Assembly (NCBI RefSeq): GCF_038502225.1
Contig: NC_091352.1
Location: 21,945,216 to 22,009,215 of the forward strand
Direction of reading: 5' to 3'
Length of the DNA: 64,000 nucleotides
From: Cherax quadricarinatus
Taxonomy: Eukaryota; Arthropoda; Malacostraca; Decapoda; Parastacidae
This document shows, one piece after another, positions 1 through 64,000 of the stretch. The position numbers and the translations under genes are program-made. The notes under the pieces were generated by a model. The model was not told where the DNA came from. It ran no database searches and was given only the letters and a program-made list of their open reading frames with translations. Numbering within the stretch: the first letter of the stretch is position 1; the number at the start of each line of letters is the position of its first letter.

Positions 1-300
1 ACTGAAGTGTTCCTATTATGTAGTCTCTTGCTTCTCCTCTGCATCGTCTCTCCAGCTCATCACAATCCCACTGGTTTTTGATGAGCAGTGCCACTCCTCC
101 ACCCCGTCTCTTCCCTCTGTCTTTCCTCAGGATCTGATATCCTGTTGGAAAGATGGCATCTGTCATCATTCCTGTGAGCTAGGTTTCTGTGAGAGCTATG
201 ATGTCTGGTGATGCCAATTTGATTCTCTCATGCCACTCTTCCAACTTATTTGTTATTCCATCAGCGTTGGTGTAACATACCTTCAGTTTCGTCTCCAACA
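1..300 (-). mobile_element. LINE endonuclease N-terminal fragment (decayed)
   Basis: Read on the minus strand from about 300 down to 1, this encodes the start of a LINE apurinic-type endonuclease domain: a KVCYTN opening, then SPDIIALTET (the catalytic Glu strand), FPTGYQILRKDR and GGGVALL. One in-frame stop follows the TET motif. The domain runs off the window edge. It lies directly downstream, on the same strand, of a reverse-transcriptase C-terminus, which is the wrong order for one intact element. Domain order and the motif spelling are seen directly; assignment to the CR1/Jockey group is inference. Confidence 0.7.
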
Positions 301-460
301 CTGTACTCAGGGGGGTCTATGGGGGTAGGGGTCTTGGCAGTGTGCTGTGGGATTCTATGGCATAGTGTGTCTCTGTCCACCTTGTCGAATCCTCTCAGTA
401 TTTTATATGTCGTTATCATATCCCCCCTATGTCTTCTGTTTTCCAGTGTCGTCAAGTCAA

Positions 461-499
461 TTTCCCTTAACCTCTCCTCATAGGAGAGGTTAAGGGAAA
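461..499. repeat. Perfect hairpin (18-bp arms, 3-bp loop) within LINE
   Basis: The 18-bp arm 461-478 is exactly inverse-complementary to 482-499. In the undamaged LINE copy (about 56.87-56.94 kb) the left arm is present but the right-hand sequence is different, so the right arm is a new inverted copy of the left. Confidence 0.9.
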
Positions 500-581
500 G
501 TGCAAACCTTTGCACTTTCTCTAGTTTCCTTACATGCTCGGCTAGGTGAAGGCTCCAAACTGGCTCTGCATACTCCAATAT

Positions 582-612
582 GGGCCTAACGTACACAGTG
601 TACGTTAGGCCC
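582..612. repeat. Perfect hairpin (15-bp arms, 1-bp loop) within LINE
   Basis: The 15-bp arm 582-596 is exactly inverse-complementary to 598-612. The sister LINE at about 57.0 kb has the left arm followed by unrelated sequence, so this is a second templated inverted replacement in the same LINE copy. Confidence 0.9.
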
Positions 613-758
613 TTATGAAGATGTCGGAATGCTGTTCTTAAGTTTGAATGGCGCCCGTATGCTGCGGCAGGTATTTGGTTGATGTGTGCCTTAGGAGATG
701 TGCCCGATGTTATATTCACCCAAAGATCCTTTTTTTTGAGCGTGGTTTGTATACTCTG

Positions 759-801
<43 letters not shown>

Positions 802-850
802 TGTGTGTGTGTGTGTGTGTGTGTGCGAGAGAGAGAGGGAGAGAGAGAAC
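759..850. repeat. (GT)n/(GA)n microsatellite
   Basis: Alternating blocks of GT and GA dinucleotides abut the 5-prime side of the minus-strand LINE fragment. Histidine/serine or cysteine/valine-rich frames across it are artefacts of the dinucleotides. Confidence 0.95.
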
Positions 851-1336
851 GTGTGTATCTAAACACTGCTTCATTTCTGAGTAGCAGCTTAACTAAAAGG
901 TACCAGAGTAACCATAAATAATTTAGGTGGAAGACTGGTATTGGTCATCCACTTACCACAAGTAACTAACACAATTAGTTTCACGTTCGTTAACCCTTTA
1001 CCAGGCAAGATGGAAACGCCAACTGTTACATTTTCCAGACGAATAATAAAAGGGGGAAAATGGAAAAGTTATATTCAATATATTTTTGCGCATCTTTTGG
1101 AGAATAAGATAAACTTTATCCAGACGTGATATATCTCAGCAATATTTGCATTTTCTCAGTGAGGCTCCAGGAAGGGAAAGGCTCTTGAAGTAAATATTTT
1201 TCTCTACATTTTATGACTTCTAAGAAATTAAAATTCATAGAAAATTGGGATTATCTTATTTAAGGTTTAAGTGCAAATGAGATGTGACTGAATACAGCTA
1301 TTATAGGTGAAAAGATTATCTTAGAATGTGTTGTAT

Positions 1337-1337
<1 letters not shown>
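851..1337. other. No recognisable feature
   Basis: AT-rich sequence with no reading frame, repeat or RNA that I can support. Confidence 0.5.

Positions 1338-1402
<65 letters not shown>
1338..1402. repeat. (CA)n microsatellite
   Basis: About 31 CA units, immediately followed within 20 bases by a plus-strand LINE fragment. Confidence 0.95.
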
Positions 1403-1404
<2 letters not shown>

Positions 1405-1419
1405 TGGAAACACACATAC

Positions 1420-1560
1420 AAGATACTGCGGGGAATAGACAAGGTGGACAGAGATAGGAAGTTCCAGAGAGGGGACACAGACTGCACTAAATTACAGGTC
1501 AGTGTCGCTGACATGTATAATCTGTTAAGTTATGGAGAAGATTATCAGAAGAGGAGGAGG
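1420..1560 (+). mobile_element. Scrambled LINE fragment (RT C-terminus joined to RT core)
   Basis: Bases 1421-1482 encode ILRGIDKVDRDRKFQRGDT, the usual C-terminal block of the CR1/Jockey-type LINE. Within a few bases it switches to NYRSVSLTCIIC (stop) VMEKIIRR, which belongs to the reverse-transcriptase core several hundred residues earlier in the protein. The order is inverted relative to an intact element on one strand, as in the 1-757 region. Confidence 0.7.
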
Positions 1561-1819
1561 AGGATCCTGTCAAACTTTTGAATATAATTGTAATTACTGA
1601 ATGAGTTATTCACTCTGTTCACAGGATGAGAATACTGTGAGTAGTCGAAAAAAATTCAGAGTATATGGAGGCACTCTGCGACGAATGATATTCAATTAAA
1701 CTAACCTTCTGGACTCACCTGATCTCCCGTTATGTTGACAAACACGCCATCCCAAGCCACCTCACCGCAGGCAGATGCTCAACAGTCAGAAAGATTTGAC
1801 CATAATAACCAGAGCATGG
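1561..1819. other. No recognisable feature
   Basis: No supported gene or repeat. Confidence 0.5.
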
Positions 1820-3226
1820 TAAACATAAGAAAGCTCAGTGTAGTATACAACTGTTGATTGAATTATGGTACAAAAGTGATGAGTTTATAGAATGGAGAGC
1901 AAATATAAACCCAGACATCATGGCTGTCACATAAACGATGCTGCATGGAATGATAACTGATGTAATATTCCCAGTAGCATACCAAGTAATGAAGAAAGGC
2001 AGAAGCAAGGTAGGGAGAGGACTGATTCTGTTAGAAATTAATGGAATTTTGAAGAAATGAGGACAAATGAAAATTAGATATTGATTACTTAGTGGGTTAC
2101 AGTCAAAGATGTGGGACCCAGAGTGATTTACAACCCACCACCAAGCAATGGAAGACCAAGACAAGAATATAAACTGAACCATTTGCCTATGATTGACAAC
2201 TTACCAAAAGCAGCTAGAAGAGTTCATAGGGCTCAGATGACTCTACTTAATCATGGGTGAATTCAACCACAGAGAAACTGAGAGAAATATGACCCACATT
2301 TAAGGCCTGACACATGGAGAACTAAGATGTTGGAGGTAGTTAGGGAAAAACCTTTATATCAGCACGACAAAAGAGAAAGGAGGAGAACCCAGCAAGGTTG
2401 GATTAGATCTTGTGTTTAATAGAAGAGCATCCGTCATAGGTGAAATAGAATATTAGAGCCTCTTGTGTGCCAGAAAACACACAGTAGTGAACTTTGTACT
2501 TTTTGTGAAAATACATATTGAGGGTCTAGAGGAAGGTGAAGGGTAAAGGGTCTTTGAAGGGATGAGAGAATACCTAAATGAAGCTCAGTGATAGAGGGAG
2601 CTGGAAGAAAAGATGCCAAATAAGATGATGGTGCCTGGAGGCAGAGAATGAATTTATATCCGGGAAAAATAGAAGAAAGCAAGAGATTAAAGATATTATA
2701 GAAAACGGAGAACAATCGAAAACAGAGAAGTGAGCAAAGGAACCAGAAACAAATATACAAGGGTGTGGAGAGAGGCAGAGAAGCAATTTGAGAATGACAT
2801 AACAACAAAAGACAAGACAGAGTAAAAATTACCTTATATCCATCAGAAGAAAGACAACAGTAGAAGACCAGATCATACCACGGGCGGGGTTAGAACCCGC
2901 GATCAGAGTCTTCAAACTCGTGAGTCATGAAGACTAGATAATTGTATTGAAGAAGGAAGATCGATAGCTCATCCACAGGGCAAAGAAATCTATGAAGTGT
3001 TGAAGAAGTTATTTAAAGCGGTGTTCTCAGTAGTAATGGACAATAACAGAGCCTCGAGCACAGAGTTCATTGACGGGTATTGGAAAACATTTACACAACA
3101 GGGTAACTGATAAAGAAAGCTTTAAGTGAGCTAGATAAATAAAAGCCAATGGAATCTAAAAAGGTGTCGCCATGGATTCTACAAGAGGCAATATCTGAAC
3201 CCCTACCTACGGTAGTGTGCAAATTC
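1820..3226 (+). mobile_element. Ancient LINE, 5-prime half (endonuclease to RT start), decayed
   Basis: Despite many stops, the plus strand retains a LINE endonuclease: EWRANINPDIMAVT, GMITDVIFPVAYQVMKKGRSK, IMGEFNHRE (the GDFN-like strand) and GLDLVFNRRASVIGEIEY. It is followed near 2690-2830 by the linker block KYTRV.REAEKQFENDITTK, and then by PWILQEAISEPL from the beginning of the reverse transcriptase just before 3226. The element is interrupted by the Tc1 transposon at 3227-4575 and resumes at 4576. A tRNA-SINE scrap (2877-2935) also lies within it. Motif order supports a single old element of roughly 2.4 kb excluding the insertion. Confidence 0.65.
2877..2935 (-). mobile_element. tRNA-derived SINE fragment
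   Basis: On the minus strand this contains a B-box-like segment GCGGGTTCTAACCCCGC, typical of tRNA-derived SINEs, preceded by TTTGAAGACTCTGATC. Only the promoter-proximal part is present. Confidence 0.5.
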
Positions 3227-4575
3227 ATTGGGACAGGAGTAAATTTTGTGATTTTCTCATAATATGTCTTAGTCTGCGACTTAATTAATGTACTATGGCT
3301 GCTTTTCTTTTCATAAGAGTTTGCTACTGACTTCTAGCTACCATCCAACTGTACTGATACCCTGCGACTTGCGTCAGTGCTACAACAGCTGTTGTTCTAT
3401 AAGGCTATTCCTGCAAACGTTCTCCGTGAGTGAATGTGGTTTCACCAAATTCTCCACTTCAGTTTATGATTACTGCTGAAATTCATGATGGATGTTATAC
3501 CTTGGAAGCGTGCAAGTATTATAGCTCTTAGAAAGTATCTGGATTTGAGTATAAGACAGATGGCCGAAAATTTGAGCCTAGCAAAGTCAACTATTGGTCG
3601 GATTCTGAAGAGAGGTGACAACTCTGGTGATTATGGAGTCCTGAGTGGAGGAAGAAAACACTAGACAGCACCTCACGATGACAAGGTTATCATAAGAAAT
3701 AGTGTAAAGGATCACAAGAAAACCAGCAAAGATTTACATAAAGATTTGACTTCAGCTGGCATAAATGCTCATTCATCAACTCGATGAAGGTTCCTTGATG
3801 CTGGGAGAGCTGCCAGAAAGCTGGTAAAATAACAATTATTGACTGCTGCTATGAAGGAAAAACAAATGCGTTGGGCACTCGATCATAAGGGATAGATGGC
3901 AGATGAATAGAAAAGATTATATTTTCAGATATGGTGCATTTTGAAATACATGGGGGCACTGAGACAGAGGAAAGGCTAACCTCTTCGAAATGGGCATATT
4001 CAACAAGAGCCAAAACACCCACCTAAGAGCATGTTTTGGGTTGTTTTACTGCTAAAGGCCCTGGACGGCTTGTTATTGTTGAGGGAACGATGAACAGTGA
4101 CAAATACAAGCCAATCCTGGTAAGTGATTTATTTGCTTCCCATTGTGGATAGAAACTTTCCTAATGGAGAAGGCATTTTCCAGCAGGATATTGCTCCATG
4201 CCACACTTCCAGAAAAATGCTGACATTCTTCAAAGAGAGTGGAAAAAGCCTTCTAAATTGACCTGGAAACTCTCCTGATCTCAACCCAACTGAGAATCTA
4301 TGGGGAATAACCAAATGAAGGATTGCAAAACAGAACTGTTCAACTATGGAGAAACTAGTAATTTCTGCTGTTATTAGGACCTGATACCACGACGAAGAAC
4401 TTGCCAAAATATGCTCAACGCTGGTCGATTCTGTTCCAAAGCATGTAGCAGTGCTTATAAAGGCAAAGGGTAGTCATATGTCTTATTAAATAAATTATCT
4501 GTTATACAGTTGCTATATATTTTTCAAATTATCATCAGTTTTCCAATAAATGTCTTATTTCATCACTGTTCCAAT
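3227..4575 (+). mobile_element. Tc1/mariner-type DNA transposon, dead copy
   Basis: The ends carry imperfect terminal inverted repeats (ATTGGGACAG at 3227 and CTGTTCCAAT ending 4575). Between about 3490 and 4490 the plus strand encodes a broken Tc1-like transposase: an N-terminal helix-turn-helix (RKYLDLSIRQMAENLSLAKSTIGRILKR), then IFQQDIAPCHTS with the second catalytic Asp, and SPDLNPTENLWG with the third acidic residue, the DDE-type signature of the family. At least ten in-frame stops make it non-functional. It lies inside an older LINE whose reading continues on both sides, so it inserted after that LINE. I could not identify a clear TA target duplication. Confidence 0.85.
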
Positions 4576-5645
4576 TAATATGTACATTACTTCAGGATCT
4601 ATAAGTAGTTAACGAGCACACGACAATTGTCAAAGATCTGAAAAGCAGTGAATACAGTCCAATATTTAGGGGAGACGGGAATCGATAAACTAAAAGCCAT
4701 TATCACTGCCATGCAGGCAATTTAAGAAAATGGAGAAGATAATCAGAAGAGGAGTGGTAGAGCACTTGAAAGAAATTGATTTCATTAGCAATAATCGGCA
4801 TGGATTTAGAGATGGCAAATCTTGTTTTACTAACCAGCTGGAAGTCTGAGAGATGGGAGAGAGAGGGATGGGTTGTTTGCTCATTCTTAGACGACTAGAA
4901 GGCATTTGATACTATATCCCAAAAAAGACTAGAGCAAAAACTTGAGGTGCAGGCAGGAATAACAGGTAACATACTTCGGTGGATCACAGAGTACCTTAGT
5001 GGAAGGGAACAAAGTGATTGTTCAAGAAGAGATGAGAGAATGGGAAAGGGTGACAAACGGGGTTCTGCAAGGATTGGTACTAGGACGATTACTGTTTGTA
5101 AATATATGAATGACATACTAACTGGAACTGATGCAGATGTATGTCTGTTTGCTGGTAATGTAAACTTAATGAGTGTAAAAGCCTATGAATAAATAAAAAA
5201 GGTACAAATGGATCTGGATAAAGTACAAGACTGGTCAGATGAGTAGATACTAAAATTCAGCTCCACCCAATGCAATGTTGTGAAGACTGGAGAAAGGCCA
5301 TGAAAACCAGACAGAGTACAGAGTTCCGAGACAGAGACTGCAGACCTCACTCACTCTAAGACAAAGAACTAGGGGTGAGCATAATGTCAAGCTCCTCGCT
5401 GGAGAGACACATCAACCGAATACCATTTGCAGCCAATGCTCATCTGGCAGATCTATGAGTAGTCTTCAGGAATCTCGACAAATTATGGGCAACATATATT
5501 ATGCCCATTTAGGGGTATGTAGCACCACCAAAAAACCCACACCTGATGAAGCTTATTAAGAAAGTGAAGAGATATGGAACAAGAGTAAAGGAATTTGAAC
5601 TATTAGAAGAGACAAAAGAAAATGAACCTGATGACATTAGAGCAT
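4576..5645 (+). mobile_element. Ancient LINE, 3-prime half (RT domain), decayed
   Basis: Continuation of the LINE at 1820-3226 beyond the Tc1 insertion. Recognisable pieces in shifting frames are MEKIIRR.VVEHLKEIDFISNNRHGFRDGKSCFTNQLEV, an ARRLEGI-like remnant of motif A, a GITGN.LRWITEYLSGRE block and the C-terminal YVAPPKNPHLMK-like block near 5515-5550. Numerous stops and frameshifts are present. Confidence 0.6.
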
Positions 5646-5960
5646 AAGCTGGTATGTATGTGTACTGCCCTGTGCAGTATATAGTTAGTATTTACTCACT
5701 GTTACTGTGAATTTGTAGCTATTATTAATTTTATATATAATGTATGTGTGGTTCTTACGTTTTCAATGGTTTTGCTAGGATTAGCAGAGTATGCGAGGCT
5801 GTATACGTTCACTGTAGTCTCGCGCTACACGGTGCTCTTGTGCTGACAAGCATGATACTTGCAGCCTGACAATTTTGAATGTATGCGTGTGTGCTTGCAT
5901 CAGTGAACTTGTGTTAGCTGCTATGCGAGAAATTATGTACCTTGCGTTTTGCAGTGTATG
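5646..5960. other. No recognisable feature
   Basis: No gene or repeat recognised. A polypyrimidine tract ending TTTTTCTGCAG at about 5985 looks like a 3-prime splice site just upstream of the BED-finger frame. Confidence 0.4.
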
Positions 5961-5998
5961 CATGGATATTCTTCTTTTTCTGCAGATTGAACAAGAAA

Positions 5999-6217
5999 AT
6001 GTCCAAAAAGCGCACCTACACTGACGCCTTTCTTCGCCATGGCTTTGTGAATTTAACTTCTGGTGGAGAGGATCGGCCACAATGTGTGGCATGTCACAAA
6101 GTGTTGACAAATGAAAGCCTCAAGCCATCAAAACTCTCAGCTCACCTCCAGAAGTGCCATCCAAATCTTCAAAATAAGGATCAGGCTTATTTTCAGCGCC
6201 AGGATGAAGTGTGTTAA
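5999..6217 (+). CDS. BED-type zinc-finger fragment, hAT-transposase related
   Basis: A 72-codon frame starts at ATG 5999 with MSKKRTYTDAFLRHGF and contains a BED-type zinc finger: CVAC, then about 19 residues, then HLQKCH (C-x2-C...H-x4-H), with the characteristic NESLKPSKLSAHL between. This N-terminal arrangement is known from ZBED5/SCAND3-like proteins derived from hAT transposases, in which a dimerisation and transposase domain of several hundred residues follows. Here the frame stops at 6217 and no transposase domain is visible downstream, so it is a truncated fragment or a single exon. The splice-acceptor-like tract about 14 bases upstream is compatible with the exon reading, but no partner exon is recognised. 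Confidence 0.6.
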   Translation: MSKKRTYTDAFLRHGFVNLTSGGEDRPQCVACHKVLTNESLKPSKLSAHLQKCHPNLQNKDQAYFQRQDEVC

Positions 6218-6299
6218 TTTAGCCATATATATCAATAATAACATTTTGTGAAAGGGGTAACATGCTTTATGTGGCATGTTAAATTGGGTAACAAGCTGA

Positions 6300-7271
6300 A
6301 AAAGTTTGGGAACCACTGCATTAGAGGAAAGCTGAACAAGGGAAGACATGATAGCAACAAACAAAATACTTGGGTAGACAGGGATAGACCAAGAGGAGAG
6401 AAAATGGTACATGAGGGCATAGTTGGAAGTTCCAACGACGGATGAGTTAGTGGGATGTCAGGAAGTAGTTCATCAGCCTCAGGGTGGCCAGGAAGTGGAA
6501 TAACCTTAACGAAGATGTGGTGGAGGCAGGACACAAACATAGTTTTAGGAGCAGGTACAACAGTGACCAGGAGGCTTGAATTTATATTGAAAATGCCACT
6601 GTATCTGGAGAGAGAGAGTTCCGGGGGTCAACGCCCCCGCGGCCCGGTCTGTGACCAGGCCTCCTTAGGTCAGTGTCCCAGGATGCGACCCATACCAGTC
6701 GACTAACACCCAGGTACCCATTTTACTGATGGGGAACATAGACAACAGGTGGAAAGAAACACGTCCAATGTTTCTACTCTGGCTGGGAATCGAACCCAGG
6801 CCCTCACCGTGTGAAGCGAGAGCGTTAACCACCAGGCCACGTCTAAAACGTCTAAAATAAAGATACCCAGAAGTTGCACATGTGCCTAATTTTCATCTTG
6901 TCGATAGTGTATACAATTCATGTACAAGCAGGAAGTTGAGAGGCTGGACCACAAATAGGAATGTGCAGTACATACCGTCATTTATTACTCATCAAACACT
7001 TCATTAAGAGCAGCGCTCATCTCTGAGATTATCCGGGAAGTAATGAATGGATTCAACACACCAGCTTCCAAAGTTCTTTTGATGGCATGAGATAATAAAG
7101 TCAATGTTTTCAAAGGAATTATAGGGACAGGATACAAGAGTTTTCCATGTCTTATGTCATCACTTAGACTGGTTATCCATGATTGTATTCTGAACCAGAG
7201 GGTAATATAAGACATTATTGCCAGCCACTTCAGTCACTTTCCTCCTGTTTGTAGTAAACTGAAGGATCTTC
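6300..7271 (+). repeat. Old direct duplication, copy A1 (partner 50845-51500)
   Basis: Many blocks match 50.85-51.5 kb in the same orientation, for example around 6330-6500 versus 50860-51030 and 6960-7230 versus 51140-51440. Divergence is high (roughly one base in eight by eye). The A1 copy contains a SINE at 6608-6845 that A2 lacks. Confidence 0.8.
6608..6845 (-). mobile_element. tRNA-derived SINE with LINE-like tail
   Basis: Minus-strand reading starts with an A-box-like TGGCCTGGTGGTTAACGC, followed by GGTTCGATTCCC (B box), a unique body, and ends in the GC-rich block GGAGGCCTGGTCACAGACC plus a GGGGGCGTTGACCCCC hairpin. The tail block matches the 3-prime end of the LINE family at 12-14 kb and 60-61 kb. 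Length about 235 bp is normal for a SINE. Confidence 0.8.
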
Positions 7272-7647
7272 AAGAATGTGCCTACCCACCCAAGAATGTG
7301 CCTACCCACCCAAGAATGTGCCTACCCACCCAAGAGTGTGCCTACCAACACACGAATATGCCTACCCACCCAAGAATGTGCCTACCCACCCAAGAATGTG
7401 CCTACCCACCCAAGAATGTGCCTACCCACCCAAGAGTGTGCCTACCAACACACGAATATGCCTACCCACCCAAGAATGTGCCTACCCACCCAAGAATGTG
7501 CCTACCCACCCAAGAATGTGCCTACCCACCCAAGAATGTGCCTACCCACCCAAGAATGTGCCTACCCACCCAAGAATGTGCCTACCCACCCAAGAATGTG
7601 CCTACCCACCCAAGGATATACCTAACCACCCAAGGATGTACCTAACC
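7272..7647. repeat. 20-bp minisatellite with 100-bp higher-order period
   Basis: About 18 copies of a 20-bp unit AAGAATGTGCCTACCCACCC. Two units at 7332-7371 carry the same variant pair as 7432-7471, exactly 100 bp apart, giving a five-unit higher-order repeat. Because 20 is not a multiple of 3 and the unit lacks stops, all three forward frames are open; these are not genes. Confidence 0.95.
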
Positions 7648-7909
7648 ACTGGAATATCACTTAATGCTAGATCGCAAATGTGAGAAAAAATTGCTTCAAT
7701 TATTTGACTGAAGTAAATAGAAGCATACTGCCAGGTACTTTATTGTTGAAAATATTTCACAAAACAACTATGTGTCTTAGTCAAATAAATTATCTTGTCT
7801 GAGAAATACTGCCTCAAGTACGATATTTGAAATATTTCATTAGCAAACCTTTGAAAAATTCAAGATTTTCACGCTAGAGAAACACACCATCAGCTTCCAA
7901 ATTGTCAAT

Positions 7910-8539
7910 ATTAACTAAGTACGAGAGTTATACCACCGACTACAACTCCACATTAACTAAGTACGAGAGTTATACCACCGACTACAACTCCACATTAACT
8001 AAGTACGAGAGTTATACCACCGACTACAACTCCACATTAACTAAGTACGAGAGTTATACCACCGACTACAACTCCACATTAACTAAGTACGAGAGTTATA
8101 CCACCGACTACAACTCCACATTAACTAAGTACGAGAGTTATACCACCGACTACAACTCCACATTAACTAAGTACGAGAGTTATACCACCGACTACAACTC
8201 CACATTAACTAAGTACGAGAGTTATACCACCGACTACAACTCCACATTAACTAAGTACGAGAGTTATACCACCGACTACAACTCCACATTAACTAAGTAC
8301 GAGAGTTATACCACCGACTACAACTCCACATTAACTAAGTACGAGAGTTATACCACCGACTACAACTCCACATTAACTAAGTACGAGAGTTATACCACCG
8401 ACTACAACTCCACATTAACTAAGTACGAGAGTTATACCACCGACTACAACTCCACATTAACTAAGTACGAGAGTTATACCACCGACTACAACTCCACATT
8501 AACTAAGTACGAGAGTTATACCACCGACTACAACTCCAC
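7910..8539. repeat. 42-bp minisatellite, 15 identical copies
   Basis: Exactly 630 bases, or 15 units of 42 bp, with no differences that I can see. The unit is in frame with an open reading frame and would encode a 14-residue repeat STLTKYESYTTDYN. The diverged duplicate at about 51801-51840 carries a single, slightly shorter version of the unit. Confidence 0.95.
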
Positions 8540-8866
8540 ATTCAACACATTCTTGATCCTCAATAAAAATATAAGTTCTTTAATGTCAATGGAGCCGATG
8601 AGTCATGCGAAACAAATATTAAATGAAATTCTGGAGAGAACTGAACAGCTCAAGAATTCAAAGAATTCAGTTGGTCTGGCAGCAGCACAAAACAGCATTC
8701 GAGTCTGATGAAGAAAAGCATCATGAGAGAAAGATTAAAGACCTTGACCAGTTTGATTTTAATAAATATTATGAAGAAATTGTAGATAACATTGTGCGAA
8801 ACAGCGCTTCACAAATAGCTGCTTCAGGTTTTTTTTTTTCAAATCAAAAAGGCAGCATATACAAAT
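8540..8866 (+). pseudogene. Possible decayed coding exon, unidentified
   Basis: Downstream of the minisatellite, two overlapping plus frames look protein-like: one ends at 8708 with SHAKQILNEILERTEQLKNSKN, the other (to 8868) reads DEEKHHERKIKDLDQFDFNKYYEEIVDNI. The codon composition, with charged helical residues and few rare residues, is unlike the neighbouring AT-rich sequence. A single frameshift between them would make one segment of about 80 residues. I do not recognise a family; it may equally be chance. Confidence 0.3.
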
Positions 8867-8889
8867 AAACATGTTAGCATTCATATTAT

Positions 8890-9236
8890 TAAAAAAAAAA
8901 ACATAAAACTTAAAATATATAAATATATGGCACTGGAATTATTACCCCTCCATTCCTCTATTTCACTATTGTCTACTTCACTATTGTCTCTCTTCACCAT
9001 TCACTTCCCTTTCTCTCTTGTGCCACAAAATTCTACTACCACTATTTTTTGTACCTTCCACTACCTCCCTTACTACTGCCACTACTTCCTCTTCTCCCTC
9101 TCTTGTTCCCGTCCTTGTCCTGCTTCCCTATATATACTGACTCCCTCAAACTTCTCTGGAGAAAGAGTGCAACGGACAAGTGAAGTAGCGGCAGCAGCAC
9201 TCACAGAAAGAGGCATTCTTAAGCTTTGTAGATGAA
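8890..9236. other. No recognisable feature
   Basis: Pyrimidine-rich sequence; the short open frame here has no protein-like character. Confidence 0.4.
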
Positions 9237-9287
9237 TGGTTCAGAGAACCGACATGTTGATAAATTAGACACATGTGCAACTCTTGG

Positions 9288-9345
9288 GTATCTTTATTGA
9301 GGAAACGTTTCGCCACACAGTGGCTTCATCAGTCCATACGTAGGA
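9288..9345 (-). ncRNA. Hammerhead-ribozyme-like motif
   Basis: Minus strand: core CTGATGA (9332-9326), stem II GCCAC/GTGGC closed by TGT, then GAAA (from 9311), a very short stem III and a predicted cleavage C at 9299 just before AATAAAG. All conserved core nucleotides of the hammerhead are present. Stem III is only two or three pairs, as known for hammerheads of Penelope-like elements. Activity is inferred, not shown. Confidence 0.65.
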
Positions 9346-9547
9346 GAAACTAGAAGAACAGGAGGAGAATGAGGTAATCAGTCCCTCAACCTTGAGGGAC
9401 CTCTCCTGCACCTCTCCTGCCATACGGTTTATAAGCTGCTTCTCCGCTCATATGCCGTATTCTATTCAAGATTGATGGACTGAACACATCGACTCAAGGT
9501 TGAGGGACTGATTACCTCATTCTCCTCCTGTTCTTCTAGTTTCTTCT

Positions 9548-9606
9548 ACGTATGGACTGATGAAGCCACTGTGTGGCGAAACGTTTCCGCAATAAAGATA
9601 CCCAAG
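9548..9606 (+). ncRNA. Hammerhead-ribozyme-like motif
   Basis: Plus strand: CTGATGA at 9557-9563, stem II GCCAC-TGT-GTGGC, GAAA at 9578-9581, predicted cleavage C near 9590, then AATAAAG at 9591. A GTAT just upstream of the core can pair with ATAC just after AATAAAG, a possible stem I. Confidence 0.65.
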
Positions 9607-9645
9607 AGTTGTACATGTGTCTAATTTATCAACATTCTTGAGCTT

Positions 9646-9972
9646 CCCCAGCGCTCGGACTTTATGCCCAAAGCTGGGGTGTGGCTCGAGAAGGATCCTG
9701 TAGTGCTTGCTGCCTTTGCACCGCCTGCTGCTATGCAGCTGCCACACCCGTCGAGCCCAATTTGGGCGGGGTTTGTGGCAGCCAAAGGTGCCTAGGTTCT
9801 CCCTCCAAACCCCTTGGGGGCGGGAAATGGGGCTAAGCCTGGGCACAGCTAGTTCCAGAAGACGAGGAGGTACGTGTACCTCCTCCCGTGGCAGACATTG
9901 ATCTAAGACATTCCCACGAAAGGGACCCAAGGCCGGGCCACCTCTTGGACAAGGCCCGAGCCGGGCGATTAT
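9646..9972. other. GC-rich segment of unknown origin
   Basis: Markedly more GC-rich than its surroundings, with a 10-bp-stem hairpin (GAGGAGGTAC, 2-bp loop) near 9865-9890. Could be a transposon 5-prime region; no protein is recognised in it. Confidence 0.35.
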
Positions 9973-10009
9973 ACCAGCGAATCTAGAACCATAACAAAAA
10001 TCTTTTCTG

Positions 10010-10090
10010 TTAGTGTGACTTTGTAAATGGTCCAAATAGGACTGCAACGTTGTCGTATGTTCCTCTCTTCTATGTGCGGGATATTTATGT
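10010..10090 (+). ncRNA. Degenerate hammerhead-like sequence
   Basis: A hairpin GGTCC-AAATA-GGACT is followed by GCAACGTTGTC, where a hammerhead would have GAAAC, and the expected CTGANGA is eroded. The order of hairpin, xAAACGTTGTC and downstream unique sequence matches a hammerhead layout with a mutated core, so probably an inactive relic. Confidence 0.35.
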
Positions 10091-10239
10091 ATCGTGTATT
10101 ACCTAAAGAAGGAAATCTACTGGAGAGGTGGAGAGAAAATATTATAGTTTTTCCATCTTGGGCAAACGTAGTTGAGTTCACGCTGAGTTCTCCTTCCTCC
10201 TCCAGAGAGTCAGAGAATATTCACCACTGGACGAGCATT

Positions 10240-10720
10240 GACTCTCCTCACAGAAAATAAAAACTTCCAAAACTGGGTAGAAGTTGATATTCTTCAACTT
10301 AATTTTGAGAATTTTTAGGTGTTCTTTAGGGGGAATGCCTGACTTATTCTTATTTTCTTTTATTTTCTTTTATTTTCACTTCCTCGGATTTTACGATTAT
10401 ATTTTGCGCATAACTCAAGAACTCCTCATCCAATCGACTTCAAATTTTCATCACCTGCGCATGGCAACAAGGACCAAATTCAAGCGCCAATCAGCATGTT
10501 CACAATCCCTATGGTGAAACTTTTTTTTTATTTTTTTTTTTTATTCGCCGGTATTCTTCCGGCCCGGGTCTTTTCCAAGTAGTGGTGACCCGGCCTTTAA
10601 CCCATTCTCAGCGTCCTAGAATGTCTTAGATAACTACCAAAATGTGACGGAACTTTCAACGTTCAGCTGCCAAGAAACAGACGGTCATGGAGAGTGAGCA
10701 AATTGATGATTTTATAAGTG
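10240..10720. other. No recognisable feature
   Basis: AT-rich; a short GC-rich GGCCCGGGTC patch near 10560 resembles a SINE scrap but is too short to assign. Confidence 0.4.
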
Positions 10721-10721
10721 A

Positions 10722-11308
10722 AATATATTTCAGTAAGTGAAATATATTTCAATAAGTAAAATATATTTCAGTGAAATATATTTCAGTAAGTTAAATATAT
10801 TTCAGTAAGGTAAATATATTTCAGTAAGTGAAATATATTTCAGCAAGTTAAATATATTTCAGTAAGTGAAATATATTTCAGTAAGTGAAATATATTTCAG
10901 TAAGTAAAATATATTTCAGTAAGTAAAATATATTTCAGTAAGTAAAATATATTTCAGTAAGTGAAATATATTTCAGTAAGATAAATATATTTCAGGGAGT
11001 AAAATATATTTCAGTAAGTAAAATATTTTTTAGTAAGTAAAGCGTATTTCAGCAAAATATATTTCAGTGAAACATATTTCACTAAGTAAAATATGTTTTA
11101 GCAAAATATATTTCAGTAATTAAAATATATTTCAGTAAAATATGTTTCAGTAAGTAAAATATATTTCAGTAAGTTGAATATATTTCAGTAAAATATATTT
11201 CGGTAAGTAAAATATATTTCAGTAAGTAAAATATATTTCAGTAAGTAAAACATATCTCAGTTATGTTATGAGTAAAATATATTTCAGTCAAATATATTTC
11301 AGTTTATC
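10722..11308. repeat. ~18-bp minisatellite with self-complementary core
   Basis: About 33 variable copies of an 18-bp unit containing AAATATATTTCAGTAAGT. The core GAAATATATTTC is its own inverse complement, so each unit can form a small cruciform. Copies differ in length and sequence, so the array is older than the 42-bp array at 7.9 kb. Confidence 0.9.
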
Positions 11309-11629
11309 TCTTCTGAACGGCTTTAATATTTAATTGCAGAAGCTGCATCTTAGAGCCAGGATAATACCAAATATATTTCTTTTACATACAGGCAAATGTC
11401 TTCATGTAATAAAATAGTCTATAAGAGGCACAATTTTCCTCAATGATTTGTTTCACTTAACACAATTTTTATACCGCCGTTGGGTGGCATTAGTTCCAAT
11501 TTGCAAATTTTATTCAAAAATATTTTAAACTGATTATATATATTACTTAAAATCAACGATATCTATTTTTTTACGGTATATGCCTACTGTTTTTCTCAGA
11601 TTTATGCTTATTCACCAGAAAAGACACTT

Positions 11630-12030
11630 GGTTTTTGGTCTAACTCGCCATTTTGGCTGGTCAGTTAACAAGAACTTATTTAAAATTAAGTTCTTTCTAA
11701 AATTTTCTCATAGGTTTAAAGATTTTTTTTCCATTTATGTTAATGTAAAAATTAATAATTTTGTACCAAAAGCACCTTAGAAAACTTGTCTAACCTTATT
11801 ATAACAAGCGCAATTTAATTTAGCCTAATCCAGCTAAATATATTTTAGATAAGTTTACAATAATTAAATAATAAACAAACACAATGAAATATATTTTTTT
11901 CGTTAGGTTCAGAATGATTTTTGTGAAATTATTGCAAATAAAAACTTTCGCTTGCCTTATTCAGCAAGAAGAGCGTTGCTATTAAAGCCAAAATAACAAA
12001 TTTTACCTATTCGGCACGACATACATACCT
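11630..12030. mobile_element. Short TIR element (GTCGTGCCGAATA family), eroded left end
   Basis: The right end ATTCGGCACGACAT and internal sequence match the better copy at 32358-32738. The left terminus has diverged. It ends only a few bases before the LINE remnant that starts at about 12037. Confidence 0.65.
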
Positions 12031-12036
12031 ACACAC

Positions 12037-14223
12037 ATGGTAAGCCATGTCTTCAATAAAACATGTTGGGAAGATATCTTAAATAACGTGGATCCAAACC
12101 AGTGCCTTGAAAGGATCACCTTCCTGGCAGCTGAAGCATGTTCTAGGCATATTCCCATAAGAAAGAAGAAGAGCAGGAGTAACCTGGAGAGAGGAAGGCC
12201 CTCCCTCTACAGAAGACACCGAAGAATCACTGAGCTCGTCAGGAACGCTAGAATATCTGATACACGGAAGAAGGCGCTGACCAGGGAAGTGGAAACTATC
12301 GAACTTGAGTTAAAGGACTCTTATAGGAACCACGAGAGACAGGAAGAGCTTAAAGCTATTAGTAAAATTGAAAGAAATTCTTAATATTTCTTTTCATATG
12401 CCAAAAACAAGGTAAATGCCACATCTTGTATCGGGCCCTTAGTCAGACAGGATGGGACTTACACAGATGACAACTAGGAAATGAGTAAAATACTGAAATC
12501 CCAGTACGACTCTGTGATTAGCGAACCACTAATCAGTCTGAGGATCGAGGACCCAAATGATTTCTTCATGAATGAGCCTCAAAACTCCATAAATGTATGC
12601 CAGATTTCCGACATTACCCCAACTCCGATAGACTTCGAAAAAGCCATTGACAACATGTTCATGCACTCAGCCCCGGGCCCAGACTCGTGGAACTCTGTGT
12701 TCATCAAGAACTGCAAGAAACCCCTCTCACGTGCCCTAAGTACACTATGGAGGAGGAGCTTGGACATGGGTGAAATTCCACAGTCACTTAAAACAACGGA
12801 TAAAGCCCCACTCCATAAAGGTGGCAGCAAAGCATTAGCTAAGAACTATAGACCAATAGCTCAAACGTCCCACATCATAAAAATCTTTGAAAGAGTTCTA
12901 AGAAGCAGGATTGCAAACCACCTGGATTCCCAAAAACTGCACAATCCAGGGCAACATGGGTTCAGGGCAGGTCGCTCCTGCCTCTCACGACTACTGGATC
13001 ACAATGATTTGGCCTTGGATGCACTGGAAGAAAATCAGAATGCCGATATAATATACACAAACTTTGCAAAAGCGTTTGACAAGTGCGATCATGGCGTAAT
13101 AGCGCACAAAATACGTGCTAAAGGAATAATTGGCAAAGTGGGGAGATGGATCTTCAACTTCCTAACCAATGGAGTAGTGGTCAACAGAGTTAAATCGGAG
13201 GCTGTGATAGTGAAGAGCTCTGTTCCGCAAGGCACAGTACTCGCCCCCATCCTGTTCCTCATCCTCATATCAGACATAGACAGAGATGTAACCCACAGCA
13301 CCGTATCATCCTTTGCAGACGATACTAGGATCTGCATGAGGCTGTCATCTATTGAAGACTCAGTTAACCTCCAAGAAGATATAAACAAAGTTTTCCAGTG
13401 GGCAACGGAAAACAATATGATGTTCAATGAGGAAAAATTCCAACTACTCCGTCATGGAAAATTGGAAGGGACAATAGCTAGAACAGAGTATACTACAAAC
13501 TCTGGCCATACAATAGAGCGGAAAAATAATGTAAGGCACCTCTGAGTAGTAATGTCTGAGGATCTCACTTTGAAGGATCACAACAGTGCCACGATCACAA
13601 GTGCAAAGAAAATAATAGGATGGATAATGAAAACGTTAAAAACGAATGATACCGAGCCAGTGATGATCCTTTTCAAATCACTTGTTGTCTCTAGGCTGGA
13701 ATACTGCTGTACATTAACATCTCCGTTCAAGGCAGGTGAAATTGCAGATCTAGAGAGTGTCCAGAGAACCTTTACTGCACATATAAGTTCTGTCAAGCGC
13801 CTTAACTACTGGGAACGCTTGGAAGCGCTTAACTTGTACTTGTTGGAACGCAGGAAAGAGAGATATATCAAAACCTACACTTGGAAAACCGTGGAAGGAA
13901 TGGTCCCGAATCTGAAAACAGAAATCACTCCCTACGAAAGTAAAAGACTTGGCAAGCGATGCAAAATACTCCCATATAAAAGTAGGGGCGCCATTGGTAC
14001 ATTAAGAGAAAACACCATAAGTGTCCGGGGCCCAAGACTGTTCAACAGCCTCCCACCAAGCATAAGGAGAATTACCAATAAGCCCCTGGCTGCCTTCAAG
14101 AGAGAGATGGACAGATACCTAAAGTCAGTGCCAGATCAGCCGGGCTGTGGTTCATACGTGGGACTGCGTGCGGCCAGCAGTAACAGCCTGGTTGATCAGG
14201 CCTTGATCCACCCTGAGCCCTGA
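12037..14223 (+). pseudogene. LINE reverse transcriptase with three stops and altered motif A
   Basis: One continuous plus frame encodes a Jockey/CR1-group LINE reverse transcriptase from the linker to the C-terminus, broken by TAA at 12382, TAG at 12475 and TGA at 13543, with no frameshift. Visible blocks: SAPGPDSWNSVFIKN, APLHKGGSKALAKNYRPIAQTSH, GQHGFRAGRSCLS, VPQGTVLAPILF, SSFADDTRI (catalytic FADD) and the C-terminal VRGPRLFNSLPPSIR, DRYLKSVPDQP and SYVGLRAASSNSLVDQA. Motif A reads IIYTNFAKAFDKCDH, with Asn where the first catalytic Asp is expected, so it would be inactive even without the stops. The endonuclease is missing: the element is 5-prime truncated. A sister copy is at 60.1-60.9 kb. 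Confidence 0.9.
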
Positions 14224-14224
14224 G

Positions 14225-14778
14225 TTGCTGGAGTCCTTTCTGTCTCCACTGTGAATACTTCTTTAAATCTCGTGTTGAGCTCTTCACATACTTCTTGGTC
14301 GTTTCTTGTGATCTTCCCTCCTTCCCGCTGCAGCCTGATTACCTAGTCCTTGACTGCTATTTTCCTCCCGATGTGGCTATACAAGAGCTTTGGGTAGGAT
14401 TTGGCTTTCGATGCTGTATCATTCTCGTATTGCCGCTGAGCCTCCATCCTTATCCATGCATATTCTTTTCTGGCTCTTCTGCTAATCTCCTTATTTTCCA
14501 TGGGTCTTTTATATTCTATGCTTTTTCCATTCTCTAGCGCACTTAGTTTTAGCGTGAACCAAGGGGTCGTTCTGGTCTTCCCATTGTTTCTGTTGCCTTT
14601 GGATACTAACCTCTTCACTGCCTCCTTGTATTTTGTGGTCACGTATTCCATCATTTCATTTACTGTTTTTCCCACCAGTTTTCTTTCCAACTGAGCCTCA
14701 TGCAAGATATTCCTTATTCCTGTGTAGTCCTCTCTTTTATAGTTTGGCTTTTCCCGTCTTACTCTTACTCCTTCAATC

Positions 14779-14780
<2 letters not shown>
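14225..14780 (-). mobile_element. LINE linker fragment
   Basis: Minus-strand reading gives the region between endonuclease and reverse transcriptase of the CR1/Jockey-type family: REKPNYKREDYTGIRNIL, TTPWFTLKLS, KEYAWIRMEAQRQYENDTASKAKS and KLLYSHIGRKIAVKD, then decays. Its 5-prime side abuts a long GT array and its 3-prime side abuts the opposite-strand LINE end at 14223. Confidence 0.75.
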
Positions 14781-14873
<93 letters not shown>

Positions 14874-14901
14874 GTATGTGTGTGTGGGTGTGTGGGTGTG
14901 T

Positions 14902-14989
<88 letters not shown>
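14781..14989. repeat. (GT)n microsatellite
   Basis: Two long GT blocks separated by GTAT and GGGT variants. Open frames of His/Thr or Cys/Val across it are artefacts. Confidence 0.95.
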
Positions 14990-14990
<1 letters not shown>

Positions 14991-15155
14991 GGCGTTGGTG
15001 TATAAACACATTTTGGCGTCCATGGTTTTCATATATAAACACAAAGCAACACATACATTAGGGACCATGTCCGACGTAATGGAAGTTTGCTTCAGGCGTC
15101 TTGTCGATAGTCTAGTGGAAATGTGATATTCGATACCCAGGTGAGAGAAGTGTAG

Positions 15156-15352
<197 letters not shown>

Positions 15353-15679
15353 GAGGGGAAACTTAAAAAATTAGTTATATAGTTGTACAGAAAATACTTC
15401 TGTAAATTCTCAGCTTTAATTTTACCGTCCGTATGTGTAAAAAAGAACTCTAGTACTGAGGGGAGATCCTGAGAGAACTAAGGGGAGATAATGTAAATAT
15501 TAGAATACTGCAACAATAAAAAAGATAATGAAGCAGGGATTAACCAGAGGGTAAGAGGGAGAGGGGAGGAGAGAGAGCAACCGTTTGTGACCCAACGTCA
15601 TGCAGTATTATTACTCTAAGTGCGTTGCTATTGTTCAAAGATGATTCTGTTAGCGTACTCATATGTACTCAACACTATA

Positions 15680-15860
15680 TGGATGCAGGTATCGAGTCTC
15701 AGCTCCTGACCTCGCCTCATCTTGGGCTGCTACTGCTACTGGGCTCTCTCCTGGATCCTGGATTCCTGTAGAATCTACCTGGAGGGTGTTAGGGGGGTCA
15801 ACGCCCCCGTGGCCCAATCCTTGACCAGGCTTTGAGAGCCTTATTAAATGTTTTCTTATT
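15680..15860. mobile_element. LINE/SINE tail fragments
   Basis: Contains the CAGCTCCTGACC and GGGGGTCAACGCCCCC blocks found at LINE and SINE 3-prime ends elsewhere in the window. No coding part. Confidence 0.5.
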
Positions 15861-15905
15861 GCTGTGTATGAATCTTGCCTACCATCCAGGTTGTAAACTT
15901 TCTGA

Positions 15906-16211
15906 TCACTCAAAGTTCGACAAGACATGACAGAACAAGACAAGACAAGAAAGTTTAGGTAAGACCATTGTGGGGTGAGCAGGGATGTGAAGATAGGGGA
16001 AGAGTAGATTGGTGAAAAGAAGATTTTGAGTAGAAGAGAGAGTGCCAGGGCTGAACCCAGTAGCTAGGAGCTCGTGGGGTGGACTGGGTAGTCTGAGGAC
16101 GAGAATGTATCGTTCATAGTTGGTGGAAGTCTTGATTCTTGGGTAGCTTGCAGCAGGCTTGGTCGAAGGAGGAGACGAAGGTTGGGTCAACAGACGCAGC
16201 TCAGTTGTCAT
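15906..16211 (-). CDS. Hypothetical Ser/Pro-rich frame, doubtful
   Basis: A 101-codon minus-strand frame without recognisable domains, just downstream of the similarly rich frame at 16395-16718 and separated from it by stops. It could be the degraded continuation of that frame. No family recognised; may not be a gene. Confidence 0.2.
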   Translation of the reverse strand: MTTELRLLTQPSSPPSTKPAASYPRIKTSTNYERYILVLRLPSPPHELLATGFSPGTLSSTQNLLFTNLLFPYLHIPAHPTMVLPKLSCLVLFCHVLSNFE

Positions 16212-16394
16212 TTAGCGTCGAACATTTGAGGAAGAGCCGTTCTCAAATTTCTTGAAATTAATTCTGGAAAAGTGGTACAGTTTTGTTTTATTACCAAAAG
16301 TAAAACGAAGTGGTTTCGATGAACTCCAGAACTCGGGTAACAGTGAAATGGTGTGGCGTCTCACAAACTAATTTAGCAGACCCAGCACAGAGCC

Positions 16395-16718
16395 CTACAG
16401 TACTGTGCAGGTCATGGTGTCCTCATTCGAAGGAGATGTATAGAAAGTCAGGTTGTCCCAAGTAGGTGAGCTGGTGAAGGAGTCATCAACATCCTCCTCT
16501 TCCTCAGAAGGGGATACAGAGGGCGAGTCTACGATGGTGCTAGCTGATTGGTTCATTGCAGTAGTGGTGGAAGTCGATAGTGGCCTCTCATTGGTGGGAT
16601 TTGGAGGAGTCTCGTCACATGAAGGCGGTGGTGGTGGTGAGGAAACACTGACATTATTAGGGGCGGTCTTGAGTATGGCTGAAGAAGGTGAGGAAGCAGG
16701 GAAAGTAAACTTTGGCAT
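16395..16718 (-). CDS. Hypothetical Ser/Thr/Pro-rich acidic frame
   Basis: A 107-codon minus frame starting MPKFTFPASSPSSAIL, with a PPPPP run, Ser/Thr-rich stretches and an acidic SEEEEDVDDS segment, ending MTCTVL. The composition is that of a disordered region, as in LINE ORF1 proteins or a regulatory tail, but no globular domain is present. Its start lies only a few bases from the beginning of the 24-bp repeat array on the right. Function unknown; could be part of a decayed transposon. Confidence 0.3.
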   Translation of the reverse strand: MPKFTFPASSPSSAILKTAPNNVSVSSPPPPPSCDETPPNPTNERPLSTSTTTAMNQSASTIVDSPSVSPSEEEEDVDDSFTSSPTWDNLTFYTSPSNEDTMTCTVL

Positions 16719-16734
16719 GTACTACCATGATTAA

Positions 16735-17905
16735 TGTGAGCATCACTACCATGATCAATGTAAACATCTAAACCACGATCATTGTGAACATCACTACCAT
16801 GATCAATATGAATATCACTACTGTGATTAATGTGATCAATAAAATGATCAATATGAACATCACTACCATGATGAATGTGAATATTACTACCATGTTCAAT
16901 GTGTGCATCACTACCGTGATCAGTGTAAACATCTGTACCTTGATCAATGTGAACATCTGTACCTTGATCAATGTGAACATCACTACCATGATCAATATAA
17001 ACATCACTACAGTGATCAACGTGAATATCACTACCATGATTAATATGTGCATCACTACCATGATTAATGTAAATATCATTACCATGATCATTATAAACAT
17101 AACTACAATGATCAACATGAATATCATTACCATGATCAATATGTACATCGCTACCATGATCAATGTAAATATCACTACCATGGTCAATGTGAATACCACT
17201 ACCATGATCAATGTAAACATTACTTCCATGATCAATGTGAATATCACTACCATGAACAATGTAAACTTCACTACCATTATCAACGTAACATCACTACCAT
17301 GATCAATGTGAATATCACTACCATGATCAATGTAAATATCACATCCATGATCGTTATGAATATCATTACCATGATCATTGTAATCATCACTACAATGATC
17401 CATATGAATATCATTACCATGGTCAATGGAAACTACACCGCCATGATCAACGTAGCGTCACTACCATGATCAATGTGAATATCACTATCATGATCTATGT
17501 AAACATCACTACCATGATCAGTGTGAATGTTACTACCATGATCACTATGAATATCACTACTCTGATTAATATGAACATCTCTACCATGATCAGTATAACC
17601 ATCACTACCATGATCAATGTGAATATTACTACCATGACCATAATGAACATCACTACCATGATCAATATAAACAACACTACCATGACCAATGTGAATATCA
17701 CTACCGTGATCAATGAGTTCATCACTGCCATGATCAATGTAAACATCACTAAGATGATCAATGGGAACATCACTACCATGATCAATGTGAATATCACTAC
17801 CATGATCATTGTGAATATCACTACCATGATCATTGTGAATATCACTACCATGATCATTGTGAATATCACTACCATGATCCATATAAGCACCACTACCATG
17901 ATCAA
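16735..17905. repeat. 24-bp tandem repeat
   Basis: About 49 variable units based on ATCACTACCATGATCAATGT plus four bases. The 24-bp period keeps frames open on both strands (MINVNITT on plus, DHGSDIHI on minus); this is repeat geometry, not coding evidence. Confidence 0.9.
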
Positions 17906-18059
17906 TCAAACATTGCTACCATTACCATATTCTTCACTACCTAAATCATTAATATTATCACTACTGTAATCAGTAGCAAGATCATCACTGGTGATCATCT
18001 CTACCTTAATCACTAATCATTCATGTTCATTTAATTATCACGACACTAATCATCAACAC

Positions 18060-18900
18060 ATAATCTTAACTATAATGATCATTGCCATAATTATTACTGC
18101 AATCATTACTACTGTAATAATCACTACCATAATCTATAATCAATAATTACGTCTAGTATAATCATCAAAACCCTTAATCACTTTGCAATCATCACTACTA
18201 AAATCATTACTGTAATAACTACTGCAATCAACATTACTGTAATCATCACTGCTATAAACATTACTATTATCATTACTACTTTAATCACTACTATACTCAT
18301 CATTACTGGAATAACTACTGTAATCATCACTATTGTAATCATCACTATCATAATCATCACTACTATAATAATCACTACCACAATCAACACAATTATAATA
18401 ATCACTATCATATTCATTACCAAAATCATCGCTACCATAAACATCTCTACTGAAAACATCAAAACCATAATCATCACTACTGTAATCACTATCACACTCA
18501 TCACTACCGTAATCCATTACAACAATCATGTTTACCATAATCATGAGTACCATAATCATCACGTCTGGAATCATCACTGCCATAATCATCACTAATGCAA
18601 TCATCGCTATCTTAATCTTGACTACTATAACAATTACTACCATAATCATTACTGCCATATTCATGACTAGTATAATCATTGCTACCATAATCATGACTAC
18701 TGTAATCATCATTTCCATAATCATCATTACCATAATCATCACTTCTGAAATCACAACTACTGTAATCATCACTATTGTAATCACAACTATCATAATCATC
18801 GTTACTGAAATCATCACTACTGTAATCATCACTATTGCACTCATCACTGTTGTAATCATCACTGCCACAATCACCAGTACTCTAATCATTACTAATGAAC
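18060..18900. repeat. 15-bp ATCATCACTACTGTA-type tandem repeat
   Basis: Degenerate 15-bp units; counterpart in arm 2 at about 48360-49640. Confidence 0.85.
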
Positions 18901-20060
18901 TCCATCGTTACAATAATCAACACTATCCTCATGTTCACTACAATAATCAACACGATGCTCATCATCTTCACTACAATAATCAACACTATTCTCATCTTCG
19001 GTACAATAATCAACACAATCTTCATTATCTTCACAACAACAATCATCACTATCCTCATCTTCACTATAATAATCAACACAATCTTCATTATCTTCACTAC
19101 AACAATCATCACTATCCTCATCTTCACTATAATAATCAACACTATCTTCATTATCTTCACTACAATAATCATCACTCTCCTCATTATCTTCACTATAATA
19201 ATCAACACTATCCTCATCTTCACTACAATAATCACTATCCGAATCATCTTCACTACAATAATCATCACTCTCCTCATTATCTTCACTACAATAATCACCA
19301 CTGTCTTCATCATCACTAAAACAATCAACACTATAATCATTATCTTCACTACAATAATCATCACTATCCTCATTATCTTCACTACAATAATCAACACAAT
19401 CTTCATTATCTTCACTACAACAATCATCACTATCCTCATCTTCACTATAATAATCAACACTATCTTCATTATCTTCACTACAATAATCATCACTATCCTC
19501 ATTATCTTCACTACAATAATCACCACTGTCTTCATCTTCACTAAAACAATCAACACTATAATCATTATCTTCACTACAATAATCATCACTATACTCATTA
19601 TCTTCACTACAATAATCACCACTGTCTTCATCTTCACTAAAACAATCAACACTATAATCATTATCTTCACTACAATAATCATCACTATACTCATTATCTT
19701 CACTACAATAATCACCACTGTCTTCATCTTCACTAAAACAATCAACACTATAATCATTATCTTCACTACAATAATCATCACTATACTCATTATCTTCACT
19801 ACAATAATCACCACTGTCTTCATCTTCACTAAAACAATCAACACTATAATCATTATCTTCACTACAATAATCATCACTATCCTCATTATCTTCACTACAA
19901 TAATCACCACTGTCTTCATCTTCACTAAAACAATCAACACTATAATCATTATCTTCACTACAATAATCATCACTATCTTCATTATCTTCACTACAATAAT
20001 CATCACTATCCTCATTATCTTCACTACAATAATCATCACTATCCTCATTATCTTCACTGT
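18900..20060. repeat. 33-bp tandem repeat with 99-bp higher-order period
   Basis: Monomers of 33 bp (TTCACTACAATAATCATCAC core). Between about 19290 and 19960 three distinct monomers repeat as a 99-bp block about six times with near identity. Counterpart at 47504-48360 is shorter and differently arranged. Confidence 0.9.
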
Positions 20061-20322
20061 ATTAGTCCCAAACAGATTTTCTCATGATTTTCTTCACTAC
20101 ACTATGACTTCTGTCTTAACAATTGTCTAATATAATCAACAAAGATCACTCCTCTTATCAAACTACAATTATCTAATCGTAAGATAAAAAATTCGAAGTT
20201 CACTATATTATGTGATATTGCTAAAGCATGTAAAGTTAGTGAATTTGTTAGATTATATATTTATGAGTGATAATATCAAACTGATCTTTTCTTTACAAAA
20301 GTTAGATATCACAGTAGCCATC

Positions 20323-20352
20323 ATGGATGTTTTGGGATCAAAAATTGTTTAG
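20323..20352 (+). promoter_or_regulatory. Nine-codon upstream frame before kinase
   Basis: ATG 20323 opens MDVLGSKIV followed by TAG at 20350, in the same frame as, and three bases before, the kinase ATG at 20356. The arrangement is identical in arm 2 (47236-47207). It could modulate initiation; that is inference. Confidence 0.4.
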
Positions 20353-20355
20353 CAA

Positions 20356-21357
20356 ATGTGGCGAGAAAAGGAAAAGTTGCTTGGGTGTGGAAGTTATGGG
20401 CAAGTTGCTCTAGTGAACTGGAATGGAAAACCAGCTGCTTTGAAGAAAGCAAAATCTAAAACCTACAAAAATTGTTTTAGGAAAGAAGCTGTGATTCTTA
20501 AGGCCTTACAAGGAGCTGGTGGAGCTCCCATACTGTATGGTATGAAGACTGTGCCTCCAGTTCTGCTCGTCTCTTACAAAGGCAGTCGCCGCCTCTGTGA
20601 TATTATGGCAGACGACACCTTTGACCTTCTTCGCGTAGGTCTTGAAATTGGGTATAAATTGCGAGAAATTCACACTGCAGGTTACGTACACAGTGACCTC
20701 AAGGACGACAACGTGATGGTGGAAGGATCACCAGAAGCACCAGAGGTGAGCATCATTGATTACGGTTTGACTTGTCTCTCTGGAAAAACAATATATTTGA
20801 TCGGGAATCCAGAAACCCACCCATGGTGCGCCCCGGAAGTCCTCGACCAGCAGCCAAGTACCTATGCTTCAGATGTATTTTCTTATGGATATTTAATGAA
20901 AGGCATCCTGGAAACCAGACCTCAGCGTTATAAAATATTAGATAAACTTTTCAAGCAAGCCATGAATGCCAACCCACGCAGACGCCCAACACTAAACTTA
21001 ATGATAAAAGTGATCGGAGATTATACCACATCACCACAGAGTGATATGAACGATGCCGACCCAGACAAGAAGCTGAAGACCCCAAAGTGTATACACCGTT
21101 CCCCATGTGACAAAGTTAAAAAGAGAAAAGTCGATCCCTCATCTGACCTTGTAAAGAAACGTAAAAGTAGTCCCACACCCGAGTTTGCTAAAAAATGTAG
21201 ACGTAGCATTAAAATAAGCAAACTGAATCAAGCACCCAAACGCTACAACATGCGTCAGCGAAAGTCAACTAAACCAGGCACCCGCCATCTGCAGAAACAT
21301 GAAACTGGTCATAATTTAAGGCCTCGCTTCCTTCTCAGGAATTATGCACAGAAGTGA
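20356..21357 (+). CDS. Intronless protein kinase (copy 1)
   Basis: A 333-residue frame with a eukaryotic-type protein kinase fold predicted to transfer phosphate from ATP to protein. Visible: glycine loop GCGSYG (10-15), ATP-anchoring Lys30 in AALKKA, Glu44 in KEAVILKAL, catalytic loop HSDLKDDN (112-119, Ser replacing the usual Arg of HRD), metal-binding DYG (135-137, usually DFG) and APE (159-161). All catalytic residues are present, so activity is plausible. After about residue 235 comes a basic, probably disordered tail with KVKKRKV and KKRK (nuclear-targeting-like) and RYNMRQRK...HNLRPRF motifs. It has no intron, lies between long tandem arrays and transposons, and has a mirror-image copy at 46217-47203. 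The domains differ at about 4 residues, the tails at roughly a third. Substrate unknown; no close named family recognised. Confidence 0.9.
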   Translation: MWREKEKLLGCGSYGQVALVNWNGKPAALKKAKSKTYKNCFRKEAVILKALQGAGGAPILYGMKTVPPVLLVSYKGSRRLCDIMADDTFDLLRVGLEIGYKLREIHTAGYVHSDLKDDNVMVEGSPEAPEVSIIDYGLTCLSGKTIYLIGNPETHPWCAPEVLDQQPSTYASDVFSYGYLMKGILETRPQRYKILDKLFKQAMNANPRRRPTLNLMIKVIGDYTTSPQSDMNDADPDKKLKTPKCIHRSPCDKVKKRKVDPSSDLVKKRKSSPTPEFAKKCRRSIKISKLNQAPKRYNMRQRKSTKPGTRHLQKHETGHNLRPRFLLRNYAQK

Positions 21358-21487
21358 ACTTATTAAAGTTCTTGGTCTAAAAGGATAAATCTTTTAAAAT
21401 CGTGTGTAAAATATAGATTTTTTTTTTTTGTTAAAGAAGGAAAGATACTATGAGTATTTATTGAAACAAATTGAGAGAGAATTTTTA

Positions 21488-24400
21488 GCTGGTTTCTTTT
21501 TCTGTCTCATAAACACGCTAAGATAACAGGGATATCTTGCTACTCCTACTTACACTTTGGTCACACTTCACAGACACGCACATGCATATATATATATACA
21601 TACATCTAGGTTTTTCTCCTTTTTCTAAATAGCTCTTGTTCTTTTTTATTTCTTCTATTGTCCATGGGGAAGTGGAAAAGAATCTTTCCTCCGTAAGCCA
21701 TGCGTGTCGTATGAGGCGACTAAAATGCCGGGAGCAATGGGCTAGTAACCCCTTCTCCTGTATACAATTACTAAAAAAGAGAAGAAGAAAAACTTTATAA
21801 AACTGGGTTGCTTAAATGTGCGTGGATGTAGTGCGGATGACAAGAAACAGATGATTGCTGATGTTATGAATGAAAAGAAGTTGGATGTCCTGGCCCTAAG
21901 CGAAACAAAGCTGAAGGGGGTAGGAGAGTTTCAGTGGGGGGAAATAAATGGGATTAAATCTGGAGTATCTGAGAGAGTTAGAGCAAAGGAAGGGGTAGCA
22001 GTAATGTTAAATGATCAGTTATGGAAGGAGAAAAGAGAATATGAATGTGTAAATTCAAGAATTATGTGGATTAAAGTAAAGGTTGGATGCGAGAAGTGGG
22101 TCATAATAAGCGTGTATGCACCTGGAGAAGAGAGGAATGCAGAGGAGAGAGAGAGATTTTGGGAGATGTTAAGTGAATGTATAGGAGCCTTTGAACCAAG
22201 TGAGAGAGTAATTGTGGTAGGGGACTTGAATGCTAAAGTAGGAGAAACTTTTAGAGAGGGTGTGGTAGGTAAGTTTGGGGTGCCAGGTGTAAATGATAAT
22301 GGGAGCCCTTTGATTGAACTTTGTATAGAAAGGGGTTTAGTTATAGGTAATACATATTTTAAGAAAAAGAGGATAAATAAGTATACACGATATGATGTAG
22401 GGCGAAATGACAGTAGTTTGTTGGATTATGTATTGGTAGATAAAAGACTGTTGAGTAGACTTCAGGATGTACATGTTTATAGAGGGGCCACAGATATATC
22501 AGATCACTTTCTAGTTGTAGCTACACTGAGAGTAAAAGGTAGATGGGATACAAGGAGAATAGAAGCATCAGGGAAGAGAGAGGTGAAGGTTTATAAACTA
22601 AAAGAGGAGGCAGTTAGGGTAAGATATAAACAGCTATTGGAGGATAGATGGGCTAATGAGAGCATAGGCAATGGGGTCGAAGAGGTATGGGGTAGGTTTA
22701 AAAATGTAGTGTTAGAGTGTTCAGCAGAAGTTTGTGGTTACAGGAAAGTGGGTGCAGGAGGGAAGAGGAGCGATTGGTGGAATGATGATGTAAAGAGAGT
22801 AGTAAGGGAGAAAAAGTTAGCATATGAGAAGTTTTTACAAAGTAGAAGTGATGCAAGGAGGGAAGAGTATATGGAGAAAAAGAGAGAAGTTAAGAGAGTG
22901 GTGAAGCAATGTAAAAAGAGAGCAAATGAGAGAGTGGGTGAGATGTTATCAACAAATTTTGTTGAAAATAAGAAAAAGTTTTGGAGTGAGATTAACAAGT
23001 TAAGAAAGCCTAGAGAACAAATGGATTTGTCAGTTAAAAATAGGAGAGGAGAGTTATTAAATGGAGAGGTAGAGGTATTGGGAAGATGGAAGGAATATTT
23101 TGAGGAATTGTTAAATGTTGATGAAGATAGGGAAGCTGTGATTTCGTGTATAGGGCAAGGAGGAATAACATCTTGTAGGAGTGAGGAAGAGCCAGTTGTG
23201 AGTGTGGGGGAAGTTCGTGAGGCAGTAGGTAAAATGAAAGGGGGTAAGGCAGCCGGGATTGATGGGATAAAGATAGAAATGTTAAAAGCAGGTGGGGATA
23301 TAGTTTTGGAGTGGTTGGTGCAATTATTTAATAAATGTATGGAAGAGGGTAAGGTACCTAGGGATTGGCAGAGAGCATGCATAGTTCCTTTGTATAAAGG
23401 CAAAGGGGATAAAAGAGAGTGCAAAAATTATAGGGGGATAAGTCTGTTGAGTGTACCTGGTAAAGTGTATGGTAGAGTTATAATTGAAAGAATTAAGAGT
23501 AAGACGGAGAATAGGATAGCAGATGAACAAGGAGGCTTTAGGAAAGGTAGGGGGTGTGTGGACCAGGTGTTTACAGTGAAACATATAAGTGAACAGTATT
23601 TAGATAAGGCTAAAGAGGTCTTTGTGGCATTTATGGATTTGGAAAAGGCGTATGACAGGGTGGATAGGGGGGCAATGTGGCAGATGTTGCAAGTGTATGG
23701 TGTAGGAGGTAGGTTACTGAAAGCAGTGAAGAGTTTTTACGAGGATAGTGAGGCTCAAGTTAGAGTATGTAGGAAAGAGGGAAATTTTTTCCCAGTAAAA
23801 GTAGGCCTTAGACAAGGATGTGTGATGTCACCGTGGTTGTTTAATATATTTATAGATGGGGTTGTAAGAGAAGTAAATGCGAGGGTCTTGGCAAGAGGCG
23901 TGGAGTTAAAAGATAAAGAATCACACACAAAGTGGGAGTTGTCACAGCTGCTCTTTGCCGATGACACTGTGCTCTTGGGAGATTCTGAAGAGAAGTTGCA
24001 GAGATTGGTGGATGAATTTGGTAGGGTGTGCAAAAGAAGAAAATTAAAGGTGAATACAGGAAAGAGTAAGGTTATGAGGATAACAAAAAGATTAGGTGAT
24101 GAAAGATTGAATATCAGATTGGAGGGAGAGAGTATGGAGGAGGTGAACGTATTCAGATATTTGGGAGTGGACGTGTCAGCGGATGGGTCTATGAAAGATG
24201 AGGTGAATCATAGAATTGATGAGGGAAAAAGAGTGAGTGGTGCACTTAGGAGTCTGTGGAGACAAAGAACTTTGTCCTTGGAGGCAAAGAGGGGAATGTA
24301 TGAGAGTATAGTTTTACCAACGCTCTTATATGGGTGTGAAGCGTGGGTGATGAATGTTGCAGCGAGGAGAAGGCTGGAGGCAGTGGAGATGTCATGTCTG

Positions 24401-24972
24401 AGGGCAATGTGTGGTGTGAATATAATGCAGAGAATTCGTAGTTTGGAAGTTAGGAGGAGGTGCGGGATTACCAAAACTGTTGTCCAGAGGGCTGAGGAAG
24501 GGTTGTTGAGGTGGTTCGGACATGTAGAGAGAATGGAGCGAAACAGAATGACTTCAAGAGTGTATCAGTCTGTAGTGGAAGGAAGGCGGGGTAGGGGTCG
24601 GCCTAGGAAGGGTTGGAGGGAGGGGGTAAAGGAGGTTTTGTGTGCGAGGGGCTTGGACTTCCAGCAGGCATGCGTGAGCGTGTTTGATAGGAGTGAATGG
24701 AGACAAATGGTTTTTAATACTTGACGTGCTGTTGGAGTGTGAGCAAAGTAACATTTATGAAGGGATTCAGGGAAACCGGCAGGCCGGACTTGAGTCCTGG
24801 AGATGGGAAGTACAGTGCCTGCACTCTGAAGGAGGGGTGTTAATGTTGCAGTTTAAAAACTGTAGTGTAAAGCACCCTTCTGGCAAGACAGTGATGGAGT
24901 GAATGATGGTGAAAGTTTTTCTTTTTCGGGCCACCCTGCCTTGGTGGGAATCGGCCGGTGTGATAATAAAAA
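21488..24972 (+). mobile_element. RTE-type LINE, full-length copy 1
   Basis: Begins GCTGGTTTCTTTTTCTGTC, exactly as copy 2 does at 34872, and ends in the tail GTGTGATAATAAAAAAA. It is about 3.5 kb. It inserted into arm 1 of the inverted duplication; the uninterrupted counterpart is at about 46070-46090. No clear target-site duplication seen. Confidence 0.9.
21818..24724 (+). CDS. RTE LINE endonuclease-reverse transcriptase (intact)
   Basis: Encodes at least 968 residues. N-terminal apurinic-type endonuclease: SETK with Glu29, VVGDLNAKVGE near 120, DYVLVDKR and SDHFLVV near 200. Reverse transcriptase: AAGIDGIKIEMLK, NYRGISLLSVPGKVY, QGGFRKGRGCVDQV, FMDLEKAYDRVDR (motif A Asp), LRQGCVMSPWLFN and LFADDTVLL (catalytic Asp715-Asp716), then the C-terminal LYGCEAWV, RWFGHVERM and GRGRPRKGW blocks typical of the RTE clade. 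The protein nicks target DNA and copies its own RNA there. Position 21818 is GTG; the open frame extends upstream to 21749 and adds the expected KLGCLNVRG strand without any ATG. The first in-frame ATG (21851) would remove that strand, so the true start is unclear. No disruption seen. Confidence 0.92.
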   Translation: MRGCSADDKKQMIADVMNEKKLDVLALSETKLKGVGEFQWGEINGIKSGVSERVRAKEGVAVMLNDQLWKEKREYECVNSRIMWIKVKVGCEKWVIISVYAPGEERNAEERERFWEMLSECIGAFEPSERVIVVGDLNAKVGETFREGVVGKFGVPGVNDNGSPLIELCIERGLVIGNTYFKKKRINKYTRYDVGRNDSSLLDYVLVDKRLLSRLQDVHVYRGATDISDHFLVVATLRVKGRWDTRRIEASGKREVKVYKLKEEAVRVRYKQLLEDRWANESIGNGVEEVWGRFKNVVLECSAEVCGYRKVGAGGKRSDWWNDDVKRVVREKKLAYEKFLQSRSDARREEYMEKKREVKRVVKQCKKRANERVGEMLSTNFVENKKKFWSEINKLRKPREQMDLSVKNRRGELLNGEVEVLGRWKEYFEELLNVDEDREAVISCIGQGGITSCRSEEEPVVSVGEVREAVGKMKGGKAAGIDGIKIEMLKAGGDIVLEWLVQLFNKCMEEGKVPRDWQRACIVPLYKGKGDKRECKNYRGISLLSVPGKVYGRVIIERIKSKTENRIADEQGGFRKGRGCVDQVFTVKHISEQYLDKAKEVFVAFMDLEKAYDRVDRGAMWQMLQVYGVGGRLLKAVKSFYEDSEAQVRVCRKEGNFFPVKVGLRQGCVMSPWLFNIFIDGVVREVNARVLARGVELKDKESHTKWELSQLLFADDTVLLGDSEEKLQRLVDEFGRVCKRRKLKVNTGKSKVMRITKRLGDERLNIRLEGESMEEVNVFRYLGVDVSADGSMKDEVNHRIDEGKRVSGALRSLWRQRTLSLEAKRGMYESIVLPTLLYGCEAWVMNVAARRRLEAVEMSCLRAMCGVNIMQRIRSLEVRRRCGITKTVVQRAEEGLLRWFGHVERMERNRMTSRVYQSVVEGRRGRGRPRKGWREGVKEVLCARGLDFQQACVSVFDRSEWRQMVFNT

Positions 24973-25008
24973 AAAAAGACACCACCAATGTCAATAAGAC
25001 GAGAAAAA

Positions 25009-25421
25009 ATAACATAAGAACATAAGAAAGGAGGAACACTGCAGGAGGCCTGCTGGCCCATACTAGGCAGGTCCTTTACAATTCATCCCACTAACAAAAC
25101 ATTTACCCAACCCAATTTTCAATGCCACCCAAGAAATAAGCTCTGATGTGAAAGTCCCACTCAAATCCAACCCCTCCCACTCATGTACTTATCCAACCTA
25201 GATTTGAAACTACCCAAAGTCCTAGCCTCAATAACCCAACTAGGTAGACTGTTCCACTCATCAACTACCCTATTTCCAAACCAATACTTTCCTATGTCCT
25301 TTCTAAATCTAAACTTATCTAATTTAAATCCATTACTGCGGGTTCTCTCTTGGAGAGACATCCTCAAGACCTTATTAATATCCCCTTTATTAATACCTAT
25401 CTTCCACTTATATATTATAAA
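25009..25421 (-). mobile_element. CR1-type LINE 3-prime end
   Basis: Minus strand from 25367 encodes a reverse-transcriptase C-terminal block: RTRSNGFKLDKFRFRKDIGKYWFGNRVVDEWNSLP, then FKSRLDKYM. The element ends at about 25010 in a short TTCTTATG repeat, the kind of 8-bp terminal repeat known for CR1. It is heavily 5-prime truncated. The arm-2 counterpart lacks it. Confidence 0.75.
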
Positions 25422-26367
25422 ATGAAAGAAGTGATTAAGTTGACTAAGAGAAAGATGGTGACTAAGTATGGGAGACTAAGAGAAGGATAGTGGCTATGGT
25501 AGACTAAGAGATAGACGGTGACTGAGTGTGGTGTCCTTTATAAAGGCAGTAAATAATGGCTGTGTTGCTAAATTAGTGATTAGTTATTATTTTTTATTTT
25601 CATATTTTAAGATAAAAATTATTATTTATTTTACCAAAAAATGTTTATGGTAGTCATAATTATATTAAACAGTAAAGATGATAGTAGCTCTTACTGACGT
25701 GATGTGTTCATCACTACCCTCTCCCAGACTCTCAGTGAAAGCGACTTATGATGGACCCTGTCGGACATGGTCCATAGTAAGGAGCCGAGTCAGACTCAGT
25801 CGGGTACCTGGTTGTTGTTGCTGACCCTGGCCCTTATACTGTTGTCTTTGCGGGGAGGGAGGAGAGCTCTTTGCTCTATATCATTCAGATCTATGCCATT
25901 TCCTGGATTACAGCCTTGATGTGTCTTCGGTCAAAGAGGTTGGCCTCTCTCTTTGCCCAACTCTGATGGTGCCTGAGGTTCATCTGTTTGGGGAGTGGAT
26001 GGTGACCCCTAAATGGCGAGCCCTTGTGATGACTGGCTAATTTTGTAGAGAATGATTTTGTTCATGCTTAATGGATAAAGATCTTTACTGGTGGGTCAGG
26101 GAGCGATGGTGTTGAATTTACTGGTGCGTCAGGGAGCGAATGTGGTGTTGATTTTACTGCGATCGCAGGTGAGGATTCACATAGTACACAATAACTTAGA
26201 AAATCATCTGTATTCATCGTGGAACGCTACGCAATCCCTGAATCACTTGTCCGATAGGTTGCTTAATTGATACTCGGATTACGGTGTATTTATATTTTCA
26301 GTCTGCTCTGTCTGCCTTGGCCCAGCATGATTCTGTCCACCCTGTGATCCAAAAGATTTAAAAATGG
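25422..26367. other. Unique inner part of arm 1
   Basis: Sequence shared only with arm 2 (about 43770-46080, inverted). It includes two units of a ~38-bp repeat near 26090-26160 that has four units in arm 2, and the intact pre-insertion sites of two foldback elements (25644-25657 and 25958-25968). Confidence 0.7.
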
Positions 26368-26638
26368 TTAGGTTGGCTCCGAGCACACCTTGTTGGTGTC
26401 CCAAGATGCCAAATCAAATGCTACTGCGGTGAGCCTGCTCTGTAGTAGTCTTATGTCTACAGTGATTTGATGGACCTCGTCCTTAGATGTAGTTAAGAAG
26501 TAGCTGACCCGGTGGGCCCTACAGTCTAGCAGGAAGTTAAAAAGAGCCTTCGGCAGAACGTCATTATCTTTCTTGCTTCATAATGGTTTGATCAACACCT
26601 GAGTGACTGTCACTTTGAAGTCGATCTAAATCATCCAT
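26368..26638 (-). pseudogene. Small unidentified reading frame, arm 1 copy
   Basis: Minus strand starts ATG at 26638 (MDDLDRLQSDSHSG) and, after a one-base frame change near 26560, continues NDVLPKALFNFLLDCRAHRV, SYFLTTSKDEVHQITVDI and ends DTNKVCSEPT at the stop 26368-26370. Arm 2 (43503-43770) preserves the second part with only a handful of replacements. The composition is protein-like, about 90 residues in all. No family recognised. Either a two-exon or frameshifted gene remnant that travels with the kinase. Confidence 0.4.
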
Positions 26639-27085
26639 TATCTCTCAAACTCTCCAAGAGGCAATAAATGGTAAGATAAAATTGACTGACCTCATTAAGG
26701 TGAAACTCAAAATTTGGCTTCTTGCACACCAGAGTTAACTTAATCTTGTTGTTAAAACTTAAATCTCAAACATTTAAGGTTTTTTTGACAGTGATTTAAT
26801 GGTTTTCAAACTGATGTTAGCTATTTTAACTTAGTATAATATTTCATTGTATTAAAGGTGTTATCCTTGTTCATTACCTCCATAGCTTTTGTTTAATTTT
26901 GTTTAATTTTATCTTTCTACTCTGTAAAAGTGCTCAGTATACATCATAAATATTGTCTTGAAATATAAACACTGAATACCTTTCAGATTGTGAGAACATA
27001 ATAATATGATTAGTACAATCACTGAAATGATTCCTATTATTAGGAATTATTTTATATTGTAGAAATAGGAAGGCCGAAGCAGAGC

Positions 27086-27087
<2 letters not shown>

Positions 27088-27118
<31 letters not shown>

Positions 27119-27164
27119 ACACCCACACCCACACCCACACCCACACACACACACACACACACAC
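27088..27164. repeat. (CA)n/(CCCACA)n microsatellite
   Basis: CA repeats with CCCACA variants, directly before a LINE tail. Confidence 0.95.
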
Positions 27165-27306
27165 AGTATCAGGCAGTGGAATAGTCTAGAAAGCGACGTA
27201 GTGGAGGCAGGAACCATACATAGTTTTAGACGAGGCGGGGCCAGGAGCTGTAAATCGACCCCTGCAACCACAAATAGGCGAGTACACACACACACACACA
27301 CACACA
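27165..27306 (+). mobile_element. LINE 3-prime tail ending in (AC)n
   Basis: Contains GCAGTGGAATAGTCTAG, then GGCGGGGCCAGGAGCTG, GACCCCTGCAACCAC and GGCGAGTAC, running straight into AC repeats (27283-27306). This is the typical 3-prime terminus of the CR1/Jockey-type family in this window. Confidence 0.75.
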
Positions 27307-27812
27307 ATGTACACCTTGTATGTCATGCCCATTTTGGAGTATGCAGCCCACACCTGGTCAAACAAATTAGAGAAAGTGCAAAACTTTGCAACAAGACTAG
27401 TCCCAGAGCTAATGGGCATGTTCTCTGATGAGAGGTTAATGGAGCTGAACCTAATGACACTGGAAAACAGGAGGAATAGGAGGGACATGATACCGTCGTA
27501 TAAAATACTGTTAGGAATTGACAAGGTGATCAAGGGCAGAATGTTTCAGAAAAGGGACACAGAAACAAGGGGACAAAGCGGAAAGCTGAAAACTCAGATG
27601 AGTCATGAGGATGTTAAGAAGTACCTCTTCAGCCTTAGAGTCATAAGGAAGTGGAACAGCATGGAGTAGTGAAGACAGGATCCATATATAGCTTCAAGAA
27701 GAGGTACTATATGGCTCTTAGAGCAGAGAGAGAGAATCGACCTAGTAATGACCTAGTAACGCCAGGAGCAATGACTTGACCCCTGCAACCACTTATAGGT
27801 GAATACCCACCA
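27307..27812 (+). mobile_element. LINE reverse-transcriptase C-terminus
   Basis: Encodes YVMPILEYAAHTWSNKLEKV, TRLVPELMGMFSDERLMELN, YKILLGIDKV and KLKTQMSHEDVKKYLFSLRVI up to the stop at 27667, then the 3-prime untranslated part and AC repeats. It starts directly after the preceding AC block. Confidence 0.85.
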
Positions 27813-27830
27813 CTCACACACACACACACA

Positions 27831-27901
<71 letters not shown>
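27813..27901. repeat. (CA)n microsatellite
   Basis: CA repeats lying between two LINE fragments in the same orientation. Confidence 0.95.
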
Positions 27902-27903
<2 letters not shown>

Positions 27904-27904
27904 C

Positions 27905-29150
27905 GAAAAGAATGGTGGAGCTTCTAGAAAGAAATAGACTAAGAAGGGAAATCCTGCATCACAAACCTATTGGAGTTCTATGACAAGGTAACGGAGGTAA
28001 GACAGGAGCGAGTGGGATGGGCAGACTGCATCTTCTTGAACTGTAAAATGGATTTCGACACAGTACTACAGAAGATGAAAAGCTAGAGGAGCAGGCAGGA
28101 ATATAAGGGAAAGTACTGCAATGGATCAGGGAATACTTAACAGGAAGGAAACAACGCGTGTCGTTACGAGACAATGTGTCAGAGTGGGTACATGTGTCGA
28201 GTGGGGTTCCACAAAGGTCAGCTCTGGATCCAGTGCTGTTTCTTGTATTTATGAATGACATAATGGAATGGACTGAGTTAGGGGTGTCCCTTGTTTGTAG
28301 ATGATGTGAAACTAATAAGGAGAATACAAGCCGATGAGGATCAATTTAGCCTACAGGGGAATCTGGACAGGCTGCAAGCCTGGTCCGACAAATGACTCCT
28401 GGAGTTTAACCTCAGAAAGTGTAAAATTATGACGACTGGGGAAGGACAAAGGAGACCGCGGAATGAGTACAGCCAAAGAGGTCAGAGGCTGCAAAACTCA
28501 CTCAAAAAAAAGGATCTTGGGAATAAGAATCATATCGAGCATATATCCTCAGATGTACATCAACCAAATATCTGCTGCAGCATACGGGCGCCTTGTATAC
28601 CTAAGAATAGAGTTTCGACATCTAGGTCAGGAGTCATTCACGACACTATACCCTGTGTATGTCAGGCCCATATTCGAGTATGCAGAACGGGTATGGAACC
28701 CACACCTGGTTAAAATGCGTCCGGAATTTGGAGAAAGTGCATAAGTCTGCAACAAAACTAGTCCCGGAGCTAAGAGGTATGTCTTATGAAGAGAGATTAA
28801 AGGAATTCAGTCTGATGACACTAGAGGATAAGAAGGAAAGGGAGGACATGACAACGACGTATAAAATACTGAGAGGAATTAACAAAGTAGACAGGGCTGG
28901 AATGTTTCAGAGATGGGAAACAGGAACAAGGGGACAACAACTGGTTGTTGAAAACTTAGATGAGCCATAGGTATGTTAGAAAGTATTTCTTTAACCTTAG
29001 AGTTGTCAGGAAGTGGAATAATTTGGAGTGTGAAGTAGTGGAGGCAAGATCCATACATTACTTTACGAAGGGGTGCAATTAGGCTCTTGCAGCGGGGAGA
29101 GAGTGATCTAGTAGCGACTGGCGAAGAGGAGGGGCCAGGAGCTGTGACTC
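27905..29150 (+). pseudogene. LINE reverse transcriptase, frameshifted
   Basis: Plus strand in several frames: VELLERNRLRREILHHK at the start, EEQAGI.GKVLQWIREYLTGRKQRVS, SGVPQRSALDPVLFLVFMNDI, a damaged ADDVK region, YVRPIFEYAERVWNPHL, KVHKSATKLVPELRGMSYEERL and YKILRGINKVDRAGMFQRWET. It is fused at about 29150 to an RTE-type tail. The same composite occurs inverted at 40230-41312, where it also ends at an AC/GT array. Confidence 0.85.
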
Positions 29151-29405
29151 GAGGGAGGGGGTAAAGGAGGTTTAGTGAGCGAGGGGGTAAAGGAGGTTTA
29201 GTGAGCGAGGGGCTTGGACTTCCAGCAAGCGTGTGTGAGCGTGTTAGATAGGAGTGAATTGAGACGAATGTTTTTTGGGACCTGACGAGCTGTTGGAGTG
29301 TGAGCAGGGTAATATTTTATGAAGGGATTCAGGGAAACCGCTTAGCCGGACTTGAGTCCTGGAAATGGGAAGTACAATGCCTGCACTTTAAAGGAGGGCT
29401 TGGGA
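29150..29405 (+). mobile_element. RTE-type LINE 3-prime tail
   Basis: Matches the RTE 3-prime end (GGCTTGGACTTCCAGCA, GAGTGAAT.GAGAC, GCTGTTGGAGTGTGAGCA, GAAGGGATTCAGGGAAACCG) at clearly lower identity than the intact copies. A 30-bp segment is tandemly duplicated near 29155-29210. Confidence 0.8.
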
Positions 29406-29759
29406 TATCGGCTGTCGTATCTGAGTGCCTCTGCAAAGACAGTAATTATATGTGAGATATGACGGAAAAGTAATTGCATCTGTAATTGTTATTGACCTTG
29501 AATTATTTAACGACTCTTAACCTGGTAGGAAATCTGCCGGATGGACTTTGTATTCCAGGAAAAGAAGGTGGAAGGGTGAGTCATGGATCATAACATAACA
29601 CAGGCAACTTCTCCCCTCCAAAAAAAGTGGCCATAAGTCCAGACTTTCAGTGTGAGATAATTATAAAGGTCCAGACAACTGCTCGACGATGTAATGATAG
29701 AGAACCAGGTGACTCCTTGCCTCAAGAAAGGTAATCCTCGGTATCGTAATCACAGAGTC
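29406..29759. other. No recognisable feature
   Basis: A short CTGAGTGCCTCTGCAAAGACAG piece near 29420 resembles the RTE-related tail at 34.6 kb; otherwise nothing supported. Confidence 0.4.
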
Positions 29760-30080
29760 CATAACGGCACTCTTAAGCACGGTGTTTTTCATGTCACTTT
29801 TTATGCCATGAGTCAGGCTACTATTGGATTATGCAGCACCGGTATGGAACACACACACTTAAGTATATCAAAAAACCAGAGAAAGTCCTGAAGCTAAGGG
29901 GTATGTGCACTTATGAGAGAGAAAGGGAGCTAAACCTGAAGAGATAAGAGCTAAGAAGGTAGAGGGCCGATATATTAACAACGTACAAAATACTGAATGG
30001 TAGGAGGGCAGTGACAGGTTGTTAGAGAGACGGAAAACAGGAATACGAAGGCATAGCAGGAAGGAGAAAACGCAGATAAG
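29760..30080 (+). mobile_element. Ancient LINE C-terminal scrap
   Basis: Very decayed remnants of the LINE C-terminus: a MSQATIGLCSTGMEHTH-like segment (versus VRPILEYAAPVWNTH), LRGMCTYERERELN and ILTTYKILNGR in shifting frames. Confidence 0.5.
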
Positions 30081-30288
30081 TCGTGTAGACATCGCCCTGT
30101 GCTTGTTTACAGTCTCCCTACGATCCCTGCTGGGGAGGAAAACCTTTACTTTCACTGTCATCGTCTTTGATCTTTCACAGTCAACTACTATAATCGCGGT
30201 AAGATAAAACCTTGCAGTGGAACTGTGAAAGACTCCTCAAAATTTGCACTTGCAGCTACCGTTAGGGGCGGTTTGCAAGTGAAGTTTA

Positions 30289-30345
30289 ACATTATTCTGG
30301 CGCTCCATTGTCGTGTGCAACGACAGTGGAGCGTCAGAATAATGT
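30289..30345. repeat. Quasi-palindrome, 26-bp arms
   Basis: Arm 30289-30314 and arm 30320-30345 are inverse complements with two mismatches and a 5-base loop, at the 5-prime edge of a LINE fragment. Confidence 0.85.
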
Positions 30346-31900
30346 GGGTGGGCTAAACTGGGATGACCTGACAATGGGACAAGTAGCTGGTGTTGGTTGC
30401 CAATATGACATTTTTCAGAGCATAGTTCTAGCTGCCCAGACAACTTTTGTTCCGAGTAGGGAAATTAGATCTAACAAAAATGATCCCAAATGGATGAACA
30501 ATAGATAAAACATCTCATTGGTCAAAAGAGAGGCATTTTTAGACGTATCAAAAAAGGGGATGGGCAGTTAAGAAATCAATATATTCAATTAAAAAGAGAA
30601 ATAAAAAAAGGAATAAGAAAAGCAAAAAGGGATTATGAAGCTAAGGTCGCAAGGGACGCGAAGACTAACCCAAAATAGTTCTTTTAGGAATGCAGAAGTA
30701 AGATTAGGGACGAGATAGGCCCACTCAGGTCAGATCACTGAAAGTGATAAGGATATGTGTGAAATTTTCAATTCTTACTTCCTCTCAGTTTTTCCTCAGG
30801 AAGATACCAGTGAAACTCCAGAAATAAAAAAAATATGTTGAACAGGACGATAATAAACTTTGCACGATTGCGGTAACTAGTGACATGGTCCTCAGACAAA
30901 TAGAGAAATTAAAACCTAACAAATTCCCAGGCCCTGATGAACTGTTTGCAAGGGTGTTAAAGGAATGTAAAGAGGAACTTAGCATACCTTTGGCTAATCT
31001 TTTCAACATATCACTACAAACTGGCATAGTGCCTTTTAAGTGGAAAATGGCAAATGTAATACCTATTTATAAGGCAGGTGACAGGTCCTTAGCTTCGAAC
31101 TATAGACCAATAAGCCTTACCTCCATAGTGGGAAAATTTATGGAATTAATAATTGGCGAGGCAATTCGTAGCCATCTTGATAGGTATAAATTGATAAATG
31201 AATTTCAACACGGTTTTACTAAGGGGAATTCCTGTCTTACGAATTTATTAACTTTTTTCACTAAGGTGTTTGAGGAGGTACATCATGATATTATGTATAT
31301 GGACTTCAGTAAAGCTTTTGATAGAGTTCCACATCAAAGGCTTTCGAGGAAACTTAAGGCACACGGAATAGGAAGAGAAATTTTTTCCTGGGTAGAGGCA
31401 TGGCTGACAAATAAGCAGCAAAGAGTTTGCATAAATGGGGAGAAATCAGAATGGGGGCACGTCACAAGTGGTGTTCCACAGGGGTCAGTGTTGGGCCCCT
31501 TGTTGCTCACAATCTACATAAACATCATAGATGAGGGAATAAGTAGCTACATAAGCAAATTTGCTGATGACACCAAAATAGGCCGTCCAATTCATTCTAT
31601 TGAGGACACTAGTGCACTTCAGGATGATTTGAATAAACTGATGGAGTGCTCGGAGAAGTGGCAGATTCAGTTTAATATAGACAAATGAAAAGTTCTAAAT
31701 GTTGGACAGGACACTAGCCATGCCACATACAAACTAAATAATGTAGATCTTAATACTACTGATTGCGAATAGGATTTAGGAGTTCTGGTTAGCAGTAATC
31801 TGAAACCAAGACAACAGTGCATAAGTGTTCGCAATAAAGCTAACAGAATCCTTGGCTTCAGGTCAAGAAGTATAAATAATAGAAGTTCTCAGGTACTTCT
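30346..31900 (+). pseudogene. LINE reverse transcriptase, 3-prime truncated
   Basis: The linker (GLNWDDLTMGQV, FQSIVLAAQTTFVPS, WMNNR) is followed by a long open segment 30885-31688 with the full reverse-transcriptase core: PNKFPGPDELFARVLKE, NVIPIYKAGDRSLASNYRPI, QHGFTKGNSCLTNLL, YMDFSKAFDRVPH (motif A Asp), SGVPQGSVLGPL and SKFADDTKI (catalytic FADD). TGA at 31686 and later stops end the frame, and homology stops near 31900. CR1/Jockey group. A heavily decayed sister is at 51895-52347. Confidence 0.85.
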
Positions 31901-31904
31901 TTAA

Positions 31905-32738
<834 letters not shown>

Positions 32739-32808
<70 letters not shown>
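32739..32808. repeat. (AT)n microsatellite
   Basis: AT repeat continuing beyond the TIR element. Confidence 0.95.
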
Positions 32809-32811
<3 letters not shown>

Positions 32812-33201
32812 AACAGTAATCTTTGGCCGAGGGAAACTCGACCCTTGGAACGCAGTGCTTTACCGACCGTACCACAGTGGACCAATACCTTGGCGCCCAA
32901 CTCACGCTAGACGTTTTTATCCAAGTCAGCCAGCTTCCAGGCTTACAGCTTTTCATCTCATCCTCTGCATGCATCGACCGACTAAAGATTTTTACAATGC
33001 TTAGAATTTGCAAGAACAGGCGAAATATTTACAAACACTGATCTCTGCCTTGGATAAAAACGTCTAGCGTGAGCTGGGCTCCAAGGTATTGGTCCAGTGT
33101 GGTACTGTCGGTAAAGCACTGTGTACCTTGTTCCAAGGTTCGTGTCTCCTTCTGCCATATATCAGTGTTTGTTAATATTTCGCCAGTCCTTGCGAATTCT
33201 A

Positions 33202-33205
<4 letters not shown>
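32812..33205. mobile_element. tRNA-like SINE copies, opposite orientations
   Basis: A minus copy (about 32985-32812) and a plus copy (about 33050-33180) of the SINE described at 31905, with the CACTGTGTACCTTG and GTGTTTG landmarks; separated by about 60 bp. Confidence 0.5.

Positions 33206-33206
<1 letters not shown>

Positions 33207-33293
<87 letters not shown>
33207..33293. repeat. (AT)n microsatellite
   Basis: AT array at the 5-prime truncation point of the following LINE. Confidence 0.95.
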
Positions 33294-33294
<1 letters not shown>

Positions 33295-33296
<2 letters not shown>

Positions 33297-34338
33297 CATC
33301 CAGAGGGCTTGTAGCAGCGATTCTCCCTGAACATCTTAGGGACAAGATTGGAGTCCAGGACCAAAAGTTCATTGACGAAGCTATGATCTGGGATAATCTA
33401 ACGGGCTCTGAAACCAGGCCTGCTCCCCCCAACAACTACAAACAATCGCACTGGGATGGTTCAATAGTGGAACATATAGCCTCAACAATGCTTCAGAGTG
33501 TGTCAGGGAAGGATAGAGCCCGCCTTCTGGCAGTGAGAGCTCCTCATGCAGGGGACTTTCTGTTGGCTGTTCCCAACTCCAGCCTTGGCACACGCCTCGA
33601 CCCACAGACTATCCGCATCGGTGGTGCCCTTCGACTTGCCGCCCCTATTCTCGCGGAACACAGGTGTATTTATCGCAGTGAAGCAGCAGACCGATTCGGG
33701 TACCATGGTCTTGTGTGCCGTAAATCCGAGGGAAAGATTGCAAGACAAGAGAAGGTTAATAATATCAAGAGGAGCGTCACAACAGCCGGATGCCCAGCAG
33801 TAAGGGAGCCACCCCAGCTATGCAGATCTGATGGTAGACAGAAGCGTCCAGATGTTATCACCCTTCAAGCCTTGACAGACAGGAAGCAGGTGGTGTGGGA
33901 CTATACATGTGCATCTACCTTGGCTGATACCTATCTTCAATACACCAGGGAGGAAAGAGGAGCAGCTGCCAGATTCAGGGAGTCCCAAAAGTCTAAAAAA
34001 TATGGAGAACTTGCCCATCATTATACGTTTGTTCCCATAGACTCAGAGACCCTTGGCTCATGGGGAAAGAATGCATCTAAATTCCTTAAGGAGCTAGGTA
34101 AAAGACTCATCAGGGTAACTAGGAATCCCAGGCCAGCTAGTTTTCTGTTCCAGCGGCTCAGTGCGGCTGTATTTTGGGCACACGCCCCAGCTGTGAGGAG
34201 CTGGATGACATTTTCGCCTTATAATCGGTGATACACACGTAACAACATGTACCTTATATGCCACCTTTATATCAACAATATATCTCTTAAATCTTCTGTA
34301 CCATATTATGTAATAAAATATTCCTATTGGTAAAAAAA
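33295..34338 (+). mobile_element. LINE C-terminal fragment with PD..D nuclease-like domain
   Basis: An uninterrupted frame from about 33295 to 34231 (ASRGLVAAILPEHLRDKIGV at the start, then APHAGDFLLAVPNSSLGTRLD) ends SWMTFSPYNR and is followed by about 100 bases of 3-prime sequence and a short A-run at 34331-34338. Residues RPDVITL, then about 9 residues, then VVWDYT resemble the PD...D core of the restriction-like endonucleases found C-terminally in some LINE clades (R2 type). Upstream HGLVCRKSEGK resembles the accompanying zinc-binding block with one Cys retained. The element is 5-prime truncated exactly at the AT array. Clade assignment is tentative. Confidence 0.6.
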
Positions 34339-34445
34339 AGAATGAAAAGATGGGGTTGTAGGGGAAGTGGAATATTCAAACGGCTTCAGGAAGAAATCCA
34401 AATATTCTTCCTTGAAGCCTTTTTATCCACTTCTCCGAGGCTGTG

Positions 34446-34448
<3 letters not shown>

Positions 34449-34519
<71 letters not shown>
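34449..34519. repeat. (AT)n microsatellite
   Basis: AT repeats, with AT-rich flanks to about 34540. Confidence 0.9.
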
Positions 34520-34526
<7 letters not shown>

Positions 34527-34579
34527 TATATATATATTAGCAATTTGGAGGGATATGTTGTGTATCTCTATACGTATAT

Positions 34580-34738
34580 ACTTCTAAACTGTTGTGTTCT
34601 GAGCACCTCTGCAAAAACAGTGATAATGTGCGAGTGAGGTGATAGTGTTGAATGATGATGAAAGTATTTTCTTTTTGGGGATTTTTCTTTCTTTTTTGCC
34701 TCGGTGGGAGACGGCCGATTTTTTGGAAAAAAAAAAAA
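34580..34738 (+). mobile_element. RTE-related tail fragment
   Basis: Shows GAGCACCTCTGCAAAAACAG, GAATGATGATGAAAGTATTT and CCTCGGTGGGAGACGGCCG followed by an A-run. This is similar in layout to the RTE 3-prime end but a different subfamily. Confidence 0.6.
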
Positions 34739-34871
34739 AAAAATATAAATATATATATATATATATATGTAGGTAGTAGGTTGGTAGACAGCAACCACCC
34801 AGGGAAGTACTACCGTCCTGCCAGATGACTGTGAAACAAAAACCTGTAACTGTTTTGCATGATGGTAGGAT

Positions 34872-37800
34872 TGCTGGTTTCTTTTTCTGTCTCATAAACA
34901 CGCTAAGATAACAGGGATATCTTGCTACTCCTACTTACACTTTGGTCACACTTCACAGACACGCACATGCATATATATATATACATACATCTAGGTTTTT
35001 CTCTTTTTTCTAAATAGCTCTTGTTCTTTTTTATTTCTTCTATTGTCCATGGGGAAGTGGAAAAGAATCTTTCCTCCGTAAGCCATGCGTGTCGTATGAG
35101 GCGACTAAAATGCCGGGAGCAATGGGCTAGTAACCCCTTCTCCTGTATACAATTACTAAAAAAGAGAAGAAGAAAAACTTTATAAAACTGGGTTGCTTAA
35201 ATGTGCGTGGATGTAGTGCGGATGACAAGAAACAGATGATTGCTGATGTTATGAATGAAAAGAAGTTGGATGTCCTGGCCCTAAGCGAAACAAAGCTGAA
35301 GGGGGTAGGAGAGTTTCAGTGGGGGGAAATAAATGGGATTAAATCTGGAGTATCTGAGAGAGTTAGAGCAAAGGAAGGGGTAGCAGTAATGTTAAATGAT
35401 CAGTTATGGAAGGAGAAAAGAGAATATGAATGTGTAAATTCAAGAATTATGTGGATTAAAGTAAAGGTTGGATGCGAGAAGTGGGTCATAATAAGCGTGT
35501 ATGCACCTGGAGAAGAGAGGAATGCAGAGGAGAGAGAGAGATTTTGGGAGATGTTAAGTGAATGTATAGGAGCCTTTGAACCAAGTGAGAGAGTAATTGT
35601 GGTAGGGGACTTGAATGCTAAAGTAGGAGAAACTTTTAGAGAGGGTGTGGTAGGTAAGTTTGGGGTGCCAGGTGTAAATGATAATGGGAGCCCTTTGATT
35701 GAACTTTGTATAGAAAGGGGTTTAGTTATAGGTAATACATATTTTAAGAAAAAGAGGATAAATAAGTATACACGATATGATGTAGGGCGAAATGACAGTA
35801 GTTTGTTGGATTATGTATTGGTAGATAAAAGACTGTTGAGTAGACTTCAGGATGTACATGTTTATAGAGGGGCCACAGATATATCAGATCACTTTCTAGT
35901 TGTAGCTATACTGAGAGTAAAAGGTAGATGGGATACAAGGAGAATAGAAGCATCAGGGAAGAGAGAGGTGAAGGTTTATAAACTAAAAGAGGAGGCAGTT
36001 AGGGTAAGATATAAACAGCTATTGGAGGATAGATGGGCTAATGAGAGCATAGGCAATGGGGTCGAAAAGGTATGGGGTAGGTTTAAAAATGTAGTGTTAG
36101 AGTGTTCAGCAGAAGTTTGTGGTTACAGGAAAGTGGGTGCAGGAGGGAAGAGGAGCGATTGGTGGAATGATGATGTAAAGAGAGTAGTAAGGGAGAAAAA
36201 GTTAGCATATGAGAAGTTTTTACAAAGTAGAAGTGATGCAAGGAGGGAAGAGTATATGGAGAAAAAGAGAGAAGTTAAGAGAGTGGTGAAGCAATGTAAA
36301 AAGAGAGCAAATGAGAGAGTGGGTGAGATGTTATCAACAAATTTTGTTGAAAATAAGAAAAAGTTTTGGAGTGAGATTAACAAGTTAAGAAAGCCTAGAG
36401 AACAAATGGATTTGTCAGTTAAAAATAGGAGAGGAGAGTTATTAAATGGAGAGTTAGAGGTATTGGGAAGATGGAAGGAATATTTTGAGGAATTGTTAAA
36501 TGTTGATGAAGATAGGGAAGCTGTGATTTCGTGTATAGGGCAAGGAGGAATAACATCTTGTAGGAGTGAGGAAGAGCCAGTTGTGAGTGTGGGGGAAGTT
36601 CGTGAGGCAGTAGGTAAAATGAAAGGGGGTAAGGCAGCCGGGATTGATGGGATAAAGATAGAAATGTTAAAAGCAGGTGGGGATATAGTTTTGGAGTGGT
36701 TGGTGCAATTATTTAATAAATGTATGGAAGAGGGTAAGGTACCTAGGGATTGGCAGAGAGCATGCATAGTTCCTTTGTATAAAGGCAAAGGGGATAAAAG
36801 AGAGTGCAAAAATTATAGGGGGATAAGTCTGTTGAGTGTACCTGGTAAAGTGTATGGTAGAGTTATAATTGAAAGAATTAAGAGTAAGACGGAGAATAGG
36901 ATAGCAGATGAACAAGGAGGCTTTAGGAAAGGTAGGGGGTGTGTGGACCAGGTGTTTACAGTGAAACATATAAGTGAACAGTATTTAGATAAGGCTAAAG
37001 AGGTCTTTGTGGCATTTATGGATTTGGAAAAGGCGTATGACAGGGTGGATAGGGGGGCAATGTGGCAGATGTTGCAAGTGTATGGTGTAGGAGGTAGGTT
37101 ACTGAAAGCAGTGAAGAGTTTTTACGAGGATAGTGAGGCTCAAGTTAGAGTATGTAGGAAAGAGGGAAATTTTTTCCCAGTAAAAGTAGGCCTTAGACAA
37201 GGATGTGTGATGTCACCGTGGTTGTTTAATATATTTATAGATGGGGTTGTAAGAGAAGTAAATGCGAGGGTTTTGGCAAGAGGCGTGGAGTTAAAAGATA
37301 AAGAATCACACACAAAGTGGGAGTTGTCACAGCTGCTCTTTGCTGATGACACTGTGCTCTTGGGAGATTCTGAAGAGAAGTTGCAGAGATTGGTGGATGA
37401 ATTTGGTAGGGTGTGCAAAAGAAGAAAATTAAAGGTGAATACAGGAAAGAGTAAGGTTATGAGGATAACAAAAAGATTAGGTGATGAAAGATTGAATATC
37501 AGATTGGAGGGAGAGAGTATGGAGGAGGTGAACGTATTCAGATATTTGGGAGTGGACGTGTCAGCGGATGGGTCTATGAAAGATGAGGTGAATCATAGAA
37601 TTGATGAGGGAAAAAGAGTGAGTGGTGCACTTAGGAGTCTGTGGAAACAAAGAACTTTGTCCTTGGAGGCAAAGAGGGGAATGTATGAGAGTATAGTTTT
37701 ACCAACGCTCTTATATGGGTGTGAAGCGTGGGTGATGAATGTTGCAGCGAGGAGAAGGCTGGAGGCAGTGGAGATGTCATGTCTGAGGGCAATGTGTGGT

Positions 37801-38358
37801 GTGAATATAATGCAGAGAATTCGTAGTTTGGAAGTTAGGAGGAGGTGCGGGATTACCAAAACTGTTGTCCAGAGGGCTGAGGAAGGGTTGTTGAGGTGGT
37901 TCGGACATGTAGAGAGAATGGAGCGAAACAGAATGACTTCAAGAGTGTATCAGTCTGTAGTGGAAGGTAGGCGGGGTAGGGGTCGGCCTAGGAAGGGTTG
38001 GAGGGAGGGGGTAAAGGAGGTTTTGTGTGCGAGGGGCTTGGACTTCCAGCAGGCATGCGTGAGCGTGTTTGATAGGAGTGAATGGAGACAAATGGTTTTT
38101 AATACTTGACGTGCTGTTGGAGTGTGAGCAAAGTAACATTTATGAAGGGATTCAGGGAAACCGGCAGGCCGGACTTGAGTCCTGGAGATGGGAAGTACAG
38201 TGCCTGCACTCTGAAGGAGGGGTGTTAATGTTGCAGTTTAAAAACTGTAGTGTAAAGCACCCTTCTGGCAAGACAGTGATGGAGTGAATGATGGTGAAAG
38301 TTTTTCTTTTTCGGGCCACCCTGCCTTGGTGGGAATCGGCCGGTGTGATAATAAAAAT
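34872..38358 (+). mobile_element. RTE-type LINE, full-length copy 2
   Basis: Starts at the same base of the element as copy 1 and ends GTGTGATAATAAAAATAATATAT. Nearly identical to copy 1 along its length. Copy 3 lies immediately downstream in the opposite orientation, tail to tail. Confidence 0.92.
35203..38109 (+). CDS. RTE LINE endonuclease-reverse transcriptase (intact, copy 2)
   Basis: Same 968-codon frame as 21818-24724, uninterrupted, with all endonuclease (SETK, GDLN, SDH) and reverse-transcriptase (MDLEKAYD, FADD) residues. I count four amino-acid differences from copy 1: Thr/Ile in VVA(T/I)LRV, Glu/Lys in VE(E/K)VWG, Val/Leu in GE(V/L)EV and Arg/Lys in LW(R/K)QRT. The start is again GTG with an open upstream extension and no ATG. 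Two intact, almost identical copies imply recent transposition and possible present activity. Confidence 0.92.
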   Translation: MRGCSADDKKQMIADVMNEKKLDVLALSETKLKGVGEFQWGEINGIKSGVSERVRAKEGVAVMLNDQLWKEKREYECVNSRIMWIKVKVGCEKWVIISVYAPGEERNAEERERFWEMLSECIGAFEPSERVIVVGDLNAKVGETFREGVVGKFGVPGVNDNGSPLIELCIERGLVIGNTYFKKKRINKYTRYDVGRNDSSLLDYVLVDKRLLSRLQDVHVYRGATDISDHFLVVAILRVKGRWDTRRIEASGKREVKVYKLKEEAVRVRYKQLLEDRWANESIGNGVEKVWGRFKNVVLECSAEVCGYRKVGAGGKRSDWWNDDVKRVVREKKLAYEKFLQSRSDARREEYMEKKREVKRVVKQCKKRANERVGEMLSTNFVENKKKFWSEINKLRKPREQMDLSVKNRRGELLNGELEVLGRWKEYFEELLNVDEDREAVISCIGQGGITSCRSEEEPVVSVGEVREAVGKMKGGKAAGIDGIKIEMLKAGGDIVLEWLVQLFNKCMEEGKVPRDWQRACIVPLYKGKGDKRECKNYRGISLLSVPGKVYGRVIIERIKSKTENRIADEQGGFRKGRGCVDQVFTVKHISEQYLDKAKEVFVAFMDLEKAYDRVDRGAMWQMLQVYGVGGRLLKAVKSFYEDSEAQVRVCRKEGNFFPVKVGLRQGCVMSPWLFNIFIDGVVREVNARVLARGVELKDKESHTKWELSQLLFADDTVLLGDSEEKLQRLVDEFGRVCKRRKLKVNTGKSKVMRITKRLGDERLNIRLEGESMEEVNVFRYLGVDVSADGSMKDEVNHRIDEGKRVSGALRSLWKQRTLSLEAKRGMYESIVLPTLLYGCEAWVMNVAARRRLEAVEMSCLRAMCGVNIMQRIRSLEVRRRCGITKTVVQRAEEGLLRWFGHVERMERNRMTSRVYQSVVEGRRGRGRPRKGWREGVKEVLCARGLDFQQACVSVFDRSEWRQMVFNT

Positions 38359-38360
38359 AA

Positions 38361-38391
<31 letters not shown>

Positions 38392-38397
38392 TTATTT
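38359..38397. repeat. AT/T-rich junction between tail-to-tail RTE copies
   Basis: AT repeats then a T run join the two tails; together with about 1 kb on each side this forms a very large near-perfect palindrome. Confidence 0.85.
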
Positions 38398-39755
38398 TTT
38401 TATTATCACACTGGCCGATTCCCACCAAGGCAGGGTGGCCCGAAAAAGAAAAACTTTCACCATCATTCACTCCATCACTGTCTTGCCAGAAGGGTGCTTT
38501 ACACTACAGTTTTTAAACTGCAACATTAACACCCCTCCTTCAGAGTGCAGGCACTGTACTTCCCATCTCCAGGACTCAAGTCCGGCCTGCCGGTTTCCCT
38601 GAATCCCTTCATAAATGTTACTTTGCTCACACTCCAACAGCACGTCAAGTATTAAAAACCATTTGTCTCCATTCACTCCTATCAAACACGCTCACGCATG
38701 CCTGCTGGAAGTCCAAGCCCCTCGCACACAAAACCTCCTTTACCCCCTCTCTCCAACCCTTCCTAGGCCGACCCCTACCCCGCCTTCCTTCCACTACAGA
38801 CTGATACACTCTTGAAGTTATTCTGTTTCGCTCCATTCTCTCTACATGTCCGAACCACCTCAACAACCCTTCCTCAGCCCTCTGGACAACAGTTTTGGTA
38901 ATCCCGCACCTCCTCCTAACTTCCAAACTACGAATTCTCTGAATTATATTCACACCACACATTGCCCTCAGACATGACATCTCCACTGCCTCCAGCCTTC
39001 TCCTCGCTGCAACATTCATCACCCATGCTTCACACCCATATAAGAGCGTTGGTAAAACTATACTCTCATACATTCCCCTCTTTGCCTCCAAGGACAAAGT
39101 TCTCTGTCTCCACAGACTCCTAAGTGCACCACTCACTCTTTTTCCCTCATCAATTCTATGATTCACCTCATCTTTCATAGACCCATCCGCTGACACGTCC
39201 ACTCCCAAATATCTGAATACGTTCACCTCCTCCATACTCTCTCCCTCCAATCTGATATTCAATCTTTCATCACCTAATCTTTTTGTTATCCTCATAACCT
39301 TACTCTTTCCTGTATTCACCTTTAATTTTCTTCTTTTGCACACCCTACCAAATTCATCCACCAATCTCTGCAGCTTCTCTTCAGAATCTCCCAAGAGCAC
39401 AGTGTCATCAGCAAAGAGCAGCTGTGACAACTCCCACCCTGTGTGTGATTCTTTATCTTTTAACTCCACGCCTCTTGCCAAGACCCTCGCATTTACTTCT
39501 CTTACAACCCCATCTATAAATATATTAAACAACCACGGTGACATCACACATCCTTGTCTAAGGCCTACTTTTACTGGGAAAAAATTTCCCTCTTTTCTAA
39601 ATACTCTAACTTGAGCCTCACTATCCTCGTGAAAACTCTTCACTGCTTTCAGTAACCTACCTCCTACACCATACACTTGCAACATCTGCCACATTGCCCC
39701 CCTATCCACCCTGTCATATGCCTTTTCCAAATCCATAAATGCCACAAAGAAAAGT

Positions 39756-39757
<2 letters not shown>
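38398..39757 (-). mobile_element. RTE-type LINE, 5-prime truncated copy 3
   Basis: On the minus strand from 39757 the frame enters at FVAFMDLEKAYDRVDRG (motif A) and is open through FADD and GRGRPRKGW to the stop at 38645, then the 3-prime tail to about 38398. It lacks the endonuclease and early reverse transcriptase, the truncation point being an AT array. Upstream codons in that frame are array and TIR-element sequence, not protein. Confidence 0.92.

Positions 39758-39831
<74 letters not shown>
39758..39831. repeat. (AT)n microsatellite
   Basis: AT array between RTE copy 3 and a partial TIR element. Confidence 0.95.
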
Positions 39832-39833
<2 letters not shown>

Positions 39834-39836
<3 letters not shown>

Positions 39837-40040
39837 GTCGTGCCGAATAGGCAGAAGTTGCGATCTTGGCTTAAATAGCAACGCTCATCTTGCCATATAG
39901 GACAAGTGAAAATTTGTGTATGCAATAATTTCGCCAAAATCATTCTGAACCTAACGAAAAAAATATATTTCACTGTGTTTGTTTAGTATTAAATTATTGT
40001 AAACAAATCTAAAATATATTTAGTTGGGTTAGTCTGACTT
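39834..40040. mobile_element. Partial TIR element (GTCGTGCCGAATA family)
   Basis: One terminus GTCGTGCCGAATAGG next to the AT array, then about 200 bases of the same interior as 32358-32738 in inverse orientation; the other end is missing. Confidence 0.75.
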
Positions 40041-40054
40041 TGGAACAATGCTCT

Positions 40055-40228
40055 TCTCCAGACTGAGGGACTGACCACCTCAAAACTTTAAGGGTGATGG
40101 ACTGATTACATCGTCTTCAAGTATCTTCTGCTTCTATCAACTTTTCTGTACTCGATTGAAGAAGCCTACTGTGTAGGCGAAACGTTTCGAAATAAAGATA
40201 CCTAACTGTTGCATGTGTGTCTTACCTA
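40055..40228 (+). mobile_element. Half of a foldback element with ribozyme-like end
   Basis: Plus strand carries GCCTAC-TGT-GTAGGC, GAAACGTTTC and AATAAAG as in the hammerhead family, but the CTGATGA core is altered (CGATTGA). The opposite inverted half is absent. Confidence 0.6.
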
Positions 40229-40229
40229 A

Positions 40230-41310
40230 CAAATATTATCCTGTTCACACTCCAACAGTTCGCCAGGTCCCAAAAACCATTCGTCTCAATTCACTCCTAT
40301 CTAACACGTTCACGCACGTTTGCTGAAAGTACAAGCCCCTCGCCCATTAAACCTCCTTTACCCCCTCCGAGTCATAGCTCCTGGCCCCTCCTCTCCCCCT
40401 GCTCCAAGAGCCTACTTATACCTCTTCTTAAAACAATGTATGGATCTTGCTTCCACTACTTCACTCTCCAAATTATTCCACTTCCTGACAACTCTAAGGT
40501 TAAAGAAATACTTCCTAACATCTCCATGGCTCATCTGAGTTTTCAACATCCATTTGTTGCCTCCTTGTTCCTGTGTCCCATCTCTGAAACATTCCAGCTC
40601 TGTCGTTATCATATCCTCCCTTTCCCTCTTATCCAGTAGTGTCATCAGACTGAGTTCCTCTAACCTCTCCTCATAAGACATACCCCTTCGCTCCGGGACT
40701 AGTCTTGTTGCAGACTTATGCACTTTCTCCAAATTCTTGACGCGCTTTAAACAGGTGTGTCTTCCATACCGGTGCTGGATACTCATACAGTCTCCTTTGT
40801 CTTTCCTTCCCCAGGCTTCATAGCTTTGCACTTGCTGGGATTAAACTCCTTGAGCCATTTGTCAGACCAGGCTTGTAGCCTGTCCAGATTCCCTTGTATT
40901 CTCCTCATTTGTTTCACATCATCTGCAAACAAGGGACACCTCTTACTCAGTCCCTTTCATTATGTCATTCACATATACAAGAAACAGGACAGGACCCAGG
41001 AATGAACTTTGTGGAACCCTACACGACACGTGCACCCACTCTGACACCTCTTCTCGTACGGACACACGTTGTTTTCTTCATGTTAGGTATTCCCTGATCC
41101 ATTGCAGTACATTCCCTCCTATTCCTACCTGCTCCTCTAGCTTTTCATCTTCCGTGGTACTGTGTCGAAAGCCTTTTTACAGTTCAAGTAGATGCAGTCT
41201 ACCCATCCCACTCGCTCCTGTCTTACCTCCGTTACCTTGTCATAAAACTCCAATAGGTTTGTGATGCAGGATTTCCCTACTCTTAGTCCATTCCTTTCTA
41301 GGAGCTTCAA

Positions 41311-41312
<2 letters not shown>
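40230..41312 (-). pseudogene. LINE plus RTE-tail composite, inverted sister of 27.9-29.35 kb
   Basis: Read on minus from 41312: [17 protein letters not shown], the linker, VSGP.LEYPAPVWKTHLFK-like remnants, KVHKSATRLVPERRGMSYEERLEELSL, then an RTE tail (40390-40230). The order and the junction between LINE part and RTE tail are the same as in 27905-29405, and both begin at an AC/GT array. Numerous frameshifts; not functional. Confidence 0.85.

Positions 41313-41364
<52 letters not shown>
41313..41364. repeat. (GT)n microsatellite
   Basis: GT array at the junction of two minus-strand LINE fragments. Confidence 0.95.
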
Positions 41365-41366
<2 letters not shown>

Positions 41367-41505
41367 CACCTAATTGTACTCACCTAATTGTGGTTGCAGG
41401 GGTCGAGACTCAGCTCCTGGCCCCGCCTCTTCACTGATCGCTACTGGATCCTCTCTCTCTCTGCTTCCTGAGCTTTGTCATACCTCTTCTTAAAACTATG
41501 TATGT
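41365..41505 (-). mobile_element. LINE 3-prime tail with GTAC(AATTAGGTGA) repeats
   Basis: Minus strand: GGCGGGGCCAGGAGCTGAG, GACCCCTGCAACCAC, then two copies of AATTAGGTGAGTAC running into AC repeats, the fullest view of this family terminus. Confidence 0.8.
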
Positions 41506-41590
41506 GTATGTGTGTGTGTGTGTGTGTGTGTATGTGTGTGTGTATGTGTGTGTGAGTGTGTGTGAGTGTGTGTGTGTGTGTGTGTGTGTT
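41506..41590. repeat. (GT)n-rich microsatellite
   Basis: GT with GTAT and GAGT variants. Confidence 0.9.
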
Positions 41591-41624
41591 TGTGTTTCTC
41601 TGCTTGTGCCTGCCTGCATGTACA

Positions 41625-42475
41625 TTATAAACATTATCAGGTATCAATTGATTATGTCTTTACCTACAGAGATCGTCAGTTTTTTTATGTACATAGTTTC
41701 CTTGCAGCAACTGAGAATGCTTCACCTGATTGGCGTTAAACATTCATTGCTGATATATTTTACATCTGAAGTGTTACTGTGCTGATTGGCTGCCACTTTG
41801 CATTTTTTTAAACCTCAGAAAAACATACCTTATCACCAGAGAGTTGAACCAGTAACACAAGTCTTTCGCTTAACGTGTTTCTGTGAGAAAAACATTCTTA
41901 TATTTTTTTAATGCTCGTTATTCTTAATCAAGTTAAGTTTGTTTTAATTAGCGTAGGACAACCTATAATTCCATACATTTATCCTCGCTTAACGAAACTG
42001 AAAATAATGGACGAGGAGTTGAGCGTGCAATTCTAAACGAATATAGCGTCATTAGTTGCATTCTCACTTGTCTGTAATTGTGTTATCTGTAGTAAACTCC
42101 AAGTTATGGTTGACCCAACACAATTCCTCCGGTGATCTTAGGTGAAGCCAAAAGAGCAGAAACTATTTATATTACGCCTGTTTAATTTTTCTGTAACACC
42201 GCATCAAAACCTTAAAATTTAAGTAGGAGCAACGTGGTGTTGAGTGAGATCTTAACGACAAGTCTTAATGAAATGGCTCTGCCATGTTAATAGCAATTTA
42301 ACGAGAGAATGACACATCTGAGGGACATAAACATTAAACTGGCATCTGTGAGATGCGCTGCCATCCACTGCTTCCCTACAGAGGTGTGATCCATGAGTTT
42401 GTTTTCCCTCAAAAGTCAGTCTAGTCCATGGTGGTACATGGTGCCATAACTGATGAAAATATCGGCACGAAGTGC
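41625..42475 (+). repeat. Old direct duplication, copy B1 (partner 52362-53130)
   Basis: Block-wise similarity in the same orientation, for example TTTTATGTACATAGTTT at about 41674-41692 versus TTCTATGTACATAGTTT at about 52393-52410, and CATCCACTGCTTCCC near 42360 versus 53045. No coding content recognised. Confidence 0.75.
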
Positions 42476-42483
42476 GCTTCATA

Positions 42484-42955
42484 ATTTTAATAAATTCTAT
42501 CTACACCTCATAATTTTGCCTACATGCATAATTTTACCGAATGCATAAATATATTTACTGTCATATTTTGATTTTTAATCAATGTTAAAGCCATTCGTCT
42601 GTATTTAACATTTAGAAGAGTTGCCTGCCATATGATGTCTTGATGCTGGTGCAAAACTCTTGATGCAAGGAACTGGAGTTATCTTTCTCTTCAATATTTT
42701 TACTTCCCATTACCTAGCTGCTGTACGACACAGGTCTAGGAGGCGGGACCAGGAGCTGAGACTCAGCTCTTACAAATACAATTCCATGACTACACAGCCA
42801 CACACACTGGTTTATTATCTAACCAAAATCGCAACTTACACGATCTGGTAGGCCTACTGCAGTTGTCCTCAGCATTCTCCACAACTTAGGCCTCCACACT
42901 TTCCAAGATTATTACATGTACAGTGTTATTGTGGAGTCTGTATAGACTCAATAAA
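42484..42955. other. No recognisable feature apart from a LINE-tail scrap
   Basis: A ~40-base GGAGGCGGGACCAGGAGCTG piece near 42730 resembles a LINE tail. Nothing else supported. Confidence 0.4.
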
Positions 42956-43205
42956 AGCAGTATTTAGGGCTCAACGTTGGCTACGGAAAATGTCAGAGGG
43001 AGAGAATGGAGAATTAAAAACAAGCAAAAGAAACGTAATATATGCAGAAGTTAGGTAAGTAATAAGATGGATAATGAGAACTTTTAAAAGAGAAGATGTC
43101 AGTTCAGTGATGGTACTAATCAAATTATTTGTGTCCTCACAATATGAAAAGTATTCCATATTCATAGCTCCTTTCAAGGCAGTATTTATGATATATACTG
43201 AACAC
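42956..43205 (+). mobile_element. Ancient LINE C-terminal scrap
   Basis: Reads NVIYAEVR (stop) VIRWIMRTFKREDVSSVMVLIKLFV then APFKAVF, recognisably the ATITSARNLIGWIMRTFKTRD...LTSPFKAG region of the LINE at 60.3-60.45 kb. Highly diverged. Confidence 0.65.
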
Positions 43206-43502
43206 TTTCACAGAGTAGGTCACTGAGCACTCTTACCAGTAAAAAGTTACATATATCTCGCGTATATTAAAAACAAAGATAAAATTGAACAAAAGCTATG
43301 AAGATTATGAACAAGGATAACACCTCTAATAAAATGCAATATTATACCAAGTTAAAATAGCTAGCATCAGTTTAAAAACCATTAAATCACTCTCATAAAA
43401 CCCTTAAAAGTCTGAGATTTAAGTTTTAACAAGATCAAGTTAACTCTGGTGTGCAAGAAGCCAAATTTGGAGTTTCACCTTAATGAGGTCAGTACCTTGT
43501 CG

Positions 43503-43770
43503 ACGACTTAGATCGACTTCAAAGTGACAGTCACTCAGCTAATGATGAAAACATTATAAAGCCGGAAATAAATATGACGTTCTGCCGAAGGCTCTTACTA
43601 ACTTCTTGCTAGACTGTAGGGCCCACCGGGTCAGCTACTTCTTAAATACAGATAAGGACGTGGCCCATCAAATCACTGTAGACATAAGTCTACTACAGAG
43701 CAGGCTCACCGCAGTAGCATTTGATTTGGCATCTTGGGACACCAACAAGGTGTGCTCGGAGCCAACCTAA
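43503..43770 (+). pseudogene. Small unidentified reading frame, arm 2 copy
   Basis: Plus strand in one frame from about 43556: YKAGNKYDVLPKALTNFLLD, CRAHRVSYFLNTDKDVAHQI, TVDISLLQSRLTAVAFDLAS and WDTNKVCSEPT then TAA at 43768-43770. An upstream segment in another frame (DDLDRLQSDSHS) matches the start of the arm-1 copy, whose ATG is lost here. No family recognised. Confidence 0.4.
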
Positions 43771-43979
43771 CTATTTTTAAATCTTTTGGATCACAGGGTG
43801 GGCCGAAACATGCTGAGCCAAGGCAGACAGAGCAGACTGGAAATCTGAATACACGGTAAACCGAGTATCAATTAAGCAACCTATAGGGCAAGTGATGCAA
43901 GGACTGAGTAGCGTCCAACGATGAATATAGATGATTTTCCAAGTAATTGTGTACTATAAGAATCCTCACCTGCGATCAG

Positions 43980-44125
43980 AGTAAAATCAACACTACCATC
44001 GCTCCCTGACCCACCAGTAAAATCAACACCACCATCGCTCCTTGACCCACCAGTAAAATCAACACCACCATCGCTCCCTGACCCACCAGTAAAATCAACA
44101 CCACCATCGGTCCCTGACCCACAAG
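43980..44125. repeat. ~38-bp tandem repeat, four units
   Basis: Units contain CACCAGTAAAATCAACACC and CATCGCTCCCTGACC. Arm 1 has about two units at the equivalent place (26080-26165). Confidence 0.85.
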
Positions 44126-44369
44126 TAAAGATCTTTATCCTTTAAGCATGAACAAAATCATTCTCTACAAAATTAGCCAGTCATCACAAGGGCTCGACAT
44201 TTAGGGGTCACCATCCACTCCCCAAACAGATGAACCTCAGGCCTCATCAGAGTTGTAAAGTAAAAGGACACAAGTGCAACTAATGTGACATTTTATTGTG
44301 GCAACGTTTCGCTCTCCAGGATACAAGCCGATACAAACAGTATATGTGACGAATGGTTTTGAAAACCGA

Positions 44370-44478
44370 CAAGTTGAAGAAATGAGACACTTATGCAACA
44401 CATGGGAATCTTTATTGAAGAAACGTTTCTTCAATAAAGATTCCCATGTGTTGCATAAGTGTCTCAATTCTTCAAACA
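44370..44478. repeat. Perfect palindrome from collapsed foldback element
   Basis: Two ~50-bp arms, each the AATAAAGATTCCCATGTG end of the ribozyme-bearing family, meet at GAAACGTTTC with the interior lost. Confidence 0.85.
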
Positions 44479-44554
44479 GTATTTGGACACAGAGGGTATA
44501 TAAAGGCTCAGAGTGAGGTGCAATACTAGTGAGGTACCATTTCGATGTTCACTA

Positions 44555-44559
<5 letters not shown>

Positions 44560-44593
<34 letters not shown>

Positions 44594-44595
44594 AC
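44560..44595. repeat. (AGT)n microsatellite
   Basis: TAG/GTA trinucleotide repeats inside the foldback element, mirrored by an ACT run near 45018-45045. Confidence 0.85.
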
Positions 44596-45506
44596 AAAAG
44601 TTGTAGTAGTAATACAATATGGTAGAGCAATTAATTCGTACATGAGTAAAAGGATATAAAAGCTATTACTTGGGTAACATAAAAATAGGTTGGACAAATA
44701 TAGACTGGATAGAGAAGGCCTGTTTCAGTGTTCACTCTCTGTAATATGCTTTGTGTAGTATAACAGGAGAGACTATGTGATGGCAGGGTTTACTGTCTCC
44801 AGGAGGATTATCGCTAAGACTTCAGAGATGGTGAAGCTGCCGTTGTTTTGTTTAATTGTATTCGAAACAGCGATCAGTGCTGATTCGAGGCACTTGCGTC
44901 TGCGGAAATTAGTTTCTTTGATCACTAATTGGGCGTCCCTATATTTGTCCAACCTATTTTTATGTTACCCAAGTAATAGCTTTTATATCCTTTTACTCAT
45001 GTACGAATTAATTGCTCTACTACTACTACTACTACTACTACTACCCTCTGTATCCATATACTGTTTGTATCGACTTGACAAAGCTCCTGGAGAGTGAAAC
45101 GTTGCCACAATAAAATGTCACATTAGTTGCACTTGTGTCCTTTTACTTTACATATTGTCGGTAATTCTACCAACATTATTACCATCAGAGTTGGGCAAAG
45201 AGAGAGGCCAACCTCTTTGACCGAAGACACATCAAGGCTGTAATCCAGGAAATGGCATAGATTTGAATGATATAGAGCAAAGAGCTCTCCTCCTTCCCCG
45301 CAAAGAGAACAGTATAAGGGCCAGGGTCAGCAACAACAACCAGGTACAAGATTGAGCCTGGTTCGGCTCCTTACTATGGACCATGTCCGACAGGGGTCAT
45401 CACAAGTCGCTTTCACTGAGAGTCTGGGAGAGGGTAGTGATGAACACATCACTTCAGTAAGAACTACTATCATCTTTACTGTTAATATAATTATGACTAC
45501 CATAAA

Positions 45507-45790
45507 GGTAATAAATGGTATAAAATACCGACACAATGGAAATATAAACACAAATGCAGTATAATGTGATCCTTTATTGACAACGTTTCACCCACATAGT
45601 GGGCTTTCTCAAGTCACACACGGATCTACCTGGGGTTGGAAGGTACGAGAGTACCTCAACATTCTGACTATAAATACTCTCGTACCTTCCAACCCCAGGT
45701 AGATCCGTGTGTGACTTGAGAAAGCCCACTGTGTGGGTGAAACGTTGTCAATAAAGGATCACATTATACTGCATTTGTGTTTATATTACC
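45507..45790. mobile_element. Foldback element with 14-bp target duplication
   Basis: A 284-bp insertion flanked by identical ATGACTACCATAAA at 45493-45506 and 45791-45804; arm 1 has a single copy of this 14-mer at 25644-25657 with no insertion. Left and right halves are inverse complements (GATCCTTTATTGACAACGTTTCACCCAC and inverse separated by an ~50-bp centre). Each end has CCCAC-T(A/G)T-GTGGG, GAAACGTTGTC and AATAAAGG. The first core element reads CTTGAGA rather than CTGATGA. Confidence 0.9.
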
Positions 45791-46216
45791 ATGACTACCA
45801 TAAACATATTTGATAAAATTAATGATGATTTTCTTATTACGCAAATATAAAAATAAAAAATATAACTAATCACTAATTTAGCAACACATCCATTAATAAC
45901 TATCTTAGCAAAGGACACCATACTCTGTCACCATCCTTCTCTTAGTCTACCATATTCAGTCACCATACTTCTCTTAGTCTACCATACTCTGTCACCATCC
46001 TTCTCTAAGTCTACCATTCACTTCCTTTATTTTTTTTCCAGTCTTGTTGTTATTGGTATTGTCTTTTATTGGCTATACTTCTCTCACTCACTGTTTCAAT
46101 AAAATAAATAATATAAAATAAAAAATAAATAAATTTCCTTCTTTAACATAAAATTTTCTATATTTTACTCACCATTTTAAAAGATTTTTCCTTTTAGATC
46201 ATGAACTTTCGTAAAT

Positions 46217-47203
46217 TCACTCCTGTACATACTTCCTGAGAGGGTACCGAGGCCTTAAATTGTGATCAATTTGATGCATTTGCAAATCACGGGTCCCAAA
46301 TTTAGAGAACTTTCGCTGACGCATGTTATACCGTTCGGGTGCTTGATTGACTTTGCGTGTTTTAATGCGGTTTGGAATGGAAGTGTAGCTACCTCTACAT
46401 TTTTTAGCAACTTCGGTTGTGGGACTACGTTTGCGTTTCTTTACGAAGTCAGGTGTGGAACGGTGTATACACTTTGGGGTCTTCAGCTTCTTGTCTGGGT
46501 CGGCATCGTTCATATCACTCTGTGGTGATGTAGTATAATCTTCGATTACTTTTATCATAAAGTTTAGTGTTGGGCGTCTGCGTGGGTTGGCATTCATGGC
46601 TTGCTTGAAAAGTTTATCTAATATTTTATAACGCTGAGGTCTGGTTTCCAGGATGCCTTTCATTAAATATCCATAAGAAAATACATCTGAAGCATAGGTA
46701 CTTGGCTGCTGGTCGAGGACTTCCGGGGCGTACCATGGGTGGGTTTCTGGATTCCCGATCAAATATATTGTTTTTCCAGAGAGACAAGTCAAACCGTAAT
46801 CAATGATGCTCACCTCTGGTGCTTCTGGTGATCCTTCCACCATCACGTTGTCGTCCTTGAGGTCACTGTGTACGTAACCTGCAGTGTGAATTTCTCGCAA
46901 TTTATACCCAATTTCAAGACCTACGCGAAGAAGGTCAAAGGAGTCGTCCGCCATAATATCACAGAGGCGGCGACTGCCTTTGTAAGAGACGAGCAGAACT
47001 GGAGGCACAGTCTTCATACCATACAGTATGGGAGCTCCACCAGCTCCTTGTAAGGCCTTAAGAATCACAGCTTCTTTCCTAAAACAATTTTTGTAGGTTT
47101 TAGATTTTGCTTTCTTCAAAGCAGCTGGTTTTCCATTCCAGTTCACTAGAGCAACTTGCCCATAACTTCCACACCCTAGCAACTTTTCCTTTTCTCGCCA
47201 CAT
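46217..47203 (-). CDS. Intronless protein kinase (copy 2)
   Basis: A 328-residue frame on minus with the same kinase architecture as copy 1: GCGSYG loop, Lys30, Glu44, HSDLKDDN, DYG and APE. Within the kinase domain I see only four replacements versus copy 1 (Thr88Ser, Cys158Tyr which restores WYAPE, a Leu/Phe and a Gly/Glu near 220). From about residue 245 the tails diverge sharply: TPDFVKKRKRSPTTEVAKKC, then SYTSIPNRIKTRKVNQAPER and HNLRPRYPLRKY. About 150 bases of upstream sequence, including the nine-codon upstream frame, are also near identical. Both copies open and complete suggests retained function. Substrate and pathway unknown. Confidence 0.9.
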   Translation of the reverse strand: MWREKEKLLGCGSYGQVALVNWNGKPAALKKAKSKTYKNCFRKEAVILKALQGAGGAPILYGMKTVPPVLLVSYKGSRRLCDIMADDSFDLLRVGLEIGYKLREIHTAGYVHSDLKDDNVMVEGSPEAPEVSIIDYGLTCLSGKTIYLIGNPETHPWYAPEVLDQQPSTYASDVFSYGYLMKGILETRPQRYKILDKLFKQAMNANPRRRPTLNFMIKVIEDYTTSPQSDMNDADPDKKLKTPKCIHRSTPDFVKKRKRSPTTEVAKKCRGSYTSIPNRIKTRKVNQAPERYNMRQRKFSKFGTRDLQMHQIDHNLRPRYPLRKYVQE

Positions 47204-47206
47204 TTG

Positions 47207-47236
47207 CTAAACAATTTTTGATCCCAAAACATCCAT
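47207..47236 (-). promoter_or_regulatory. Nine-codon upstream frame before kinase copy 2
   Basis: Same MDVLGSKIV-stop, in frame and ending three bases before the kinase ATG, as in arm 1. Confidence 0.4.
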
Positions 47237-47503
47237 GATGGCTACTGTGATATCTAACTTTTGTAAAGAAAAGATAAGTTTGATATTATCACTCATAAAT
47301 ATATAATCTAACAAATTCACTAACTTTACATGCTTTAGCAATATCACATAATATAGTGAACTTCGAATTTTTTATCTTACGATTAGATATTTGTAGTTTG
47401 ATAAGAGGAGTGATCTTTGTTGATTATATTAGACAAATGTTAAGACACAAGTCATAGTGTAGTGAAGAAAATCATGAGAAAATCTGTTTGGGACTAATAC
47501 AGT

Positions 47504-48360
47504 GAAGATAATGTGGATAGTGATGATTATTGTAGTGAAGATAATGATTATAGTGTTGATTGTTTTAGTGAAGATGAGGATAGTGATGATTGTTGTAGTG
47601 AAGATAATGAGGAGAGTGATGATTATTGTAGTGAAGATAATGATTATAGTGTTGATTGTTTTAGTGAAGATGAAGATAGTGATGATTGTTGTAGTGAAGA
47701 TAATGAGGAGAGTGATGATTATTGTAGTGAAGATAATGAGTAGAGTGATGATTATTGTAGTGAAGATAATGATTGTAGTGTTGATTGTTTTAGTGAAGAT
47801 GAAGATAGTGATGATTGTTGTAGTGAAGATAATGAGGATAGTGATGATGTAGTGAAGATAATGAAGATTGTGTTGATTATTGTACCGAAGATGAGGATAG
47901 TGTTGATTATAGTGAAGATAATGAGATAGTGATGATTATTGTAGTGAAGATGATTCGGATAGTGTTGATTATTATAGTGAAGATGAGGATAGTGATGATT
48001 GTTGTAGTGAAGATAATGAAGATTGTGTTGATTATTGTACCGAAGATGAGGATAGTGTTGATTATTGTAGTGAAGATAATGAGGATAGTGATGATTGTTG
48101 TAGTGAAGATGATTCGGAGAGTGCTGATTACTGTAGTGAAGATAATGAAGATAGTGTTGATTATAGTGAAGATGAGGATAGTGATGATTGTTGTAGTGAA
48201 GATGATTCGGAGAGTGCTGATTACTGTAGTGAAGATAATGAGGATAGTATTGATTATTTTAGTGAAGATGATGAGGATAGTGATGATTATTATTGCGAAG
48301 ATAATGAGGATAGTGTTAATTATTTTTGTGAAGATGATGAGGATAATGCTGATTATTGAA
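47504..48360. repeat. 33-bp tandem repeats of arm 2
   Basis: Inverse complement of the arm-1 33/99-bp array, with a ~66/132-bp higher-order pattern near 47560-47850. Confidence 0.9.
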
Positions 48361-49640
48361 ACGATGCAGTTCATTAGTAATGATTAGAATACTGATGATT
48401 GTGGTAGTGATGATTACAGCAGTGATGATTACAATAGTAATGATTACAGTAGTGATGATTTCAGTAACGATGATTATGATAGTCGTGATTACAATAGTGA
48501 TGATTACAGTAGTGGCGATTTCAGAAGTGATGATTGTGTTAGTGGTGTTTACAATAGTGATGATTTCAGTAGTGATGATTATGGTAGTGATGATTATGGT
48601 AGTGATGATTACAATAGTAACGATTATTGTAGTGATGATTACAGTAGTCATGTATATGGCTGTCATGATTATGGTAGTGATGATTATGGTGTTGATTATG
48701 TACTCATGATTATGGTAGTGATGATTGTAGTAGTGATGATTATGGTAATGATGATTATGGTAATGATGATTACACTAGTGATGATTACAGTAGTCATGAT
48801 TATGGTAGTGATGATTATACTAGTCATGAATATGGTAGTAATGATTACGGTAGTGATTATTATAGAAGTCATGATTAAGATAGCGATGATTGCATTAGTG
48901 ATGATTATGGCAGTGATGATTCCAGACGTGATGATTATGGTACTCATGATTATGGTAAACATGATTGTTGTAGTAATAGATTACGGTAGTGATGAGTGTC
49001 ATAGTGATTACAGTAGTGATGATTATAGTTTTGATGTTTTCAGTAGAGATGTTTATGGTAGCGATGATTATGGTAATGATGAATATGATAGTGATTATTA
49101 TAATAGTGTTGATTGTGGTAGTGATTATTATAGTAGTGATGATTATGATAGTGATGATTACAATAGTGATGATTACAGTAGTTATTCCAGTAATGATGAG
49201 TATAATAGTGATTGAAGTAGTAATGATAACAATAGTAATGTTTATAGCAGTGATGATTACAGTAGTGTTGATTGTGGTAGTGATTATTATAGCAGTGATG
49301 ATTACAGTAGTGTTGATTGTGGTAGTGATTATTATAATAGTGATGATTACAGTAGTGTTGATTGTGGTAGTGATTATTATAGTAGTGATGATTACAGTAG
49401 TGTTGATTGTGGTAGTGATTATTATAGTAGTGATGATTACAGTAGTGTTGATTGTGGTAGTGATTATTATAATAGTGATGATTACAGTAGTGTTGATTGC
49501 AGTAGTTATTACAGTAATGATGATTTTAGTAGTGATGATTGCAAAGTGATTAAGGGTTTTGATGATTATACTAGACGTAATTATTGATTATAGATTATGG
49601 TAGTGATTATTACAGTAGTAATGATTGCAGTAATAATTAT
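48360..49640. repeat. 15-bp tandem repeats of arm 2
   Basis: GATGATTACAGTAGT-type units. Near 49250-49500 a 60-bp higher-order block is repeated about four times. Confidence 0.9.
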
Positions 49641-49739
49641 GGAAATGATCATTATAGTTAAGATTACGTATTGATGATTAGTGTCGTGATAATTAAATGA
49701 ACATGAGTGATTAGTGATTATGGTAGAGATGATCACCAG

Positions 49740-50345
49740 TGATGATCTTGCTACTGATTACAGTAGTAGTAGTGAAGAATATGGTAATGGTAGTGATGTT
49801 TGACTGATCATGGTAGTGGTGCTTATAGTGATCATGGTTTTGATATTCACATTCATCATGGTACTAGTGTTTAAATTGATCACTGTAGTGATATTCACAT
49901 TGATCATGGTAGTGATGTTCACATTCATCATGGTAGTATTAGTCACATTGATCATGGTAGTGATGTTTATATTGATCACGGTAGTGATTTTCACATTGAT
50001 CATGGTAGCGATCTTTACATTGATAATGATAGTGACGTTCACACTGATAATGGTAATAACGTTCACTCTGTACATGGTCGTTATATTCACATTGTTATGG
50101 GAGTGAGGTTTATATTGATCATGGTAATGGTGTTTATAGTGATCGTGGTAGTTTTATTCACATTAATCACGGTACTGATATTTGAATTGATCACTGTAGT
50201 GATATTTACATTGACCATGGTAGTGATGCTCACATTGATCATGGTAGTAATAGTCACATTGTTCATTGTAGTGATGTTCGCATTGATAATGGTAGTGATA
50301 TTTACATTGATCATGGTAGTCATGTTCATACTGAACATAATAATG
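49740..50345. repeat. 24-bp tandem repeats of arm 2
   Basis: ATTGATCATGGTAGTGAT-type units, inverse of 16735-17905 and about half as long. Confidence 0.9.
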
Positions 50346-50407
50346 ACATAATATCTTTATTTACTATGAGTACATAAGTCCCTTGTTATGCTGAACTTTT
50401 CGGGCAA

Positions 50408-50600
50408 ATTAGGTCAATTTTGTCCCAGGATGCGACCCACACCAATCGACTAACACCCAGGTACCCATTTTACTGATGTGTGAACAGAGACAACCGGTGT
50501 AAGGAAACATGTCCGAAGTTTCCACCCCTTCGCCGGGAATCGAACCCGGACCCTCACCGTGTGAATCGAGAGCTTTTGCCACCAGGCCAAGGGACCAGGT
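50408..50600 (-). mobile_element. tRNA-derived SINE
   Basis: Minus strand: CCTTGGCCTGGTGGCAAAAG (A-box region), GGGTTCGATTCCCGGCG (B box) and GGGTGTTAGTCGATTGGTG. Same family as 6608-6845 but with a different tail. It lies inside the outer tandem-repeat zone of arm 2 and has no counterpart in arm 1. Repeat units resume after it. Confidence 0.8.
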
Positions 50601-50844
50601 AGTGATGTTTAGGTTGATAATGGTAGTGATATTCACATTGCTCATGGTAGTGATGTTTACATTGATCATTGCAGCCATTTTTTCTATCCATTCATAGCGC
50701 ACTATCCACAACTATGCCACTATCGACCACTATGCTACTATCAACTATTGCACTATTCCTATACCCCCTTCTATGCAATGACTCTCTACTATGACTCTGT
50801 CTCTATCTACTTCGATAGCAAAGGAACTGAATCTGATGACATTA

Positions 50845-51840
50845 GAGGAAACCTGAACAAGAGAAAACATGATAGCAAACAAAATTCTTGAGTAGATAGG
50901 GATAGACTGAGAGGCGAGAACGTGGTACATGAGGGCATAGCTGGAAGTTGAAACCCCAGATAAGTTATAGGGATGTCAGGAAGTAGTTCTTCAGTCTCTG
51001 GGTGACTAGGAAGTGGAATAATCTTGAGGAAGATGTGGAGGAAGCAGGCCCCATACATAGTTTACGAGCAGGTACTACAGTGACCACAAGGCTTGGGAGG
51101 AACACATCTAACAAACAGGAAGATGAGAGGTCTGACCACATACAGGTATGTACGGTACACAACGTCATTTATTATTCAGAAAACTGTTGTCTATCGATCA
51201 TTAACATTTCCTGAATCCCACACAGCAGCGCTCATCTCCGAGATTTTTCAGGAAGTAATGAAAGGATTCACCACACCAGCTTCTAAAATTTATTTCATAG
51301 CAGGAGATGATAGTGTCAATGTTTTCAAATGAATTACAGGGACAGGATACAACAGTTTGCCATGTTTTCTATCTTCACTTAGACTGGTTTTCCATGAATT
51401 GTATTCTGAAGCAGAGAGTAATATAAGACATGACTGTGAGCCACTTCAGACACTCTTCCAGCCTGCGGTAAGAACAAAATGAGCTACCAAAACACACTCA
51501 TTCTGAATGTGCCTAACCACTGGAATATAACTTAATGCTAGATCGCAGATGTGACAAAAAATTCAAAAATATATTTTAGATAACACTCGCCTACAATCAT
51601 TGGATTGAAGTAAATAGAAGTATATTGCCACGTTCTTTTTTTTTAATATATTCCACAAAGCAACTATATGACTTAATGCAAGAAACTGTTTTGTCGCAGA
51701 AATACTGCCTTAAGAACAAAATTTGAAACACTTCACCAACAAAGCTTTGAAAGATTCAAGATTTTCACGCTAGGATAACACACCATCAGCTTCCAAAATG
51801 TCACTGTTAACTAGGTACGAGTTACACCACTGACTACAAC
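50845..51840 (+). repeat. Old direct duplication, copy A2 (partner 6300-7950)
   Basis: Same order of blocks as A1, but with a single GAATGTGCCTAACC at 51497-51510 where A1 has 18 units, and one GTTAACTAGGTACGAG...ACAACTC unit at about 51801-51842 where A1 has 15. Confidence 0.85.
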
Positions 51841-51894
51841 TCGATACTCAGCAGATGTAATACTTAGACAAATGTAATACTTATCTACAAAGCA

Positions 51895-52347
51895 ATAGGC
51901 AGGTTCTAGCTTCAAATTATATGCCAGTTAGCCTACCCTCCATTGTGGGAAAATTGTTGGACCCAATAATTCTCTAGAGAACGCGAAGCCACCTTGGAAG
52001 ATATAAATTGGTCAGTAAATCTCGGCACAGTTTTACAACTAGGGCGGTCTTGCCATTAACTTTTTTCGTTAAGGTATTTGATGAGGTAGATCATGGAAAT
52101 AGATTTCATTTTGTGAATATGGAGTTCAGTAAGGCTTTGATAAGAGTTCCACACAGGAGATTGTCAAGGAAGACGTAAGAGGAGGGGATTACTGTCTTTG
52201 TCGAGGCGTGGTTAACAGACAGGTAACAGAGAGTTTGCATAAATGGGGAGAAATCAGAGTGGGGACGAGTCACAAGCGGTGTTCCACAGGGGGTCAGTGT
52301 TGGGCCCTTTGTTATTCACAACATACATAAACGACATAGATGAGGGA
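51895..52347 (+). pseudogene. LINE reverse-transcriptase fragment, frameshifted
   Basis: Pieces match the LINE at 30.3-31.9 kb: SSNYMPVSLPSIVGKLLDPI, MEFSKAL (catalytic region damaged), RVCINGEKSEWG and SGVPQG(G)SVLGPL. Several frameshifts. Confidence 0.75.
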
Positions 52348-52361
52348 AATTTTAATTGTTT

Positions 52362-53130
52362 TTCTATGTACCGACAGAGAGAGTCAGATTTTTTTCTATG
52401 TACATAGTTTTCTTGAAGCAACTGAGAATGTTTCACTTGATTGGGGTTAAACATTCAAAGTCGATGTATTTTCCTAAAAGAAACTGGGTTGAGTAACTGC
52501 AATATCAGGGAAACATACTTCTTCTCCAAGGAGAGAAAAGGACATTCTTATATATGTATTTTTTAATGTTAATTATTCTTCATCAAGTTAGGCTTGATTT
52601 AATTAGCGTAGGACAACCTGTAATTCCATACATTTTTGCCCTCGCGTAACGAAATTAAAAAATAATTGATGAGATTTCGAGATTGTATTTCTAAAACAAT
52701 TAAACAGTGTCATTTGATGCATTTTCACTTTTCTGTGATTGGGTTATCTAATAGAGTCATCAACTTATGTTTGCCCCAGCACAGTTCCTCCGGTGATCAT
52801 AGGTGAAACCAAAAGAACAGAAATTATTAAGATTACGCCTGTCTAATTTTTCTGTAGTTTTGCGCTAAAACTTTAAAATTTGTGTGGAAGCAATGTGCTG
52901 TTGAGTGTGATCTGAAGGACGTAAAGCCGGAAAAGCAAGTCTGAATGAAATGGTACTTGCATGATAATAGGAGTTTAAAGAGAGAGAATTAGCACTTCTG
53001 AGGGAGATTAACTTTGAATTGGCATCTGTGAGATGCGCGGCCATCCACTGCTTCCCCAAGGAGGTGTGATTCAAGAGTTTGTTTTCCCTCAAAAGTCAGT
53101 CTAGAACATGGTTGTACATGCTGCTCATCT
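52362..53130 (+). repeat. Old direct duplication, copy B2 (partner 41625-42475)
   Basis: Diverged copy with the same order of blocks as B1; no coding content recognised. Confidence 0.75.
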
Positions 53131-53204
53131 ACCAGAGGGAGACATGTGATAAATGGTTTAAAACCGACAAGCTGAAGATTGAGACACTTACGCAACATAT
53201 GGGA

Positions 53205-53262
53205 ATCTTTATTGAAGAAACGTTTCGTCACACAGTGGCTTCATCAGTCCAACACAAATCAG
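53205..53262 (-). ncRNA. Hammerhead-ribozyme-like motif
   Basis: Minus strand: CTGATGA (53247-53241), stem II GCCAC-TGT-GTGAC with the last pair weakened, GAAA from 53226, then CGTTTCTTC and AATAAAG. Complete core. Confidence 0.6.
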
Positions 53263-53617
53263 AAGGGTGTCAGGAGAGGGGGAGTTCGAGGTAATCAGTC
53301 CCTCAGCCTGGAGTCGATGTGTTTAGTCCATCAATCTTGTAGAAAGTATGGCATAGGGCCGTAGAAGTGGCTTGTATACTGTAGTCAGGTGAGGCGAAGC
53401 AGGAGGAGGCGGGGTCATAGTGGTACCATCCACTAGTCGAAGTCGGTCATCGTCCAAAGGTTGGACAAGGTTGAAAAATTCTTTGTATCAAGATCCCATG
53501 ATGTTGCAGTGTCTGACAGATGTGATAAATGGTTTAAAACCGACAATTTGAAGACTGAGACACTTATGCAATACATGGGAATCTTTATTGAAGAAACGTT
53601 TCGCCATACAGTGGCTG

Positions 53618-53675
53618 CTTTGTAATGGACTGACGAAACGCTTCCACTGTGTGGCGAAACATTTCATCAATAAAG
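53618..53675 (+). ncRNA. Hammerhead-ribozyme-like motif
   Basis: Plus strand: CTGACGA at 53630-53636 (allowed core, seventh position variable), stem II CCAC-TGT-GTGG, GAAA at 53656-53659, then CATTTCATC and AATAAAG. Confidence 0.6.
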
Positions 53676-53879
53676 ATGCCAATATATTGCATATGTGTCT
53701 CAATTAGAGGGAGACATATTGAGTTTTTGTTGGGGGAACAGGGTATTTGTGGTTATTGGGCTGGGAGGGGGAGGGCGGAAGGAGGCAGAGTCACCTAATA
53801 TACATTACCTTCAACAGACAAATCTACGACCATCCCTGCAACTGCTTTCCACTACCAGCACCATTGTCCCTCGCGACCA

Positions 53880-53952
53880 ACACCACCACCCCCCAGGCGC
53901 TGTATAATCATCCGGGTTTAGCGCTTCCCCCTTGATTATAATAATAATAATA
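53880..53952. mobile_element. Short SINE-like tail with (AAT)n
   Basis: GGCGCTGTATAATCATCCGG, then GGTTTAGCGCTTCCCCCTTG and a TAA/AAT run: the layout of a SINE tail, but no promoter boxes seen. Confidence 0.4.
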
Positions 53953-54477
53953 TGGGAAGAGTTTGGTAGAGACAAAGAGTGTTTGGTGGACATTGATGGA
54001 GTGTTTGCGATGGGCAGGGTATCCTGGATAGAAGTAAACAATGTCAGTCTTCTAATGGAGAGAAGATCAGATGAAGAGAGTCCGGTGTTAGAGAATTTGG
54101 GACATAATGGGAAAGAGATAGTAGAGAATTACCAGTTACACATTTATATATTACTATTAGTAACACCGCTATTGTTTTTAATTAAGATTAAATCTTGTTG
54201 GCTCGGGCTCAAGAAATCATATATAAGTATAAAATATGTTTAAGATCTCGTAATTGATTTTTATATAAGAAAATATGGGAGGAAGAGTGTTAACGGAGCA
54301 TTAAAGAACGATGACTGGAGGAGCCGGGTTTAATGCGAGGAAAGGGATGGAGATGGCGGAGGGTAAAACGAAAAAAAAATTATACCTACACGTTTATAGA
54401 AGTAATTTATGTGATCATAATCTATAAGTGCACCTGGTTCACACAGAATATACCATTTTCTTAAGAATGTAAAGTCA
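53953..54477. other. No recognisable feature
   Basis: AT-rich; open frames are short and have no recognised domain. Confidence 0.4.
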
Positions 54478-54830
54478 GTAATGACTGAGACACTTAAGCA
54501 ACATATGGAAATCTTTATTGAAGAAACGTTTCGCCACACAGTGGCTTCATCAGTCCATACAAAGGAGAATGGTGAAGAACAGGAGGAGTTTGAGGTAATC
54601 AGTCCCTAAGCCTTGAGTCGATGTAATCAGTCCTTCAATCTTGTAAGGAATACAGCATATGTGCGGAGTGACTTGTATACTATAAACAGGTGAGTTGAAG
54701 CAGTCGTAGGTGGTATAACACTTGAGAAATCCCAATGCGGAAGTAGGTCTTCGTCCAAAGGTTGGACAAGTATTGAAGAATTCCTTTTATCAATATCCCA
54801 TCAAGAAATCATGGGATCTTGACACAAATG
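54478..54830. mobile_element. Half of a ribozyme-bearing foldback element
   Basis: Left end as in 53140 plus about 300 bases of the same interior including GTCCAAAGGTTGGAC; the right inverted end is missing. Confidence 0.7.
54508..54568 (-). ncRNA. Hammerhead-ribozyme-like motif
   Basis: Minus strand: CTGATGA (54553-54547), stem II GCCAC-TGT-GTGGC, GAAA from 54532, CGTTTCTTC, AATAAAG. Complete core and perfect stem II. Confidence 0.65.
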
Positions 54831-55340
54831 TAAAAAAAAAAAATAAAAACTTCATTCAGTCAGCCATTTCACCACAGCCGCGGGACTACGAGTCCACTGG
54901 CTGTCCATCTTTTCTGGACAACGAGTCAGTCTGCTATTAACCTCACAAAACATGCTACACTATACAGAGGACCGCTCAGCCTCTCTGGGCTTACACATCG
55001 CCTAGGGGGATGAGATCAGCTAAAGTCTCCCCTAGGAAAGTGGTAGCTTGTGGAGTATGCACTTACTCCCCGGCGTCCGTCATTATCGATCCCTCAGGTA
55101 CTGGAGGTGAGCCACTCTTGTAAAATCCGAAATCCCAATTTTCTCCCGGCTCTTTCTGGACATCACCGGTGTAACTCTTCAATATTTTTCCAGATTTCGT
55201 TCGTCGTATCTAATTCTTATTCCTTTGATTTAGCTCACTTAAAATAGAACCAGGTCGATCACTGAGCTGAAGATCACTAGAGTAAAGAGGATGCAGATCA
55301 TTTTCCTCATTTTTTTCTGAGAATTGATTCAACGGGTCTG
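54831..55340. other. No recognisable feature
   Basis: Possibly the downstream part of the coiled-coil pseudogene's source element; no domain recognised. Confidence 0.3.
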
Positions 55341-55350
55341 TACCTCAGTC

Positions 55351-55875
55351 TCATCCATCAGCCTCCCAGGCTAAAGCGGCCTCTCGAGATCGGTTCTCGG
55401 CCTCTTCAGCTCTTGTTTCAGCTTTAATCCGAGTCAAGACCTTGATCTCGCAGGCTTGGGCAGCCTCACGAGACCGCATGTCGGCTTCGTTCCCGAACCT
55501 CTGTCTCCCAGGTCCGGTTCTCGTTCTCATAGGCGCGATTCTCGGTCTCCAGAGCCTTGGTCTCGGCCTCGTCAGTGCTAGACTCAGCTTCAACCCTTGC
55601 CAAGACCTGAGCTTCTTTTTCCTGAACCTCAGCCTTCAAGACTAGGGAGACCTATCGAGACCTATCGTGTTCGGCTTTCGCACTTTGGTGACTTGGCTTC
55701 AGCAGCACAAACCTGTTTCTCGGCCTCTCGAGCCCCGATCTCAGCTTCAAGGGCCCGTGTCTCCCATACTCGAGCAAACTCTTCAGATCGCGCCTCAGAC
55801 TCCTGCATCCAAGCCTCGCCTTCCTCACCCTCAGGCCCCCTCGTTCCGTGGCCGGATTTTGGCCTGTTCATCTAA
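55351..55875 (-). pseudogene. Glu/Ala/Arg-rich coiled-coil protein, frameshifted
   Basis: On minus from 55871: MNRPKSGHGTRGPEG, then EARSEEFARVWETRALEAEI and GAREAEKQVCAAEAKS. After a frame change near 55660 it continues LKAEVQEKEAQVLARVEAES, ETENRAYENENRTWETEV, and after another near 55495 ADMRSREAAQACEIKVLTRI and REAALAWEADG (stop 55351). Recurrent REAE/ETEN heptads indicate a long coiled coil of at least 170 residues. GC-rich and codon-like compared with its surroundings. Such N-terminal coiled coils occur in gag-like proteins of retroelements, but nothing else of a retroelement is seen, so origin is open. Confidence 0.5.
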
Positions 55876-55899
55876 CTGATGACCGTCAGTAGCGCTTCT

Positions 55900-56495
55900 G
55901 ACCATCCCTGGGCCCTTCACTGACATCCCTCAGACGTTCCGCAGAAGTTCTGCGACAATGAAAGCTTCATTTATTTCCATTTTAGGTAACGACGCAACGA
56001 AATACGAAAGATGAAGATACGAAGTGACAACTGCTATGAAAAATAAGTGAAATATAGAAGACTTGAAACTAGGACATTAACATTTATTTATTTTTCTATT
56101 TAGTGACATTGTATCAGAAATTAAAACTTGAAACAATGGTAGTATTATTTTTCTCAGTTTCATTTTTTTGGTTTTAGTGTTTTAGGGATGTGTGTATTAG
56201 GGGAAATGTGTATAATTGTGTATATTTTAGTTGTTTAAAAATTAGTAGGTTAGGTTAGGTAAGGTTCGTCAGGAAACAGGACAAATGTTTCCTGACGCGG
56301 GTCTTAGCCAGATGATGACCCGCCTTTGGAGCTTTTGGTCATCTGACCGAGGCCTTCCGCTGGCTTACCGGTCCACCCCTTTAAAAATTATGGTCATTTA
56401 TAACCATTGTTGATAATTCACACTAAAAATTAGTATATAACAGTGACGCTGTAGTGCATTTATTGAATGTATTATGAGTATTAATGTAAAGACTG
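55900..56495. other. No gene; short hairpin near 56268-56300
   Basis: CGTCAGGAAACA and its inverse TGTTTCCTGACG are separated by seven bases. Three TTAGG units at about 56253-56267 precede it. The GATGACCCGCC block that follows looks like a SINE scrap. Confidence 0.4.
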
Positions 56496-57621
56496 TGTGT
56501 ACTCACCTAGTTGAGGTTGCGGGGGTCGAGTCCGAGCTCCTGGCCCCGCCTCTTCACTGATCGCTACTAGGTCACTCTCCCTGAGCCGTGAGCTTTATCA
56601 TACCTCTGCTTAAAGCTATGTATGGATCCTGCCTCCGCTACATCGCTTCCCAAACTATTCTACTTACTGACTACTCTGTGGCTGAAGAAATACTTCCTAA
56701 CATCCCTGTGATTCATCTGTGTCTTCAACTTCCAACTGTGTCCCCTTGTTACTGTGTCCAATCTCTGGAACATCCTGTCTTTGTCCACCTTGTCAATTCC
56801 TCTCAGTATTTTGTATGTCGTTATCATGTCCCCCCTATCTCTCCTGTCCTCCAGTGTCGTCAGGTTGATTTCCCTTAACCTCTCCTCGTAGGACATACCT
56901 CTTAGCTCTGGGACTAGTCTTGTTGCAAACCTTTGCACTTTCTCTAGTTTCTTTACATGCTTGGCTAGGTGTGGGTTCCAAACTGGTGCCGCATACTCCA
57001 ATATGGGCCTAACGTACACGGTGTACAGGGTCCTGAACGATTCCTTATTAAGATGTCGGAATGCTGTTCTGAGGTTTGCTAGGCGCCCATTTGATGCAGC
57101 AGTTATTTGGTTGATGTGCGCGTCAGGAGATGTGCCTTGTGTTATACTCACCCCAAGATCTTTTTCGTTGAGTGAGGTTTGTAGTCTCTGGCCCCCTAGA
57201 CTGTGCTCCGTCTGCGGTCTTCTCTGCCCTTCCCCAATCTTCATGACTTTGCACTTGGTGGGATTGAACTCCAGGAGGCAATTGCTGGACCAGGTCTGCA
57301 GCCTGTCCAGATCCCTTTGTAGTTCTGCCTGGTCTTCGATCGAGTGAATTCTTCTCATCAACTTCACGTCATCTGCAAACAGGGACACCTCAGAGTCTAT
57401 TCCTTCCGTCATGTCGTTCACAAATACCAGAAACAGCACTGGTCCTAGGACTGACCCCTGTGGGACCCCGCTGGTCACAGGTGCCCACTCTGACACCTCG
57501 CCACGTACCATGACTCGCTGCTGTCTTCCTGACAAGTATTCCCTGATCCATTGTAGTGCCTTCCCTGTTATCCCTGCTTGGTCCTCCAGTTTTTGCACCA
57601 GTCTCTTGTGTGGAACTGTGT

Positions 57622-57628
<7 letters not shown>
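56496..57628 (-). pseudogene. LINE reverse transcriptase, 5-prime truncated, best copy of family
   Basis: A continuous minus frame from 57598 encodes LEDQAGITGKALQWIREYLS, SGVPQGSVLGPVLFLVFVND, SEVSLFADDVKLMRR (catalytic FADD), then the C-terminal YVRPILEYAAPVWNPHLAKH, TRLVPELRGMSYEERLREIN, YKILRGIDKVDKDRMFQR and HSWKLKTQMNHRDVRKYFF. It is followed by the untranslated tail (GGCGGGGCCAGGAGCTCGG, CTCAACTAGGTGAGTAC) to about 56496. No stop inside about 310 codons. The 5-prime end is cut at a GT array. Serves as reference for the damaged copies elsewhere. Confidence 0.9.
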
Positions 57629-57664
<36 letters not shown>

Positions 57665-57704
57665 TTGCAGGGTCGAGATTCAGCTCCTGGTCCCGCCTCT
57701 TTAC

Positions 57705-57737
<33 letters not shown>

Positions 57738-57775
57738 ATTATAGTGGAAATCTGGTGTGTGTGTGTGTGTGTTAG
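57629..57775. repeat. (GT)n microsatellites around a LINE-tail scrap
   Basis: Three GT blocks (57629-57662, 57707-57737, 57753-57772) with a minus-strand LINE tail GGCGGGACCAGGAGCTG between the first two. Confidence 0.9.
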
Positions 57776-58490
57776 TGAAGTGTGAAGATGTTCTAAATGT
57801 AATCTTCCTGTCACTGATGCTAGGTGTTCATTGAGTGGTCTCACACGGTCAGCGATACGTCAGTCAAACTGGCCGCTCCATTGTTTACTGATTTCAAAAA
57901 TAAAGACGAGGTTTGTCTCTCTGACACAATGCTCTTTTCTGTCAAGTTAGGGATCAACAGATTCGAGATGCATGACTTGCTGCACACATATTCTGTGCAA
58001 TCACACAATTTGTGTCAATCACTACTGAACTATAGTTTTTTGAAATTGTTTTAATGCCTCTTTTTTGACGCGGGACAATATCAATGGCTTTTAATGACTG
58101 TGGTAACCTCGTGTCCAGACTCCTTCATAAAATAATAAACGCTTAAGATAACGATTTATTACAATTGTTGTTAAATATGGAACTCCACGAGTCAGGACCC
58201 GGAGCAGAGTGCACGGGTATGCTGTCGATGGCTTCTGCGAAGCTAACTGGGAAGAAAGCAACGTCGGAATGTGTTTAGATTTTGGCAGTGTTTTGTGTCT
58301 AATAAGAAACTCTACACAAATAACCAGCATATAGGAGAGAAAAGTCCATGAAGACATTTTAGTGAAACGTGGACCATTTACAAGTCACACTAATGCATAA
58401 AGATGCGGAAACCATTGAACATATAGAAGAGAGGGACAGAGACGGACAAAGAGAGGAATAAACAAGTGGATAAGTAGTGATAGAGTTAAT
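57776..58490. other. No recognisable feature
   Basis: No gene, RNA or repeat that I can support. Confidence 0.4.
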
Positions 58491-58573
58491 GTTGGTATTG
58501 GAAGAAGTAGTAGTGGTAGTAGTAAGTAGGAGTAATAGTGGTAGTAGTAAGTAGGAGTAATAGTGGTAGTGGC
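58491..58573. repeat. (AGT)n-rich ~33-bp tandem repeat
   Basis: GGTAGTAGTAAGTAGGAGTAAT-type units in about two copies plus flanking AGT trinucleotides. Confidence 0.8.
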
Positions 58574-58869
58574 ACAAGACAGAAAGGGTAAACTGAGGCT
58601 TCCATACATAAACTGATAAGCGGCTCACTGTGACTTCTGTATTTTACTTATAATATCGTCACCTTTAAATATAGTTTCTATACTGGATGCGGTTATCGCC
58701 CTGGTTTTTGCATAGTGTATTTGTGATTTTTTTAAAAATTTCATTTATGGTTCTTTGCTCTGTCTCTCCTGGCTCTGTATGATGCCAGCAGTTTGTGCTC
58801 GATATTCTCCACTTCTCCAAAATTTACCTTTGCTCTACAGATAATTTGCTGCCTTTGAGGAGATCTGTT

Positions 58870-59245
58870 ATCTGTCATATTTGCCTGTGGAGTGCCTCTC
58901 TCTCTCTCTCTCTCTAGCTTGCATCTCCTGCTGTAGAGGTGTGTCTGGAGCGTACTTCGAGCACCGAAGAGTTCATCATCTCGAGGAATTGCTTCAGATC
59001 TTTTTATACCTCCCTAAGTTCCCCATTTGTTTGGCTCCAGTTGTTCTTGTTAAAGATGGATCTCATGAAATCGCCCTCATCTTTGATCGTGTTTCTCTGC
59101 CCCACGACACTGTGAACATAGGTTTTTATCTTGCTTATGTGGTGATCTGAGATTGCAGTCTTCGATTCTTTTATGTCCCTAACTAGGTCCTCGTTTATCA
59201 TACATATGAAGTCTACGGCGTCAGAGGAAACACACCCCCTAATCA
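58870..59245 (-). mobile_element. LINE endonuclease-end/linker fragment
   Basis: Minus strand: CVSSDAVDFICMINEDLVRD, SKTAISDHHISKIKTYVHSV (SDH motif of the endonuclease), then DFMRSIFNKNNWSQTNGELREV and a decayed continuation KDLKQFLEMMNSSV. Layout fits the end of a LINE endonuclease and the following linker. Clade not determined. Confidence 0.5.
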
Positions 59246-59465
59246 GAAGAATGGAAAAAGTATAATTACTTTCCAGAGTTAAATAATGGAAATTGCAATA
59301 AAATAAAATAAAAATACCCATCTGAAGTTTTAATGCGTTATTGAGGCACGAACTATTTTAATCAAGGACGTCTTCTTCAGGTTCTTTATCCTAGGTCGAC
59401 GGTGGTATTCTTGATCTTACACAGATGGAGAAGTTCCTGTCTTGGTTGGTTAGTAGAATCACACT

Positions 59466-59581
59466 TCAGATTGCGAGGAACCGATAGATCCCCGTTGCCG
59501 GGAATGTAGCTCCAAAATTACCGAGCGTCTGCTGCAGGAAGACCACGATGGCAGCAAAGTTGGCAATGATAAAAAAGAACA
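59466..59581 (-). CDS. Possible terminal exon with a membrane segment
   Basis: After an acceptor-like TTGTAATCAG, the minus strand reads VFFFIIANFAAIVVFLQQTL, GNFGATFPATGIYRFLAI and TGA at 59466-59468. The first 17 residues are strongly hydrophobic. Too short to be sure; no family recognised and no upstream exon identified. Confidence 0.25.
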
Positions 59582-60120
59582 CTGATTACAAGATGGTTAT
59601 CAAAGACTAAGGGTGGTAACTGTATTCCACTGTCATTACTGGTAACCAGGTTAAACACAAACAATATTCTTGTTAGATCACCTTACCAGAGCAGGAGAAG
59701 AGTGGAGATGAAGTGACTACCCCAATTCCAACCCAAACCAGGTAAGGTTAATAATACTTCCAGGATTAGAAACTAAAAATTTCAGACCCGATGAAATCTA
59801 TCGTTTTTACAGCTGCAGGCTAGATGGGAGTACGGCGGTGACTCGCTGTAACTCTCTCGGATTCTAAAATACCATAATCCCAATTTGCCAGCTTTTCCCC
59901 TCACAAGGGTATTTTCCAGTATTGTTGATTCAGCTATTCTGTTCTCTGGAACTGTTTCTTAAAGTTAGTTCCAGGGACTCTCTATGTGATAAGAGTTCTT
60001 GCTTGAGACTTCTTTTTAAGACGTCTAAAACTGAATTCTTCAAACAGTAGGATATTTGAGAAAGCGTTGATTGGTTATCAAGGCAATGCTCAATATCCAT
60101 TAACTGGTCCTCAATTAAAT
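59582..60120. other. No recognisable feature
   Basis: Nothing supported. Confidence 0.4.
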
Positions 60121-60124
60121 TCTC

Positions 60125-60950
60125 AGAACAATATGATGTTCAGTGAAGACAAATTCCATCTACTCCGTCATGGAAAGCTGGAGGAAATAATAGCTAGGAC
60201 TGAGTATACTACAAACTCTAATCACACAATAGAGCGGGAAAGTAATGTGAAGGACCTGGGAGTGGTAATGTCTGAGGATCTCACCTTCAAGGATCACAAC
60301 AATGCCACTATAACATCTGCGAGGAACCTGATAGGATGGATAATGAGAACATTCAAGACAAGAGATGCCAAGTCACTGATGATCCTTTTTAAATCACTTC
60401 TCTCTAGACTGGAATACTGCTGTACATTAACATCCCCATTCAAGGCAGGTGAAACTGCTGATCTAGAGAATGTACAGAGAACCATTACTGGACGTAAATG
60501 TTCCATCAAACACCTTAACTACTGGGAACTCTTGGAAGCACTTGACTTGTACTCAGTGGAGTATAGTCGAGAGAGATACATCATAATCTACACCTGGAAG
60601 ATCCTGGAGGGACTGGTCTCTAATCTGCACACAGAAATCACTCCCTACGACAGCAAAAGACTAGGCAGGCGATGCAACATACCCTCAGTGAAAAGTAGGG
60701 ACGCCATTAGTACACTAAGAGAAAACACAGTTAGTGTCCGGGGCCCAAGACTGTTCAACAGCCCCCCACCAGCCATAAGGGGAATTACCAATAGACCCCT
60801 GGTTGTCTTCAAGAGGGAGCTGGACAGATACCTAAAGTCATTGCTGGACCAGCCGAGCTGTGATTCGTACGTTGGACTACGTGCGGCCAGTAGTAACAGC
60901 CTAGTTGATCAGGCCCTGATTTACCAGGAGGCTTGGTCATGGACCAAGCA
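60125..60950 (+). pseudogene. LINE reverse-transcriptase C-terminus (sister of 12-14 kb)
   Basis: Open plus frame from NNMMFSEDKFHLLRHGKLEE through IERESNVKDLGVVMSEDLTF, NLIGWIMRTFKTRDAKSLMI, YCCTLTSPFKAGETADLENV, TEITPYDSKRLGRRCNIPS and VRGPRLFNSPPPAIRG to SYVGLRAASSNSLVDQALIY. 5-prime truncated just after the catalytic domain. The end carries AGGAGGCTTGGTCATGGACC, the tail shared with the SINE, then a palindrome (60952-60991). Confidence 0.85.
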
Positions 60951-60951
60951 C

Positions 60952-60991
60952 AACCAATTGTTGTGCTTGTACACAAGCACAACAATTGGTT
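60952..60991. repeat. Perfect hairpin (19-bp arms, 2-bp loop)
   Basis: 60952-60970 is exactly inverse-complementary to 60973-60991, at the LINE 3-prime terminus. Confidence 0.9.
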
Positions 60992-61109
60992 CAGGTTTTT
61001 TATTTTGACTGTCAGAACTTCGACTAAATCATTAGTGGTGTTCAGTAACTCACTTTACATGAACGAGTCTTTAACATACAAACAGACCTTCGTCCTTCTT
61101 TCGTGCCTG

Positions 61110-61455
61110 TTTTATCAGTCGCATCTAAATACATTGTGCCATGGAACCCATATTTCATTATCAAACCAGTCTTTTATGTGAGTCTCCGTGAAAACTGCAA
61201 ACATTACGTTTGACTTCATGAGAAAAACCACTGATAAACGGCAGTTTACTGCGTTTTTCCTCGATTTGAGACTTTGTGCTTTTGTAAACACGAATGATGA
61301 TACATAGCTAGTTGCTTTGCTGGGGTCTTGTTGGTGGGGCTTAATATCTATTTCAGATGAGTCCACCGCTAGCGGGATCGTAAATGATGAAATTTTCTTA
61401 GCATTTCTTGTAATTTTTCTGCTTCCTGTAGGTTGAATGACTATAGTTTGCATGG
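61110..61455 (-). mobile_element. LINE endonuclease N-terminal fragment
   Basis: Minus frame from 61453 (MQTIVIQPTGSRKITRNAKK) to 61115. The part SFVFTKAQSLKSRKNAVNCR, then MKSNVMFAVFTETHIKDWFD resembles the first strands of a LINE endonuclease (NxxSL..K and the catalytic TETH). Different subfamily from the others. Confidence 0.5.
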
Positions 61456-61673
61456 TCGTACTTGCGTTCCTGAGATTTTACACGCCTCGTACACTTCTTC
61501 AGGTGGTCTGGATAGTTTAAATCATAGTATTTCTCTTCATTTACTGAACTATGGCACATTTATGGGTGAAAGAGCTTGAAAGACCTAGAGCCGCATGTCG
61601 TACATACAAGTTCCATTTTAGTTAGTCCCAGTAGAACTTCATTAAGAGATGTCACAAAACAAGAGTTTGCATA

Positions 61674-61910
61674 TTACATGTTTCCGTTGGATGTGGTTAT
61701 GCGGCTCTGAGTTTCCCATTTGTTGTAAATTTTTAGATGTGTTCTAGAGCCAGAAACAACACTGATAGCAGTACCTCCACTAGTGCTGCCGCCAGCTGCA
61801 CTAATACGAACATCTGCTGCAACCTTAAAGCGATCAGGGTCACTAGCACTAGCATTAAGAGTACCTGAGACAGGACCAGTGTGTCGAATGATCCGAGTCG
61901 AACCCCAAGA
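61674..61910 (-). CDS. Terminal exon of an unidentified host gene
   Basis: Just after a strong 3-prime splice site (a run of T ending TGTCTTTTAG), the minus strand has 78 codons in phase 0: SWGSTRIIRHTGPVSGTLNA, SASDPDRFKVAADVRISAAG, GSTSGGTAISVVSGSRTHLK, IYNKWETQSRITTSNGNM, then TAA at 61674-61676. Codon choice and the alternating hydrophobic pattern look like a beta-rich secreted or structural domain, and it does not resemble any repeat in the window. A frame on the same strand covering 61733-61921 is a shadow. Upstream exons would lie beyond 62 kb on the plus coordinate; I could not identify one with confidence. Family unknown. Confidence 0.55.
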   Translation of the reverse strand, partial: SWGSTRIIRHTGPVSGTLNASASDPDRFKVAADVRISAAGGSTSGGTAISVVSGSRTHLKIYNKWETQSRITTSNGNM

Positions 61911-61929
61911 CTAAAAGACAAAAAAAAAA

Positions 61930-62620
61930 ATTAAACAAAAGTTCTTAAACCCGGATAAGCAGTTACTCATACGATAGGCAGAAGGCCTTTAAAAGAATGG
62001 GTGAGGACTGAGAATAATTATGTTAAAAGACATAAGTCAAATCGGGTCTGGTTACATTAACGAGCCCAACACCTTGAATAGTGGAATTCCTTGCTTATAG
62101 ATTTGGTGGGAGGAGAAAGTCGAATAATATGCACGCCCCTTACTCAACCATTCAAACATTTATGCTACCTCCATCGTTCATTTATACTTCTATTCTTATC
62201 TAATGAACTTTCCCCTCACATGCATTCTTTCTGTCTTCCTCAGATGCACCACTGTACTTCAAATGTATCTTCAGTCCGTATACCTGACACGAAATGTAAT
62301 GAGGACATTCCACATGACTGATAAAACGTGGGAAAAAAATCACCAACCTGGTTTACCCATATCTAGCAGGGACTGATGGAGGTTTTCGGGGATGTGTTGT
62401 GGTCAGGGTACAGCTGTGGGTGAGTGTGGTGTCCTTTAAGTGGGTGAAGATTGGCTGTACTTGGTCACACAACTGTTCAACAACATATTTCTGCTTTCTA
62501 ATTTATCCACCGTTCTTGCTATCACAATTTATGTTACTGATTGATACTTTTCTGCTAATTTTGGTTTTGCGCGTTTTATGTATTTTCAATACCTACAGTG
62601 TCGTGCTAGAGAGCGGATGA
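61930..62620. other. No recognisable feature (possible intron)
   Basis: If the exon at 61674-61910 is real this is its upstream intron or a region with further exons; none is clear. Confidence 0.35.
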
Positions 62621-62625
62621 GGCGC

Positions 62626-63750
62626 GTGGCGAGGCGCTATGGGAGGGTGACGAGGCGCTATGGTAGGGTGGCGAGGCGCTATGGTAGGGTGGCGAGGCGC
62701 TATGGTAGGGTGGTGAGGTGCTGTGGGAGGGTGGTGAGGCGCTATGGTAGGGTGGTGAGGTGCTGTGGGAGGGTGGTGAGGCGCTATGGTAGGGTGGTGA
62801 GGTGCTGTGGGAGGGTGGTGAGGCGCTATGGTAGGGTGGTGAGGTGCTGTGGGAGGGTGGTGAGGCGCTATGGTAGGGTGGTGAGGTGCTGTGGGAGGGT
62901 GGTGAGGCGCTATGGTAGGGTGGTGAGGTGCTGTGGGAGGGTGGTGAGGCGCTATGGTAGGGTGGCGAGGCGCTATGGTAGGGTGGCGAAGTGCTATGGT
63001 AGGGTGGCGAGGCGCTATGGTAGGGTGGTGAGGTGCTGTGGGAGGGTGGTGAGGCGCTATGGTAGGGTGGTGAGGTGCTGTGGGAGGGTGGTGAGGCGCT
63101 ATGGTAGGGTGGTGAGGTGCTGTGGGAGGGTGGTGAGGCGCTATGGTAGGGTGGTGAGGTGCTGTGGGAGGGTGGTGAGGCGCTATGGTAGGGTGGCGAG
63201 GCGCTGTGATAGGGTGGCGAGGCGCTATGGTAGAGTGGCGAGGCGCTATGGTAGGGTGGCGAGGCGCTGTGATAGGGTGGCGAAGTGCTATGGTAGGGTG
63301 GCGAGGCGCTATGGTAGGGTGGCGAGGCGCTGTGATAGGGTGGCGAAGTGCTATGGGAGGGTGGCGAAGTGCTATGGTAGGGTGGCGAAGTGCTATGGAA
63401 GGGTGGCGAGGCGCTATGGTAGGGTGGCGAAGTGCTATGGGAGGGTGGCGAGGCGCTATGGGAGGGTGGCGATGCGCTATGGTAGGGTGGAGAGGTGCTG
63501 TGGGAGGGTGGCGAAGGGCTATAGTAGGGTGGCGAGGCGCTATGGTAGGGTGGCGAGGCGCTATGTTAGGGTGGAGAGGCGCTATGGTAGAGTGGCGAGG
63601 TGCTATGGTAGGGTGGCGAGGTGCTGTGGGAGGGTGGCGAGGCGCTATGGTAGGGTGGCGAGGCGCTATGGTACGGTGCGAGGTGCTGTGAGAGGGTGGC
63701 GAGGTGTTGTGGTAGGGTGGCGAGGCGCTATGGTAGGATGGCGAGAATTT
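62626..63750. repeat. 21-bp minisatellite with 42-bp alternation
   Basis: About 53 units of GTGGCGAGGCGCTATGGTAG plus one base. From about 62700 to 63180 two unit variants alternate strictly, GTGGTGAGGTGCTGTGGGAG then GTGGTGAGGCGCTATGGTAG, a 42-bp higher-order repeat; the right part is irregular. A 401-codon Arg/Val/Tyr frame (RVARRYG repeats) spans it because 21 is a multiple of three; not considered a gene. Confidence 0.95.
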
Positions 63751-63784
63751 TTCTCCTCTGCTGTACAGAGCAAAATATTTTAAT

Positions 63785-64000
63785 AGCTACTAAATAGCAG
63801 TATTATTCTCTGTACAAACTTAGTAAGCTAGCTAAAGTACGGACTTCCGAAGAGCAGCAAGGAATACACACTGAAGTAGACACTTTTAGGCCTAGAGCCT
63901 ATGATTACCATCAACGATCATTTCTTATTAATTCAATTTACTCACTGTTTTAATTCAGGTTGATGCCAGGTGGTAAAGCAACTGGATTATTTAGTATGAT
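63785..64000. other. No recognisable feature
   Basis: Nothing supported up to the window end. Confidence 0.4.

Follow-up and report, generated by a model that had tools for sequence, protein, structure and literature searches.

Hammerhead-bearing foldback repeats of Cherax quadricarinatus are probably insertions of Penelope-like elements and their short relatives

The window analyzed here, 64,000 nucleotides of Cherax quadricarinatus DNA, contains foldback repeats that carry hammerhead-like sequences, which raises the question of what these repeats are and in which form such a motif could cut RNA. An earlier note had singled out five foldback loci, and these were confirmed as real members of one repeat family; 13 rows of the window matched the R1 model at E≤0.1, including members beyond these five (Table 1). 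The core and stems are intact at three of the five loci. A fourth (53207-53253) has one stem II mismatch, and the fifth (53624-53675, plus strand) is not a complete core, because extra bases precede stem II and GAAACATT stands in place of GAAACGTT. The inverted arms of the A1 insert measure 143 nt, are 98% complementary and end at unit positions 82 and 50.

Table 1. Hammerhead-related features and inserts in the window
Feature	Position	Strand	Predicted cut between	R1 match (bits)	Remarks
Head-to-head A1 insert	9227..9632				Minus arm tailed, plus arm without tail; flanks CATTCTTAAGCTT (9214-9226) and CATTCTTGAGCTT (9633-9645), 13 bp with one mismatch
Hammerhead core A1, intact	9292..9338	-	9304/9303	73.8	
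Hammerhead core A1, intact	9551..9597	+	9585/9586	73.2	
Hammerhead core, subfamily B	40150..40197	+		64.0	Stem I TCGA:TCGA, U3-G8
Weak remnants	44291-44332 and 44409-44440				
Hammerhead core, family E	45069..45115	+		51.2	U3-A8, one stem I mismatch
Head-to-head family D insert	45507..45790				14-bp duplication ATGACTACCATAAA at 45493-45506 and 45791-45804
Hammerhead core, family D	45572..45618	-		55.6	U3-A8
Hammerhead core, family D	45710..45756	+		57.6	U3-A8
Head-to-head A2 insert	53146..53705				Tailed minus arm of >1 unit, short plus arm; arms 53145-53616 and 53618-53704; duplication AGAGGGAGACAT at 53134-53145 and 53706-53717
Hammerhead core A2, one stem II mismatch	53207..53253	-	53219/53218	66.6	
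Copy with stem II and GAAACGTT, without CTGANGA core	53583..53626	-		40.1	
Disrupted core	53624..53675	+		35.4	Extra bases between core and stem II
Hammerhead core A-type, intact	54513..54559	-	54525/54524	71.1	Arm 54483-54801

The corrected fold runs in the order stem I (TGGA:TCC), CUGAUGA, an extra A, stem II (GCCAC-UGU-GUGGC) and GAA-ACGU-U^, where ^ marks the predicted cut. Stem III is the palindrome ACGU; intact copies read GAA-ACGU-U without a loop, so that pairing is possible only between two copies, and for this reason the description of the cores as complete could not be upheld. The earlier note had instead proposed a hammerhead that acts as a monomer, has a minimal stem III and is cut directly 5' of AATAAAG. 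In its favor, 10 of the 18 sequences that could be counted allow an A-U pair 15.1-16.1; however, pair 15.2-16.2 of the supposed stem III is present in only 2 of 21 sequences, and the fold lacks a stem I (38.1% paired, with the closing pair formed in 1 of 21). The expected cleavage-site C before AATAAAG also fails: subfamilies A2 and B have a base other than C directly 5' of AATAAAG, and the proposed cut lies 5 bases too far downstream, since the predicted one follows ACGUU. This register and its cut site were rejected on the pairing counts across 21 sequences and are hardly credible. In the corrected register, these 21 copies, which had been picked by hand, had stem I 81.5% paired, with two-sided changes at 4 of 4 stem I pairs.

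Covariation was found for stem I, stem II and the core pair 3-8, and C3-G8 has switched to U3-A8 throughout whole families (D and E). A larger alignment was scored by five measures, of which two gave weak covariation scores with no clear excess over shuffled alignments: pairs with two-sided change (9 versus 7.5, with 87 of 500 shuffles as high) and pair types (21 versus 19.9, with 183 of 500 as high). In this alignment, the outermost pair of stem I does not form in 38 of 61 cells. Conservation of the core is partly built in, because the patterns used to collect copies prescribed CTGATGAA or TGANGAA and GAAACGTT. Each A-type unit contains a minimal type I hammerhead motif backed by covariation: the CUGANGA and GAAA core with stems I and II is that of minimal hammerheads of Penelope-like elements (PLEs), and the hammerhead descent and short-stem-III PLE type proposed earlier are supported. 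A helix III too short for a monomer, the palindrome and the tandem copies are features of dimer-type hammerheads, and the motif probably works only as pairs, with self-cleavage being predicted. Folding counts against this: dimers in which ACGU is paired lie above the best dimer fold by 6.8 kcal/mol for D and 7.7 kcal/mol for E, and the palindrome of A2 and B lengthens to GAAACGUUUC at the expense of stem I.

Two results together had been set beforehand as counting against the hammerhead claim, namely, no covariance-model match above threshold and no cleavage of a transcribed copy. The first is what the Rfam search returned, with 0 matches at gathering thresholds in the whole window and no hammerhead at E≤10 in 9100-9800, in 53000-54800 or at five loci of families A, B, D and E. 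This null result does not settle the matter, because the relevant passages of PMC6155905 and PMC7761336 report that PLE hammerheads have no helix III and because a model of the corrected register does find matches: 132 at E≤0.001 in 192,004 bases examined, a number that includes training copies and comes from loci mostly fetched with similar patterns. Rfam's present models therefore miss hammerheads like those found here. MicroRNA-type Rfam matches at the foldbacks were rejected, as they fell below their curated cut-offs.

Genome-wide, the strict A-type pattern CTGATGAA-N5-TGT-N5-GAAACGTT had 56,100 matches (28,163 + 27,937), compared to none (0 + 0) for the reversed-pattern control, an abundance far beyond chance. 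A looser pattern, which required neither the extra A nor ACGTT, was far less telling (141 matches versus 53 in the control). Patterns for families D and E, in which positions 3 and 8 were left free, yielded 3,777 and 18,111 matches, respectively. U3-A8 was present in 100 of the first 100 listed of the 3,777 family D matches; among the first 100 listed of the 18,111 family E matches, U3 occurred in 100 and A8 in 95. When the D pattern was anchored one base off, 29 matches were obtained, with A8 in all and C3 in one. Hammerheads with U3-A8 are reported as active in vitro in the part of PMC3088659 consulted. Tandem units measure 372 and 378 bp in family A and 2,584 bp in family D, which was located via direct repeats at this distance; most copies are pLTR-only units without an open reading frame (ORF).

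The ORF of family D, and of family D only, combines a reverse transcriptase (RVT_1, E = 2.3e-10) with a C-terminal GIY-YIG domain (E = 6.4e-7), as is typical of PLEs. The 59 scored copies are 98 to 100% identical and have no internal stops; judged by its sequence, family D is an intact, autonomous and young PLE. A-type units lack such an ORF because they are too short for one, and the analysis that yielded family D brought to light no autonomous partner of family A or E. The repeats also display the pLTRs, inverted pLTR, optional tail and target duplications of PLEs. Neighboring copies were oriented minus-plus in 26, 22 and 29 cases for A, D and E and plus-minus in 0, 0 and 1, and exactly one arm was tailed in 21 of 28 head-to-head pairs. 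Flanking words of 11 to 17 bp were shared at 10 of 26 pairs, and a shared word was absent at 12 of 26. A-type units have two alternative 3' ends, about 46 and 77 nt past the predicted cut (unit 45-52 in 35 and unit 75-85 in 32 of 93 arms). A TATA-like box is found at unit 216-220 of A-type units, and 26 of 93 arms have their 5' ends at 245-263. Head-to-head inserts, 3' ends, the single tailed arm and flanking duplications are published PLE hallmarks. We therefore read the repeats as insertions of PLEs and short pLTR-only relatives and give this explanation as a whole, with the mechanism described below, a probability of roughly 85%.

A-type units could alternatively be metazoan retrozymes, short nonautonomous tandem repeats that spread via ribozyme-cut, ligated RNA circles. 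Their tandem units of 372 and 378 bp fit the range of 170 to 400 nt given in PMC7229834 (as far as consulted) and carry the type I hammerhead expected of retrozymes. However, retrozymes are said to lack promoters (PMC7761336, in the passage used), and here 5' ends cluster past a TATA-like box; the 3' ends, tails and head-to-head layout are of PLE type; and few breakpoints fall at the cut in family E. Hence, this alternative is improbable.

These breakpoints were scored in family E, where 26 lay exactly at the cut, compared to 14 at one control position (+4). CAA preceded 20 of the 26; the 5 of these that were inspected all proved to be inverted junctions at TGGC/GCCA, the complement of stem I. 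Of the 6 left once inverted junctions were set aside, 3 were inspected and represented one internal deletion, one breakpoint after PLE-like sequence and another junction. Without inverted junctions, cut-site breakpoints of family E were not in excess (6 versus 14 at +4), and they give no sign that cut ends served as insertion templates. The absent excess would also fit a motif that has kept the hammerhead fold but lost cutting, either as a fossil or as a structural RNA element that serves protein binding or priming. Such a reading would further agree with the missing monomer stem III and with the PLE PAc, for which the sections of PMC11167929 consulted state that hammerhead cutting needs its protein and that hammerhead mutants still insert. 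It is nevertheless rather unlikely: in the young family D the bases needed for cutting are still conserved, and C3-G8 has given way to a known-active pair instead of decaying.

Under the PLE reading, RNA synthesis would start about 30 nt past the TATA box, and the PLE enzyme would cut both target strands. Each cut end would prime reverse transcription inside the RNA, and the two cDNA arms would be joined in head-to-head orientation through short stretches of palindromic or complementary sequence. For PAc, PMC11167929 describes, in the part used, cutting and extension of both strands with an internal start of reverse transcription. Because ends and duplications are shared, the A family presumably uses D-like enzymes. 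Two tandem hammerheads of one RNA could form a common stem III from their ACGU palindromes, and a cut after ACGUU, predicted to occur in the animal, would separate the tandem units. Tentatively, we join these points into one reading that we hold as possible and no better than that: U3-A8 would be fixed in a young intact PLE family and in a second, larger family; pLTR-only hammerheads would act only when paired; and cut ends would not be insertion templates, so that the ribozyme would serve to split tandem read-through transcripts, which would free or limit the ORF-bearing unit, and would not supply the templates or circles suggested for retrozymes.

Comparable elements have been described before; here they are very numerous. 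A 2020 review (PMC7761336, in the section consulted) calls hammerhead activity and role in PLEs "still a mystery." This genome contains a nearly identical, intact autonomous PLE family with the motif, related copies in the tens of thousands and natural variants with compensatory changes, which makes activity, dimer dependence and the effect on mobility testable.

The hammerhead-bearing repeats are a further member of the known PLE hammerhead type. Minimal type I PLE hammerheads that cleave as dimers were described by Cervera and de la Pena (2014) and by Lunse, Weinberg and Breaker (2017), as cited in passages of PMC7761336, PMC6466107 and PMC6155905. The core, the missing helix III, the palindrome for a shared stem III, the tandem copies and the location in a PLE pLTR are alike. 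By those citing papers' descriptions, the repeats studied here differ in their very large copy number, in two families with fixed or nearly fixed U3-A8, in GUU before the cut and in an extra A after A9. With the Penelope/Poseidon PLEs of Adineta vaga (PMC3846280) and Anolis PAc (PMC11167929), as far as those accounts were consulted, they share the reverse transcriptase and GIY-YIG ORF, the pLTR-ORF-pLTR order, the head-to-head inverted pLTR, a tail of ~30 bp on one arm, palindromic junctions, a TATA box and flanking duplications, whereas here most copies are pLTR-only without an ORF and duplications are mostly 11 to 14 bp, compared to 8 to 9 bp in two A. vaga cases (PMC3846280). Metazoan retrozymes, as portrayed in the relevant parts of PMC7229834, resemble them in unit length, tandem copies and the type I hammerhead, and the dimer dependence predicted here recalls amphibian retrozymes; the TATA-like box and the PLE-type ends set the Cherax repeats apart.

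The repeat-borne motif is real, and it constitutes a hammerhead of the dimer type of Penelope-like elements (PLEs), an already-known kind, with a large branch carrying U3-A8 instead of C3-G8 at core pair 3-8. The five hammerhead loci listed in the earlier note are all copies of one repeat, but core and stems are intact in only three of them. Genome-wide, a strict pattern for the A-type subfamilies yielded 28,163 + 27,937 matches versus 0 + 0 for the reversed control, and TGANGAA-N13-GAAACGTT yielded 33,270 + 32,856 versus 6 + 8. The suggested Rfam check gave no window match at gathering thresholds, and no hammerhead at E ≤ 10 in window 9100-9800 or 53000-54800 or in the fetched genomic loci L053, L015, L067, L070, and L072.

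Hammerhead-like motif copies in the window
Feature	Position	Strand
Intact core and stems	9292-9338	minus
Intact core and stems	9551-9597	plus
Intact core and stems	54513-54559	minus
Core with single stem II mismatch	53207-53253	minus
Core with extra bases ahead of stem II, and GAAACATT	53624-53675	plus
Subfamily B copy	40150-40197	plus
Family E copy	45069-45115	plus
Family D copy	45572-45618	minus
Family D copy	45710-45756	plus

The window also holds two nearly identical 991-aa ORFs of a LINE-like retrotransposon (21749-24724 and 35134-38109); two similar, inverted ORFs that are protein kinase-like by eye (20353-21357, plus; 46217-47206, minus), adjoining microsatellite-rich stretches; and an ORF mostly of repeated LTKYESYTTDYNST units (7878-8708), likely a minisatellite. 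Near a family E insert, L070 2058-2129 (minus) matched the tRNA family at 37.8 bits, over gathering (29), and is either a tRNA gene or a tRNA-derived repeat.

The earlier note had placed the cut just before AATAAAG, with a minimal stem III. In that register, stem I was 38.1% paired across 21 hand-picked copies, its closing pair forming in 1/21 and stem III pair 15.2-16.2 in 2/21. When the cut is placed after GAAACGTT, stem I comprises the four bases ahead of CTGATGA and the four past the cut, and the same 21 distinct copies showed 81.5% pairing of stem I, each of its four pairs having changed on both sides. Across 132 model-found copies (72 distinct), in an alignment that was fitted to the structure, stem I was 79.0% paired, the whole structure was 85.5% paired (74.9% when shuffled, at most 50.2% when slid), and two-sided cells numbered 74 versus 22.7 in shuffles. 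Neither pairs with two-sided change (87/500) nor pair types (183/500) clearly exceeded shuffles in this alignment, and pair types among the 21 copies likewise did not (84/500). The outermost stem I pair failed in 38/61 cells of the 132-copy alignment, and the remaining three failed in 10/70, 4/70, and 5/71. Stem I variants included TGGA:TCCT, AAGA:TCTT, TCGA:TCGA, TGAC:GTC, and TGGC:GCCA. A further, diverged subfamily (L012 1334-1378, L031 894-939, L058 664-708) has stem I TGTA:TACA, a core that is mostly TGATAA, and GAAACGTC or GAGACGTC ahead of the predicted cut, giving GUC, not GUU.

Among those of the 72 distinct rows with a letter, U4 (71/71), G5 (68/71), A6 (72/72), A9 (71/72), G12 (70/72), A13 (72), A14 (70), A15.1 (72), and U16.1 (72) were conserved, partly by construction because the fetching patterns fixed the same letters. 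Base 17 was U in 64 rows, C in 7, and A in 1; positions 3/8 were CG in 46, UA in 13, UG in 5, other in 6, and gapped in 2. These two positions were left free in the D and E search patterns and therefore provide a better test. Among the first 100 matches listed for each family, U3 and A8 occurred in 100/100 for family D (of 3,777), and family E (of 18,111) had U3 in 100/100, with A8 in 95, U8 in 4, and G8 in 1. The U3-A8 switch argues for function without being novel in kind, because a 2011 report already described natural covariation from C3-G8 to U3-A8, and ribozymes of this form are active in vitro (PMC3088659, accessible part). An additional A directly follows A9 in 71/72 distinct rows; a viroid hammerhead core with an extra nucleotide is known (title cited in PMC6155905).

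Since GAA-ACGU-U has no loop, stem III is possible only between two copies, and the cores described earlier as complete are therefore incomplete as monomers. PLE hammerheads are reported to lack helix III and to cut in dimers, requiring a palindrome and tandem copies (PMC6155905, PMC7761336, and PMC6466107, accessible parts). When folded as monomers, B, D, and E form stems I and II with two unpaired 8-base strands between them; the A2 monomer reaches this fold 0.8 kcal/mol above its minimum. Dimers with paired ACGU were less stable than the best dimer fold by 6.8 kcal/mol in D and 7.7 kcal/mol in E; in A2 and B dimers, the ten-base palindrome GAAACGUUUC displaces stem I. The modeled picture of dimer folding is mixed.

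Tandem A-type units have repeat lengths of 372 and 378 bp. Of 93 arms, some counted twice since L023 and L025 overlap, 35 end 3′ at unit positions 45-52 and 32 at 75-85 (without and with a tail of about 30 nt, respectively), with 26 elsewhere; 5′ ends fall at 245-263 in 26/93, about 30 nt past a TATA-like box at 216-220. Neighboring copies point apart: within 700 bp, A neighbors were -+ in 26 cases, ++ in 8, -- in 4, and +- in 0; D neighbors within 6 kb were -+ in 22, -- in 4, ++ in 2, and +- in 0 (93 of 100 places among the matches listed); and E neighbors were -+ in 29, with one each of the others. Among 28 head-to-head pairs in fetched loci, at least two of which combine different subfamilies, exactly one arm was tailed in 21, both in 2, and none in 5. 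Of 26 pairs, 10 share a flanking word of 11-17 bp, 4 share a shorter one, and 12 showed none; the window examples are AGAGGGAGACAT, ATGACTACCATAAA, and, at 9214/9633, a 13-bp word whose two copies differ at one base. Window 44345-44475 is a near-perfect palindrome, its two A2 arms meeting at GAAACGTTTC with stem II missing. Comparable junctions are AGATCT (D; L061, L066) and AAGCTT (E; L070), which suggests joining of the arms through palindromes.

If cut RNAs served as insertion templates, arms should often begin at the cut. Beside 18,111 family E motif copies, 26 breakpoints lay exactly at the predicted cut and 14 at the single control position, +4. CAA lay upstream in 20 of the 26, leaving 6 others, and all five CAA-type breakpoints fetched were inverted junctions located at TGGC/GCCA, the complement of stem I. 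Thus, family E, with this one control position, gave no sign of cut ends as templates. Likewise, unprocessed RNA is the main substrate of the PLE PAc, and its hammerhead mutants still insert (PMC11167929, accessible part).

In family D, a 758-aa ORF lies within direct repeats spaced 2,584 bp apart; its domains are RVT_1 (E 2.3e-10) and GIY-YIG (E 6.4e-7). In a protein search, the 59 scored of 79,876 first-look candidates were 98-100% identical, without internal stops. In 10 fetched loci (L074 being the L067 element), the motif was found upstream of the ORF in 8, the ATG beginning 100 nt past the predicted cut, and downstream in 10; all 20 motifs found had U3-A8 (A or G being allowed at position 8 of the search). 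In L068, the frame of one repeat is disrupted, and a second repeat carries a long tandem insertion.

In partially covered literature, no report of a crayfish hammerhead ribozyme was found, by which the family is not shown to be undescribed; for crustacean retrozymes or PLE hammerheads, only PMC7229834 was found, which in its accessible part names crustaceans in passing. The foldbacks pointed out in the earlier note are explained by the head-to-head PLE arm layout. Adineta vaga PLEs share this layout, with inverted pLTRs (the PLE terminal repeats), one of them tailed, palindromic junctions, and a TATA box (PMC3846280, accessible part). That 2013 paper prefers self-priming as the source of inverted repeats; two separate primings fit arms with unequal 3′ ends better. 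In PAc, both strands are cut and extended, with reverse transcription starting internally (PMC11167929, in part).
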